A stretch of DNA of 64,000 nucleotides from Sanguinoderma infundibulare (lineage: Eukaryota; Basidiomycota; Agaricomycetes; Polyporales; Polyporaceae), in contig JAVLRN010000003.1 in the NCBI GenBank assembly GCA_032821775.1, positions 3,906,001 to 3,970,000 on the forward strand, given 5' to 3'. The notes under the pieces were generated by a model. The model did no database searches. It was not told the DNA's origin and saw only the letters and a program-made list of their open reading frames with translations. A program made the translations under genes and the position numbers. Shown in pieces: positions 1 through 64,000 of this stretch (within the stretch, counting starts at the first letter, position 1; every line of letters begins with the position of its first letter).

Positions 1-2052
1 GTCGAATGGGGCGCAGTGTTTGTACTGCGACCCCACGCAGTCTGTCGGTCATGAGACGACATGCCGAGTGCTATGAATATCGCCTGACGCTGACACACGG
101 GGGGAAAATCGACGCACATTGCCCAAGCCGAACGCCCGGCGGGGGAGATGACGGAAGGGTGGGTGCGATCACTCGATTTCTGGTAGGTAGGATGTCAGTT
201 CAAGACGCAGGGCGAACAGTGGTACGTACAAAACGGAACGCGGAGATGGGCAATGGCAGATACTGTGCCGCCCAGCTGTACACGGTTGGGAAGACGTTAG
301 TATCAATAACCACCTATTAACGGTCAGTAGACCATACACGTCCCAGCAAGTACACAGTTTTAAGTTGGTTTAGAAGTAAGAGGCTTACGCGAAGTTTAGG
401 CCTCCAAGTCCAGAACCTGACTTCAGTCTTCAAGGTAGCAGGAGACGATTTCCGGCCGTTTTACAACCCTGTGAGGGTGAGCGAGATCCGCGACTGCCCG
501 TCGTGCGTAGAACAAGGCGTTAACGTTAACGTTATCGCCTGCATAATGTCACTGATCTCCCCTGACTGACAAACGTAGTACGTTTAGTACTGGTAGTATT
601 CCAGGACACGGGATGATGGGATGTTTCCGGCTATTACGGTTGGAAAGAGCTCCCGGTTCAAAGCAGAAACGGTGTCTGACGGATGACCAGTTAAATTGGA
701 GTGAAATCGGAAAGCTCCGCACGGGGACGGGGACTCGAAGACTTGCTCGTTCTATGAATGGACGAGCGGCGCAAATGAGCGGCATTATTGAACGATGTAA
801 GGGGAGAAGCGTATGCACGTGGAGGTTGCCGTCTCGAGGATTGTGCACGTCGCGATGGTCCGATAGGACAGTAAGGGGAATGGTTCATGCGATCCTAATG
901 TGGTACGGTCAGTACTTGGGGTGGAATGGGGTTAGAGCGGCACAGAAGCATGCTCACCCGGTTCTCATACTTGAGAACCCTGCAGAGAAGGACGCTAGCA
1001 CCTCGAAGTGCAGGGGGTAGAGAAGAGGAAGGTAGATGGGTGGAATCGAAGTAAATGTAGTGCGTTCCATCCGGACACTGATACAGACAGTACGCAGCTA
1101 GAGGGAGTTGGAGTCGGAGGCACATGAGCTCCGCGTCTGGGATGACGAGCGCCGTCCAGCCTGACAGTCGACATCAGATGTCAGAGATGGGACGACGTAC
1201 CTGGGATGCATGGAACCGCACTTGTCGACATCAGAGGCAAGTATCAAAGAGCAAGTATCAAAGATTAGTACCATTGACAGGCCAATCCCCAGTCGTTGGC
1301 CGTGAAACTGTTGATATACACGTGTCGTTGAAGGGTAGGCCCCGAGTGTTATATTAGGTTTTACGTTAAGATTGGGGACGGAGCCAAGACGGAGCAAGAT
1401 GGGAAACGAAATTGGCGGCTGGGAGGTGTTCTATGTGGACCATCGACGCCGGTTGGATCGGACGGAAGGAGGTCCGGATAGCGCTCGGGAGGGTCGGCTA
1501 AGTCGTATTCGGGTGGGGAGGCCGTTCTATCAGGCGCGGAGGGCCGCAGAGGGTTAGAGAGCAATTTCGACTGGAGGAGGAGCGGCGCGGGGGAAGGTTA
1601 GGCGGAGGAAGTGTAGTTGGCGAAGGCAGGACGGAAAAAGCGTTGGGAGCGGGACAAGGGCACTGCTGGTCATCTGACAATCAAGAAGCGAGGGCTGAAG
1701 CGCACTGCCCTGCTGGTCGGGGGCATTCGAGCCGGTCTGGGTGGGCGGGGTGGCAAAGGAGCAGGCTGACTGCTGGGGACGTCGACAAGGCCATGGAGGG
1801 CCAAGAGAGGGCGATAGAGGGTGGACGAGGCGAGAGGCGAGTCTCGTGCGGTGTAAATGAAGTGGGTACATGTCCACGGGCTGCCCATGCCCAAATCGGC
1901 CACGGAGGAGTCCCCGTGGGGCGCCTGTTGCCTAGCGCCGGACAAGGTTTTTGACGGTCTGGGTCTTGTCCGCGCTGGCTTCCCAACGATCCACCACCTG
2001 CCCCGGCCTCCTCCCGCTGCGCCTCCCCATCTGCCCTAGCGACAACTACACC
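1..2052. other. intergenic, no supported gene
   Basis: I see no convincing coding region. Short open frames on both strands lack recognisable motifs and overlap each other. The last ~100 bases are the presumed 5' leader of the F-box-like gene that begins at 2053. Confidence 0.5.
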
Positions 2053-3972
2053 ATGCACATCCCCAGCGTGCCCAATCCTCACGATCTCTCCCTCGCCTTG
2101 CGCTACAAGGTCAGCGTCCGAGCTTTATCCGACAAATTCCGTTCCAAGTTGTACGTATCCCTTTTCATAGATCCCATTCATATCCCATCACCTTCTCTCT
2201 CCTCTTCCCCTGCTATGCCTTGTTTCAAACGCAGGACGCAGGGTGCATAGTGTCGACTACGACGAGCACCATGCGTTCTGTGCGACGTGGGCTCTTCGAG
2301 TGCGAGCTGGGCAGTCCGTGTGAACTCGGGCAGGCTTAGTGTCAATGTGGCGCCTCGTTTCTCGACGTCCGAAACCGTCCGTCCCAAGCAGCATTCGGGG
2401 TCTCTCCTTGCCTTTGTCCTCCAGCTCGTTTGTACCCTGTTTTACTAACACCCTCCCCACAGCCGCCGTCCCACTCCCAGCGCACACGACTCCCAGCCCG
2501 TCCGGCTACCTCACATCCCTCCCGAGCTCTGGGGTCTCATCATCCAACACGCCTGCCTCTTCCACCATGACCCTCTCGACATCTCTCACGAACTCTCATT
2601 CCTCGAGTCGCCCTCCACCCAGCTCGCCACTTACCGCGCCTGCATGGCCACAAAGAGGAATCTCTCCCTTGTCTCCTCCCAGTGGAATGCACTCACCCGC
2701 TCGTTCCTCTACGAGTTCGTCTGGATATCACGCGCCGCCCAGGCAAAGGCCTTGGCTCGCACCCTTCTCATGGAGTACGTCAAGAACTTCTCATCCAGCG
2801 GAAAGTTCGTTCGGCGACTCCATATTGAGACCCCAGCCCTCGAACGTTGTGCCCCAGCCGACCTTCGAACCATTCTCGACTATTCTCCCCAGTTGGCTAT
2901 CTACTCCGATCACCACTCCGTACAACGTAACATCCTCGAGGATTCACCAGATCCCCGCTGCAGTCCGGAAGAGATTCTCAGGCTCGTCGCTCAGCCCAAG
3001 ATCCGCCGACTCAGTTGGACCAGCTACGACGACGTCCCTTTCGAGCTCCGCATGGCCCCACTCATCAAGAATATCACCACACGGCTCGAGTATCTCGAGC
3101 TATCCTCCCGCTGTACCGACCTATCCGGTTTCCACAACGCCCTTACCGCCTCCTCCACCACTGGCAACTTCGACCATTTGCAAATGAATGTTCGCCTCCC
3201 GTCTCTCCGCGCCCTCAAGGTCTCACTTGATAACAACACCTTCGCCGTCTTGGCCTCGTGGGAGATGCCGGCCCTCACAAACCTTTCCGTGCTCTCCTCG
3301 GACTTCAGTTACACCGGCGAGGGCTTCTCCCGCTTCTTCGAAGCCCATGGCCGCAAACTCACTCAGCTCGAGCTCGGCCACTCTTCCTCCCTTATCGAAG
3401 AGTACTACCTTACTACACCCCAACATCTCGTCGCCCTTCAGCAACAAAACCAGCACCAACACCAGCCCCCCGTCCCGCTCGCGGAGTGGTGTCCGAACCT
3501 CCGTGAGTTCATCTGCTCCGCCGACGCAGAGTGGCATTGGCAGAGCCCCGACTGGATCGCGCCCCACATTCTCCTCCCCGCGCACCCACGTGTGGAGTTG
3601 ATTGGCATCCACGACATCAACACGCGCCTGCTCGAGGATCCTATCTTGTCACCGCTCGATGCGAACGCGTCGTACGATTCCCTCGATATGGGCGCGGAGA
3701 CGGACACGCCATACTTCCTGCTCTTCGAGCAGATCTCTTCCCTCCTAAGGCGCGACGCGTTCCCGAATCTGCGCTTCGTGCGCGACCTGAGCTCGGAGAG
3801 CCACCGGATGCGGACGGTGCGTCCGAACGCGCGTGTGCTGCAGTTCTGGAAGAAGGTCGTCGCGAGGTGCGCGGACCGCGCAGTGTGGTTCGAGGATTGC
3901 ACGGGGGTGAATATCACCCAGGGCGCGCTGCGACGCGCGACGCTCCCCGCGGTGGAACAGGAGGGGATGTGA
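2053..3972 (+). CDS. F-box-like / leucine-rich-repeat-like protein
   Basis: Three exons close in phase: 2053-2150, 2242-2319 and 2463-3972, giving 561 residues. Introns have GT-AG ends (gtacgt at 2151, gtgaac at 2320). Around residue 70 the protein reads LPHIPPELWGLIIQHAC, the short F-box-like motif common in the large agaricomycete F-box family. A segment matching 'NLSLVSSQWNALTRSFLYEFVWI' style positions follows, then leucine-spaced repeats. By family, such proteins are expected to present substrates to SCF ubiquitin ligases through Skp1, but the substrate cannot be inferred. The ATG at 2053 was chosen because it starts the only upstream exon that splices in frame. The final exon is GC-rich and reads open to the stop at 3970-3972. 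It stands alone, with no operon-like context. Confidence 0.82.
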
Positions 3973-5590
3973 TGGTCCCCATGTAGCGCTTCTATTACCC
4001 TCCCGCGCGGCCGGGGTGATTGTTCTTGGATACCTAGCCTCTGGGTTTGACGCTGCGTTACAGGTCCGTCCGTGGTTCTGCAACACCCTGCTCCCCTCGC
4101 CACCTACTCGCACACACCCACAAGTTACGATAACGACTATGCCTACGACATAAGATGACACCATGACGTCACATGACACAACATGAACTCACATGCCCAC
4201 CACCTCATGCACCCTTCATCTACTCCTAACACTCATCGCGCATCCAATCCGCATCCCCATACAGAATACCCGCCATCGCATCTCTCCCACTGTGCATCAC
4301 CAAACACACCCGATGACTCGTTGCATCCCCGATCCAATTCCCGTCTACGTCTCCAGCCCTCGTCTCCACACGCATACGCAATTCCGAGTGTACATACATA
4401 CCCACACATCGCATACGGACCCTGGTCTCATTTCTCGTTCCGTCTCGCCTCGTCGCGTCGTGTCGCCACCCACCACTCTCGCGCGTAGCCTCTCGTGACA
4501 TCCCATCGTCCCTCGCGTCTCCCTCTTCCGCCTGTCTTCGTCGTTATTGCTGTGCTTTCCTCTCTCTCTCCCACACACATTTGTTATCTATCCGTTGTCA
4601 CTATATACGCACACACTCTGTACGCTGCACACGTAGACCGCGCGTCCTGTTCTGGATACCGATACCCCCAAGCCTTGCCGGCGTCTTGGCTGCAACAGCT
4701 ATGTCTTCGGTTCGTCAGTTCGTCGGTCAGTCTGGTTTGGTTTTGGCGCAGGTGAACCGCAGTCGTGTGCGTCGTTGACTTTGTTGTCCCCGGTTCCGGT
4801 TTCTGTTCTTCTGGTTTGGATTGGTTCATGTGGATGGAACTCATGAACGTCGTCGGCGGATGTTGTACACCAGTGTCTCGCCTCGTCTGTTCTTTTTGTG
4901 TTTAGGACGATGTGCCTCGGTATGAAGTAGTTACGAGAACGTCCGCTCCACGGGTGGAGGCGGTGTTGGCGATGAGCGGTGTTGAAGTTGCGTTTGTGGC
5001 TGCGGGAGCGAAGTTGAACGTAATGTGACGTCACCACGCCAGGCACATCAGCCGTCGACTTGTCTCCTCAGCCTTCTGCATAGCAAATTTTTACTGACAC
5101 ACTCCCTGCTCCTTCCTCTGGACTACGTCCTTTCATATGCAGCTCGAATGACAGATCCGCGTCTAGATGTCCAACTTGATTCTTGTCTTCTGCGTCTTTC
5201 GTGACCACGGCGGTCTCAGGCGCCGGTTTGCGGGGACCAACTCCGACAAAGTCGGGAATTCATTTGTCCCGCACGTCATCAAGTACTTGGGTTAAACCCG
5301 CCTATTTCTCCAAGCAGAACATCAGCATCATCCGAAACGCTGCAAAGTTCGAGACAGGCGTCTTGACGCGGTATTCTGCCTATAGAAAGGACTCTGGGGG
5401 AAGTTATATTGGCTGCCACATACCCCCCCGGAGCTGTTCAAGGTCGGCCCCGCTGAAGTACGCCTACTCTGAATGGTGAACTGATGACTAGCGTATGAAA
5501 GGGGGAATGTTTCCGGTTACCTCCTGAGGTACTTCCCGTACTTCGCCGCGAGAGTCCATAACGTGGGATGGGGAAACACTGCGGTCGCAA
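3973..5590. other. intergenic, pyrimidine-rich low-complexity stretch
   Basis: No supported gene. From about 4190 to 4620 the + strand is strongly C/T/A-biased (repeated cac, tcc and cat runs), which produces long but meaningless open frames on both strands. The remainder has no recognisable motif. Confidence 0.45.
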
Positions 5591-5599
5591 CGGATTCTT

Positions 5600-6855
5600 T
5601 GTTCTGCTGCGGCTTCTACTCGGTTGAGATTAATATTGCCTTTGCCTTGCAGAATCACCGCTTCGCCCGCGACCTAACGCGTGACAACCTGCGCACGTTG
5701 GAGCCAGTTGGAGCGCCGTGCGCATACCGAGGTGTTTGTCACCGTCAACGAGAATGGCGACTTCAGCTCGTCCCGCTTGCACCAAAGTCATGGGCCCTCT
5801 CGTCAGCTCTTCCTCACTTCTAAGTATGTATGTAGGTACCTCGCTGTGTGGGCCATCCGCCGCCGATATCCCGTCATCTCAAGTTCTCGTCCACGCTCCG
5901 TGGATTCTAGATCATCACGCACGCACCCGCAGCCCACCTCCGAGTCCGACGCGCCAATTTCCTCGCCATTGCCCCTTAATATCCGACTCCTCGCTCCCAG
6001 ACATGAACGTGGACGTGGACGCGATCACCGTGCAGGCAGTACCAGAACACGGTCGTCCTCGCCCAAGACGATCTTCGTCCCCCAAAGGACTTCAAGGTTT
6101 TTCGAGAAACGCTTCGAGACGTGTTCGAGCACGTCCTCGAGCAGCCGTGCCTGGACGCTGCGTTTGTGCTCTCCGATCTATGCGCGGCTGCAGGATTGAT
6201 AGGCGGTAATACGCTATGTACGTTTAGTCGTACTTGACGTGCTGCGGAACGCGTCGCACACTGCGGTCGCGCGGTCGACTAGTGAGCGTACTACATCCGT
6301 CCCATTTCGTTTTTGCCGAACTGACGGCGTACTTGCGAAGCATCGGACATCTCTTCTCTGCTGCGGATCGATCACCTTAATGCGCGAGCCTCGAGGTAAG
6401 TGGTGCGCTGTTCGGACAAAGTCACGCAAGGATGAAGGCGCCAAAGCCTCCAGCGATGGCGAATTGCTGACCTGCGGGTGTACTATCCAACGCAGCCGTT
6501 CTGCGAGTGAAATCGTCTACAAGCTCTCTCCGTTCAAATAGTCGCAACGCCCGGCTCCACGGTCGAATGGTATGTGTATGTTCGTCATAGTTGATTCTGA
6601 ACGCGAACGTTCGAGTTCACTTGGTGGTTCCGGGTGTGACGACACCCTGAAACGTCCTTACGCGTACGCGTATTCTTAGCTGGACCCCAAAGATCTTCCG
6701 TCCGTCGGATGGCAATGATGGGAGGCTGAAACACGTTTACTGCGGGCCGTACATCGTCGAACGAGAGAAGGGCGTGCTGCGGACGGCAAACATCGTTGGG
6801 GCCCGACCCGAGAGTCATCTGGACCATTACCGTCATGACGTAAGTTATGGCTGAA
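5600..6855 (+). CDS. possible unrecognised multi-exon gene
   Basis: I do not recognise a family. Several short segments look coding and end in good splice donors. One (about 6060-6213) reads PPKDFKVFRETLRDVFEHV and ends at gtacgt. A second (about 6340-6395) ends at gtaagt. A third (about 6680-6839) contains LKHVYCGPYIVEREKG and ends near gtaagt. They could be small exons of one + strand gene ending just before the promoter at 6894, or relics of a decayed gene. Stops between the segments and the lack of a clear start prevent a full model. The coordinates are only the span of the coding-like pieces. Confidence 0.25.
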
Positions 6856-6893
6856 GAGCGTCGACTTCGAGCTTGGATGCCATTCGCCTACTA

Positions 6894-6900
6894 GTATAAA
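6894..6900 (+). promoter_or_regulatory. TATA box of the proline-rich protein gene
   Basis: A tataaaa stretch lies 108 bp upstream of the ATG at 7008, with a C/A-rich leader between them. The distance fits a core promoter with a 70-80 base leader. Confidence 0.6.
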
Positions 6901-7007
6901 AGAGGTGCCACTCGTCCGGTCGAACTCCAACCCCCGGTCGTTGCACGACTACCACTTCTACAGAGCTCAAAAACCACCCGTCCTTCAGTCAGAACACCAC
7001 ACTCAAG

Positions 7008-8017
7008 ATGCGTTCCGCAACCATCTTGTACGCCCTTGCGGCCCTCGCCATGAGCGGGTACGGCCTTCCGCTCGCGGCTGGTGAGAACGCGTAAGTGTTC
7101 GCTTGTGTTTGTCTTACCGTACGGCCCGTGCTGATTCGTGTGTCCTCTTGTTCCGCAGTGCGCTTGCGGCCGTCGCTCCTCTGCCGCCGAAGCCGTCGCC
7201 TCCGCCTCCGCCTCCCCCGCACGTGGTTCGGGAGGCGGCTCCTCCCCCGCCTAAGCCCTCTCCTCCTCCTCCGCCCAAGCCGGCTCCTCCCCCGCCGCCT
7301 CCCCACGCGGTGCGTGAGGCTGCTCCTCCCCCGCCGAAGCAGGCCCCGCCTCATCCGAAGCCGTCTCCGCCGCCGCCGCCGCCTCCCCCGCCGCCTCCTC
7401 ATGCGGCCCGCGAGGCGGCTCCTCCCCCGCCTAAGCCCTCTCCTCCTCCTCCGCCCAAGCCTGCTCCTCCTCCGCCCAAGCCGGCTCCTCCGCCGCCGCC
7501 TCCCCACGCGGTGCGTGAGGCTGTTCCCCCTCCCCCGAAGCAGGCCCCACCTCCTCCGAAGCCGTCCCCGCCGCCGCCTCATGTGGCCCGCGAGGCTGCT
7601 CCGCCCCCGCCTAAGCCGGCTCCGCCCCCGCCTAAGCCGGCTCCTCCCCCGCCTAAGCCCTCTCCCCCTCCTCCTCATCCCCCGCCGCCCCCGCACGCGG
7701 CTCGTGAGGCGGCCCCTCCCCCTCCCAAGCAGGCCCCGCCGCCGCCCAAGCCTTCTCCCCCGCCTCCGCACCCGCCCCCGCCTCCTCCCCACGCGGTGCG
7801 TGAGGCGGCTCCTCCTCCGCCGAAGCAGGCACCGCCTCCTCCCCCTCCCAAGCCTTCCCCGCAGCCGCCTAAGCCCGCGCCTCCCCCGCCCAAGCCGTCT
7901 CCTCCCCCGCCGGCTCATCCCCACGCGGCGCGTGAGGCGGCCCCTCCTCCGCCCAAGCCTGCTCCGCCGCCGCCCAAGCCTTCCCCGCCCTCTCCCCCGC
8001 CGCCGCCCCACTTCTAA
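7008..8017 (+). CDS. secreted proline-rich repeat protein
   Basis: Two exons, 7008-7090 and 7159-8017 (donor gtaagt, acceptor ccgcag), give 313 residues. The first ~20 residues (MRSATILYALAALAMSG) form a typical signal peptide. The mature part is almost only P, K, A, S and H. Eight copies of a spacer H-[AV]-[AV]-R-E-A are separated by runs of PPPPKP or PPPPKQ. There is no cysteine and no recognised domain. This resembles extensin-like or hydroxyproline-type cell-wall proteins in composition, and it probably adopts polyproline-II stretches; both are inference. Each spacer has a single arginine followed by E-A, so processing into short proline-rich peptides is possible but unproven. A TATA box precedes it. 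Confidence 0.8.
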
Positions 8018-10210
8018 TTTCATCTCTAACACGGTCCGCGTTGTGACGCATTCACAGTAGCAGGACCGTCAGCGCAAAGGATTTCAACGAACGGCTCTTT
8101 CAGTTTCAGTAGTAGACAGCTTCAGCAGCTTCGCGACCGACCGTTCTCACATCTCACGCTGCTGTTTCACGGCCAGTGGGAGGGTACATAGACAGTTGGG
8201 GAGCGGCTGGAACTGCCTATTGGATAGTTTTGCTCGGATATGTTTCGATAATTTGCATGGAATACAACAATCGTTTGGGGTCATGTTTTCGCGATGCGAT
8301 CATTGAGCTTCAGATTTCAATCCAGCGTGTTGGACTGCGAGTATGCCGTTGTTTTTTCCGCCAAGCGGTATTGAGGAAAGTTGAGTATTCGGAAGGGGAA
8401 TTGGAGATGAATTAATTCGGGGAGTAATGGCCACTTGCGACCTCGATGGCGTCGTGACCATCACAGGACGAGTGGTTAATCTAGTACCAAGAATCACTTG
8501 ATAGACGCCAAAGATACATAGGTTTCGACGTGGTCTTCTCGGTCGAGGCCTTGACTTGCAACTTTTCACTTGCCCGCCGTATTCTCGCGCCCCCACTCGC
8601 TGTTCGATGGTGACTTTGAAGATATGTCGCGTGAGAGCAGTGTGTCGGATCTGGTTGAGCCGCCGGACCGACATTACGATTGAAGACGCTTACGGCCGCC
8701 TTGAGGAGCATGATTCGCACCGGTGGCCTACTGGCCGACGAGTAGCTCGGCTTCATCATTCGCAACATGGACGGCTCACGAGATGTGACAGAAAGGCAGG
8801 AAGGAGACTCAGAGTGGCGTTAACGACTCGGATAGGTGGGCCCACTCTTCGCGCTGCCGCTGCCGCCACAATGGTCGAACACTAGACACGTTAGGACGGC
8901 CATCGTGACCTCTTGGACGCCTTGTAATTATCATTGATGGTGCCTTCCCAGGCACTCCTCAGTGGGCTCGGTCAAATGGCCGCGAGATAAAGCTGAGAGC
9001 GATAAGCGACGAGGTCCTCGGATGGGAAGCATCAAGCCGTTTGATAATTTCCAGAAAATCGCAAGTTACGAAACATCTCGGGGCTATGTTCCGTCGAAAA
9101 GCGCGAGATTGAGATAAGAGTTCGTGTTCAGGGACGATCGAGCGTACAAGGACGTGGGATACATATGCTGACACAAGACGGGGCCCACAACTTGGTTCCC
9201 GATAAGGCACCTCAATTGGCATCATAGGGACTATGGTTGGTCTCAGTCAAGGAGGCGAAAGCGAAAAGGCTAGTCACGTACCGACTACCGGAAACACCAG
9301 TCAATCAGGTACGGCTCCGTGAGTACCAAAAGTAAGTCGTCCTCTCGGAGACGGGGTTGACAGCCACCGGCGCATGCTGATAACGGCTTGCCGGAAGTCC
9401 GAGCAGTTGGAGGGCCAGAGACAATCGACACAGTGTTGCCGAGGCAGTCGTCAGGAACAGAGTACGACCGACAGAATTGCGAGTTAGAACAGGACACGGA
9501 AGCTTTATCTTGAGTAGCTGATGCTGTGGGAAAAAGATGCCGTGGCGTCCTGTTCTCGAGGCGGATCAACGCCGCTATGGCAGCCTAAGCAATATTCGCG
9601 ACACGTACGCAGCGCACATCGTCAAGCACTCACCATCTTGACGAGTAGCGCAGGGAAGTCTACGCGTGAACGGGTTCGGATTCGTGGACGGCCTTAAAAT
9701 ACGTGATAAAGCTCACCTGTACCCTCCGTCATAACCTCAGAGCCTTTGAGCTTCAAGCTTCAAGCTTCACCCTCCAAACTGGGACGCCACAACTGGAATA
9801 CTGCCAGGGTTCGTACGTGGCCGTGGACATTCTCGCGGCGACAAGCAATAGTTGTGTTGGCAGAAGATATTTGAGCGTAGAAACCGAGACTAGCCAACTG
9901 GGAACGGGGAAATGGTGGTCCAGGCACGAGTGGAACACCTGCTCTGGCACAATCAACTCATGATCAGGAAGCACTAAGCGCTCATGAATCCAGGCACCTG
10001 GCAGCGCGGGCGCCCGTACGGCCCCGAGTAGAAAGCGAAGGCCACACAAATTTGTTTTCAGCGATGTGCATAAAGATGGTACGCGCCAGGGTAGCATTAC
10101 AAATACAGGGGAAGGTGTCAACTGCGAGCTAAAAGATTATTCACTGCACTCAGCCTGTGGTGACTTTTCAAGGACTCGCTCCCATCCAACGGCCGCCCAC
10201 GAACATTATT
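8018..10210. other. intergenic, nothing recognised
   Basis: 3' flanks of two convergent genes (proline-rich protein on +, glyoxal oxidase on -). Short open frames have no family resemblance and no consistent splice structure. Confidence 0.45.
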
Positions 10211-12068
10211 TCACTCAAGAGTCGGCGGAGGGTTCCCGCTGCCAACCATGACCCTCACACCCTCGCTCGTGACGTCGTCAATGGTGAGGAATATCGTCGC
10301 CGGGCCCGGCGGGTACACGCGCCCGTTCGGGGGCGTCACGAATGACAACGTCTTGCCATTGTTCGAGATCGTCGCGTCCATGAACACCAGCCGCGCGCCG
10401 ACCTGGAACCCGTGCGTCGAGAACCCCAGGTCCATGAGCGACACTATCATAACACCCACCGTCAGCACATAGACGACGCAGGGCACGATTTCCGATAAGA
10501 CGTACCTTGCACGTTCGCATCCCGCCTATTCAAGTTGTTCGGGATCGAGATCGGCACGCTCACCCGCGTCCCGAAGCCCACCTTCTCAGGCATGCTCAGG
10601 ATTTGCGGGCGCGGCACGAACATGAACGGCGGGTCAAGCGTCTGCACCCTCAGCTCGGTCGGGAACTCGAACCCGGTCGTGAAGTTGCTCCCGTTGTTCG
10701 GGTTGCTCCCCGCGATGAAGAAGTTGCCCTGCACGGTCAGCGACGCAGTCGAGTGGTACATGCGCGGGATGCCTGACGACGGCATTCCCGCGTTGCTGAA
10801 CCGCCGCCCCAGAGCGGCCGAGGGCGTGTAGAGCGAGGGGACGAGGGCGGCGTGGTCGGCGTTCGAGTTCCCGATCGTGTCCTGGACCGCGTCCCAGCCC
10901 GAGAAGCCGGACGAGGCGCCGTTGGTGACGAGGATCTGGCCGTTCGGGAGGTGGAGGAGCTCGAGAAGCGTGCGCGGCTCGAGCAGGTTGTCGATCTCCC
11001 AGCCTTTGGCGATCCCCTCGGGCGTGACCGTCATGCGCGCGCACTGGGAGGACGCGGGGTGCTGCGAGCTGAAGTTTCCGGGCTGGAGCGTCTGGTCGAT
11101 GACGGAGCCGCCGCAGACAAGCACTTCCGGGGTGTAGTCGGGCGGGGAGAGCGGGAGGAGGATCGCCGAGCCGTCGGTCGGTGCGGTGACAGAGACGCCG
11201 TTCGGGATGTCGGGGAGGATGGTCTCGGTGTCGGCTTCGATGTCGTAGATGATGGTTTGGTTGTTGGCGACCATGAACACCCTACCATCTGGAAGCGCGA
11301 AAATGCTAAGGGAAACACCGAGTTAGTTACTAGACATCGGACACGGTCAAGACCAAAACACAGACCGAGGGAATAGGTTCGCCGGGAGGCTGCGCTGTAA
11401 GAACGCGGACGGGCGCGCCGTCTGCTCCTTGCGCGGGAAGAACTCGAAGCTCGACGCAGAGTCCGTGTTGTAAAAGTGCGCTTGCTCGTGCATCCCGCCG
11501 ACAATTATGAGGCTGCCATCGAAGATGCGCGTCGATGAGGGGTACCACCGCGGCTCGATGAGGACTAGGTTCGGGTCTTCGAAGACGGTGCAGCCTTCGC
11601 CGATCGGAGAAGCGCACGGCTCGAAGAGCCGGATTGCCTGGTTTCCGGGCTTGATAATGGGGTTGCCGGGGAATCCGGTCTGATCACCGCCGATACTAGC
11701 CTGTGATGAGAACGCGATATCAGCGAATGAGCACCTAGCGGAAGTGCAAGTCGTTGACTGACCATGGTCCCATTGCTGAGGATCGCACCGCTCGCGCACC
11801 ACGAGTTGGTGACGACCTCGAGCGCGGTGATGTTGTTGTGCTCGAGGTTCCAGAGCCCACCCCAGGCCGAGTGGCCGTCGATCTGGAGCGGGTCATTCTG
11901 CGCGCGGTCGAAGAGAAGGACGAGCGTCGGGGAGACGACGATGGCTTCGAGGGCGACAATTCCGGACGAGCCCTTGAGACTAAACTGCCACCCTGGGGTA
12001 GACGGCGCAGACGGCGCAGCATACGCCAACGTCGCCAGCAGCGGTAGGACGGAAAGGAGAGGCCGCAT
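10211..12068 (-). CDS. glx: glyoxal oxidase (copper radical oxidase, AA5_1)
   Basis: Four minus-strand exons close in phase: 12068-11763, 11700-11366, 11305-10506 and 10443-10211. They give 557 residues, the usual length of the family. A signal peptide ([17 protein letters not shown]) leads the protein out of the cell. It should oxidise small aldehydes such as glyoxal and methylglyoxal to acids, releasing H2O2 for extracellular peroxidases. The expected copper-radical residues are visible: Cys in NSWCASG, the cross-linked Tyr in RWYPSST, the axial Tyr-His in RMYHST and the late His in FSTHGFQ. The C-terminal part matches the DUF1929/galactose-oxidase-like domain. A TATA-like box lies about 70 bp upstream. 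No damage is seen. Confidence 0.93.
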
Positions 12069-12137
12069 GGTGGTGATCGAGGAACGCTGTTACCTGAGTA
12101 TGTACCAGACTGGTGAATAGGACGCGGGCGGGGAGTC

Positions 12138-12145
12138 CTTATATG
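12138..12145 (-). promoter_or_regulatory. TATA-like box of glyoxal oxidase
   Basis: On the minus strand the sequence reads gcatataagg about 70 bp before the ATG at 12068, followed by a short leader. Confidence 0.5.
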
Positions 12146-12149
12146 CAAC

Positions 12150-13648
12150 GCTTTCCTTCCAATGCCAGACAAGGACGGACTTGAGTTGTGGTAGGGCCAG
12201 GTAGACGGCCCAGGGCCGAATCATGAGGCCGTTTCGCGGGCCATTCATTCAACTGGAGCTTGGAAACGAGCTTGGCATGTTGAGGAACCTGTCTCAGGTC
12301 TCGTCGATAGTGGGTCTGGAGAAGGTGAGTCGTGGTGTCTATTGTACTACATTGAGATTTTTGCTCACTCCTGCGGGACCGTGCTGGACTGACATTGGTA
12401 ACAGGATTTGATGCGAGGGGCGGGGGGGCTTCTAGGGTACCTTGGCACGCAGAGTCTCCGTGTCTAAACCCGCGTACGGGACCATTTGTATCCAGACAGA
12501 CGGTAACGCGAGTTTGACGGCGCCTCCTATGACGGTGGGGTGTGAGCTTATGGCGGGATGACCGTGGTAATTACACCCACGAGAACTGCGATTGACAAGT
12601 TAGCTGTCGAAACTAGTAAACGATTCGCATACGCACACAATGTCGACCTGTCCAACGGTGTAGCGGGCTATTTAATTCATGGGAGGAACGCATCCAGTAG
12701 GTTTCAGGGCGATAGAAATAGAGAGAAACATCCGGTCGGTGGGCCTCACCACTAACAAAAATGGGCTTCGAGATCGTCTAAGGGTTCCTCGTCGACGGCA
12801 GCGAGGGCCACTCGCCCGAGGATATGGGAATCCACAATCTAAGAATAGTTGTCAATACAAGATAATATACGAAGTGAGGAACAGACAGCACCATGATATC
12901 GCCCGCCGCATACGGACTCGCGAGCTTCGAATCCCCTGCACATGTTTTCAACCTTCAGCAATATGCATAATTCTGGGCCAATGAGATCTTCACAGCGATG
13001 TATCATTAAGAACCGTGATGTCTCCAGGTGCTTGTGGTAGTGGAGAAGAGAGACGAGAGTCCCTTCAACTCCGGGCCTTTCGCACTATGGTCACGTGCCA
13101 AATACGACGTTCATCAAGCGCGCCTCAAATGATCTCCTCTACCACCTTAGTACATCCGGACGTTCAGGACTGACCAACTTGGAGTTCCTCGCGCCCCGCA
13201 CACCACGTGCACAAGGAGCTCTGTACAGCGGCCGAGCCAGTCCGCCGTTCGCGCAGTCTGTGCCACAGATGAGAAGCTGGGGGTGGACAACGAGCGGAGA
13301 TGGGAGGTCACAGATGCACGAAAGGCGCGCGCATGGGAGCTTGGGGGCTTTGGAGGGAGGGTGATTGCCGAAACGGAGCCGAGTGCTACTGAACGTGTCT
13401 TGATGCGTTCGCGATGTTGCCAGAGTGCCACGGGGAGGAGTTTTGCATAATGGGCTGACGGCAACGCACAACTAGGTGATTCTGATTCTTGAACATGCTG
13501 ATGGAGGACTCAACTTCCTTTGCGACATCGAGGCTTGGACTGAGACTAGGCATACATACGGATGAGTTACGAACAGCGACAAGGGACTCTAGGGATACAA
13601 AAGCTGCAGACTCATCGTAATGCACATGGCGGAGATTTGTGAAAGCGA
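12150..13648. other. intergenic between glyoxal oxidase and sugar transporter
   Basis: No supported gene. It is the upstream region of glyoxal oxidase and the 3' flank of the sugar transporter. Short open frames lack motifs. Confidence 0.4.
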
Positions 13649-15583
13649 TCAGAGCGGCTTGCTGTCCTCGACGTGCAGCGCGCTCTCCTTGTCGCTCGCC
13701 TGCTCGGGGATGGGCACTTTGTTCTCCAGTACTCCTCCCTCGATACGCTTCTGCTGCTCCGCGCGGATCTTGTCGCCTTCAAACACTACGCGACCCTTTC
13801 AGCATCAAATCGCGAACAGAAGGCACTACCAAGGCGGACTTACGGAACGCAAGCTCCTCGAGGGAGCGGTTGGAGGTTTCGGGGAAGAGGAAGTAGACGA
13901 AGCCGATTTCAAAGAGCAAAAAGATGCAATAACTTATGTAGTACTTCCATCCTGTCCGTGTCCGTTCAAAGGCTCTATTGAGAAAGCGGCGGCGCGAAGA
14001 GATGGTATAGACGCACCTGCATTGGCGATACCGATGGGGTTCACGAACTGGTTGAAGAAACCGGCAGCGCGGCCCCACCATTGGAACACTGAGATGCCCT
14101 TAGCACGCGCGTGGAAGGGGAACAGCTCGACGAGGAACGCTACAAGGAACAAGAGTCAACGGTAACTCATATCAATGGCCTGTAGCGATACTACGCACTG
14201 TACGTCAGGGCATTGAACGCCATATTGTAGGCAGGGCTGTACAAGAAGATGAACGCGATGACCGCCTTCGACGCGCCCTGGCTCCCCGTGTCCGCGTACC
14301 GCGCGCTCGCGATCGTCCAGCCCGTAAAGATGAGCGTGAGCGAGATCGTGCAGCCAAGGTACACCGTCCGCCGCGGCAGCTTCGGCATCGTGAGCGCGAG
14401 CGTCGTCCCGTTCACGAAGCCCCAGCACGTCATCGCGAGGTTGATCAGGTTCTTCGTCCGGTCGTCGTGGATGCCCACATTGTCGAGGATCCGCGCGAGG
14501 AAGTACGACGTCAGCCCGTTCCCGCTCCACTGTGTCGCGAGGCCCAGGAAGGAGCAGATCAGGAGCCGCTTGCGCATGCCGGGCGCGAGCACGAACTCGC
14601 GCCAGCCGCCCTTCTGCTGCTCGCGCTCGAGCTCGAGCGTCTTCTCGATCTCTGCGTATTCCAGCCTGACGAACTCGGAGCCGACGTCGCCCTCGGCGTG
14701 GTACTTTGCAAGGATGGCGTACGCCTCCTCCCCGCGGCCTTTCGAGATCAGCCAACGCGGGGACTCGGGGAGGGACCAGATGAAGACGATTTGGAGGAGG
14801 GAGGGCACGGCCTGGAGCACGGATGGGATGCGCCAGCCCCAATTCGTTGGCATCTGGAACGTGCCGAGCGTGACCCCCGCGGCGACGATCGCGCCAATGA
14901 ACCAGGAGGCATTGAAGAGCGAGCCCATGCGCGCGCGCTCCTTGGGATACGCAAGCTCGCCGATCATTGATGAGGCGGCGACGATGGCGAAGGGGATGCC
15001 AAAGCCGAGAAGGAAACGGGCGACGACGAACATCGCGACTGCGCGCGTGTTAGTTAAGTTAGTGCGCTATATGGGGCAGGAGGTGGACGTACAGTCTTGC
15101 GATGCAGTCTGGAGGGCTGCACCGATGATCATCACGATGCTTCCGAATATAATGGCCCATCGACGGCCAAACCTATCGGTGACGAATGGGACGAAGGGGA
15201 GGGAGCATATCGAACCAAGGGAGTACAGCGCAGAGAGGAGACCGAGGATGGTCGACCTTGGGTGGTTAAAAACTATCTCGGAAGTCAATAGATGCGCGCA
15301 GATTATCGAAAAGGAGACATACATGCATCCCATGTTGGCACCGCCTGCAAGCCGTTCATCATAGACGAGTCAAACCTGTGCAGCGAATGCTTCAATCAGC
15401 CATGCTCTCACTATGCGACCGATCATGAAATGAAGCTTACCCGCTGGTCATTTCGATCCCAATACATGTCGGGAACATGAGCAAATACAGAAGACGCAAG
15501 TTCTTCTTCCTGTACCAGGGCACCTTGTCCTCCTGCACATACCGCTGCAAGACCGTGTCGTTTCCACCAGCGCCGATCGCCAT
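13649..15583 (-). CDS. MFS sugar porter (hexose/lactose-permease type)
   Basis: Seven minus-strand exons close in phase: 15583-15441, 15375-15323, 15272-15093, 15038-14199, 14139-14017, 13951-13844 and 13785-13649, giving 527 residues. Hallmarks of the sugar porter family are present in order: GFDSSMMNGLQ in helix 1, DRFGRRW after helix 2, the PESPRWL motif, RAKG and the C-terminal PETSNRSLEELAF. Twelve membrane segments are expected. It should import hexoses, disaccharides or related sugars by proton symport across the plasma membrane; the exact substrate cannot be read from sequence. The start MAIGAGGNDTV gives the usual short cytosolic N-terminus. The gene looks intact. Confidence 0.92.
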
Positions 15584-15699
15584 TTCGTCTCTTCGCCTTC
15601 GCGTCGGGTGACGTCAACAAGGGAGTGCAATGCGCGAGAGCAAGACGAGCCAGAGACCAAGGCGGAGATCAGCAAGACGTGCTACTCGTTGCATCTGGT

Positions 15700-15707
15700 A
15701 TATATAC
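15700..15707 (-). promoter_or_regulatory. TATA-like box of the sugar porter
   Basis: A tatatata run lies ~117 bp upstream of the ATG at 15583. Confidence 0.45.
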
Positions 15708-15719
15708 AGTGTCACCACT

Positions 15720-17929
15720 CTGATCCATGAAATCTCCGGGTAAGCTTCTTGGCATCCGGGGGAGCAAGGTGGAAAAGGCGCGTACCCGTGGTACGTGCTC
15801 TCGACGGCCACGGCCACACATACGAAGTTGCAGTCATTAGGACATTCAGAAGCAACGATAAGGGAGGTTTAGATTGCAAGAATAGTGAGCTCGAATCCCG
15901 AAGAACGATGTCAGCGTATTGAAATGATCGTCAAAGCGGTCATGGGAGCACTCACCGGACAAATGTCGGGCGGGGAACGAGGGGGGACTGCGAATGTCCA
16001 GAAGGTTGCAGCCTGTCAAACTACCCCGCACTTTGCGCGGTGGAGAGTGATGGGTCCTGGGCTTGGCGATCTCGGTCGGCAGGGAGATCAAGCGATCGGT
16101 TGGTACCTTATAGGGTATGAACGTGACCAGTCAATGCGAGATCTTCCATAATGTCGCCGATGGGAGGCATACACTCATCACAATTGACCGGAACCAAACG
16201 GGAGGATCTGCAAAGTAAACCCTCAAATCCTGCTGCAGGAAGTTGCGTGACAAGTTCACTCACCTCTCGGACGATGAGAAGATGGGTCCAAAAGATGTTA
16301 CCGTCCGTACATTCAAATATCACGGGGAAAAGTAAACATACGTGAGCGTGTGTTCGTCCAACATGTCTGGAGATGCAATGTACATGAGATGAGATGAGAA
16401 CTACACAGCGGAAGAACAATGATCTACGTACGTCATGCAGGACGCCTGACCATTTCTCCGGCCATTGGTCATCCGTGGCCCAAGAATATCCAAAACACGT
16501 TCATATCCCAGACTTGCATACGTTCTCCGTCATCCTTTCGGCTGCTATGAACGGTGCCGGGAGCCGAACGGGACCTTTAAGCGGATTTGACGTCTGTCGG
16601 ACGCCAAACTTATGGGCAATTCTATGGCATCTTTTGGGATAGTTGTGTCATCTATTGCGTACAAGGCTGGCCGGAGCTGAACCGATACAATAACGATGAG
16701 CTCATACCTGTCGCGACGTCCATGTTTAATATGGTCGCTCACCTGGGATAAATTACGGGGACTAGATATTGTTTTGTGAAAAAAATGGTCAGCCGACGGA
16801 GAATCTCCAATGCCATTCCCCGTGTACCCAATAGCGATTGAAGCCTGGAGCTCTATGCACATAAATCTCAGTCTGCAGGCGACTGTTCCAGTCGTCAAAG
16901 ACGCAAGAGAAGTGGTGTGATGATTACCGTGACAGCAACAGAAAGCGTCCTGGAACGACATTATCCGCAGTAGTAGGTTTAGGGCAGGTTCAGGCACCAG
17001 CGCTAGCGGCTCTGCCACCTAGCCTCTGCCAACCGGAGATCATATTTCAACGTCAGCGTTTGCACTCGTCTCAGTAGACTCGTTGTGACTATGACGGCTT
17101 ACCGTTATGAAAGAGGGTAACGATTCTTCAGCAGCCGCGCGCACCTCAGCTGCGCTTCGTCGACGCGCTGCCCACTGAGACCGTCGGGTTCAACAACGCA
17201 CCTGTGTACGCGTGGTCTTTACAATGTCATTGCCGTTCAAATACCCTTCTGATTTCTCCCATCACACAGCCATCAAGATGGCTGCAAGACTGCGGTAGAT
17301 ATGTTTTTGGGCGGCCCGGTCGAGCGAACGCAGGTGAGCCTGTCCGACGTGTTGAGTTCGCGTCAGCAGGTGCAACCGGACAGATCATGAGTGCTCACAT
17401 GCGCTTGCAGCTCCATGGTCCTCGCAACCTCATGAAGCTCTTCGCCGACCTCGTACACCCATAGCCATATTACCCGACGCCACGAAAACGGATGAAAGCT
17501 ATGGCTGCAATCGTATCGCCGGACTCCGGTATTTCAGTCAACTCATTGTCCCAGTTCCCCAAAATCACTGCTACGTTCCGCTACAGATCTTCCTAGTCAT
17601 CACCTGCTCAACGTCGATCCCATTCATCAGAGCATTCGGGGTCACGTTCCATTCAATGGCATGGTGCCAAGGATTTTGCCGTGAGTACCACGAAGTCCAA
17701 GCGTCTTTTCGCCTAGCCATCCAACCGCTCGGCGCGAAAGGTCTCACAAGGCTTCATCCCGTGCTCCTGAACCTTAGTTTACCCTCACGAGCTCTTCCTC
17801 GCTAATACTGCACAAGCACTACGGTGACTGCGGAGTATCAAAGCGTTGTCAGTGGTCGATCCCCCACGTCTCCATGCCTGCTTGTGTCTCTTCTTGCCAC
17901 TTTCCACAGCTCCTCAGTGCCTCGCAATC
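15720..17929. other. intergenic, divergent promoter region
   Basis: Lies between two divergently transcribed transporters (minus gene starting at 15583, plus gene at 17930) and may hold shared control sites. The stretch 17150-17463 has a weakly coding-like open frame, but I cannot assign it. A second in-frame ATG at 17846 precedes the permease start. I prefer 17930 because its product has the normal family N-terminus. Confidence 0.4.
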
Positions 17930-20160
17930 ATGTCAGACGATGGCAAATTCGTCAAATCAGCCTCTGAGGACGTAAATGAGGTGAATCGCGACGCAACATA
18001 CGGCGACAACGAGGGCCTCAGCGCAGTAAAGCACGCCGACGATGCGCTGCTCGCGAAACTGGGCTATCGGAGCGTCTTCAAACGCGAGTTCTCCGTGCGT
18101 ACCCTTCCCTTCACCCTGTAAGCAGCAGTGGCAGCTGCTCGTACTGATTTTTCGCGCGATGGGACCGGGCAGTTGGTGGAGACGATCGCCTTTGCGTTCT
18201 CGATCATGGGCGTCATCGGGGCGGTATCTTCGACGATGTCCTTCCCTCTCGTGTACGGTGCGTCCTTGTCGATACCCACTTGCATGACGTCGCCCACGCT
18301 GACGCTCAAGTCGATGGGTCCATCCAGGCGGACATATTGGGATGACATTCGGGTGGCTGATCCCGTCCCTGTTCGTAATGGCGATTGCCGCATCGCTCGC
18401 TGAGCTCACATCTGCCATGCCGTACGTCTCTTCTAATGTATGCCCTGGTTTGTAAGCTCATTACAAGTGCGCCGACTCCATTCATGAACCCTGCCGCGCG
18501 GTGTACAGAACGAGTGCAGGGTTGTACTACTTCTCGGCAAAGCTCGCGCCCCCACAGTGGGCACCGCTGGCAAGCTGGATCACCGGCTGGGCAAACGTCA
18601 CGGGACAGGTCAGTCTGGTATGTGGCATCGACTTCACCTGGTAAGGACGCTTTCTAGGCCCATGCGGAACGACGTTCAGGCTCACTGTCTTTCTTCGCTG
18701 CAGCGCCGAAATGATCACGACCGCGCTCAACGTGGGTTCCGACGGCGCGATTAACCTAGGCGCGGGTCCTACGTTCGGTATCCTGCTTGCGATTCTGTTC
18801 ACGCATGGGATCGTCTGTTCCTCGGCTACGGCGATCCTCGCTCGCTTGAACATTTTCTATGTCATCGTCAACCGTAAGCTCGCGTTCATGTTGCACGTCT
18901 GCCACTGTCGGCCAAGTGTGATTAACACGTTGGATAGTTGGAACGACTGTCGCAGCCATAGTCGCTCTGCTCGTTTGCAGCGGCGATCAGAGAGTGTCGA
19001 CAGAGACGGCGTTCACGATGTTTGAGAACAACGGCGGCTGGACAAACAGTATGTCGTGACACCTCTGCTTTTTATAGTAATTGCTGACTATGACCGGTAG
19101 GCGGCTGGACCTTCCTGCTTTCTTTTACGGCCCCAATGTGGACTCTCACAGGCTGTACGTTGTCCTGTATATCCCTTTCCAGCGCGTGTTCATGGTGGCT
19201 CCCCATGCACAGATGACTCTGCAGCCCACATCTCAGAGGAGACGGCGGGGGCAGCCCGCGCAGCACCAATAGCGATGCTCGTCGGCGTCGGGGGGACGGT
19301 TACGCTCGGCTGGCTCTTGTTCATTGCGGCCTCCTTCGCCACCACATCCGTTCCGCAGCTCCTCGCCACCAACTTGTCGCTCCCGATGGGCCAGCTCTTC
19401 CTCGACGTGCTCGGGAAGCGCGGCATGCTCGCGATTTGGAGCCTCGTCATCGTCGTGCAGTACGTAACGGGCGCGGCGCAAGGCGTTGACGCGTCGCGCG
19501 TCGTCTTCGCGTTCGCGCGGGACAATGCGCTGCCCGGCTCGCAGTGGTGGAAGCAGATTCACCCGCGTACGTCCACGCCTGTGAACGCGGTCTGGCTGGT
19601 GATGTGTATGGCTGGCATTTGTGGGCTGCTTGGGTTCTCGGAGACGGCATTGTCTTCCTTGGCTGGGTGCGTTCTCCGTTGTCTGCCTCTGAACAAAGTG
19701 CGACCTCTTTTGCGCTCAGAGCGTCGGTGATTGGGTTGTACGTTTCCTACGTGACCCCGATCTTCCTCCGCATCACCTCCGGACGCGACAAGATCGAGAG
19801 GGGCCCGTTCTCGCTCGGCCGATGGTATATGCCCATCGGCATCATCGCCGTGTCGTGGGTCTGCTTCATCACAGTTCTCCTCGTGTTCCCTCCCGAGAAC
19901 CATCCTACTGCGGAGACGATGAGTGCGCTTTCCGCTTGTGCTCTATGTCCGCTTGTGCTCTAACGACAAGATGTACCGTTGCAGACTATTCGATCGTCAT
20001 CATCATGGCCGTGTTCATCTTCGCGTCCGTTTGGTGGGTCGTCTCTGCGCGCAAGTGGTTCAAGGGCCCAGTGCGGACAGTGGAAGAGGTGGAGGTGTCG
20101 GGTTCATACGAGACGCAAGGCGTCAGCGACAAGAAGGAAGTCTCCTTTGGCGATTCTTGA
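17930..20160 (+). CDS. APC-superfamily amino-acid / GABA-choline-type permease
   Basis: Ten exons close in phase: 17930-18094, 18173-18257, 18328-18421, 18509-18640, 18704-18873, 18938-19048, 19101-19154, 19213-19666, 19720-19922 and 19985-20160, giving 547 residues. Diagnostic stretches of fungal GABA/choline-type permeases are in order: FKREFS, LVETIAFAFSIMG, GGHIGMTFGW, GLYYFSAKLAPP, WTLTGYDSAAHISEE and NYSIVIIM. Twelve membrane helices are expected. Family members import amino acids, GABA or choline at the plasma membrane, and I cannot fix the substrate. The very short exons are normal for this family in basidiomycetes. No break is seen. Confidence 0.92.
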
Positions 20161-20790
20161 ATGGGCCTATGGGTGAAGCGTCTCAGTGATTTTAAATAAA
20201 CGGTTAGGCTCGACGTTCGAGCGCGAGTCGTGGCACCAATTGCATACTTGAGTGCGATACTTACTTTGGGCTGCTGATGCGGGCCATGTAGCATCCGCAC
20301 GACCACCTATTAGTTGGCCACAGCTTTTCAGCCTGCGTTTCCCCCCTTCCAGGTATTCATCTTGCTCGGACGCTCTCGGTGCAACCACTACCGCGCTGCA
20401 ATCAAGATGGCACTCGTTCGAGAATGGCATGGATAACCCGTTGCCCGCTCAATTTCGCTTCATGAGCCCCATTATATACCCTCGTATTGTATGTATTACC
20501 TACCTTAGTCTGCCCGCTCGTGTCATCCAGATACTAACGCATGGTGACAGACGCTCACAGGCGCCGGCAGCATGGAAGGCGTCGAGGCGATGGCGTCGGC
20601 GGCATTGTCCTTCTTGATGGACTACGATAGGAAGCTGGCCGACTACCTATGAGGAGCTGTCTTGGTGAGTGATCATCTTCTGGATGAGGGGAAGGAGAAG
20701 AGAGATTTCACCTAGCCTCAAGGTGTGCCGCGCGTCTCGCTAACAACGATAACACTAGCGGTCGGATATGCTCTAGATCGAGGACGCGCC
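20161..20790. other. intergenic after the permease
   Basis: 3' flank of the permease, then unassigned sequence. No supported gene or repeat. Confidence 0.4.
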
Positions 20791-21280
20791 ATACTTCAAG
20801 CTGTTTTCAGAAAGATAGGCCCTCTCGAAAAAACACGTCCAAGTCGGTTGGCTAGCCGACGTCGATGGGAGCACGAGACGCTCATGTGTCCTAGCCCAGA
20901 AGGCTCCCAGACAACTCTCAGGTGGTGCCTCGGTGAGTCTGACTGCTAAGTAAATTAGGCTGCCGCCGCCATCGGCAGCGGTCGGCTAGCTATCAGACCT
21001 GAGGGTGCCTTTTTGCAGCTGTTTTCAGACCGATAGGCTCTCTAGAAGAAAATTCGTTCATGTGGGCTAGACAGCCGACGTCAATGAGCGCCCTAGAGGC
21101 TGCGATACTCTGGCCCCAATTCCCAGTGGGGCGCCGCGCCGACCGCCCTGGGTGGTCCATTGGGGCATTTGACTGCTAGATCGGGCTCCAATCAATGTCG
21201 GGGGACTAACCGACCTGGACGTGTTTTCTACGAGAGAGCCTATCGATCTGAAAATAGCTGTAAGAGGGCCTAAGTATCTT
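20790..21280. repeat. MITE-like inverted-repeat element with internal third arm
   Basis: The left arm (about 20797-20865) contains agctgttttcag, gataggc and cacgtcca blocks. The same blocks recur in the opposite orientation at about 21200-21275 and in the direct orientation at about 21015-21090, each near a ccgacgtc-like block. This gives a ~480 bp unit with imperfect terminal inverted repeats and an extra internal arm. No coding capacity is seen. It could be a small non-autonomous transposon with a nested or rearranged copy. Confidence 0.6.
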
Positions 21281-21291
21281 TTTGAACACAG

Positions 21292-21861
21292 ATGTCAATC
21301 AAGCTTGAGGTGAACAACACTCACTCATCTTCCATCATAGATAATGGCATCCGAGAAGCTTCGGGTCCAGATGTTTTCGCGCCTACGAAGACGGTGTCAA
21401 CAGGCCCGGTGAGCCTGTGCAAGCACGTTCACAAGACACAACTGAAGCCCGAACATACATACTCTGGCAGCGCGAATGCAATCCTCATGTCAAAACTCGG
21501 ATGGGCTAGTACACAACCAGAGGTGCGGACCTCTCATCTTGACCCCGAGCGCCAATATACCACCTAAGGCAGGTCCCCAGTCCCCTCCTTTAGACGTATT
21601 GGTTGCACATGGGAATTGACTCTGAGAGACCCCCCTCGCGCGAACTTCTCACATGTAGTCTATAAATAGCTTCTCCTAATATAGGTTTGGATTTCTTCTG
21701 GTCGCAGAACCGTCCGCGCGACCGTCCGCGCGACCGTCAGTTGAATAGGATATTTGGTTTTGATTAAAGACACAAACAGTTCGATGGCCCGCGTCAGGCG
21801 CTTGCACGTTCTCCGGATCCATCATCCTTCGGTCCTCCCTGCCTTGCCTTCGTGGTCCAAC
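21292..21861. other. spacer upstream of the outer KDZ gene
   Basis: One 91-residue open frame (21292-21567) has no recognisable motif. At about 21716-21740 a gaccgtccgcgc unit is repeated two to three times. It resembles the 12-bp unit inside the outer transposase gene at 46617-46750. Confidence 0.35.
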
Positions 21862-22502
21862 ATGGATTCCAGGTCACCCGTGTTACCACCACCAGCTACG
21901 CCTCCGTGACGGCCTTCTAAACGCTCACATCAGGTGGTGGGACACCATTTCGAGAGCCCAAAAAGACGTCGGCCTTGGCGCAAAGACTCTGAAGTGATCA
22001 TTCGGCCCGGGCTTGCTCTCGAAGCGGAACAGCTGCTCAGCGAAATAAATGAGATTCGCAAACGTCACCAGCGCTCCGACATAGACACCCAGCCTTCCGA
22101 CATAGACACCCAGCCTGTAGTGGATGTTAGCAGCCCTCCGCCTGAAGAGGGATGCACTCCACATCCCAGCGACGACCTGCATGGTCACGAGCCAAGTTCA
22201 GGGACAGAAAACCCACAACCGCGTTCTCGGAGAGTACTTCCGGACGATACCACTCATCGCCTATACAATAACTGGCTCGCCTTGATCCCCACTCTGGTAC
22301 ACGACTATCTTGGCTACATGCAGCGAAGTCAAGGTCGGTTGGGTCACCCTCTTGAAGTTAAGACGAACGTGTGCCACTGCAAAAGACTGCCAGTGTGCAC
22401 CCCCAAGGAACTGAATATCCAATGTCTTCATGTCGACCATACGTCATTGCTCATTCTAAGCAGTAACAACATGAACTCATTTCAACAGACTTGATTACAA
22501 TC
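21862..22502 (+). pseudogene. 5' part of the outer CxC1-type KDZ transposase
   Basis: The ATG at 21862 begins MDSRSPVLPPP. The frame then meets TGA at 21907-21909, where CGA would keep it open, and continues to 22442. It encodes the N-terminal region of KDZ transposases with the CxC1 cysteine cluster: basic KRRRPWRK, the conserved WLALIPTLVHDYLGYM segment, and Cys-cluster positions VCHCKRLPVC and IQCLHVDH. A likely intron runs 22443-22488. The gene stops at the insertion site of the 23.6-kb element. Its continuation is at 46078-50115. Across the break the reading phase misses by one base in my model, so decay or another splice choice is possible. Confidence 0.75.
22495..22502 (+). repeat. target-site duplication, left copy (TTACAATC)
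   Basis: The eight bases TTACAATC recur at 46070-46077. Removing 22503-46077 rejoins the transposase frame as L-I-T-I-A-F-E-T-C-E-C, with the cysteine pair where the CxC1 domain expects it. Eight-base duplications fit what is known of Zisupton/KDZ insertion. Confidence 0.75.
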
Positions 22503-23724
22503 AGACCATTCCACTAAAATCACCACAATTGTAAGGTAGCCGGAGGGGAGAAAATGCCATAATTGCTGTCGAGCCGCCGCTGGCCGGGGCCTGTGATTTT
22601 GCCACAAGTGCTGCCCGGCCGCTGTCAATTTCGTCCTCTATTCCGCCATGCGGCCGGTGGGCTTCAAAATCCAACGGTGGCCGTCTACCGTCCGTGCTTA
22701 CTTTTAGATTGGATTTCTGCATACAGGTCATGGTGTACTCATTGATTCCACTTCCCTGTGTGAATGACCGGGGGTGCTATTAACATGTAAACCATAGATG
22801 ATCACCGGCCGGTGGCGGATGGTGCCTACTAATGCCATCCGGCCGGCCTGTGATAGTAGCTGCTGCTGCCGACCGGCCGGTTCAGCATGGTAGCTGCTGC
22901 CACCATCCGCGCGCGAACCCGTGGTAGCTGTGGCTACCATCCGGCCGGGGCATCATGGTCGCTGGTACTATCGTACGGCCGCTGCTCGCCCTCCCTTACA
23001 CATATTCCAGTTTTTCCATCGTTTCTTCTGCAGTCAGCACATGGTGGGTACATGCCACCCATCATGTCAATTCGGCACCTATGCACACCGGTTAAACCTG
23101 GTGCCACCCGGCCGGTCAGCGCACATACCTACAAATGTATCCCGGCCCTTTGACACCTACTGTCCGACCGATGTGTGCTTGTCTTCTGGAGTCGTCGTCT
23201 GATGTCCGGCCGGTCGCCATCGGTCAGTGCGTGTGCCATCCGGCCCCTCGAACATATGACTGTGGACATCATCCGGTGGGAGTTTTGTTCGTTCTGCAGC
23301 TACCATCCAGCCCCGCGACAGTGTACAGGCATCGTTTTTCTCAGTCCGCCATACCTGAGGCATTCCCTCTGTGGTGGCCGGCCGCATGGCATTCCCCCCG
23401 ACCGGTTCGCCACGGCCGTACAGCATCAACACCCGCACCTGCTCACCGCCCGGTGCGTGACGTATTCTCTAAGGTAACTATCCAACCCCAGTCGCATGTA
23501 GCGTCCCACGTCGGGGCCTGTCTGGGACTCAATCTGCCCACTCCGGAGCCCATGCCCACTAACATTAAATGTTTTCTTGCCCAATTCATATCCATGCTCG
23601 TGCCTGTCACCTGTTCTGAGCAATATTTATTGTCGTACATGCCACCCGGTTATGCAAGTGCATTTACACATTTAATGATGTGCGTGAGTCAATAGGGATT
23701 TGATAGTGATACTGGTGCAAGCTC

Positions 23725-23798
23725 CCGTGGCATAGTGGTCTGCGCGTCTTCTTGAGCGCTACGCTGCTCGTGAAGCCCTGGGTTTGATTCCCACCACG
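23725..23798 (+). repeat. tRNA-like sequence 1 in the left arm
   Basis: It has an A-box-like tggcatagtgg and a B-box ggtttgattcc at tRNA spacing, closed by a ccgtgg/ccacgg outer stem. The anticodon arm does not fold convincingly. I read it as a tRNA-derived or SINE-like promoter, not a functional tRNA. Confidence 0.5.
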
Positions 23799-24065
23799 GT
23801 CCTAGACCACAGTTGTAACAAGTTTTTTTTTTCAGATGAACGGTGCGCAATAGCACGACCGGGGTGTTCACCCAATTACTAGGGTCCATTTGCACAAGTA
23901 GTATTCTGTTCATTCTGCCACTACCTTCCAGCCCCGCCACAGTGTACTGCCAGCCCGGAACAGCAATAATCCAAGATGCCACCCGACCGGAGCCCACGGA
24001 ATGATGTAAAGATTATGGCCATCGAGGCGAGTACTAGAGGCGTTTGGTAGCAGTACTGGTACAAG

Positions 24066-24145
24066 GTACTGTGGCGTAGTGGTCTACGCGTCTTCATGAG
24101 CGCTACCAGCACTCGTCAAGCCCTGGGTTCGATTCCCGGCACGGT
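24066..24145 (+). repeat. tRNA-like sequence 2 in the left arm
   Basis: A-box tggcgtagtgg and B-box ggttcgattcc are perfect matches to the pol III consensus, with a plausible D stem (gcgt/acgc). The acceptor and anticodon stems are imperfect. It is a close relative of the copies at 23725 and, inverted, at 44631. Confidence 0.55.
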
Positions 24146-24330
24146 CGATGCACGAGCAACAGGTCTTTTTTCCCCACATAACTGTGCTGCGTCTGTTTGC
24201 ACGACTATTAACTTCAACAATTCAAAACATTTTTAAGAGGGCCATTGCGCTCACCGGAGCGGTGACCGGCCGGACGCCATTCGTGGTGGCACACTGCGAC
24301 CGGCCGTGCGCGTGTTGTACTCGCCAACGT

Positions 24331-25105
24331 CACCCGCCCGGGATGCAACGTTGTATTACAGGTATGTGCGCACCTAGACTGTGTGACTTGTTTCTGTGTT
24401 GTCCTTCGGCTCCGACTAACGTTTTATGCTTCCGGACACATTTGTTGCAGTACATCAGTTCGTGATCCCTCGCCGGGGTGGGGACCGGTCAGATGGCATT
24501 CGTGGCTGCGCTCTGCGTCCGGCCGTGTACCGACCGTACCCACAAACGTCACCCGCCCGGGATGCAACGTTGTATTACAGGTATGTGCGCACCTAGACTG
24601 TGTGACTTGTTTCTGTGTTGTCCTTCGGCTCCGACTAACGTTTTATTCTTCCGGACACATTTGTTGCAGTATACCGGTTCGTGATCCCTCGCCGGGGTGG
24701 GGACCGGTCGGATGGCATTCGTGGCTGTGCTCTGCGTCCGGCCATGTACCGACCGTACCCACAAACGTCACCCGCCCGGGATGCAACGTTGTATTACAGG
24801 TATGTGCGCACCTAGACTGTGTGACTTGTTTCTGTGTTGTCCTTCGGCTCCGACTAACGTTTTATTCTTCCGGACACATTTGTTGCAGTATACCGGTTCG
24901 TGATCCCTCGCCGGGGTGGGGACCGGTCGGATGGCATTCGTGGCTGTGCTCTGCGTCCGGCCATGTACCGACCGTACCCACAAACGTCACCCGCCCGGGA
25001 TGCAACGTTGTATTACAGGTATGTGCGCACCTAGACTGTGTGACTTGTTTCTGTGTTGTCCTTCGGCTCCGACTAACGTTTTATGCTTCCGGACACATTT
25101 GTTGC
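24331..25105 (+). repeat. 219-bp tandem repeat array, four copies
   Basis: The word cacccgcccgggatgcaacg recurs at about 24331, 24550, 24769 and 24988, a 219-base period; copies are nearly identical. Because 219 is divisible by three, the array gives a long repetitive open frame that I regard as non-coding. Inverted, diverged copies lie at about 43791, 44010, 44229 and 44420 in the right arm. Confidence 0.9.
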
Positions 25106-25237
25106 AGTCCAGTATTTCGTGATACACATTCCATATTCCTCTCGACACGCAGTTGACATGTAATACATTTATATTCGCGCGGTGGGCTCCAGAAATGACG
25201 GGTGAACGCGCAAACAGTTGCCCTCGCGCGCGCACAC

Positions 25238-25460
25238 ATGCTGGACCCTGCCGCTTCGCACATGCCAGTCCCCGTGCCGTCGCACAGCGCGCGCCTTGAC
25301 CACATCGTCGAAGAAACCCGGAAGTCAAATTGAACCACTACCGGAATGTGCAACAGCGCTACGAGCGTGTCCAGGGAAGCCGACGCGAGAGTAACATGAG
25401 CGTCGGTGATGCCCTGAAGACCGACGAATACGAGTACGGTGCCGGTTCCGACGAGGAATG
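25238..25460 (+). pseudogene. small acidic-tailed gene, frameshifted
   Basis: An ATG at 25238 opens a frame reading MLDPAASHMPVPVPSHS and ends at TGA after RKSN. One base later another frame continues in a coding-like way through YRNVQQRYERV to an acidic end EYEYGAGSDEE and a stop at about 25460. It is either a single-base frameshift in a small gene or two unrelated frames. No family is recognised. The acidic C-terminus resembles the end of the duplicated gene at 26664-28026. Confidence 0.35.
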
Positions 25461-25797
25461 ACGTAAGGATCGTCATCGTGTACGAATAGCACAGCTCCGT
25501 GTAATCCGGGAAGGAATTCGAAAGTGATCTCCGGTGACGAAGGTTTTGATCAGCTAACACGGTCACGCGGTCGTGCGACCCACTCGAACGCGTCCAAAAG
25601 CGGTTCAGGCGAAGTTGAGGAGGGGCATGGGAGCCTTCGAGGAAGAATAGGGCCTAGGGCTTGAACACGAGGCCCAACCTGAGTGGATACCAAAGGAGCT
25701 GGTGTCGTAATGGACGCCGCGAGAGGAGAACGTTCTGAGAAGCTTAAAGGAAGAAGTCAGAACCACACGAGCGCCCAATTATTCCGTAACGCTCATC

Positions 25798-26435
25798 ATG
25801 CCGCTGGTTCTTCAAGTTCTGCCTCCCTTCCAGGACTCGTTCGCGGGCGCCCAGGAGCTCCGTCGGACTTCATTCGGCCTGAACAGTGCGCTCGAAAACC
25901 AAGTCCAACGACGGCTGGACGGGCTGGGGAACAGAATCGCGTCCGGCGACGCACGGCCAGTGTTGGAACATGAGGTAAAGACCATCGTCGAAGACTTGGT
26001 ACGCCCGCAGCGCCTAGGTTGATTGACAGCTACTGAACCACACCGGAAGATGTACCTGGCTGCGAACGCGGGGTCCTGGGGTGCTTTCGAAGCACTCCCA
26101 TCGGTGTCGAGGCGTTGTTCACGCGATTGCGTGACATCGTGGAACTCGCTCCACCGGCTTTCGAGATGGCCCGGACCACGCGCCGCTACGTAGGGCAGGC
26201 GCAGGACCTCATCCTGATCGAAAGCACTCGTGATCGCCTTGTGCGAGTTCGTCGGGACCGAGCGAACGCCATCGAATTACGGGACCTGGTCTTGCGGCTT
26301 GATCCTCCGAACCCCGGATTTGCAGCAGACGTGAACGAACTGGTGGCCCAAACTGCAGCTGCCGAAATCGAAGCGGCGCGCGCGTTCAGCGCGACGAACT
26401 TCCAAGTGACCGACCGCGAGGACTACTATCTTTAA
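25798..26435 (+). CDS. unrecognised small protein, two exons
   Basis: Exons 25798-25974 and 26112-26435 (donor gtaaag, acceptor gtcgag) close in phase and give 166 residues. The protein is predicted mostly helical, rich in Arg, Glu and Ala (RRLDGLGNR, AFEMARTTRR), with no Cys cluster, signal peptide or membrane segment. It lies between the left arm and the duplicated gene, so it is part of the element's cargo block. No function can be assigned. Confidence 0.5.
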
Positions 26436-26663
26436 AAAGAAGGCCTCGGCGAAGTCGTTGAGGAAGATTGAGGACACAGGTAAGAAGGATGATGATTGCC
26501 AAAAAGGGACGAGTTTGACGCTAGGTTTGGACCCTGTCGGAAGCGAAGGCGCGAGGTTGCAGTTAGACCCTGCGTGTTGTAGGTAGCCCGTGAACAAAAT
26601 ACCTTGTCGGTTTGCCCACCGCTCATCCTCGCACACACACCATCCCTCGCACCACCGCCCACC

Positions 26664-28026
26664 ATGCCCGCGCTCACCGACGCCGACGTAGACTCCGTCG
26701 CCACCGCCTTCCTGCGCAGGCTCGTCGACGACGTGCTTGGCACCATCTGCGCGAACGGCCGGCTCGGCCCCCACCACCACCAGGTCGTCGCCGTCGCCGC
26801 CAACTTCATGTCCGTCGTGCGGGGCCTTCCCGCCGACGCCGACGCGGACCCCCTCTTCCACGAATTTCTCGGCAGCCTTCGTGCGTTCGAAAATGACCGG
26901 TTGTACGACCCCCACGCAATCTACGACCTCACCGCCATGTACTCGACGTACACCCGGACACAACGCTACGCCGCCGCTCGCAAGGAGTTCGACCGCGCGA
27001 GCGATGAGTTCCGGACCGCCCGGGAGCTCCACAGCCAATCCATCGCGCAGTCGCTCGCGCACACCAACCCTGGCTACGCCGTTGGCGTCGCCGGCTGCTT
27101 GCGCACCGCCAAGGACCGGCTGGAGGCCACGTTGGACGCGTTGTCCATCGCGGAGTACGCCTGTAAGTAAACGTCCGTTCTCCCCGTCTGACTGACCACT
27201 CAAAAGGTTGCACAGTGGTCCGGTCCATGGTGACCGGCAAGTACTGGTGCGCCGGCGAGGGGCCGAACGATAGCTTGTCAGTTTGCCCACCGCCCATCCT
27301 CGCACACACACCATCCCCCGCACCACCGCCCACCATGCCCGCGCTCACTGACACCAACGTAGACTCCGTCGCCACTGCCCTCCTGTGCAGGCTCATTGAC
27401 GACGTGCTTGGCATCATCCGCGCGAACGGCCGGCTCGGCCCCCACCACCACCAAGTCGTCTCCGTCACCGCCAACTTCATGTCCGTCGTGCGGGGCCTTC
27501 CCGCCGACGCCGACGCGGACCCCCTCTTCCACGAATTTCTCGGCAGCCTTCGTGCGTTCGAAAATGACCGGTTGTACGACCCCCGCGCAATCTACGACCT
27601 CACCGCCATGTACTCGACGTACACCCGGACACAACGCTACGCCGCCGCTCGCAAGGAGTTCAACCGCGCGAGCGACGAGTTCCGGACCGCCCGGGAGCTC
27701 CACAGCCATTCCATCGCGCAGTCGCTCGCGCACACCAACCCTGGCTACGCCGTCGGCGTCGCTGACTGCTTGCGCACCGCCAAGGACCAGCTGGAGGCCG
27801 CGTTGGACGCGTTGTCCATCGCGGAGTATGCCTGTAAGTAAACGTCCGTTCTCCCCGCCTGACTGACCACTCAAAAGGTTGCACAGTGGTCCGGTCCATG
27901 GTGACCGGCAAGTACTGGTGCGCCGGCGAGGGGCCGGACGCGCCTACGGTCAAGGAGGAGGACGAAGAGGAGGGCGAGTGGGGTGACGAGGACGCAGAGG
28001 GCGAGGACGATGTCGAGATGGAGTAG
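26664..28026 (+). CDS. unrecognised gene, tandem internal duplication, acidic tail
   Basis: Two ~670-bp copies, nearly identical, follow head to tail. Copy 1 starts at 26664 (MPALTDADVDSVATA) and copy 2 at 27335 (MPALTDTNVDSVATA). Each has an intron beginning gtaagtaaacg. Copy 1 has lost its own C-terminal tail. After its intron (27163-27206) the frame runs without a stop through the former 5' leader into copy 2, so exons 26664-27162, 27207-27833 and 27878-28026 would encode one protein with two repeats and a final tail of about 26 residues rich in Glu and Asp. Alternatively copy 2 is an independent gene. Each repeat is helical, with motifs FHEFLGSLRAFEND and YTRTQRYAAARKEF. No known domain is recognised. 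Confidence 0.6.
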
Positions 28027-28334
28027 GGAGTGTCGCGGGAAGACTCGCGCAAACGACGCGCGAGGTAAAAGGTCGTGGACCGAACGTTTTTCTTGTCGAA
28101 TTGCGTAGCCAGTCGAACCCCGTCTTGCAGTGAGATTCAACCTGCGTCAATTAAGTCGAAACAAACACTGAGTGAAGTCTGCATCCCCCCCGCTGAAAGA
28201 CGAACAGCGAGGGTTCCGTACGGAACAAAACTGAATCCAAAACATGAGCTGATGCTGAAAATAAAAGAAACCGAATCCCAGCGCAACGCACAATACGTGC
28301 GCGCGCATTTGGCAAGGACGTACGCGCCCCCACG

Positions 28335-28490
28335 GTTGCAATCATATCATTAAATGGATAAACACGCCTCGAAAGCATGGTGGTATGTACGACCATGAAT
28401 ATCGCTTGGCCGGGTAGCGGGCATGAGCATGGATCAATGTTAGTTGACATTTCCTCCCGAGTGGGCACATCCTATCCCGGAGTGCCCGGC
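28335..28490 (+). repeat. internal copy of the element's arm sequence
   Basis: Words gaatatcgc, ggcatgagcatgg, atgttagttgacat and gagtgggca occur in the same order and orientation as at 44745-44890 in the right arm. They are the reverse complement of 23510-23690 in the left arm. It therefore closes the cargo block 25.2-28.0 kb with an end-like sequence facing the left arm. Confidence 0.75.
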
Positions 28491-28651
28491 CGCGTGCCAT
28501 ACATGCACACATCCGCCGTCCGGCCGCGCTGCAGTCCTGGCAACACCTTCGCAACAGTTTCTTCAAGCTCCGGAGTCTCTGCAAAATTACAAACACATCT
28601 GATGGACTTATTCTATGGTTATCCCATATGCCCATTTCGACTCTGAAACCT

Positions 28652-29475
28652 CTACTTGTCCTCTCCGAGTTCGGCCATCTGGCTCGTAAGTGCGTTCATC
28701 CGCTGTTCCTTTCGGTCGATAGTCCTCATGATCCCGTCGCTCACACGTTCCATGCCCATTTTCCAGTCATTTAGATCTTGCTCGAACATCGGGATCGGAG
28801 CAGCCTGGAAGCAGGAGTTAGCGCCCCGTCTCTCTCAAACACAATTTCTTACCACAAACTTCTCGGGATCCCTCCACCAGCTCGGGCGTCCCCTCGGGGC
28901 CCCACGTTCATCCCAGAGCCACCACTGCGCGAAGCCCCATTCATGTCCAACGTCTCCGGTGACATTGTCCAGGCCTGCGGTCATCCGGAGGTAGGACTCT
29001 CGGTCTAACTGCGTGATATCAAACGACATCCGGCCGTCCGTCCACGTCACGCCGGAAAGGAGGGCTTGCAGTGGTGCGGGCAGCTGAACAGACTGAGAAC
29101 CGCGATTCGATTTGTTCTCGTCGAACACCATGGCGGCCTCGACTCCTGTCGCATGTATCGTGCTCCACTGGCAACACGATACATCAGCAAACTCATGCCC
29201 TCCCGGCCAAAGTCAGACTCACGAGTTCCCGGGCAATTCCATGGTTCCATTGCCTCAGCGTTATCTCCTCCGGAGAGGAAGGAAAGGCTACCAGTGCCTT
29301 CCGGATGCGTCCCAACGTAAGCAGAATCTCCGCTCGACACCCCCACAGGGTGGTAGACGCTTGCAATGGTGGTTGTGTCGTGTTCATAGTCACGACTGTA
29401 CCCGGCTGGGAAGATGCTCCAGCAAATAACTAGCACGACGGTTGATGGCACAATGGAAGAGAACGACACCGGCAT
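28652..29475 (-). CDS. unrecognised protein with N-terminal hydrophobic segment
   Basis: Minus-strand gene just downstream of the KDZ transposase. The start at 29475 reads MPVSFSSIVPSTVVLVICW, a signal peptide or membrane anchor. The last two exons, ending at 28853 and running 28804-28652, join in phase (48-bp intron). The first junction, near 29330-29150, is uncertain. The C-terminal part has a helical segment DWKMGMERVSDGIMRTI ending in ELGEDK. I recognise no family and cannot tell whether it takes part in transposition. The 40-base gap to the transposase stop suggests it travels with that gene. Confidence 0.5.
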
Positions 29476-29515
29476 CCAAATATTACAGTGGCAATCAGAT
29501 AAGAGCTATGGGCGC

Positions 29516-32500
29516 TTAGTATGGTTGATCTCTCCCTTGCGCCGCCGCAAATGCCGCCGTTGCGTGCTCACGGAGTCCCTTCCACAAGGAGACTTGCTGC
29601 AAAGCAAATGCTCGATGCCCCCTAGTCTCGCTTGCCTCCGCCCAAGTTTTCCAATGCTCCGAGGCCGTCTGGAAAGACCGGACAGTACTTTCCATCTCGA
29701 AAGGAACCAGCTTGATCTCCTCTTCCCAACGGCACTTTCTGGAGTATGCCCGGAGCCAGAGCATGCGACGGACTATTCGTAAAATAGAAGTGGTTAGTCC
29801 GCACGCACACGTACTCCACCGGAGGCATTTCACTCACACTTGTGAAGCCATCCCGGCCCATCAGTTTCATCGGAGTCCTCTACTTGCCATATCCAAGAGG
29901 CGTGGACATCCCGGAGGCCCTGCGTAAACTGCTCGAGGACCGTGGTGCTGGTGCGCAGGTCCTCGCGTTTGATCTCCTTGTATCTATCTGTCAGCCTTTC
30001 CCGGAGCTGCGCATCCTCGCGATTCTCCGGGTCCGTGTCAAATAGACGTTGTAAGCATTTGCGGGCGTGGGCGTAGACTCGTACGTGCTTCATCAGGCTC
30101 TCGTCGGTCACCCTGAGTTCGTCGAAACTTCGGAGCTTCTTGCGGTACGAGGTTGCCTTCCGCACTTTCTTCCGATAAATAAGGGACTTGTATCCGATTT
30201 CCGTCTGGATGCCCTGGAGGCAGTCATTGAGTTGACCTTCTCGGAGCTCCCGCTCCGTCTCCACCAGCGACAGTAGCCCCCGCTGCTTGAGGTAGGGGTA
30301 GCCCAGCGTGGACGGAAGGGCGATCAGCTGATGTTCCGGCTGAAGCAAGTCTTCGATATCCCCGGACCTTGCCCGTGCTTGGCGCACTTCTTCGTCGTCC
30401 CATTGCTCGCCGAAGTCAGTCACATCAGCCGTCACAGGGACACCATTTGCGCTGACGGAAATGTTCAGATGCTTGTCTGACGCTTTGTGGAAGGCCTTAA
30501 TCCCCGTGGCGAGTTTCTGCCGGTGAGTCTCCAGGCTCAATCATGCATTGGTACCGGAGGTAGCCATCATGGCGCGCGCAGTATACGCAATCCCAATCCT
30601 ATCCCAACCATTGCCGTCAGTTCTATGCTGCTCCTAGGATAGTGAGGCACTCACTTCCGTTCTTCCAGACGGATTCCTGCAGAGATCCACGAGGCCGCAC
30701 CCACCATTGACTCGTCTGCCCCCGTCTCCTCCTGGGTGAGCGCAAGTTCCTTGTCCTTCCGGCTGGGTACTGATTTACCGGTCAGTATTCTACGGCGAGT
30801 ACAACGCAAGGGTGACTCACGGGGCTGCTTCGTCACATCATATATGTCCATTGCACTGGGATCTTCTGTTCGAGCCTCATCGGCCGCAACTGCTTCCTGT
30901 CTCCACTCCTCGCATTGTGTCGGCCCACTCGCCTCGCACAACCTGTTGAACGCATCCACGACTGGCTGCCATTCCTTGCAAGCTCGCCGCCACTTCCGTA
31001 TGAGCGTACTCACTGTCATTGTATGTAATCAGTGACCGGCACGACTTCTTGGTTGATTTGCGTACTTATTTGCGTTAGTTTCATCCAGTTTGAATCATTC
31101 ATCGTGTCGTCGATAACCTTCCTCCGGTGTGCTGACGACATCCCCCGAGTGGAGTCAGCGATTGCATTGATTTTGTTCCAGAGGGTTTCGAGAATTTCCC
31201 CATCCTGTACTCCGGCTCCGGAGATGAAGTTGCAGGAGAATCGTGGAAAGCATCGTAGGACATGACCATGTACGTGAAACTGACCAATGCCCCGCAAGAT
31301 GTTCAAGCCAAGAGGCATTCGCAGGCCAGGGCTTTCATGGAACCGGTCGAGGAGATGAATGAAGTATTGGCACATGACATCGTAGATCATGAGTACGCAT
31401 GTTAGGCCGTTGAGGTTGGCGAATATCCAGTGCAGAATGTAGTCCATGTTTCTCTGTCTTTGTGAACGGGAGTGAGTTTGGCCACCTTCCACCATGGGTT
31501 CGGATGCGAACCTACCTTTCACCTAGTTGGAAGTCCACACATGCATGCGGAGCAAAGAAACCGTGCCGGGAGCATGCGGCAGCCCCGATACCAGTGGCTT
31601 CCAGCTTGGCCCGCCCGACCGACACATTGAGGACCGCACGATGGTCGTTGCATGTGATCTTCTACTGTCTATTGTGAGCTATGCCCTCCGGAGCCTTACG
31701 TCGTATACCGCACCTCGGCAAACTCGGCTGCTGTCTTCAGATGTTCCTTGTATGGGGCGTCTTCTACCATGAAGCCATGTCCATCCGCCAGCGGGACGTC
31801 GTCCTCCGGACGTCGCATGTGACGGTGTTGCGCGCTGAAGTTGCCATCAAGAACCACCGACTGCAAGTACTTGAACCTAGTGCGCTCGGAGGTGTATAGC
31901 AAATGCTTGTACGCTGAGAACCTAACTACTTACTGTTCCGGGTCACTCTCCCAACCCTCCAGTAGATTGATGTCCGGTTGCGGACATGCGGGGCATCGCA
32001 CCGCGAGGTCTCCGGGCCCCACGGGGTCTGAGCGGTGACCGAATCCCCCATCGCGGCGAAGGCGGAGATTCTGCCATTGTCTGGACGTTCGGAGCAGCTC
32101 CTTGTATCAATCCTGTGGCTCCGGTATGAATCTCGCGGTCTCCGGAAGCCTTAATCAATGTTGACCCACTGGTACCAAATGCGGAAACGCAGGGTTGGTC
32201 GTCCTTCACAATTTGTTGTAATAGTTCCGCGCCGGAGTCTTGCACTCTTTGTTGGCCAGAAGAAAGTCGTCTAAGAGTTTCTGCGAGAACATTGTGTGAG
32301 GCCGGATGGTGGACGCAGGATAGTAGCCGAGGTCCAGAAGCTGCAGGTCCTCGTGCGGAGCATTCGGACACGCACAGAACGTTACTGATATTTCGTGAAT
32401 GCCGTCCGCGTCGACAACGACCATCATACGGTCCCCGCTATACATTGCGGCCTGAGCCACGGTGGCTCCGAGTGGTGGCTCGCAATGTTCGAACGACGGT

Positions 32501-33354
32501 AGGTCGGAAGTGTCATGCGCAGAGGTCTCATCATCCGGATCAAAGTACAGGTCACCGTCTTCATCGTCTACGTCAGAAAGGTTGTCCTCGATAAGGAATG
32601 GCAGTTGCTCTCCTTCCTCGTCGAGCTCCGGAGCCTCCGGCATGCGTCTCAGGGGGGGGTCGTGGGCAGCAAGGGGATATGTCGCTAGGTATGGGCAGGG
32701 TTGACCGCCATGGCCTGCGTGAATCTGTATGCTGAGCTGACGGAGCCAGCCGGTTTGAAAGTAGGCACCCTGCCAGTATTCGACCCGGTGCAAAGGCTGG
32801 TCCAGATGGCGATGACGGCAGCAGACCGCGCAAAACGTCGGCTTGCCATGACATGTCATACAGCACCATATCGCTGGATGGCCGCACGTTCCAATGCCGT
32901 CCAAAGGCAGGGCTTCCAGAGAGATCGTCCGGTGCATATATTCGTCCCTGACTGCCAGGAATTCGCGCTGGAAGTCATTTTGAGACTACAGTACCGTTTA
33001 AGAAATAGGCCTGAGTTCAGGCGGGCGTGGGGCACATAGTGTTCCACTTACCTTGCCCTTCCGTCGTTGTGGTTCGAAGGTAATCTCTTCAAACTCGAGT
33101 TGCTGGCCATCGCCAACCTCAGGCAACCAAATCGCCTGTTGCGATGGATGCGCATGTGGTTCCGCCCTCTGTCCTTCGGTAGTCTGTCCTGGCTGGGCTG
33201 CTGGCTTGGACGAGGCTTCCCCGCATCGCAAAACTCTGGGCAGTTCGAGGCGGGCCTTCTTGGTGATCACCCGCTCTCCGCGGCGGGAAGAGTGGCGTAC
33301 ATGAACGGTAAGTTCCTCGTATGGCTCCACTACCTCAAACCGACGTCTGGACAT
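29516..33354 (-). pseudogene. CxC2-type KDZ transposase with two in-frame TGA codons
   Basis: Ten exons close in phase: 33354-33052, 32985-32210, 32149-31934, 31876-31714, 31658-31516, 31457-31066, 31012-30821, 30769-30655, 30598-29838 and 29772-29516 (1105 codons before the stop). The CxC2 cysteine cluster lies in exon 2 (CGHPAIWCCMTCHGK, FCAVCCRHRH). The RNase-H-fold core shows VVLDGNF, MIYDVMCQY, FHVHGH and DGEILETLW, the likely catalytic acidic residues, with RGMSSAHR after them. TGA at 32107-32109 (after EPQD, where family members have Arg-Tyr) and at 30541-30543 (before LSLETHR) interrupt an otherwise perfect frame. Both fit CGA to TGA. It would cut and paste the element by binding its arms. 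Confidence 0.88.
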
Positions 33355-33446
33355 CTCCAATGTTGATGTCAGTGGAGAGGTTGGTGGCGTTGAGGAGAGG
33401 CACACCGACGTTGGATGTAATCAAACAATCTGGGCGGCTGTAGATT

Positions 33447-34762
33447 CTATGCGATACGATGTACATCATCCAATTGCACCATGCCCGGATCAGGTATATC
33501 GAACCATGCATGAACATGCGCAACCATGTAGAATGCATAGCAAATCCTGTCACCGGGGACAGTGGGAACACCGTGCTGCACGACCCGAGATGATAGCATG
33601 CATACCGTCCCACTATCATATGGCACGCACACTCCGAACGTTCGGAGCTCCAGTACCCCTCGCTGGTCATAATCCCCCAATGTCAGAAGCATGTCCAACC
33701 AACCGGGCAATGCGCCGACGTCGCGATGACGCAGAGTCGAACGGTTGACAAGGAGATGGATGGAGTTGTACAATGACGGCCAGTGAGCCATAGCTGCACC
33801 GGATCGACCACCATGAAGGAGGACTTTGGAAATAAGTGCCTGCGCCACAATGTACAGCCAAGGGTGCGTTACCGCGAGAATCCCATCGAGCAAGCCGCTA
33901 GACTCTTCCAAAGCGGCCATCCACTCGCGGCACTGATCAGTCTCGCAGTTCTTCGAAGGCATGGGCTCAAAGCGTTTACCCTGTTTCAGAAGAGATCAGA
34001 CACGCGACAATCAACTGGAGTCGCGTGTCATACCGTATGACCTTGCTGAAATCCTGCCGGAAAGAGCAATAACGTCCCTCCACCCCACTCGGGCGTCTTG
34101 GACACGAACCGGTCAGAGTTCCGCCAGTTCTTTGTGGGCACATCATCTTCGGGCATCTTCTTGGCCTGGAGACAAGGCTTGAGATACTCTGTGGCCCAAA
34201 GAATGATGTCCTACGGGACTTGTAATCAAGCGGAGCTCTTGTCATATCAGGGTACCCGTACCTGACGCGATCGGGAAATGATTCCGGGCAGGGACCACGC
34301 TAGAATATTCCCTTTACTGTCGGTAAAGAGGGCGGGATCTGGCACCACCGGAAGGGAATCTGTGCGTCCGATAACTTGTTCAGATGGGATCAAGGGGGGA
34401 AAGCGTTGCAGCAGCTCGTTGTCCCTCTCCTCCCCGAGCAAGGCTTTCTTCGGGAGGGCCATGGCGTATTCCTCCGCCGTCCACGTCACTGCATCTGAAT
34501 AAAATCAGCAACAAGCCCTCCAAGGTATGCAAAAATCTTCACATTTATTCTCGGCAGCGCAGGCCAGCGTTCGAGCGATAGCATCGGATTCTTCCATTAG
34601 CGCGAAAGATATGGGTGGCGGTGTGGGGCGAGACCAGCCGACCAACTTGTCGGACGTCGCCCGGTTGCGATGGAAATGGAATAGCGCAAGAATGTATTGC
34701 GCCACACATGCCCGACGCTGAAACAAGGGTGGAAGCAGGCCCGACGGCCCTGCATCGTCCAT
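33447..34762 (-). CDS. TET/JBP-family 2-oxoglutarate Fe(II) dioxygenase
   Basis: Four exons close in phase: 34762-34543, 34494-34262, 34210-34034 and 33980-33447, giving 387 residues with no internal stop. The C-terminal jelly-roll core shows the metal triad: His and Asp in LRHRDVG (about residues 295 and 297) and the distal His in VVQHGVP (about 346). The 2-oxoglutarate-binding Arg is in GDRICYAFYM (about 355). Upstream, TLLLFPAGFQQ and HPWLYIVAQ match the fungal TET/JBP group. Family members oxidise 5-methylcytosine or thymine methyl groups in DNA. It sits head to tail with the KDZ transposase (~90 bp apart), the arrangement known for basidiomycete KDZ elements. It appears intact although the transposase is broken. 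Confidence 0.88.
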
Positions 34763-35220
34763 CGTCGACAATGCCAATGCGAGGTCGGTCCCGGCACCAA
34801 GAGAGAAGCAGGAATCAGAGAGGGTGCGGCGGGGAGGTTAGAAGCGAGACGAGCGGGGGCGCACCGGTGTGTTTCGATCGTGCACCACCTTTGGCGCTCA
34901 TAGGACGGAGCGGTCCGGGAGGTTTGTGGTTACATCTGCTGTGCGGCCGGTCGGTCATCTTGGACTCAACCCGCAGGTGGACTCATGGTCGCGGCCGAAT
35001 GAAAATTGTGCCTACCATTTGCTCTCCGCCCGGTGAGCTCTGCAGAAGAAATCACTTGGAGCCTACGTCCCCTTCGCTCTCTCACTGTGCTCCTCACTGT
35101 GGCCCCGCGGCGGCCTTTGCCTCTAGCTCTTTACCGGGTTGCTATCTGCTGGTCGCCGCTCTCTCCTCACTTCCGGTTTTTCCTGTTTGGCTCCCTGTGT
35201 CCCCACCATCTGCCGGCAGC

Positions 35221-38200
35221 ATGACCACCAACATTGATGATTTCACCGAGGAGGACGAAGCCATGCTCGAGGCTCGTCACGCAGAGTATCGAAGGACGAG
35301 TGCCAAAAACAAGACGGCGTTCCGTGAGGCAATCGCGAAGTGGATGATCAAGAAACGCGGCGAGCAGGAGACCCCGTTGGCGGTCAGCCTTCTAAGCAAA
35401 GTATGTGGCCTGTTTATCGGAGGCCAACAGCTTCCCTGTTAACGCACGCTGTAGAAAGTTGGCACTTGGTTCGGAAACAACACCGCCAAAAAAAAATCAT
35501 CACGGGGGCCTGTCAATCCCGGGCGCATGACCAATGGCGAACGGGTTTGGGGCCGGCGGAATCAACATACCATCAAGGCGGCGATGCCTCCAGAAAAAAG
35601 CAAGAAGGACAAAGACTACCTGGCGACGTGGAACGCGACGCGCAAGAGGCTTTGGGAGGCTATGCCGGAGGATGAGCAGCGTGAGTGGGTCGAGCTGGCG
35701 AGGATGTGGAATGAGGAAGGTCCGAAGGATACCAACAAGCCTCAGTGCGTGATGCATGTCTACTGTACGTTCCACTGTACTCATGCCTGGTCTTGATAGA
35801 CAAGCTCGGAAGCGTGCGGGGGCGTGGATGCGGAAGATCTCCATGCTCTTCTGGCGGGAATTCGGGATGCCCTTATTCATGTACGGCGTTTTCCCAAATG
35901 AGAACAAGCAAATCAACGCGGTCATGTACGTCACGTGTTTAGTACTACCAATGCGTACACGGGTGGTTGAATCCCAATTGTGTGATCATTGCAGCTACGA
36001 CTCATCGCAGTTGTTCGCGGAGAGGGACAAAACCTTCCCTCGTTTCCGAGAGATAGACGAGTGGGATGTGAACGTCCGCCGGAAGTTCTGGAACTTCTTC
36101 TCCACCGTCTTGTACCCCGAGTCTGCCCCCACAGAGAACCTGGAGGCCGTCAAGGCTACACGGCGTGCGTCTCCCGCTCCCTTTGCGTTTTCCCTATACG
36201 ACGACGGTACCCCGATCCTTCCCCTCAACCACCCAGTGGAGAAGGACAGAGCGCTCACACACCCCGAGCGCCAGGCAATCCTTTGTCAATACATGAGGAT
36301 CCATTACGGTTGGTGCTCAGTATGTACGTGGGTGAGGACCCCTATTAACATGTGAATAGGCTTCGCCAACGGGCACCAGGTTCAGGGGGCCCCGTGGGCT
36401 GGCATGCGCACCTATCCAGACCAGTTCTTCGACGATGGAATGCTTCCGGAGGGGTTTATGTGGGCAGACCCTGAAAAGCTGAACGACACACCCCTCCGTG
36501 GATTGTTCGAACACATCCACGCCCTCGAACATCCCATCGAAGGGGGTGATGAGGTACCAGCGATTCGCTTCCGTTTCAAAGCGTATCTCACCCATGAAAA
36601 CGGCCAAGACGTCTTCCACGACGCGATCTACAATGGCCTCCCGGGAGAGTGGCGTCTTCGGCGTGAGCGCCGCACCGTTCGCCCGCCGACCTTCCTGGAT
36701 TCTCCCGATGCGGACACTATCGGCATGGCTGGTGAACCCTCTTCGTCTTTGTCCTCTCGCCGTCCTATTTTCGGCGCGCCAACGACAGCCATGCGGAAGA
36801 GACGGGGTTCGGTTGATCGTGCGCTTAAGAGTCTCCGGCAGAAGGCCAGAAAGGGGAGGGCGCCGGCCAAGAAGGGGAAGGGGAAGGGCAAGGGAATGAG
36901 CAAGAAGAAGGGCAGGCGGAAGAAGAAAGAGGAGGAGGAGGAGGAGGAGGAGGAGGAGGAGGAGGAGGAGGAGGGGGAGTGGACGCAGACGGAGACGGAG
37001 ACGGAGGAGGGGGAGGAGTTCACATTCCCGGACGATTTGGACGGGGATTTCGAGGACGAGGAAGAGGAGGAGGAGGACGCGCTCGAGCAGCTGTTTGGTG
37101 GCATGGACGACGAGGCCTCTGGTGGTGAGTTCCCCGATGATGAAGCCGAAGAGCTGTTGGCTGGCCGTTCTGCGAAGCACGCCGCCCGCGCGAATAAAGG
37201 GAAGGCGAAGGCGACAACCATCTCGGACGCCGACGTGGCTCACACCCCGAAGCATCTCTCCCCATCCTCCGTCGGAGCCAGCGGGCCAGCGCGGTTCGCG
37301 TTCTTGCAAGGTTTGTGCAACCTTGCAGAGTATCTTGCCATGCTCGACAGGCTCCGCGGCAAGGTAGGCCATGTCCCGCGGCCCGCTGATAGAGTGCTAA
37401 TCGATGGTGCCCTACAGCTTGAGCTTCCGGTTGTAGTTCCGCCTCTTGACAGGCTCCGATGGGCAAGCTGGTCGACTTCCACCCCGCACATGCCCGTCGA
37501 CGTTCATGAGGATCCGGACAGGGCTGCGAAGCTCATGAAGTGGCTCGCCGACGGTATCCCACCTGGATCGACTACCAAGGACTGTCAGCGGTACTGTCTG
37601 GCCATGGGCATGGCCCTGCGAGATATCCACGTATCGCACTTCATTGAAGACGGCGAACCACTCCCCGACGAGATCCCCCACTACCTTCAGGGCACTCACC
37701 TGAGCTTTACCAACGTGGGCGAACTGCTCACTGTGTGCAAGAAACAGGGAGCTGTGGTGCCTCGTCCGGTGAAACGAGCCGCCGCCGGGAAAGGGAACGG
37801 TGTCCCGATCACCGCCCCATCTCCGGCGAATGACGCCGCCCCGAGCGCAGGGCAAACGGGGCCGCCGTCCACGGGGACGCATACCTCGCCAACCGGAGCG
37901 CCTCCGGATCTCGAGGATGGGGAAGAGAAGGACCCGGGAGACGTGGAGGACAGTCCGGAGAACGTCAACGAGCAGAACTCATCGGGAGGTCGCAAGGAGC
38001 GGGGAAATGGCCCACGCAAGTGTACGCGGTCCACAAACGCTGGCCCCTCTCGCGTTCCCCGCTCTGCAACAGATGGCGTGGCTGCAACCGGAGGAGCGCA
38101 AGCTCCGGTGGACGGTACACCGACAGAGTCTGGAGATCGGGACATGAACACCAAGCGGGCCCGGACGTCAACCAGCTCTGACCTGGTCATCCGCACCCGT

Positions 38201-38311
38201 AAGCAAAGGGCCGTGGAGGCCAAAGTGACCGCTACGGAGCCAGCGGCTCCTGCCCCGAGGGCAGCACGGAGGGCATCCAAGAAGGGAGGGGCGGCATCGA
38301 CGAAATCGTAG
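35221..38311 (+). CDS. large acidic protein, probable HMG-like gene of KDZ elements
   Basis: Exons 35221-35400, 35455-35744, 35800-35925, 35995-36308 and 36360-38311 close in phase. A further 54-base in-frame segment (37364-37417, gtaggc to ctacag with a gctaat branch) is probably a sixth intron, giving 935 residues. Residues ~100-180 are basic and aromatic, with KSKKDKDYLATWNATRKRLW and EWVELARMWNEEG, which fits a divergent HMG box. A Lys-rich then poly-Glu tract (gag repeats at 36930-36975) follows. The C-terminus is Pro/Ser/Lys-rich and ends KKGGAASTKS. A divergent HMG gene is known in KDZ-TET/JBP elements. My match is by context and composition, not by a strong motif. Confidence 0.65.
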
Positions 38312-38414
38312 GTTTTTTTTGTATGGACTCTAAAGCAATGGCATCGACGTGTATCTCTGAGGTTGAGTGTGAGCAGAACAGATTTGATTGGATGATATAG
38401 GACATGCATGGTAG

Positions 38415-41400
38415 CTACGCGTCTGAGGAATGAGACATGCCAAACGAAAATCCAGTCCCGCTGCAGGTGTCCGGCACCACCTTCCCACCAGTTGGGGTTC
38501 CGGAGCCCCATGCAAGACGGGACTGCATCACCGGATCTCCGAGCAGGCGAAGCGCGCGGTCTCCGAGATTGAACTGCCCCAAAAACTCCCGAATCCATGC
38601 GTTCACGCTTGCATTGAACTGATCTGTTCGTGAAGTCTCGAGGGCCGCCACATGCTCCGTGAGGCTGCGCAGGGCCTCCACGACTTCAGAGGTTTGAGAG
38701 GCACTCGGGGCCAGATTCTGGGCGGGAATCGAAAAGGATGAAGTGCCGCCAAGCGGGGGCATTGGGAGGGCTGATGTCGACGCCCACGGGCTGGTTGGAA
38801 GGATGTCGGCATCATGGGGAGGTGATGAATGGAGGCTCTCGAGGACCCGTACGCGCCCCTCGAGGTCCCGGATCCAACCAGGAATCTCCTCGAATGCCGA
38901 GTGCGTAGTTTGCGAGATATGCGCGTTGAGTCGTCCGGCCGCATGCTGGAACGAAGTAAGTGTTGTCTCGAGCACCTGCCGGAGCCGATCAGAAGCCTCT
39001 TGGGAGGCGGTACCACCATCGGCAAGCGCGTCGGCCATGCATTGAAGCGATGTTGCGGCGGAGCGGCCAACACCCCTGACCTCCTCTATGAGCTTGGCCT
39101 TCAGCGACTCAAGCTCGGGCGCCAACATGTACTTGGCGTCGACTGAGAGCTCGGTGAACTGAAGTCCCATCTTGAACAACAGCTGGTCGACGCGGGCGAT
39201 GTCGGGTCGGATGGGTCGGATGTCCTCGCGCAAAGAGTCGTATCGACGCCACATCTCATGGTACAAGCTGTGGAGCCGCTGCAGCACCTCCAGCATTTCG
39301 AGGAGCGCAGACCAGTGAATAGGGATCGTAGGGACGTGACGGAACACCTTGGCGAGTCGCCCGACGTTGTCGGAGACGGTGGCGACCATCGCGGCGGTCT
39401 CGGCAAGGTCCTTTGCGGTGTCTTGCATCTGGAAGAACAACTGCTCATAACACGCTTGAAAGCTGGTCGTTTCATTTGCGGTGAGCATCGCATTGCGCTG
39501 AGCCGTGCGAACCCCGTCCTCGAGCTTCCGGAGGCGGCTTGAAACACATTGAGAGGCCTCCGGGAGACCCTCGATGTCTGCAAAACCTTCACGCGCGTCA
39601 TCCACCAACTTGAGTGTCTCCAATCCGAGATAGAACGCTTTGGAGGGTGGAGTGGAGGGACGACTCAAGGGGTTGCTTGAGGGACCCTCCGGCACCTCAA
39701 GGGGAAGTCCGCGAAGACGCAGAAACTCTTCAAGGGTCTCCGGCGTGGCTTCGGGGTGAGCGCAATGGGTACAATCTGCGTCCCCTGTGAGCCAAGGGAG
39801 ATCCCACCATTTTCCTAGAACAGTGTGAATAAATCAATTGCCCTGCAACTGGAACTCGGACGACAAAAGGCACCAAGCAAACACACAAGGGCAAGCGGGA
39901 GGAAGTAGAACGTAGCTGCAGCGTGCCCGGAAGATACACGTACGACGTTGACAGGTTGTACATGTGAAAACAAAGAGGACAAAGGCATATAATCAGATTA
40001 AAGGTCTCGAGTAACATACCTGACAATGGGGGAACCTGTTGTGGGAGGAGAGCCTCCCCACGCTCCGAGCCGGAGTCCAGTTCTTCAGGGGGTACACGCG
40101 CGGTATCGGCGCGGATGAACTCCGATGGCATGGTGCTAGCGTTGACGTACCTCACTGGGCGATCGTCCTTCCTCGGGCTGCGGGACCGAGACGGGGAGTG
40201 GGCCACCGGAGCCTCATTGGTCAAGGGCCCGTCATCGTTGAGCTGAGATCCACAATGAATTGGAACTTCGGAGCCGGAAGCTTGCAGATGACGGTCCGTA
40301 TCCGGCAGCCCATGAGACCCGCTCTCTTCGACAAGGTCGTTCAGAGCATCTTGCATGGAGACCTCCGGTTGTTCGATATCCAACACATGTGAGATGCGAT
40401 CGACGTCGACGGTGAGCTCCGTAGCGAAAGTATCATCTGCCATATCAACATCCATGTCGACCTCGGACGTGATTCGAGGGGGCGCGGCAGAAGAGAGGGT
40501 CGGGGGCAGGGAACTCGGAACATTCATGGGGCGAGGAGATGATACAATGGCGGAAGGACCAACAGACAGCATGGGCGAGTGCGAGTGGGCTCCCCCAATT
40601 GGAAATGAGGCCAGAGCAGTCCCAGCACGAGGGGAGGGGGGATCACGAGGTGGAGGGGGACCCTTTTTGCGCATGTTTGCATCATATAGATTGTACTGGT
40701 CGGAGAACCACTGTGGAGGATACTGGGAAGGAGCCTCTTCCCCGGGGGAGAAGGGAGGTGAAGGGTATTGCTGGGGATCGTTGAGCGTGCGCCAGTAGAC
40801 CCAGGCGAGGTAGGCCGCGGTGCTTGGGTGAGAAGCATGGACAGTAAGGGAGCACTTAGTCCTGCCCTTGTGGCACGCATGGCAGCTGGATGACACGAGA
40901 GGACAGAGATAACACGGGCGAGACGCGGTGGAGCAGCTTTTACACGAAGCAGGCTGGAGGAACATGATAAGATGCAGTTGTATATATGATGATAGCACAT
41001 GACGTACGTGAAGAAGCCATTCCCAACGCACTTTCTCCTCCGGCAAGACGTACTTGTCCGGGAACGACTGAGGCTGAGCGCGCTCTGTCACCTTTCCCTT
41101 CGTCTGCGCGATCGATGGCTCCGGAGCCTTGAGAGCCACTGCCGCAACGGCCTTCCCCTTGCCCTTGGCCTTGGATGAGGTAGCCTTCGGAGACGGGGGA
41201 GCGAGAGGTGCGATGTCGACGTCGACGGCCACGGCTGCGCGGGGCGCACTACTTGCACCTCGCGCACGACTTGCAGATCGAGCGCGACTTGCAGATCGAG
41301 CGCGACGAGGCATGGAGTTCCCTCCGATGGAGGTGGCTGGAGCTGCACTGGGCTCCGCCACAGCGCTAGCGGGCGACTGCGAGGTCGGCCTGGGAGGGAC

Positions 41401-42084
41401 TCGAACGGGAAGCAAAACGTAAGGGCTCCCCGTACTGTTGGCCTTCTTCATACCTCCGGGGACTATACGTTGATCAAGGGACGTTGCGGACTGATTGGGC
41501 CGCTGGATAGGCTCTTGATGGCCCGTAGATGGCTGTGCGGTGGCTTGCTTCATCTGCGGCGCGCCCGATGTCACAGGTGGGGCTGATGAGGGGTATGCGC
41601 GGGCGTGAGTGTTTTTTCTATCACCAGAAAAGACGAGGTGCGCACCTGAGGCCTCATAAACCCACCACCTGTTTGGTAGCTCCTCCTCGCGGAGAAGCCC
41701 AACGTCTCCTTGATCATCCGGTGTGAAGGGAAGCTTGGGAAGACCCGGGGGGGGGCTGAGGGATGGGTGGCCGACGTCGACGGGTGCGATGGACTCAATG
41801 TTAATGAGCGCGCGACGTTCTCGATGGGCGGAGTTACTCTCCCAGATGGCGCCCATCGCGAGCCTCGGAAGGCGACTGAAGCGTGACCTTGCAAGCCGCT
41901 GGGTAAGAGTAGTGAGAGTGTGGCGAAAGCGAGTGTCCCAGCTCTGGCGGTGAGGGGAATCAAGGCGGGGTTTTGCGGCCCATGCGAAGTGCAATTCACT
42001 TGCGAGCCTCCGGACATCTTGAATCTGTTCCGGAGTCGGCGCGGGAGGCGGTTGTTTTTTCTGAGTGGTTCCGCGAGTGGACAT
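38415..42084 (-). CDS. Cys-cluster, coiled-coil protein of the element
   Basis: Four exons close in phase: 42084-41625, 41582-41008, 40953-40020 and 39814-38415, giving 1122 residues. The start MSTRGTTQKKQPPP gives a basic N-terminus. Around residue 345 a cysteine array C-x2-C, C-x2-C, C-x2-C, C (SCKSCS, CYLCP, CHACHKGRTKC) resembles the zinc cluster seen in many agaricomycete transposon-linked proteins. A second pair occurs in DCTHCAHPE at the start of the last exon. The C-terminal ~400 residues are helical with heptad-like spacing. RS-dipeptide repeats (ASRARSASRAR) lie in exon 2. It is convergent with the HMG-like gene. It is likely nuclear and DNA-binding, but that is inference. Confidence 0.7.
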
Positions 42085-42357
42085 GATGGCAAGATATGTG
42101 GTGGGATGGGGTGGAGGTGCAGGCAAACTGCCTGGCGATCAGAGCATGGTGGTCTGCAGGTCTGCCACGGTCCGGGGCCTCCCGGACGCCGGTCCCGGTG
42201 GCACATCCGACCAGGATATCTGTTCTGTGTTCTGCCTGTTGCCATTCCTCGTGTGAGTCGAAGTTCGCGTGGTCGGTCTACCAGAGTGGTGAGTTAACTT
42301 CGGAACTTTCAAGCAACGCGATGACGTACTGATCGTATATTTTAGCTCGATCCGTAC

Positions 42358-43393
42358 ATGGGGAGTAAACGACGCCGTTCAAAGCGCCCACAAGGGGACG
42401 TTGACGAAGGCCCAGCTGCAGAGGGTTCGTGGTCACCGGTGCTTCGTTACTGACTGATTTATGATGTGAATTAATCTATAGGCTCAGAAAGTCGGGTGTC
42501 TGTCAAGCGCGTGCGTTTGACACTGCCCACACCCCCCCGCATGCGCCCAGACACTGTGGTGGTCGAAGATACCGAAGACAGACTGAACATACCGGATGGC
42601 CAGTCGTCGGGTCGCGAAACTAGGTAAATATGTGTTCTGATTCATGAGCCGGCGGGATTATAATTTGTATTGTTCATGGACAGTGAGGAGTGGGCCAACA
42701 TATCCGCGATGGTCATGTACAGCTCAGACTCCGACCCGGGTGACGGCGACGGCTCTCCTTCGGAGCCCCCGGCTTCGACAACAGACCGCCAATCCGCATT
42801 CGTGGATTACGGGTGTGATAGCTTGGCTGGCGTGTTGCGTGACAAAGACAGCTGCGACCCTCAGCTCGCGACATCAATGTTGGTGGATTACGGGACGGAT
42901 GAAGACCTCGACGAGAATGCCGGCGCAACAGATACTGCAAGCGTATGCCCCGGAGCTCCGGATGGGGCTCCCAGCCGAGGAATAGATGCTAGGTACGTGA
43001 TCATTAAGCATTTTAGGTTGTCACCATGTCAGTGACCCGAGGAGGCCTAGCTTTTCGCTTTTAGGTAATATGTCATCTCCAGAGGAGATATCGAATCCGG
43101 AACTTCCGGCCACCGGTGTTGCTCCGGAGCCTTTCGCGCAAGAGGGGTACATGGACAGACATAGGGACGATGTGCTCTGGTATCTTCGGGAGCAGCAGGC
43201 AGAGCTATCTGCTGACGTTGCCGAGTTGGAAGCGCTCGATACTCGGATGCGCACTGCTCGTTCTGCAGCCCTCAGTTACGCACCTGAACACTGGGGAGCA
43301 TACGGCGTTATCGTTACGTCGAGAGCCCACATAGCCATGACCATCTGGAGTACATTGGAGACGGGGTTGGCAGAGGATGGAGAAGATCGCTGA
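42358..43393 (+). CDS. unrecognised gene at the right end of the core
   Basis: Exons 42358-42424, 42482-42623, 42684-42992 and 43051-43393 close in phase and give 286 residues. The N-terminus is strongly basic (MGSKRRRSKRPQ), suggesting a nuclear signal. The middle is acidic and has two FVDYG/LVDYG repeats. The C-terminus is a predicted helix (YLREQQAELSADVAELEALD). It is divergent from the Cys-cluster gene with ~270 bp between the starts, so a shared promoter is likely. No family is recognised. Confidence 0.6.
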
Positions 43394-43599
43394 GACAGAG
43401 GAGCATCGCGGACTTGACATGCATAGCTACCTATATTACAATGTTGCACGTGGGGGGTGGACGTTTTTACCACCTCCGGACTCCTTCTGTTTCCAATGTG
43501 ACCATGGCTGGCAACTGATGATTGATTTTATTTGCGTTCCACCTCACGCTACTACTTACATCTCACCCCAGTATCTACTTATGTCCAGCGAAGAATTAG

Positions 43600-46069
43600 T
43601 ACGTTTGTGCGTACAAACCACGCACGGCCGGGCGCAGACAGCTGCCACAGATGCCATCCGACCCGTCCCGACCTGGGTGAGGGATCACGAACTACTGCAC
43701 TGCAATAAACGTGTCCGGAAGAATAAAATGTCAGTCGGAGTCGTCAGATGACGCAGACAAAGGTCGGACAGTCGAGGTGCACACATACCTGTAATACGAC
43801 GTCGCATCCCGGGCGGGTGACATCTGTGTGTACGAACTGTGCATGGCCGGGCGCCGACAGCCGCCACAAATGCCATCCGACCGGTCCCCACCCCGGTCAG
43901 GGATCGCACACTGCTGTCCTGCAATAAACGTGTCTGGAAGAATAAAAAGTTAGTCGGAGCCGTCAGACGACGTAGAAAAAATATTCGGAGAGTCGAGGTG
44001 CACACATACCTGTAATACGACGTCGTATCCCGGGCGGGTGACATTTGCCAGTACGAACCGTGTACGGCCGGATGCGGAGGGCACCCACAAATGCCATCCG
44101 GCCGGTCCCCCTCCCGATGAGGGATCACGAACTTCTGTACTGCAATAAACATGTCCGGATGAATAAAATATCAGTAACTTGAGCGGTCAGAGCACACAGA
44201 GAATTTTCGGAAAGTCGAGGTGCACACATAACTGGAATACGAGATCGCAACCCGGGCGGGTGACATCTGTGTGTACGAACCACGCACGGCCGGACGCAGA
44301 CAGCCGCCACGAACGCCATCCGGCCGGCCCCCCCTCCCGTCAGGCAGCACGACCTAGTGTGCGGCAATACATGTGTTCAGAACAATGAAATGTCAGTCGG
44401 AGAGTCGATGTGCGCACATACCTGTTTTGGGACGTCGCATCCAGGGCGGGTGACATTTGCGAGTACCAGTCGCCTCACTATTAAAGACCTATTGAGTTGC
44501 TCAAATTAATAATTGTGCAAATGGACCCTAGTAATCGAACATGCAACCGAGGGTATTGCAGAGCGGACACCCCGGTCGTGCTATTGAGCACGGTTCATCT
44601 AGAAAAAAACATGCTACAATTGTGGTTCAGGACCGTGGTGGGAATCGAACCCAGAGCTTCACGAGTGCAGGTAGCGCTCATGAAGATGCGTAGACCACTA
44701 CGCCACGGCAGCTTGTAGCAGTAGCACTATTAAGTCACTCACATTATGAAATGTGTAAACAGACTTCGATAGCCAGGTGGTTTGTACCACGATGAATATC
44801 GCTCAGATAGGTGACAGGCATGAGCATGTATATGAAATGGGCGAGAAGAAATTCAATGTTAGTTGACATGTGCTCCGGAGTGGGCAGATCCAGTCCCGGA
44901 CCCTCCCCGGTGTAGCACTGCTATGTAACATGCGACTTCCAATGAATACTTACTTTAAATAATACATCACACTCCGGGCGGTCAGCTGGTGCGAATGTCG
45001 ATGCCGCACGGCCGTGGCTAACCAGTCATGGGAAATGCCATGCGGCCGGTCACCGGAGAGGGAATGCCTGAGGTATGGTGGACTGAGGAAGGTGATGCCT
45101 ACTGCCAGCAAGCCTAACAGCAACAGAGCATAATGTCATTCAGCCGGAGTACACCAATCAAGCAGAAGCGCTCCGGGGCCCTGGAAGAGATGCATACCTG
45201 TATTAAAGGTTGCACTCCGGCCGGCGAGTACATGTACGGGGCTACGCTGCACGGCCGGACGTCACTACTCGCCTGGTATGCGGTGCCGCGGATAGTACTC
45301 CGGAGAATCCATGTAGGTTCGTGAACTCCGATGGATGGAACCCAGCCACAGAAATATTAGTATGGCTCTGCGAAAAGCGATAAGTATACCTGCGTTAACA
45401 GTTGCATGCCGGCCGGCCGATGCATGTGTGTGGCTATGCCACCCGGCCGGAAAGCAGTATTTGCCCGCATAGCTGACATACATACAGCGAATGCAGCGAG
45501 GCAACATTAATGGTCCCATAAACTAGACATCAGTAACTACGAGCAGGAACCAAAAACAAGGCGATCCGAGGTCTGATTGCTGAGATATGGCGACCCCTCC
45601 TCCTCCCGGGGAGGACAGGATCGCAATATCTGGGCAACCAACAGTAGCATCATTGCAATCAAGGGCTCGCTGGAACCAGATAAAAATCACGATTCCAACC
45701 CACCCTTCAGCGCACAATTATGTGAAGAATTGGTGGAGATATGGGCAGATGTTTCCATACCTAGGGCCCCTATTGCATCTCCGATAGTCGGGTAACTGCT
45801 CCTCATATCAATGTGCACTGAAGCAAATTTGAATGGTAGATTTAATTGGCACCTATCAGGGGTGAAAACAGCGACGGTACACCGCTAGAACATGGATTAT
45901 ATCAGTACTGCTCGGCCGGTGGATAGTCTTCATAATATCAGAACTGCTCGGCCGGTAGACAGTCTCGACTACAGTCCAAAGGCCAGCCCCGACCGGCCCA
46001 ACAGCACTTATATCATTTTATCCCCGCCGGCTGACCAGCATATACAGTGTACTACGTTGGAATTGTGTG
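43600..46069 (-). repeat. right arm of the 23.6-kb element
   Basis: Inverted counterpart of the left arm. It holds four diverged units of about 219, 219 and 190 bp (cccgggcgggtgac words at 43791, 44010, 44229, 44420), one tRNA-like sequence, the gaatatcgc/gagtgggca block (44790-44890) and, from 45000 to 46030, many cggccgg words. The tip carries tccccgccgg, inverse of the left tip. Confidence 0.8.
44631..44710 (-). repeat. tRNA-like sequence 3 in the right arm
   Basis: On the minus strand it has A-box tggcgtagtgg and B-box ggttcgattcc, and is closely similar to the copy at 24066. The inverted position matches the inverted arms. Confidence 0.55.
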
Positions 46070-46077
46070 TTACAATC
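46070..46077 (+). repeat. target-site duplication, right copy (TTACAATC)
   Basis: Same eight bases as 22495-22502. It is immediately followed by the transposase codons for A-F-E-T-C-E-C. Confidence 0.75.
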
Positions 46078-49000
46078 GCATTCGAAACTTGCGAGTGCGC
46101 TACTATTGCGCAAACTCTCGTGCGCAACGGTCTTTTCCCCACGTCACCTCTTCAACCTCGTCTTGCGGTATCAATAGACTTGCTAGACTTCTACTTCGCC
46201 CTCTTTGAGCGGTCTGCAGATGCTGTGGGGGCCCTATCCGGCGCGCTGAAGACGATGTACAGTCGCCGTGGATTCCCCATCCTAAACGACAAGGTATGAT
46301 TTCGTCAGTTCTGCGCTCCGTTATGTTTTACTGATTTTCAACTCAAGGACGAGCCTGTACAAGACCCCTTTCGTCGAGGGTTGGGTCATGCTATACAATG
46401 GTACGACGTCCTCCGTCGGCGCCCGGAGGCTATGCTCGAGAAGGCGGTAGATGAGTGCATCCCTCTCGTCAACACCGAGCGGCAGAACTCTCAGACAAAC
46501 GCCACGAAGAACTCTTTGTCCCTCGGTATGTTTTGCATTATACCCATCATGATTCGAATTCTAACAACAGAATCCTTCTGCAGAGCACCCGGGCAGCAAC
46601 CATTACCGTCTGCGCGACCATTCGAGCGACCATCTGCGCGACCATCCGCGCGACCGTTCGAGCGACCATCTGTGCGACCGTTCGAGCGACCATCCGCATG
46701 ACCATCCACGCGACCATCCACGCGACCGTTCGAGCGACCGTCCGCGTGAGCACTCACCAGAAGGCCTCCATGACGATGAATCCGCCGGGGAAACCTGTAC
46801 CCACTACCTGCAAAAGCTATGTCCGGCGTGCTTTGAAGGGACACGATTTGGGCACGACTTCGAACAGTGCGTTCACCTCGACGGATCTTCATATAGTACT
46901 CACGAAATTTTCCAGTGATGGTGGAGACATCCACATTGCCCTGGATGCGACATTCAGCCAATGTCACAATGTCGCTGCAGGCGAAAGCCCGTGGTTCTAT
47001 GAGCCGAAATACTTCTTATCCAAAGAAAAGATCGATATGATGGAGGCTCGCGTCACTGCTGCACGCAAGAAGCCCCCTCGGCCACACACAAGTGAAGTTC
47101 CCGACACATCGATTGACGAGTGTGAGAAATCGTATGAGGCCGCGGATGAGAAAAAGGAGAAGACCCACGGGCCAAAGTTCGACGACACTGGCCTCATGGC
47201 CCTTGTGTGTCATTATGACGTCGTGTTATTCTTGGCGAACGTCGATACCCCTGGCGAGTGGCAGTACTATGGCATAGCGCTAGTTGATGAACTCTTTTCC
47301 CGCCTCCCATGCAAAGCAACAGTTGTGGTGTACTACGACATCGGTTGCGTGATGGATCGCAGTCTGCGTCAGGTGCGTAATGAACCAGGACTATGTCTTA
47401 TTCGTCCCGGCCTTTCTAACACAATATTCAGTTTGATATTCTACCGGCCTCTATCATGGACAGATTACTCTTCGCCACCTCAGTGATGCATGCCTACGGA
47501 CACCAGTGGGCATGCCAATTGGTCTACAATCTACGATTGCGGAAAGGGCTTGGTTTGACAGAGGGAGAGGGTGCAGAAAGGATTTGGTCGAAGTTGCGTA
47601 AATTGATCGGCGTGACATGCTCATCTGCGGTATGTTTTCGGACTATCTCTAACACAACTTACCTTACGGAATGACCACAGCGCTCGCGCCATATTTGGCT
47701 GATCGACCGACACACGGACGTCATCAACATCGCTGCCCGCGATCACCTCGGAGGGTGGATTCGAGGCCGGCTGAAGAATGGAGTTGAAGCCCGTAATCAA
47801 GCAGCCAATCAAGAGCTGGCTGGAGTCCAGACCCCTGTTGCCGAACTTCGACAACAATGGTCGCAACAACGGAGGGCACAGCTGTCCGTTAGAAACCGCA
47901 CATGTCTAATCTCATCTTAATGAATTTTTCTCACCAGGCTCGCTCTTCTATAGATGCACCTGCAAAGATCAAGCAGGAGCTTGACGCAGTACTCACGTTG
48001 CAAACCGAGCTCAATACAATTGACGAGTACATCCAACACATTCATAAGGCCATCTCCCAGGACGTGGAAAACCCCGAGGTGCATAACTTCCTCAACAGTT
48101 TGCGTCAGGCCCACAAAGATACCATCAACAAGGTCGACAGCCTGTACACGTCACTGAACGTCACCGACGCCTTTCCGGAGATTCAGGGACTACCGCTGGA
48201 GTTCGTTCGCACGCTGTTGCTTGCACGAGATCTGAAGATCAACATCCACAAATGAGCGATTGGAACGTTCTTCGAATGGGACAAACTGGACCGCGCTGCA
48301 GGGGGTCGTGATCAGCCTTTAGGCGGGTCATTCGGTTCCTGCGCATAATGTGTTACTCACACGGACATGTTTTCAGGAACCAAGCTTCATCAGCAGACAC
48401 AAAAGGCCATCACCAAGCGTACCCCGGCGCTGACAACTGCTATTCGGAAGTTCAACAGCTATTGTGACGCCTTGGCTGGGCAATACCATCCTTCCTGGGA
48501 GTTCCCTCTACCTGCCCACTTACCGACCAAGCTCAATGAGTTACGGGAGGATTTGAGTCTTCTCGCCGACGTCTGGGTCACAAGAGTCTCCCCAACTCTT
48601 CTGCGGTGGCTTAAGGATGCTGACGTACGCAGCAGAATTCGGGCGGTCCTGGCGCGGGAGCGGTGCCTAGAAGAGCGTCGCAGATTGGGATCAGAAGCTG
48701 ATAACATGTGCCGATGGTACGGGCTCGAGTTAGCCGCTGTCGAGCTGGCCATACGACTCCCCAAAAGTAAGTACAATTCCCTTTCACGCCCGGTTCCACA
48801 TCCGAATTATCACCCGTCAGATGCGGAAATTCTGTTTCTCCTGCAACAAGAGAAAGAGAAACTTCTCTTGCTCCAGTTCCAGTGGCGCACAACACTCGTC
48901 TCGGATCTTCGGTTCAAGTCACAGATCTCTGAAGCCACTCGCCTGGTGGAGAAACTGTCTGGCGCCGCACAGCCCGTACCTCTTCATTGGGTGCATCTTG

Positions 49001-49215
49001 GCTTCCAAGACGAGTGGGAGGGTGACGTATCTAATGATGCTGGAATGGAGGAGCTCGACGAGGAGACCTGCCTTGTCCGCGACACCCTCGAGGTTATCTG
49101 CAACGAGCACGGGCAGGACATCGGTGATCGCCACACGGAGCCGACATTCGGCCCATCAACGCCCTCTGGCATGCCGCTGATCGAGAAGGAACTGTTACTG
49201 TCAGACCGCAACCCG
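46078..49215 (+). pseudogene. 3' part of the outer CxC1-type KDZ transposase
   Basis: Exons 46078-46293, 46348-46525, 46584-46866, 46916-47372, 47432-47629, 47681-47887, 47938-48322, 48377-48766 and 48821-49215 close in phase. The order matches the KDZ family: TCECATIAQTLVRNGLFPTSP, the zinc-knuckle-like LCPACFEG, GGDIHIALDATFSQCHNVAAG, FLANVDTPGEWQYY, VYYDIGCVMDRSLRQ, MHAYGHQWACQ and EGAERIWSKLR. The acidic residues DAT, YDIG and GAER are the likely catalytic set. TGA at 48253-48255 stands before AIGTFFEWD, where Arg (CGA) is expected. The intron after 48322 starts with GC (gcgggt), a GC-AG intron. The coding frame continues into a Ulp1 domain. Confidence 0.85.
46617..46750 (+). repeat. 12-bp tandem repeat inside the outer transposase
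   Basis: About eleven copies of a gaccatccgcgc/gaccgttcgagc unit, in frame. They insert a hydrophilic run of R-D-H-P and R-S-S-D-H repeats just before the LCPACFEG knuckle. The family normally has no such run there. Confidence 0.8.
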
Positions 49216-49272
49216 GTACGTAACGATCCAATACCATTGTCGCTGCGATTCTTATGTTTTGAGTGGGTACAG

Positions 49273-50115
49273 TTCACTGTCCGCAATAACACTGAGATCT
49301 GCCTGCCTCCTGCCCCTTCCCATATGCCACAGTTTCCGCGCGAAACTTGTATGGTTCCGGCGACCGTCGAACATCGCCGTCTGGTCTTTGATCTCCCCTC
49401 TCTGAAGCGGCTCTACCAGCCGGCCGCCTGGCTGAATGACGATTGTATTAATGAAGGATCTCAGATTCTCCTTCGACACCTCGGCACAGCTGCCACGCGC
49501 GGCGCTCCCGCCTTATTTCCTTCTTGGACAGTAGTGCAACATCGAGTTGGCGATGACCAAGGTGTATGGCGGGTCTGCTGGAAGAGTACATGATTTTGGG
49601 AGAAGGACATCTGGGTCTTTCTGATCCACAGTTGCGAGCGGTCCCATTGGACTCTAGCTGTAGTATATTGGAGGAAGCGACGCATCGCTTACTTCGACAG
49701 CTTCGGCGATAAGGAGAGCTTCGAGTCCAATGCAAAGGTATAGTGGAAACAACCTCCGCGTATGCACTATCTCTGACTACCAAGTTCCAGGATATCTTTG
49801 TTCTAATCCACTGTTTGCATCACCTTGCAGTAGCCTACGGATATGCACCACCTTCCCTGGATGGCGACTGGAAGACGTATCCTCTCGTGGTGAGTTCCTT
49901 GCTCGCAATTTCATCAGGCCCTGACATGCCGTTGACGTTCTGTGAAGATTGAGCCCTTGCAGAAAAATTCTTGGGACTGTGGTGTGTGGGTTCTCGCCTG
50001 CACCGCAGCGATATTGCGAGGTTATACGTCGGTCTTGCTTTCGGTACAGGACATTGCCGAGTTCCGTCGAAGAATGGCAGCACTTGTATATACCATGTCT
50101 GATGTTGCGTCCTAG
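49273..50115 (+). pseudogene. Ulp1-like cysteine peptidase domain fused to the outer KDZ transposase
   Basis: Exons 49273-49737, 49791-49889 and 49948-50115 continue in phase from the transposase. The Ulp1/SENP core is clear: WLNDDCINEGSQILLRHLG, the catalytic His in SHWTLAVVY, Asp in AYFDSFGD, and the Gln-loop/Cys in NSWDCGVWVLAC, ending YTMSDVAS. Such domains cleave SUMO-like modifiers; in KDZ elements the role is unknown. TGA at 49591-49593 lies between WKST and FWEKDIW and would truncate the domain before its catalytic residues, so the fused protein is probably dead. Confidence 0.8.
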
Positions 50116-51245
50116 CTTGAAGATAGGTGAAATGTATTGACAAAGTCTTGGTCCTGTCGACCGTATGCGTTGTGTCGGACGACTTTACCGTCAGGCAAGA
50201 GATGTATGCCCTGTCATCCCCGTTTCATTGCTTTCCTCGCTACCGCGGTGCCCTTGTGATCGTCTATGTGTCGAGCGCGGAGAACCCCAATCTTCATTTG
50301 AAGATGAACGTGACATTTTACAGAAGACGCACAAAACGAGGTCAATCCACCCTCTACAATTTTCACCGTATACTTTTTGACGCAGTCGAGGACAGCCCTC
50401 CTTGTGCAGGCTAGCCTTAGCAGCATGTGCCGCTTAGGCCGTCATAAGGCTCTGTATTGAATGCAAGCAAAATGCAGGCAACCAAGTGTTCAATGTATGT
50501 TAGAAGCGTCAAAGACTGCCAATTGAATGGACACCGAGTGACGCGGAGTCTATGGCTGACCACGTGGCGGAATGCACCGTAACGGCCCCGGTCCTCAAGC
50601 TAAAACTCACAGACGAAAACGATGTACGAAGTTAGTCTGCATAGAGGTCGAGCCTTTCGTACCAGCCCACGGTGGTGTCGTTGAGACACATTAGATGACC
50701 CGGCCGTCGTAGTGCAATGTCCGATCAAAATCGGGGGTTGGATAATATTCAGGGGAAGTACATTTTGAGCGGGGGACAGCAGGGAAGACACGCTTCACAG
50801 CGACGTAGCGATGACAGAGTTATGGTAGTTATGGAAGATGGACCCCGCCGTCGCAGTGCAATGTCCGATCAAAATCGGGGGTTGGATAATATTCAGGGGA
50901 AGTACATTTTGAGCGGGGGACAGCAGGGAAGACACGTGTCACAGCGACGTAGCGACGACAGAGTTATGGAAGTTATGGAAGACGAGTGATACGAGAAGGG
51001 AGACAGCGAACGTAGCAACTAGCGAGACAAGAAGAACAGCGAGTACACGGCGACAGACAGCGAGCGACAGACCTATGATACATCCGATAACGCGAACATT
51101 ATCGGTTTTTGGGGAGGCATACTTGAGCGGAATGCGCGAATGGAGCCATCATACTAATGACGCGACCTGCCCGTTACAGGACGCACCATTGGTAGCCTCC
51201 GTGATGGACTCCCATTTTGGAAGGGGAAGGACGTCACATCTTACA
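50116..51245. repeat. spacer with 144-bp direct duplication
   Basis: A 130-base unit beginning tgcaatgtccgatc occurs at about 50712 and again at about 50856 (period 144), nearly identical, and opens an 90-residue repetitive frame that I regard as chance. The rest of the spacer, probably the 3' end of the outer element, shows nothing else. I could not identify the terminal repeats of the outer element. Confidence 0.65.
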
Positions 51246-53085
51246 TCACGAATGTTCAGCCTCCTCACAGTCCCGCAGCATCGCGTCGATGAGATGCTGT
51301 GTCACATCCTCTGAAGGGGTCGTGATGGAGGAGTGCACTGTTTGCGCCCAGTCATTCCTCGGATACTTGCACCAGATGTAGTTGAGCGTGCTGTGCGTCA
51401 CCGGGGACAGAAAGAAATTGTCGATGACGTTACGGGTGTGCGGACCAAATATCTCAGACTCCTCATCATCTGAAGTTGAGCGGTAGACAGGCTCTGCCTG
51501 GTGGCGACGGCCGCTGTGGGCAGTAGAAGCGGGGGTGACAGGAGGCGAAACCAATCGCATGGGAGTAGAACGGCGCGAGACGGTGGTAGAAGCGTGGGTG
51601 GCAGGAGGCGAGGACATCTGCATGGGAGTAGTACCGCACGACTGGTGACTGGGGTGACGGACGGGATGCCAACTGGACTCGGTGACAGAAGAGACGGACG
51701 AAACCGAACTCGTAGCTGTCGGCGTCAGCGAACCTGTTGAGTGCTTCACTTTATCCGGCGTGCCGAACGTACCAGAGTGCGAGGGGGCTGCTGTGCGGCT
51801 GTGTTTGACACGCTCCATCTTCACATGGTGCTCTAGACAAATACTGTGGTTAATAACGCTCAAAAGAGGCAAGTAGCGCGATAAAACAAACGAACCATCC
51901 AACGTGTTCCGCAATGAGTCACGGAGTATTTCAAGCTCATCGAGCTGGGTGTGCTTGATCTTCTCAAGGTCTTCGACACGGTTCTCGAGTTGGGAGATAA
52001 TGGTGAATATATCCGGCAACTTGTTCGCCAGTTGCTCACAGATCTGAGGTCGAATGTCCTGGCCGAACGCACCGGTATCGGACAGCAGCTCCGCGCAGCG
52101 TCTGAGATCGTCTATGGTCCAAGGCCTGTCTTCTATCTCGCGCCGCTTCCCCTTTCCGTGGAGGGATGCCGAGCTCGACTGAACAGAAGGAGAGAGCGTA
52201 GCGGAAGGGGCTGACAGAGGAGGGATGGGGGAATGGACAACGGGCGGGACCGAGACAGGAGGAGGGAACGTAGCAGAAGGCGTTGGCGGAGGAGGGATGG
52301 GGGCAGGGACAACGGCCGCGGTCAGCTGCATGCCGCCTGTCTGCTCAGAGATGAGTCGTTCGAGCACAGCATCGTCCCGACCATAGAAGGTCAACCAGTT
52401 TGTCGTCAAGTAAGGTATCAGTCCGAGCTGGGAATCGACGCGCGAAGGTGGCTCGGGTATCATCGGTAACCTGTTGGTGTACGTCGACTTTGCCTTGTCC
52501 ATGCAAATCATCGTAGGGACGGCGATCTCGCGTGCGAAGCACTGAACCATGCGAGCGAGGTGGCTGGCGATACGTGGCTGTTCTTTACGAAGGACGACGG
52601 GGAGGAAAACATCCATTTTGGCCTCCGAGACAAGAGGACGCGAGCCGGGACGGCGGGTCGCTTGAGTCGAGATGAAGAAAGAAGATCCACCAGAGACCCG
52701 GTCGTGCCAAGTAAGCTGCAGATGAAGTGAGCGAAAAGATCAACGAATTTATGCTCGAATGACTTACTAGGTCCATGATTAGTCTCATGTAATCATCACG
52801 CATGCCGCTCCGCCAGGTCGTGGTCGACTGTGACGAGTGGGCGGCGTAAAAGGCGGGATAGAGACGTCCGTGGGGGACAGTATCCTCCTTATCGGAGGAC
52901 CCGCCGTGGGTAATGAGGGCGATGGCCATAGCCATGAGGGGACCTTGGGGGAGGTCGTGAAGCAAGGGCTGGGTGCGCAGGTGTACAACCATGTCTCCGA
53001 TGCCCAGCGGAGTGAGGTCGCACTGCGCGAAGGGCATGATTTTCGGGGCCTGAGGAGCAGCATTGGCGGGGGTGTTATCGGCCAT
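51246..53085 (-). CDS. unrecognised protein near the outer element
   Basis: Exons 53085-52768, 52715-51896 and 51832-51246 close in phase and give 574 residues. The N-terminal ~190 residues look globular (LTWHDRVSGGSSFFI, MVQCFAREIAVP). A Pro/Ser-rich linker follows, then a helical segment with heptads (ISQLENRVEDLEKIKHTQLD), then a Ser/Thr-rich tail. There is no signal peptide, membrane span or Cys cluster. Its closeness to the outer KDZ gene suggests it may be a passenger of that element, but no terminus confirms this. Confidence 0.6.
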
Positions 53086-53761
53086 GGTGGGGGGAGAATA
53101 GCAAGGCAACCGTGCAGGACAGCGCCACTGAGGGGGCCTTATAGTGCTGCCATCCAATCGCGTTGTGGACGGCGTGGACGGCCGCACAGGACGTCGAGGC
53201 ATGGAAGCCGAACATGATGCCAGAAGCGAACTATCAATGTTGAATCCGGAGACATCAGTCCTCAATGATCCTGGAGAAACAACTCACTTACCTTGAAAAC
53301 ACGGCACATACGACTGAACGATAACTTCGTATACTGCGGTCTACGATAAATTGGGAAAGGTTCTGTTGTTTTCATAAGGAGACCCAAGTGGCTTTTGCGT
53401 CCCGACAAAGCGCTGTCAGACCGCCAAGTACTAGCCAAGTTGGAGGAGGCAGAGATTCAAAGCATGCCGTCGCAGTGCAAGAGGATAACAGTAGAACGCA
53501 TACGGGACAAGGGCGTGATGGGGAGGGAGAAGGGCATAGTCGCGAACGGTCTGCGCGCGTTACTTCCTAGTCCGTAGCACGTGGTCGAGACCCTTGTTCA
53601 CGTGACTTTTCTGCGACTTTTCTGACATTATTTCCTGGACATGGCAAAGTTCTGCCCACCCTCACCAGTTTTCCTGCGCCGCGGCAACGCGTCCAACCAC
53701 CAAAATGACGACGTAAGGGATAACATATGGGGTAAAGTATCAAACCTTGCCGCCAGACCGT

Positions 53762-54676
53762 CTACGCTACTACACACCACTTACTATCCATGCTACTGTC
53801 CTCGCTACTGCTACTGTCCTCGCTACTGCTACTGTCCTCGCAGATCTCTACACCTTCCACCAGGACCCCCTTCGCCTGCAACAGTTTACGCACAAAGCCA
53901 CTGTCGTCATAGAACTCCACATCTACCTGCCATGATTCTTCGTCGTGATCGTCCTCCTTGATTCCTGCGGCACCGAAGTCTATGATGACTCCACGTGTAG
54001 GTCGGTTCCTAGGAGTGAACAGGATGTGGTCGTATCTGAGGTCCGCGTGGAATACGCTGCATGACGGGAAGCTGTCAACGGCGTGCAGAAGCGTGGTGCA
54101 CACCTCGGGATCCAGCGTGGTGGGGTTTACGTCGCACGCCTCGATGGCGTCTGGGATGAACTCGAAGACTATCGCGGGCAAGTGGATGACTCGCTCGTCC
54201 GGTGGAAGGTAGGTGCCGATGAGGAGCAGCAGTGGGATCGCGGAGCCCTGGAGGTGGGCCAACCGTTCGTATGCTGTGTGCTCCGTATGGAACGCGGAGC
54301 TGGAGAGCCTCTGGTAATGCTTCTCCCAGACCGCGGCGTGCGTAGCGAGACCTTCAGCATCGGTCGGCACCGGGTCGTAGCGGGCCTCCCATTCCTCTTC
54401 GAACCTGTCTTCCCCTAGGGCAGCCCCTGCTCTCTCCGCCTCCATGCTCCATGGGCGTAAGGGTAGGTACGGTGGGAAGGGGAGCCTCTCGTTCAAGAAT
54501 CGGGGATCGTATATCTTGACGAGGACGGGCTGGGGACCCAGCTGCGGAGAGCGGGCGATGAGCACGACCGTTTGGGTGAACGGCACGCAAGGTCTGTCGA
54601 CGGTGAAGACGAGGGTGCGGTCTGCTGCTTGTATAACGACTTTCTCGCCAGGCGAGAACGTAGGGCCAGGGTCCAT
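53762..54676 (-). CDS. protein-kinase-fold protein (fungal kinase-like)
   Basis: Single open frame. I start at the ATG at 54676 (MDPGPTFSPGEKVV), giving 304 residues; an upstream extension to 54853 lacks family character. A kinase-like nucleotide site is indicated by VLVKIYDPRF (probable Lys). The catalytic loop reads FHADLRYDHILF and the metal-binding motif reads VIIDFGAAG. This arrangement is typical of the expanded basidiomycete aminoglycoside-phosphotransferase-like or small kinase-like families. The usual HRD/N is replaced by HAD...H, so activity is uncertain. The C-terminus carries repeated EDSSSS units encoded by a ~27-bp imperfect tandem repeat (about 53800-53850). Confidence 0.7.
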   Translation of the reverse strand: MDPGPTFSPGEKVVIQAADRTLVFTVDRPCVPFTQTVVLIARSPQLGPQPVLVKIYDPRFLNERLPFPPYLPLRPWSMEAERAGAALGEDRFEEEWEARYDPVPTDAEGLATHAAVWEKHYQRLSSSAFHTEHTAYERLAHLQGSAIPLLLLIGTYLPPDERVIHLPAIVFEFIPDAIEACDVNPTTLDPEVCTTLLHAVDSFPSCSVFHADLRYDHILFTPRNRPTRGVIIDFGAAGIKEDDHDEESWQVDVEFYDDSGFVRKLLQAKGVLVEGVEICEDSSSSEDSSSSEDSSMDSKWCVVA

Positions 54677-54762
54677 GGGGATTCGAGGGTCGAGGGAAGA
54701 AAGGTGTTTTCCTCCTCGATACGTGGCGCTTGCTGACTTATTCTGCGGCAGAAGAACGGAAC

Positions 54763-55161
54763 TTACCCGTCGCGGGATGCCTCTTCCGGTATGCATGAGG
54801 TATTCCTGTGCAGGACCTCCCCAACGTCTTCCGCTCCTGCGCCCAGGTCGCACACCCGGTGCTCAGCACGAAGGATCTTCTCTCTCGTGCTGGGGGGTGT
54901 GCAGTCGTCGGTCAGCATCGCGGCGAGGAACTCACCATTCCCCCATTCGACAGCTTCCCCGTGGCTAAAATAGCAACATGGGTGCGCTACGGGCATGAGC
55001 GAACTGTAGGTTCCCGGAAGAAGAGCGTACTTAAGCTGGGACCTGGGTATCGTTTCCCCAGCTTCTGTGCTCTCCACGAAGGTAAGGCCCCCTTTCATCT
55101 GCACTCCTGGTCCTCACCGTTCTGACCCTACTCTGTCCTGCAGTCTCCCTCTGAAAAAACG
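54763..55161. other. spacer, overlapping weak open frames
   Basis: A minus-strand 113-codon frame (55104-54763) and plus-strand frames overlap here. None has a recognisable motif, and I cannot choose between them. Confidence 0.3.
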
Positions 55162-55593
55162 ATGAATGCACCCCCTTCCTCCCACGCCTCGATACTTAAG
55201 GTGAGTCTGAACCCTTACCTTTCTGTGCGGAACTTACCAGGTTTGAAGCAGGCGTCCCAAAAGAGAGAGTTAAGGGGTGCCATTGAGAGGCTTATGACCT
55301 TACGGCCGTTGGAGACCATCGATTTAGCCTCCAGCTCGGGGAAGAAGATCCAAGCTAGGGGTCTAGGGACCCGAACGATGGAGGGCCTCCAGATGTCTAC
55401 CCTGCTTAAATCCGATGGCTCCGGTTGGCTCCTTTCGTTTCATGAGCCTGGGACCCACCTAGGGTCAGTCTGGTTGGAGGTGCATATGACGACGGCAGAG
55501 CAGCCACTGGCGACCCGGGAGTGGGTTGCGCACCGCTTCCTTGAGGCCTGGGAGGATGCTTACGGGAATGCCGTGGAGAACGTTCCGGCCTAG
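55162..55593 (+). CDS. hypothetical protein
   Basis: An uninterrupted 143-codon frame from ATG (MNAPPSSHASILK) to TAG. The product is mixed helix/strand in appearance (LRGAIERLMTL, EWVAHRFLEAWEDAYG) without known motifs. A cctgcag acceptor-like site lies 18 bases before the ATG, so it may be the last exon of a longer gene. Confidence 0.35.
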   Translation: MNAPPSSHASILKVSLNPYLSVRNLPGLKQASQKRELRGAIERLMTLRPLETIDLASSSGKKIQARGLGTRTMEGLQMSTLLKSDGSGWLLSFHEPGTHLGSVWLEVHMTTAEQPLATREWVAHRFLEAWEDAYGNAVENVPA

Positions 55594-56339
55594 CCACGTG
55601 CGGCCCCGTCGCGAGCGAGGATGAAGAAGCAGAAGCAGACATGACTAATGTACTTATATCTGGGACGAAGCGAAACCGTTTACGTGTAACATGTACTTTT
55701 ATCCAGTTTACCGCGCTTTTCAGGACGATACAGAAAAAACGGTTTTTTGGCGAGCCAGTGTCTGTAGAGTGCTTGGCTACCGGAACACTGAGCCGGCCTG
55801 ACAGACCGCCGATAAAGCCGGAGAACCGAAGAGTCACCGCGTCACTCATTTGCTCGATACCACTCTCGGAGCCATTATCCTCAATAGAAACAGAAAAGAT
55901 CATGTCAGTTCAGTTAATGTTGTGCCATAGACAAGAAGAAGTGAGAAATATGCCGTTTGGATGAGAGGAACGGCACCGGTAAGGGACATGCTGTTGGTCA
56001 CCTCTGGGTCACACAGAGTCACTCATCACACCCTTCAGGGTTTGGATCTCGTGATCTCCAGCGTCTCCAGAGACACCTTGAGAGCGCCGGGCCTGCGAAA
56101 AATGCGTTTTTCGTATACGTATGAAAGTGGCTGTAAGCCTTGGTTAGCAGAACGAAGCAAAGCGTGAGGCGATTTATATCTATCAAAACCCAGCGTGTAG
56201 CTCTTTGTAATCCTGGACTGAACTACTGCCTATGGGCGCCTCCCCTGGGGACTAAGCGCCGGCTCAGGCCTGGACCTCCCACCCCCTGCGCCTGTTGGGG
56301 TTCCAAAATGGAAAATACTCACTGGTGGTAAATACTACC
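55594..56339. other. intergenic, nothing recognised
   Basis: No coding, repeat or RNA signal that I can support. Confidence 0.4.
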
Positions 56340-57391
56340 GTACCTAGGAGACCTTGGGCGGGTGGCCCGTGCTGAGGCCCACGACTCCCTTCGACGTCCA
56401 TTCCAGAGATGACCCCCAGAACAGATTTGCGTGTTGACCGAGGAGCTCATTGAAGCTTGAGGAGAATAGCTCGAGCGACGCTTTGGGTGTTAATCTCCTC
56501 GATGACGACATGAATCTGCGGCATGCGAGCAATGACTACCACTCTGTAAGCAGCAATGAAGACGCAAAGAAGCAAGATGTACTTACGTTCGGCCTCGTCG
56601 TCCACCTGCTTGCGTAACCTCGCATCTTCTGCTCGAATCCACTTCTTGCGCTCCTCGGGTGCGCAGGCCACCTTGCGAGACTGTCCGGGTCAGTACGACT
56701 TGACTCAGTGACTAGGCGCAGGTTGTGTCGGATTTCGGGAGGCGCATGGGATCCGTAGAGGGTGTCCATGATGCCTTGGCTACATCAGCCAACGAAGACA
56801 CCTCCCTGAGCTACAGCACATCGTCAGCATGACCTGACAAGACGAAAGCCGCGCATGTACTCACCATCGCACCCATGGCATCGACGATAGGACCAACGCT
56901 GGCTTGAGGAGCATCTTGACCCGCCTCTGCGATGATTGCTTCGTACGTCTTGTGCTCAACGCGAGTCTTCGTCTTCTTCCGAGCATCCGTACGGGCTTCA
57001 TGCGCCTTTGAGACTTTGCACGTTTTGCGAGCCGTCACCTTCGAATCCTTTCCATCACTGACAACTTTACCCTGACGGCGCGCCTCAGCCTTGGACTGCT
57101 CGGTCTTTTCCTTAAAGCGAGATCCATACCTTTCGGCCACAGCTTGCTCTCCACCGGGGTCACAATACCGCCTCCAATCGTGCCCAGACCCTGCCCAGTC
57201 TGCCAACACATCTTCACCAGCATGCGTAAACCTAAGGTACCAGAAATCTTGGAGAAGTGCGCATATTCCGCGGCGCTGAGGGGCATTGTTGAGCGGGGCG
57301 TACTGGTGCTACAGTCCACATTACGGAGGAAGGAGCGTTGCTGACAGGCTGCACCGAAGGCGGTGGGGAAGTCCTCCGCGGCGACCAGCAC
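56340..57391 (-). pseudogene. G-patch protein fragment (Tfip11/Ntr1 type), frameshifted
   Basis: The minus strand encodes a G-patch: GLRMLVKMCWQTGQGLGTIG then GIVTPVESKLWPKGM. In a different frame it continues as FKEKTEQSKAEARRQGK, the segment that directly follows the G-patch in Tfip11/Ntr1 spliceosome-disassembly factors, so one base is out of register at about 57115-57135. Further pieces match the next family blocks: KTYEAIIAEAG, then PPEIRHNLRLVTE near 56750-56710. Family members are ~700-900 residues; only about a third is present and the rest is lost. Read as a decayed partial copy. Confidence 0.65.
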
Positions 57392-57660
57392 AGATGACGG
57401 GGATGCGGAGGACTCAGGAGTGGTGAGGCAAGGGCAGGATTGGGTTGTCCAAGGGAGGCATCGGGTCGTCCAAGGGAGGTATGGGGTCGTCCAAGGGGGA
57501 AACGCGCTTTACGGCATCTATCCACGGGAGCTGCACGCGCCAGATGCCTAATAGGCAGCGAACAGCCCGGAAAGCCCAAACCGCCCGGAAAGCCCGAACC
57601 GCCCGAACCTGAAGGTCCTGTCGTGTACTCTAGTTGTATACTCTACTCTACATCCTTGTC

Positions 57661-59059
57661 ATGGCTGCTCGACGAGGAAAGGCCTACGCGCTCCGAGGAC
57701 AGCCCGGCCGTTTCCAGGTCGCTCGCCCTCGACGTGCTAAGGAGAGGCTACCATACGAGTTATGGGTCAAGATATGGGTTATTGCGAATATTGCTATCGA
57801 CGCATCTCAGAACTGGTGTATTCTAACATGCTGTTTAGGTCAAAGCAGACGTAGACCAAGACTGTAAAAAGTGCCGCCGCCGTCCCCCAGGACTGGGCGA
57901 CTTTCCCTCTGGCGAGTTTCCAATGGATGAAGAGCAGCTCCAGGCCTGGCGGAAGAAGGCTCAGTGGGCAGCCAGCTTTGAAGGAGCATACGAGCAATTC
58001 GAGGCGGACTTGTACAAGCGTCCCATTATCTTTTCCTTGGGTGCTTTAGAGTCTCTGCTTAATGTGCGTGCATACATCTGTTTGCATCCCTGCTGATTTC
58101 TCATCCCCTGCAGACACGTACTGTTAGGACCAGTCGCGCCCACTGTGTTCAGGACCTCAACCTCGTTCTCTCACATGAGATGGCTATCCAGTTCAACTGG
58201 GACACAAACAAAGAAGCATGGTCCTCCTTCTCAAGGCTAAGGACACTCACCCTCGCATACGTCGGATACAGAGACGTTCAACCCCTTTGCTGCTACGGTC
58301 CCATTGCCCCCTATTTGCCACCCTCACTGGCACTCCTGCGACTTCGGCCATACTGCGATGACAAGGTGAGCTCTGGACTTTTTTTTGTGAGGACGTGACT
58401 CTGAAGTGGTTGTCCAAGGAATACCGCTACTTCCAAGACCTCACATATGGAAAGGAGGGCCAGGTATATCTTTTTTTCATGAACAAGAGTGATGGGCCAG
58501 ACTTATGGGCTTCACAGATCGTAGACCGGTGCTTACGATTCTGGCAAAAACCAGAGTGGGCAGCGCAGGTCAAGATCTTTCAGAACATACCCACCATACA
58601 CATTCACGCATCGGTGTACGTTGTGTGGCCTCCCTACTCCGCTACAGCTGCGAAGACGGCGTTCTCCTCATGGACTGGTCAGGTAGAGGGGGGGGGAAGC
58701 TAACCACCATCGCAGTCACCTTGTTTCACCCACAGGAGGGGGAGGACATCGAGGTGGCTGTGAAGAGTGTTCGTGGCGACCTCTCTGAAGAGCTGGGTGG
58801 CGACGCTGAGGTCGTGGTCAATGATGACATGGTCCTAGATGCCGCAAAGCAGTGGGGCTACCTGCCCCTGGAAGCAGAAGACACTGAAGACTTTCTGTCA
58901 TCAGAGTTGCTGGAATATGACTGGACGCGGAGGAACGGCAACTGGGAGGTCAGCTTGGAGGGGGCGGAGGCCGGGCGATGGGGATGGGACTATCTTCGCT
59001 TTGCTTGGGGTGCCGCTTACCAGCTGGACTATCGCACTTGCACAGACTGGGGTGAGTAG
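57661..59059 (+). CDS. F-box-like protein, unassigned subfamily
   Basis: The start MAARRGKAYALRGQPG leads to an F-box-like LPYELWVKIW that ends exactly at a donor. Exons 57661-57777, 57839-58063 and one starting about 58114 join in phase. The later part includes a short 41-base intron candidate (58366-58406) and reads IVDRCLRFWQKPEW, EGEDIEVAVKS and a final DYRTCTDWGE. A small Cys pair (DCKKCRRRP) follows the F-box. SCF-adaptor function is inferred only from the motif. The 3' exon structure is uncertain. Confidence 0.5.
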
Positions 59060-59444
59060 GAAGATGAAGAGCAGGGTGAGGAAGAGGACGCGGAGACAGA
59101 AAGTGGATGCACGTCATGGACGTGGACTTGCGCGCATAGAGTTACGATTTGCTACTCAGTTTCACGCACACAAGATTTTTCGGAATGGCATGGAGCAATT
59201 CCTGAGCAACAATGGTATGGACACAAATGGTATGGACAAAAGTCTTAGTGGCATTCCCATCCGAAATAATAGTGTGCGATTTGACAAAAGTGTACGTAGT
59301 CGTTACATGGGTGCGTAGCCGGCGCAAGCGTACCCGTAGTCATCTCCACCATCCCTGTCCTCCTTGTCCTCCGCCCCGAGATCGTCCTCATCGTCCGAGG
59401 ACTGTTCATCCTTCTCCCTGCTACCATCCTCGTATTCCAACCTT

Positions 59445-61186
59445 TTACCAGACCGTTTTGTTCAGCACCGCGGCCACGCCTTGTCCCCATAGTGCCTGTG
59501 CCGCACCTGCACCAAAAGGTGAGAACATGTTTTCGATGAGCCGATGTAGAAGCACAGATGAAAGTCTACGAAGACGCACTGGACGGATGGTAGTTATTCC
59601 CCCAGAAGTCGCCGGTGCCCCCGTACGAGGTGTTGTCGACGAACCCGTACGCCGTCGAATCATCCAAGACCGTGGTGAACACCGCGTTCGAGTCCCAAAG
59701 CCAAGTCCGGACCTTCAGCAAAACGTAAGCCACCGCCGTGCACCACCTCGCCGGTTCATTGACGGAATATACACTCCAGCGTTCGTAGCGGTGAATGATT
59801 GTGCCCTCTCCGCGAGCTTCGCGTTGAAGCCTGCAATAACAGTCTTCTCAAGAGCCTGCGCGTCAGCGCTCTGAGCCAGCATCTGGGGAAGAGAAATGGT
59901 GAGCTTCTTCATGATGACGTATTGCATCATAACTGACCAGTGGGGACCGGTCGAGAGGTGGAACGTTGATGAAGAGGAAGTTCCTCGCGCTGACATCGCT
60001 GCGAGGACGCGGTCAGCCAACAAAACGAAAGGCCTCACTGACGCTTGTGCATACTACTGCAGGCGGAAGAACAAAACGACTCACAAGCTCCTGAACCTGG
60101 CCAAAGTACGAGTCCAGGAGCACGTCCGAGAACCTGTCCCGTACGTTTAATACATCACCTTCCGCATCGCAACCGTTCACCATGTACTCACGCGTCCTGG
60201 TCTCCGCTCTGGTAGTAGCTGTTTCCGATGTCGTTGATCCCGATCCACACCGAGAACAATGCATTCTTGCTCGTCCACGACGCCGTCGCGGGCTTGTCCG
60301 CGACCCCGCCGTCCAGGAACTCGTTCACCTGGTCGATCAGCGACAGCACCATCGCCTCGTATGGCGCGACTAGCGACCGTTGATCGTCGCGCCGCCGTGC
60401 GCATAGTTGTACGTCAGGATGAGCGAGTTGTTGTACACGGTCATGTCGACGTCGATCCAGTTCGTGCTGCCGACGGCGGTGTAGCCCGGGTACGGAGGGT
60501 TGCCGAGCGAGTTTCGGTGAGCTCTAGGAAGAGGGAAGAGCTGGACAAGGTGACGCCGGGCTCGAGCGTCGGGGCCGGGGCCTGCTCCGGCTCGGACTGA
60601 GGCGGAGTCGGCAGATGGTGAGAGAAAGCGGGAGCGGATTTGGGAACGAGTTCTGGCCCTTGTGCTCGTGCTTGTTCTGGGGGTGCAGTCCGGTCGGCGT
60701 GAGATGTGCAGAAGGCGGATGGGAATTCCGAATGCAGTGGATGGAGAATGTGGAGATTGTCCACCAGGAATTCGGTCTACTCACCAGCGTGATAAAGGTC
60801 CACGGGCGGGCTCCGGGGGGAGCTAGGGTCACGATCCATCATCCAAGTGAACAAACTGCCGTCGCACGTGGGTCAGGGAAGAAGACCCTTGTGGAGCGTC
60901 GGACTGGTTGCCGTAGCGGGCGCGTGAGGGGAAGAAGCAGCTGAGGGGCGGCAGGGCGGCGCGGTGGGGTGGGGGCGAGAGGGAGGTGTCGCGGGAGTTG
61001 GCAGAGCGTCCCGAGTCGTCGGAGGCTGGTGGTGCGGGAGTGAGAGATAGAGCGGATGCTCGGTGGGGAGGAGGGAGGTACCGAAGAACTCGGTGTGGAG
61101 GGAGTGCAACGGCGCCTTGTGCTCGAGGCGAGTGTGATCACAAGAAAGAGGGAGGCAGAAAGCATTAGAGCTGGAGGAGAAAGCAT
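59445..61186 (-). pseudogene. CE16/SGNH-type acetylesterase with one-base frameshift
   Basis: Minus strand. A signal peptide (MLSPPALMLSASLFLVITL) starts near 61186. Conserved SGNH blocks appear downstream: NPPYPGYTAVGSTNWIDVD, YNYAHGGATI, then LVAPYEAMVLSLIDQVNEF, ALFSVWIGINDIGNSYY, and the C-terminal FWGNNYHPSS spliced to VAAVLNKTVW with the stop at 59445. Between GGATING and LVAPYE the frame slips by one base (about 60370-60385), giving an immediate TAG. No intron can fit. Also, block I (GDS) could not be located with certainty. Family members are secreted and deacetylate hemicellulose oligosaccharides. Confidence 0.65.
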
Positions 61187-61369
61187 GGTCGCCGTAGCCA
61201 TAACGGCCCTTGGGGACTCAAACGAGAGAGGGTGCGGTGCGAAGACGGTCACTCCTAGCCGGTCGTGGGCGCCTCTAGTCGTCTTCGTTGTCGACGTCCT
61301 TCATCCTCCAGGCTCTCCCTCGGCGCGGACTTGCACGCTGCTCTTCCCACTTATCCTCGCTCTAGCGGG

Positions 61370-62200
61370 ATGCCGAGTGACCTTGACAAGTTCGTCATCG
61401 TCGTCTGCAAGCCGATACCCGTTCCGCTCAGTCCTTGACATGCCCCGGCAGACAAATCGAGCAGCTCCTCCGGTGCGAGCCCATCTCCAAAGAACAAGTC
61501 AAGCGGCTCCATCTCAAGACCCACGAGATCCTCATCGAGGAGGCCAATGTGCAGGTGGTCGACTCCCCAGTAACAGTGAGCACATCTCTAGTTAGTCGTG
61601 TGCTGGGACGAACACGCCAAGTAACACAGGGTTCGAGATGTGTGGGGACATATACGGGCAGTTCTGGGACATGATGGAGCTCTTCAAGGTCGGCGGGCCT
61701 TGCCCAGAGACGAATTACCTGTTCATGGGTACATGCATAACGCGTCGGACGCGTCTTTGTGCTGAGCTTCGCACCCCAGGCCACTTTGTCGATACAGCGT
61801 CCAGACGTTCCTCCTCCTGCTTGCCCTCAAAGTCCGCTATCTGGAACGCATGACCCTCATCCGCGGAAACCACGAGTCAAGGCAAATCACCCAGGTGTAT
61901 GGCTTCTTCGACGAGTGTCAAAGAAAGTAAGGGAGCAGCAACATTTGGAGGTGGTGTTGTGAGGTCTTCTACTACCTTGCGCCGGGTGCCATCGTCGATG
62001 GAAGGGTGTTTTGCGTGCATGGAGGGTTGAGTCCCAGTCTGCAGAGCATCAACCAGGTGAGTTTCATCATACTCGTATTCGACCACCGCGCCCCTGGACC
62101 CCTCAACCCATCGTACGCCCAGATACGCACGATTGACGGGGAGCAGGAGGTGCCGCACGATGGGGCAATCTGCAACCTATGATGGTCAGACCCTGACAGT
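61370..62200 (+). pseudogene. PP4-type serine/threonine phosphatase copy, decayed
   Basis: The start MPSDLDK splices to [17 protein letters not shown]; then [10 protein letters not shown] and an intron follow. The metallophosphatase signature reads GDIYGQ instead of GDIHGQ, so a metal-ligand His is lost. The DRGFYS block is deleted (frame lost at about 61790). Downstream, [20 protein letters not shown] and [12 protein letters not shown] are well preserved. TAA replaces the Tyr after ECQRK (61927-61929), and TGA precedes WSDPD. The sequence resembles PP4 catalytic subunits (PPH3) and retains introns, so it is a genomic rather than retro-copy. Confidence 0.75.
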
Positions 62201-62309
62201 ACATCATGTTCTCTTCCGTCCCTGCATCTCCATCTTGTTCTCCCTTCGGACCCTGACCGACGGTCGATGTGGGGCAGACCTTACCGGTTGGGGGCTCTCC
62301 CTGCGTAGC

Positions 62310-62990
62310 TGGCCGAGTTCAACGTCACCGTTGTCTTCCGGAAAGGCGACAAGAGGAAGAGCCGGGAATCGTCTGACGGTCCGACGAACATGTTCTCGAT
62401 GCTCAGCGGGAACCCGGAGAATACTGCGGAGGTCACAGGCAAGTCGAGCCGTCTCCCGAGCAGGAAGCGCTTTACTGATCTTGGACCTAGTGGTGCTCCC
62501 CAGGGCAGCGCTCCCCAGCGGAGAAGGCTCCAGCTGCTGCCTCGCACGGTTCCCCTGGACAACAAGTCAGAGTCTACCCCTGCTGCACCTACGGTCAACT
62601 CCGAGGGCGAGGGCGAGGGCGAGGGCGAGGAAGAGCCGTCTGGCACGCCATCGACATCTGAGTCTGAGGCCAAGACGTGTATCATGGAGGACTTGAAGGC
62701 ATTCTTCTCGATTCGTGATCTCGAGGAGGCAGAGGTGTACTTCACGAAGCTCCCGACAGAACACCGACATCTGCTGGTCGACAAGGGCGATCGAGTCGAA
62801 GCAGGCGGACGCTCAGCTCATCGCGGACCTCTTCGGTCTTGCCATCGCTCGAATTCTGTGCTCACCAGCATCGTTCGAGGAGGGCTTCACGCGGATGGCG
62901 GAGGTTATAGACGACGTCGTCGACGCGCCAAAGGCATCAGCTGACCTGGTAGGCTTCTTCGAAGCAGGGGTCATTGTGGGGAAAGCTTAA
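62310..62990 (+). pseudogene. 3' fragment of eIF4G (MA3 region)
   Basis: The frame reads NMFSMLSGNPENTAEV, KLQLLP-like RRRLQLLPRTVP, an acidic EGEGEGEGEEEP stretch, and then the MA3 helices EEAEVYFTKLPTEHRHLLVDK. After that one base shifts the frame and ESKQADAQLIADLF and CSPASFEEGF continue to a stop at 62990. This matches the C-terminal third of fungal translation initiation factor eIF4G, without its RNA-binding and MIF4G parts. It follows the phosphatase fragment directly, in the same orientation. Confidence 0.7.
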
Positions 62991-62999
62991 ATTTCGGTG

Positions 63000-63216
63000 T
63001 CGGGACTCATCGGGGTAGATCTAGTATGACTAGTAGGTATCACAACTGCTCTGTATGTGTACTGGTAGGGTTACAAGCTACGGCCCCATATTGTATGGGC
63101 GCCCCAGGCCTTCCATTTTAGGAAATGTTGGAGGGACCTGCGAATTTCTGAACAGCGCACCCCTCGCAACCTAACGCCCACGCCGCCACTTTTTGGCACC
63201 ACGTCGTGCCCTCGCA
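63000..63216. other. short spacer
   Basis: No feature seen. Confidence 0.4.
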
Positions 63217-64000
63217 ATGGAGGTAAGTTGTAAGCCGGCCTTATCATGTACTCATATTGACTATACTATATCCAACTGGAACCCAGAGTTACACATTGGA
63301 CGAAGAAGAGATTCGTGTTCTTAGGGTGCACCTCAGCAGCTCCCCAGACCTGGCTCACCAGCCAGTTCTGCAACGCCTACTGCATGCTTGGGGAGGGCCC
63401 TTAGGTGCCTAACTTCATTCTAAGAAATATTCTGCACTTATCGTTGATCAGACTTAGCCCCTAGGCCTGAGGAGGCGCAGGAGGACATGTCCATGCAGGT
63501 GACGGCTACGTCAGGCCAGTGTATTCCCCTTTGGCTGACAGAAAGCGCAGGATGTGTTCCAGCAACCTGTGAGTACAGTCTTGCGACTTTTTGCTTTTAC
63601 TTAGACAGCCTGAACTTAGGAACCTGTCGCCCAGCACACAGCGAGGGGAGAGGTCACCACTGAATTTTCTGGACCCCCTCAACGCGGTACGAAGCGCAAG
63701 AAGAACGACGTATCCAGGACAGGGATCCCTCATACCTCTCTCCCTGGCACTGAGAACGTATGGGCCTCTTCGAACGCTAATCCCAATGCTGCGGCGCAAG
63801 TGCCTGCCCTTCAGGCTAAGGCGACCTCGAGCAACACGAGGAACTCCAAGCCTAGAAGAAGACCACCCTGTGCCCGAGGCGGTGTGGCTTGGGAGCCTCC
63901 CATGAAGAGGACGAGGAGCAATGCAGAAGCCGCTGACAATGAAGAGGAGGATACTGTAAGGGTCAGATGGAACGTGGTGGCGGCGGATGGCGACCGAATC
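63217..64000 (+). CDS. unrecognised gene, truncated by window end
   Basis: A two-codon first exon (ATG GAG, 63217-63222, donor gtaagt) joins an exon reading SYTLDEEEIRVLRVHLSSSP. Further small exons follow (PRPEEAQEDMSMQ; DVFQQP) and a long one from about 63619 that is open to the window edge. The product is basic and Ser/Pro-rich (RGTKRKKNDVSR, PPMKRTRSN), suggesting a nuclear protein. No family is recognised. The 3' end is outside the window. Confidence 0.45.

Follow-up and report, generated by a model that had tools for sequence, protein, structure and literature searches.

The window analysed here, a stretch of 64,000 nt from Sanguinoderma infundibulare (Polyporales; GCA_032821775.1, contig JAVLRN010000003.1, positions 3,906,001-3,970,000 of the forward strand), contains a KDZ transposase gene broken by a second KDZ element that carries a TET/JBP gene. 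This raises the question of what was inserted into what, and of what such a pair can say about how TET genes pass between transposons. The most probable reading, to which we assign a probability of about 0.88, is that a 23,568-bp transposon with a KDZ transposase of the CxC2 class and a CcTET-like dioxygenase has inserted into a transposase exon of another KDZ transposon, 33.3 kb in length and flanked by 8-bp target site duplications (TSDs). Both pairs of boundaries, both duplications, the empty sites, the other copies and the domain content were observed directly; the gene models on both elements were drawn by eye, and the genome searches were made in one assembly.

Boundaries of the insertion

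The inner element is delimited by the following features:

22495..22501: 7-bp target duplication TTACAAT, left copy, from flank comparison of copies
22502..46069, - strand (that of the TET and transposase genes): inner TET+ KDZ element, apparently Kyakuja-like, 23,568 bp
22502..22513, + strand: left tip CAGACCATTCCA, an imperfect terminal inverted repeat (TIR), 10 of 12 bases
23327..25123, + strand: left subterminal inverted arm, 219-bp tandem repeats
43601..45100, - strand: right subterminal inverted arm, tandem repeats of about 221 bp
46058..46069, - strand: right tip CACACAATTCCA (reverse complement)
46070..46076: 7-bp target duplication TTACAAT, right copy, from flank comparison of copies

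Searching the genome with the tips (298 bp on the left, 300 bp on the right) identified twelve places for each, every left match starting at the first base of the query and every right match ending at the last. As these queries ended at the edges, the loss of homology outside them was judged from the flanks, which are different in all twelve copies. A perfect 7-bp TSD accompanies eleven of the copies, with one mismatch in the twelfth, and its letters differ each time. Hence two checks proposed by the sequence-only reading, for further copies with the same tips but other duplications and for homology continuing past the edges, both turned out in favour of a discrete element. Seven members of the family are full-length, at 22.5-24.3 kb, and the other five are short relatives measuring 4.1-5.1 kb; the one short relative that was read consists of ends only, without coding homology.

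The inverted tips and inverted subterminal arms described from the sequence alone are likewise real: an inverted alignment of the tips extends over ~60 bp and scores 54, where the best of 500 shuffles scored 28, and the arms are 72-91% complementary when compared piece by piece. Sequence resembling a Pol III B box was seen in the arms by eye. No tRNA was found in 20000-48000, and no Rfam family reached its gathering score.

The right flank of the insertion, 46070-46520, has six other copies in the genome, all of them uninterrupted and 95-99% identical over the 500-bp join, which provides the empty sites that the earlier reading had suggested looking for. The inner element would have entered such a site through a 7-bp staggered cut. 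The main challenge to this length comes from the word TTACAATC, which is present twice in the window, at 22495-22502 and 46070-46077, and had been taken as a Zisupton-style duplication of 8 bp. However, an 8-bp direct repeat flanks the inner element in the window alone; in all eleven other copies the two sides disagree at the eighth base, while the C preceding AGACC is common to all twelve, and the element is thus 22502-46069. Its ends are CAGACC...GTGTG, with edges common to all twelve left and right tips, and CA..TG termini, a published feature of Kyakuja alongside 7-bp TSDs (Kojima 2025, PMC12730594, in the portion available), are found in every copy. A Zisupton-type KDZ identity, with 8-bp duplications, therefore seems very improbable for the inner element. 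Because a single assembly was examined, it might also be suspected that the junctions reflect misassembly or recombination rather than transposition, but the seven full-length copies at separate places, with duplications of their own, and the six empty sites make this extremely unlikely. Once its edge is corrected by one base, the insertion is confirmed as real and precisely bounded.

Genes of the inner element and of the interrupted transposon

The genes of the inner element were placed as follows:

29833..30540, - strand: probable C-terminal exon of the KDZ transposase, a 236-aa open frame collinear with the core, by eye
31019..31522, - strand: KDZ transposase core exon (PF18758, E 6.4e-26)
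32209..32985, - strand: KDZ exon with the CxC2 cysteine cluster (PF18803, E 3.3e-21; PF18802, 2.7e-7)
33450..33995, - strand: TET/JBP catalytic exon, HRD...H...R (PF12851, E 7.6e-14)
34031..34837, - strand: probable upstream exons of the TET/JBP gene, hand-joined pieces
35455..38308, + strand: cargo reading frames, one of 651 aa; scanned pieces without a Pfam match
38418..42138, - strand: cargo frames (472 and 802 aa), nothing in Pfam above cut-off

The KDZ core exon is open in all seven full-length copies, and the TET catalytic exon in six, the remaining one having a TGA. The proposed C-terminal exon gave no Pfam KDZ match. The TET exon, which has both HRD and the second His, matches CcTET structures (7vpn, E 4.3e-12 over 95 residues; 8jkk, E 4.1e-12), and the hand-joined pieces match a 421-aa Ganoderma TET protein at 43% over 98%. 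An HMG domain could not be confirmed for the cargo, none being detected at E<=1 in the two pieces tested.

Features of the interrupted element within the window are:

21553..21560: outer 8-bp target duplication CAATATAC, left copy; its partner lies outside the window, after C3:3984418 (= 78418)
21561..64000 in the window, + strand: outer KDZ transposon, left end CACCTAAGGCAGG, extending to 78418
21910..22491, + strand: coding stretch for the N-terminus of the outer CxC1-KDZ transposase, severed by the insertion
46077..46296, + strand: outer KDZ gene resumes, part of the CxC1 cluster (PF18802, E 1.4e-6, above cut-off)
46455..47668, + strand: outer KDZ transposase core, two exons (PF18758, E 2.8e-22)
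48349..49590, + strand: C-terminal frame of the outer KDZ gene, into the Ulp1 domain
49594..50112, + strand: Ulp1-type C48 peptidase pieces, with HW, D and QxxxWDCG motifs
56426..57427, - strand: 1.0-kb piece of a host G-patch gene, frame broken (PF01585, E 1.1e-6)

The severed N-terminal stretch is continuous in the empty-site copy C18, where the insertion point falls ~12 bases into an exon, right after an apparent intron end (the intron being judged by eye). The claim that a CxC1 frame stops at one edge and resumes at the other holds in that the empty sites establish an interrupted gene, whereas the left frame does not simply end at the edge. The match of 46077..46296 to PF18803 (2.8e-4) is below cut-off. 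The Ulp1 pieces, searched jointly with X at stops and gaps, match PF02902 (E 2e-10), which bears out the Ulp1 (C48) domain assigned to the interrupted gene. Tips, copies and Pfam domains together uphold the central claim: a KDZ element with defined boundaries and a TET/JBP gene lies inside a KDZ gene whose Cys cluster is of the other class. What was overlooked is that the insertion target is a second complete TET-bearing transposon, running 14.4 kb beyond the window. A lone host-borne CxC1-KDZ gene is ruled out, as this gene sits in a transposon with its own tips, TSDs and copies.

This outer element is 56,858 bp long with the insert and 33,283 bp without it. All seven of its left tips start at 21561; the right end was set by comparison with copy C18 and by the right tips. 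Six of the seven copies have an 8-bp TSD, the C12 copy matching over 7 only, and the TIRs are short (CACCTAAGGCAGGTCCCC / CACCCCAGGCAGGACCCT, 14 of 18 bases). Besides the CxC1-KDZ gene with Ulp1, it contains a different TET/JBP-like gene, CxC2-KDZ remnants and the G-patch piece, which is present in all seven outer copies and at C6:2770401, 87-88% identical, with a 455-aa open frame there.

The TET/JBP-like gene, situated outside the window and at a matching place in all seven outer copies, has the HxD...H...R pattern of Tet_JBP and scores 37.3 bits against PF12851 (cut-off 34.9); in the genome search six of the copies exceeded this cut-off, and the C4 copy reached 34.5. No TET structure in the PDB, including CcTET, was matched by sequence to its exon, and the structure predicted for a relative of its protein, P0009, was unusable (mean pLDDT 34.3). 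For the second outer KDZ, neither a PF18758 match nor a tblastn match to a core in 69892-71245 (queries: five of twelve KDZ loci, L009, L010, L013, L015 and L016, and the inner frames) was obtained. Some motifs that we take to be core-like are nevertheless visible by eye at 70.1-70.5 kb, and as these remain, the second core has likely decayed rather than been cleanly deleted.

Relationship to known KDZ transposons

By its TSD, ends, KDZ domain and TET type, the inner element would belong among TET+ Kyakuja-like transposons. With TET+ Kyakuja, as set out in the accessible portion of Kojima 2025 (PMC12730594), it shares the KDZ transposase, a CcTET-like dioxygenase of AG type, the 7-bp TSD and the CA..TG ends. 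The hosts of TET+ Kyakuja are Agaricomycetes, and the inner element's host has polypores as its best protein relatives; in that source, TET+ Kyakuja are the only TET+ transposons given for Polyporales. The inner element differs in its long inverted subterminal arms and in its imperfect tips (10 of 12 bases), no TIR being reported in the same portion of the paper. At the equivalent of CcTET Gly331, going by published excerpts, the inner TET has Ala rather than Gly or Ser, while Asp337 is kept.

The outer element appears Zisupton-like by its 8-bp TSD and TIRs, although it is not filed as Zisupton itself. KDZ1 of Cryptococcus neoformans (PMC12810828) similarly has a CxC1-domain KDZ, TIRs and 8-bp TSDs. 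By contrast, KDZ1 is about 11 kb long with 241-bp TIRs, where the outer element has 33 kb and short TIRs (14 of 18), and the available part of its description makes no mention of TET, Ulp1 or a second KDZ. In Agaricales and Auriculariales, TET+ Zisupton (Kojima 2025, same portion) also combine KDZ with TET/JBP under an 8-bp TSD rule; however, the outer TET-like exon carries HRD where the PE type has HxE, finds no CcTET match in the PDB, and lies in an element that also holds a second, broken KDZ.

Probable methylation and the question of TET passage between transposons

Copies of both elements diverge mostly by CpG transitions, which, on the pattern of substitutions, is a footprint of cytosine methylation. 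Between the outer copy in the window and C18 there are 154 differences in 12,950 aligned bp, of which 149 are transitions and 133 are of CpG type, with 27-28% expected by chance. Among the tips of seven inner copies, polarised by majority, C>T changes number 117 at CpG and 14 at other sites, T>C changes 8 and transversions 12, with 18 columns unpolarised. As a caveat on both spectra, which come from transposon DNA, the captured G-patch piece shows a CpG excess relative to the host gene too (46 of 64 transitions; 21 transversions). This footprint implies that methylated CpG, the supposed substrate of the dioxygenases, was very likely once present on both elements. Hypermutation is cited as not detected in the group by Kojima 2025 (PMC12730594, available portion), and excerpts of other reports describe CpG-biased hypermutation in two Agaricomycetes, Tricholoma matsutake and Rhizoctonia solani. 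Between two outer copies, synonymous and non-synonymous changes number 2 each in the TET exon, and 0 and 4, respectively, in the piece upstream of it; with dN/dS of 0.41-0.92 for the outer KDZ1 exons, these values are too noisy to reveal selection. Three of the twelve inner-type copies lie within outer copies (P 2.3e-5 under a uniform model), an enrichment that was rejected as a sign of target choice, because insertion into regions rich in transposons would produce it as well.

For each element, movement would have come from its own KDZ transposase working at the tips, and the insertion probably silenced the CxC1-KDZ gene of one outer copy, that in the window. Less certainly, the element-borne dioxygenases may oxidise 5-methylcytosine on their own element, easing silencing. 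It is rather unlikely that the TET/JBP genes instead serve the host, for instance by turning over methylation across the genome, with their location on transposons a matter of chance. In its favour, the Laccaria and Coprinopsis maps, in the part of PMC8889193 available, place oxidised mC not only on DNA transposons but also on retrotransposons, and the number of TET genes expressed is small (also Kojima 2025). Conversely, the presence of the gene in all seven inner and all seven outer copies, with six of seven inner catalytic exons open, fits use by the element, although this is not decisive because the copies are young.

How the outer TET-like gene was acquired is more evenly poised. There is about an even chance that it was captured alone and passively, the adjoining CxC2-KDZ remnant being unrelated: three more places in the genome have this gene, at 78-89% nucleotide identity, with no match to the adjoining remnant, and in the accessible text of Kojima 2025 (PMC12730594) shared TET stretches are reported to end without any signature. 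Yet gene and remnant adjoin in the same orientation in all seven copies (one split by a later insert), and the inner element has the same order on one strand, TET upstream of CxC2-KDZ. Spread by nesting can be proposed as a hypothesis, tentative and on balance doubtful, in which TET/JBP genes move from one transposon lineage to another, with the outer element representing an earlier round and the window round two. In the earlier round, a TET and CxC2-KDZ element would have landed in a CxC1 element with 8-bp TSDs; its transposase core would then have decayed while the TET-like gene was kept, and the composite would later have been mobilised as one 33-kb unit, both being carried by all seven copies. 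Round two would be seen in the window at its outset, a second TET element having only just entered the composite. The word 'nested' is absent from the available text of Kojima 2025 (PMC12730594).

TET+ transposons were already known; the inner element adds a member to that kind, and the outer composite a variant. Insertion into another transposon is an ordinary event, and the value of this pair lies in asking how TET passes between transposons. In one genome, two TET-bearing KDZ families are represented by full-length copies whose ends are exact, together with empty sites and a fresh nesting. The outer family, with a broken second transposase beside TET, bears on the passage of TET/JBP genes between transposon lineages, and the record of CpG transitions on both families ties the dioxygenases to their supposed substrate.

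Boundaries and copies of the inner element

Searches covered the organism's own genome (48.9 Mb in 87 contigs, the window being C3:3906001-3970000). Each feature described in the sequence-only reading is present: the repeat of 8 bp, the inverted tips and arms, and the break in the transposase frame. A query with the left tip of the inner element matched 12 places, seven at 97-100% identity and five at 82-85%, and the right tip matched the same 12. The seven bases outside the ends form an identical direct repeat in 11 of these, the letters differing from copy to copy, as anticipated for further insertions with the same tips; the twelfth, at C2:401420, has one mismatch. The 8-bp duplication originally proposed does not hold, as the eighth base agrees in the window copy only. 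The 7-bp repeat therefore fixes the limits of the element.

22502-46069: inner element, ends CAGACC...GTGTG, delimited from the flanks of 12 copies
33450-33995 plus upstream pieces, minus strand: inner TET/JBP gene, upstream of the KDZ transposase

Full-length copies number seven (22,456 to 24,301 bp) and short ones five (4,101 to 5,085 bp). L052, the one short copy whose whole sequence was read, has approximately 0.65 kb of left end and 1.3 kb of right end in common with the inner element; as it has no coding homology, it looks non-autonomous. A 451-bp query from the right of the insertion matched seven places, including the window. At the other six the site is uninterrupted, with 95.2-99.0% identity across the 500-bp join. 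The empty sites sought within this genome therefore exist, and their continuity argues against the alternative that the two half-genes were never joined.

The inner TET/JBP gene, on the minus strand, precedes a KDZ transposase that bears a CxC2 cluster. The match of the TET exon to CcTET, a known TET (structure 7vpn), has an E value of 4.3e-12, and the exon retains His326, Asp328 and Asp337 but has Ala at position 331 (CcTET numbering); Kojima 2025 (PMC12730594) describes Asp337 as essential for 5mC. The catalytic TET exon is open in six of the seven full-length copies, and the KDZ core exon in all seven. A Pfam scan of the long frames in the other half of the element, on both strands (651, 472 and 802 aa), gave nothing above cut-off.

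Structure and cargo of the outer element

Homology among the outer copies starts at 21561 in all seven; the DNA left of 21.5 kb holds pieces of glyoxal oxidase, a sugar transporter and an amino-acid permease, all ordinary genes. The right end, traced through the copy on C18, is at coordinate 78418, 14.4 kb past the window. Eight of ten right-tip matches belong to the seven outer copies, that on C4 being split in two, while the remaining two are relatives at 83%, on C67 and C4. The two ends agree in inverted orientation at 14 of 18 bases, and the eight bases outside them form an identical direct repeat in six copies, the C12 copy matching over seven. Without its insert the element is 33,283 bp long. 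Four copies span 33.6-34.6 kb, and those on C6 and C4 span 88 and 141 kb respectively, presumably owing to further insertions; one short inner-type copy was directly seen in each. In all, three of the 12 inner-type copies lie within outer copies; of these three, two sit in one gene, separated by 0.41 kb. In the C6 copy there is another insert, about 12 kb long, where matches at G000:C6:826590 and 838631 overlap by 6 bp, which may be a target duplication. A 12-bp minisatellite occupies 46593-46760, inside the outer KDZ gene, and a longer related array, varying in length among copies, is found at 74.2-74.9 kb, near the right end (L058).

56426-57427: G-patch gene piece, 1.0 kb, middle of the outer element, in all seven copies
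66128-66538, past the window: TET/JBP-like exon, HRD...H...R, 37.3 bits (cut-off 34.9)
69051-71902 (69.05-71.9 kb; 5051-7902 of locus L056): second KDZ transposase remnant, CxC2 type, adjoining the TET-like gene

The KDZ transposase in the left part has a CxC1 match (E 1.4e-6), that to CxC2 (2.8e-4) being below its cut-off, and is accompanied by a Ulp1-type peptidase (E 2e-10 on joined pieces). The G-patch piece, from a gene we take to be TFIP11-like, was probably captured from the host, since one place on C6 (L077), the likely parent, has an open 455-aa frame that is 87% identical. Frames in 62000-62990 resemble, by eye, protein phosphatase and eIF4G-type MA3 pieces, and are perhaps more captured host gene parts; Pfam gave no match for the phosphatase-like piece, and a weak MA3 match at 62.7-63.0 kb (0.049) is below cut-off.

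The TET-like exon is at the matching place in all seven copies, one slightly below cut-off, and has no sequence match to CcTET. The second KDZ remnant retains the CxC2 cluster (E 8.8e-31) and C-terminal parts, and a search for its catalytic core gave no match. This block of TET and KDZ remnant is present in all seven copies, that on C6 being split by the 12-kb insert. The TET part alone recurs, at 78-89%, in three other places (G000:C2:3251947, C2:1014834 and C13:638963), as extra TET-like genes with no adjoining KDZ remnant.

CpG transitions

Deamination of methylated CpG leaves an excess of CpG transitions, and changes of this kind make up most of the differences between copies of each element. 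Counting on transposon copies only, 133 of 149 transitions between the outer window and C18 copies (12,950 aligned bp; five transversions) are of CpG type, where 27-28% is expected by chance, and 117 of 151 polarised changes in the tips of seven inner copies are C>T at CpG. The captured G-patch piece, too, has an excess of CpG changes relative to the host gene (46 of 64 transitions; 21 transversions). This pattern suggests a footprint of methylation and deamination in a mushroom-type fungus, and implies that the TET substrate was very likely present on both elements at some time; it likewise suggests that the element enzymes have not kept methylation off entirely. Easing of silencing by such enzymes is a proposal of Kojima (PMC12730594).

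Probable transposition and a possible route of spread of TET genes

Discrete ends, fixed-length target duplications, empty sites, many copies and transposases were all observed. Cut-and-paste transposition by the KDZ transposases, with a 7-bp stagger for one and an 8-bp stagger for the other, is inferred. The inner element has those features tested of the TET+ Kyakuja elements, as characterised by Kojima (PMC12730594). The outer element resembles the Cryptococcus CxC1-KDZ elements in its 8-bp duplications, but is three times the length of those described in PMC12810828, and it differs in having a TET-like gene, which is of a different type, and a second KDZ that is broken. For the two TET proteins, the best matches have 34-45% identity; those with names, four of six for the inner protein and three of four for the outer, which has few relatives (41-45%), are from Ganoderma and other mushroom-forming fungi, which makes a polypore the probable host.

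It is conceivable, if rather doubtful, that TET genes change transposon lineage by nesting, the outer element being the product of an earlier such event. The order of TET then CxC2-KDZ in both elements fits this reading, which is weakened by the places with the TET part alone. Among TET+ elements of Polyporales, Kojima (PMC12730594) reports only Kyakuja; if the host is a polypore, the outer element is an addition to them.
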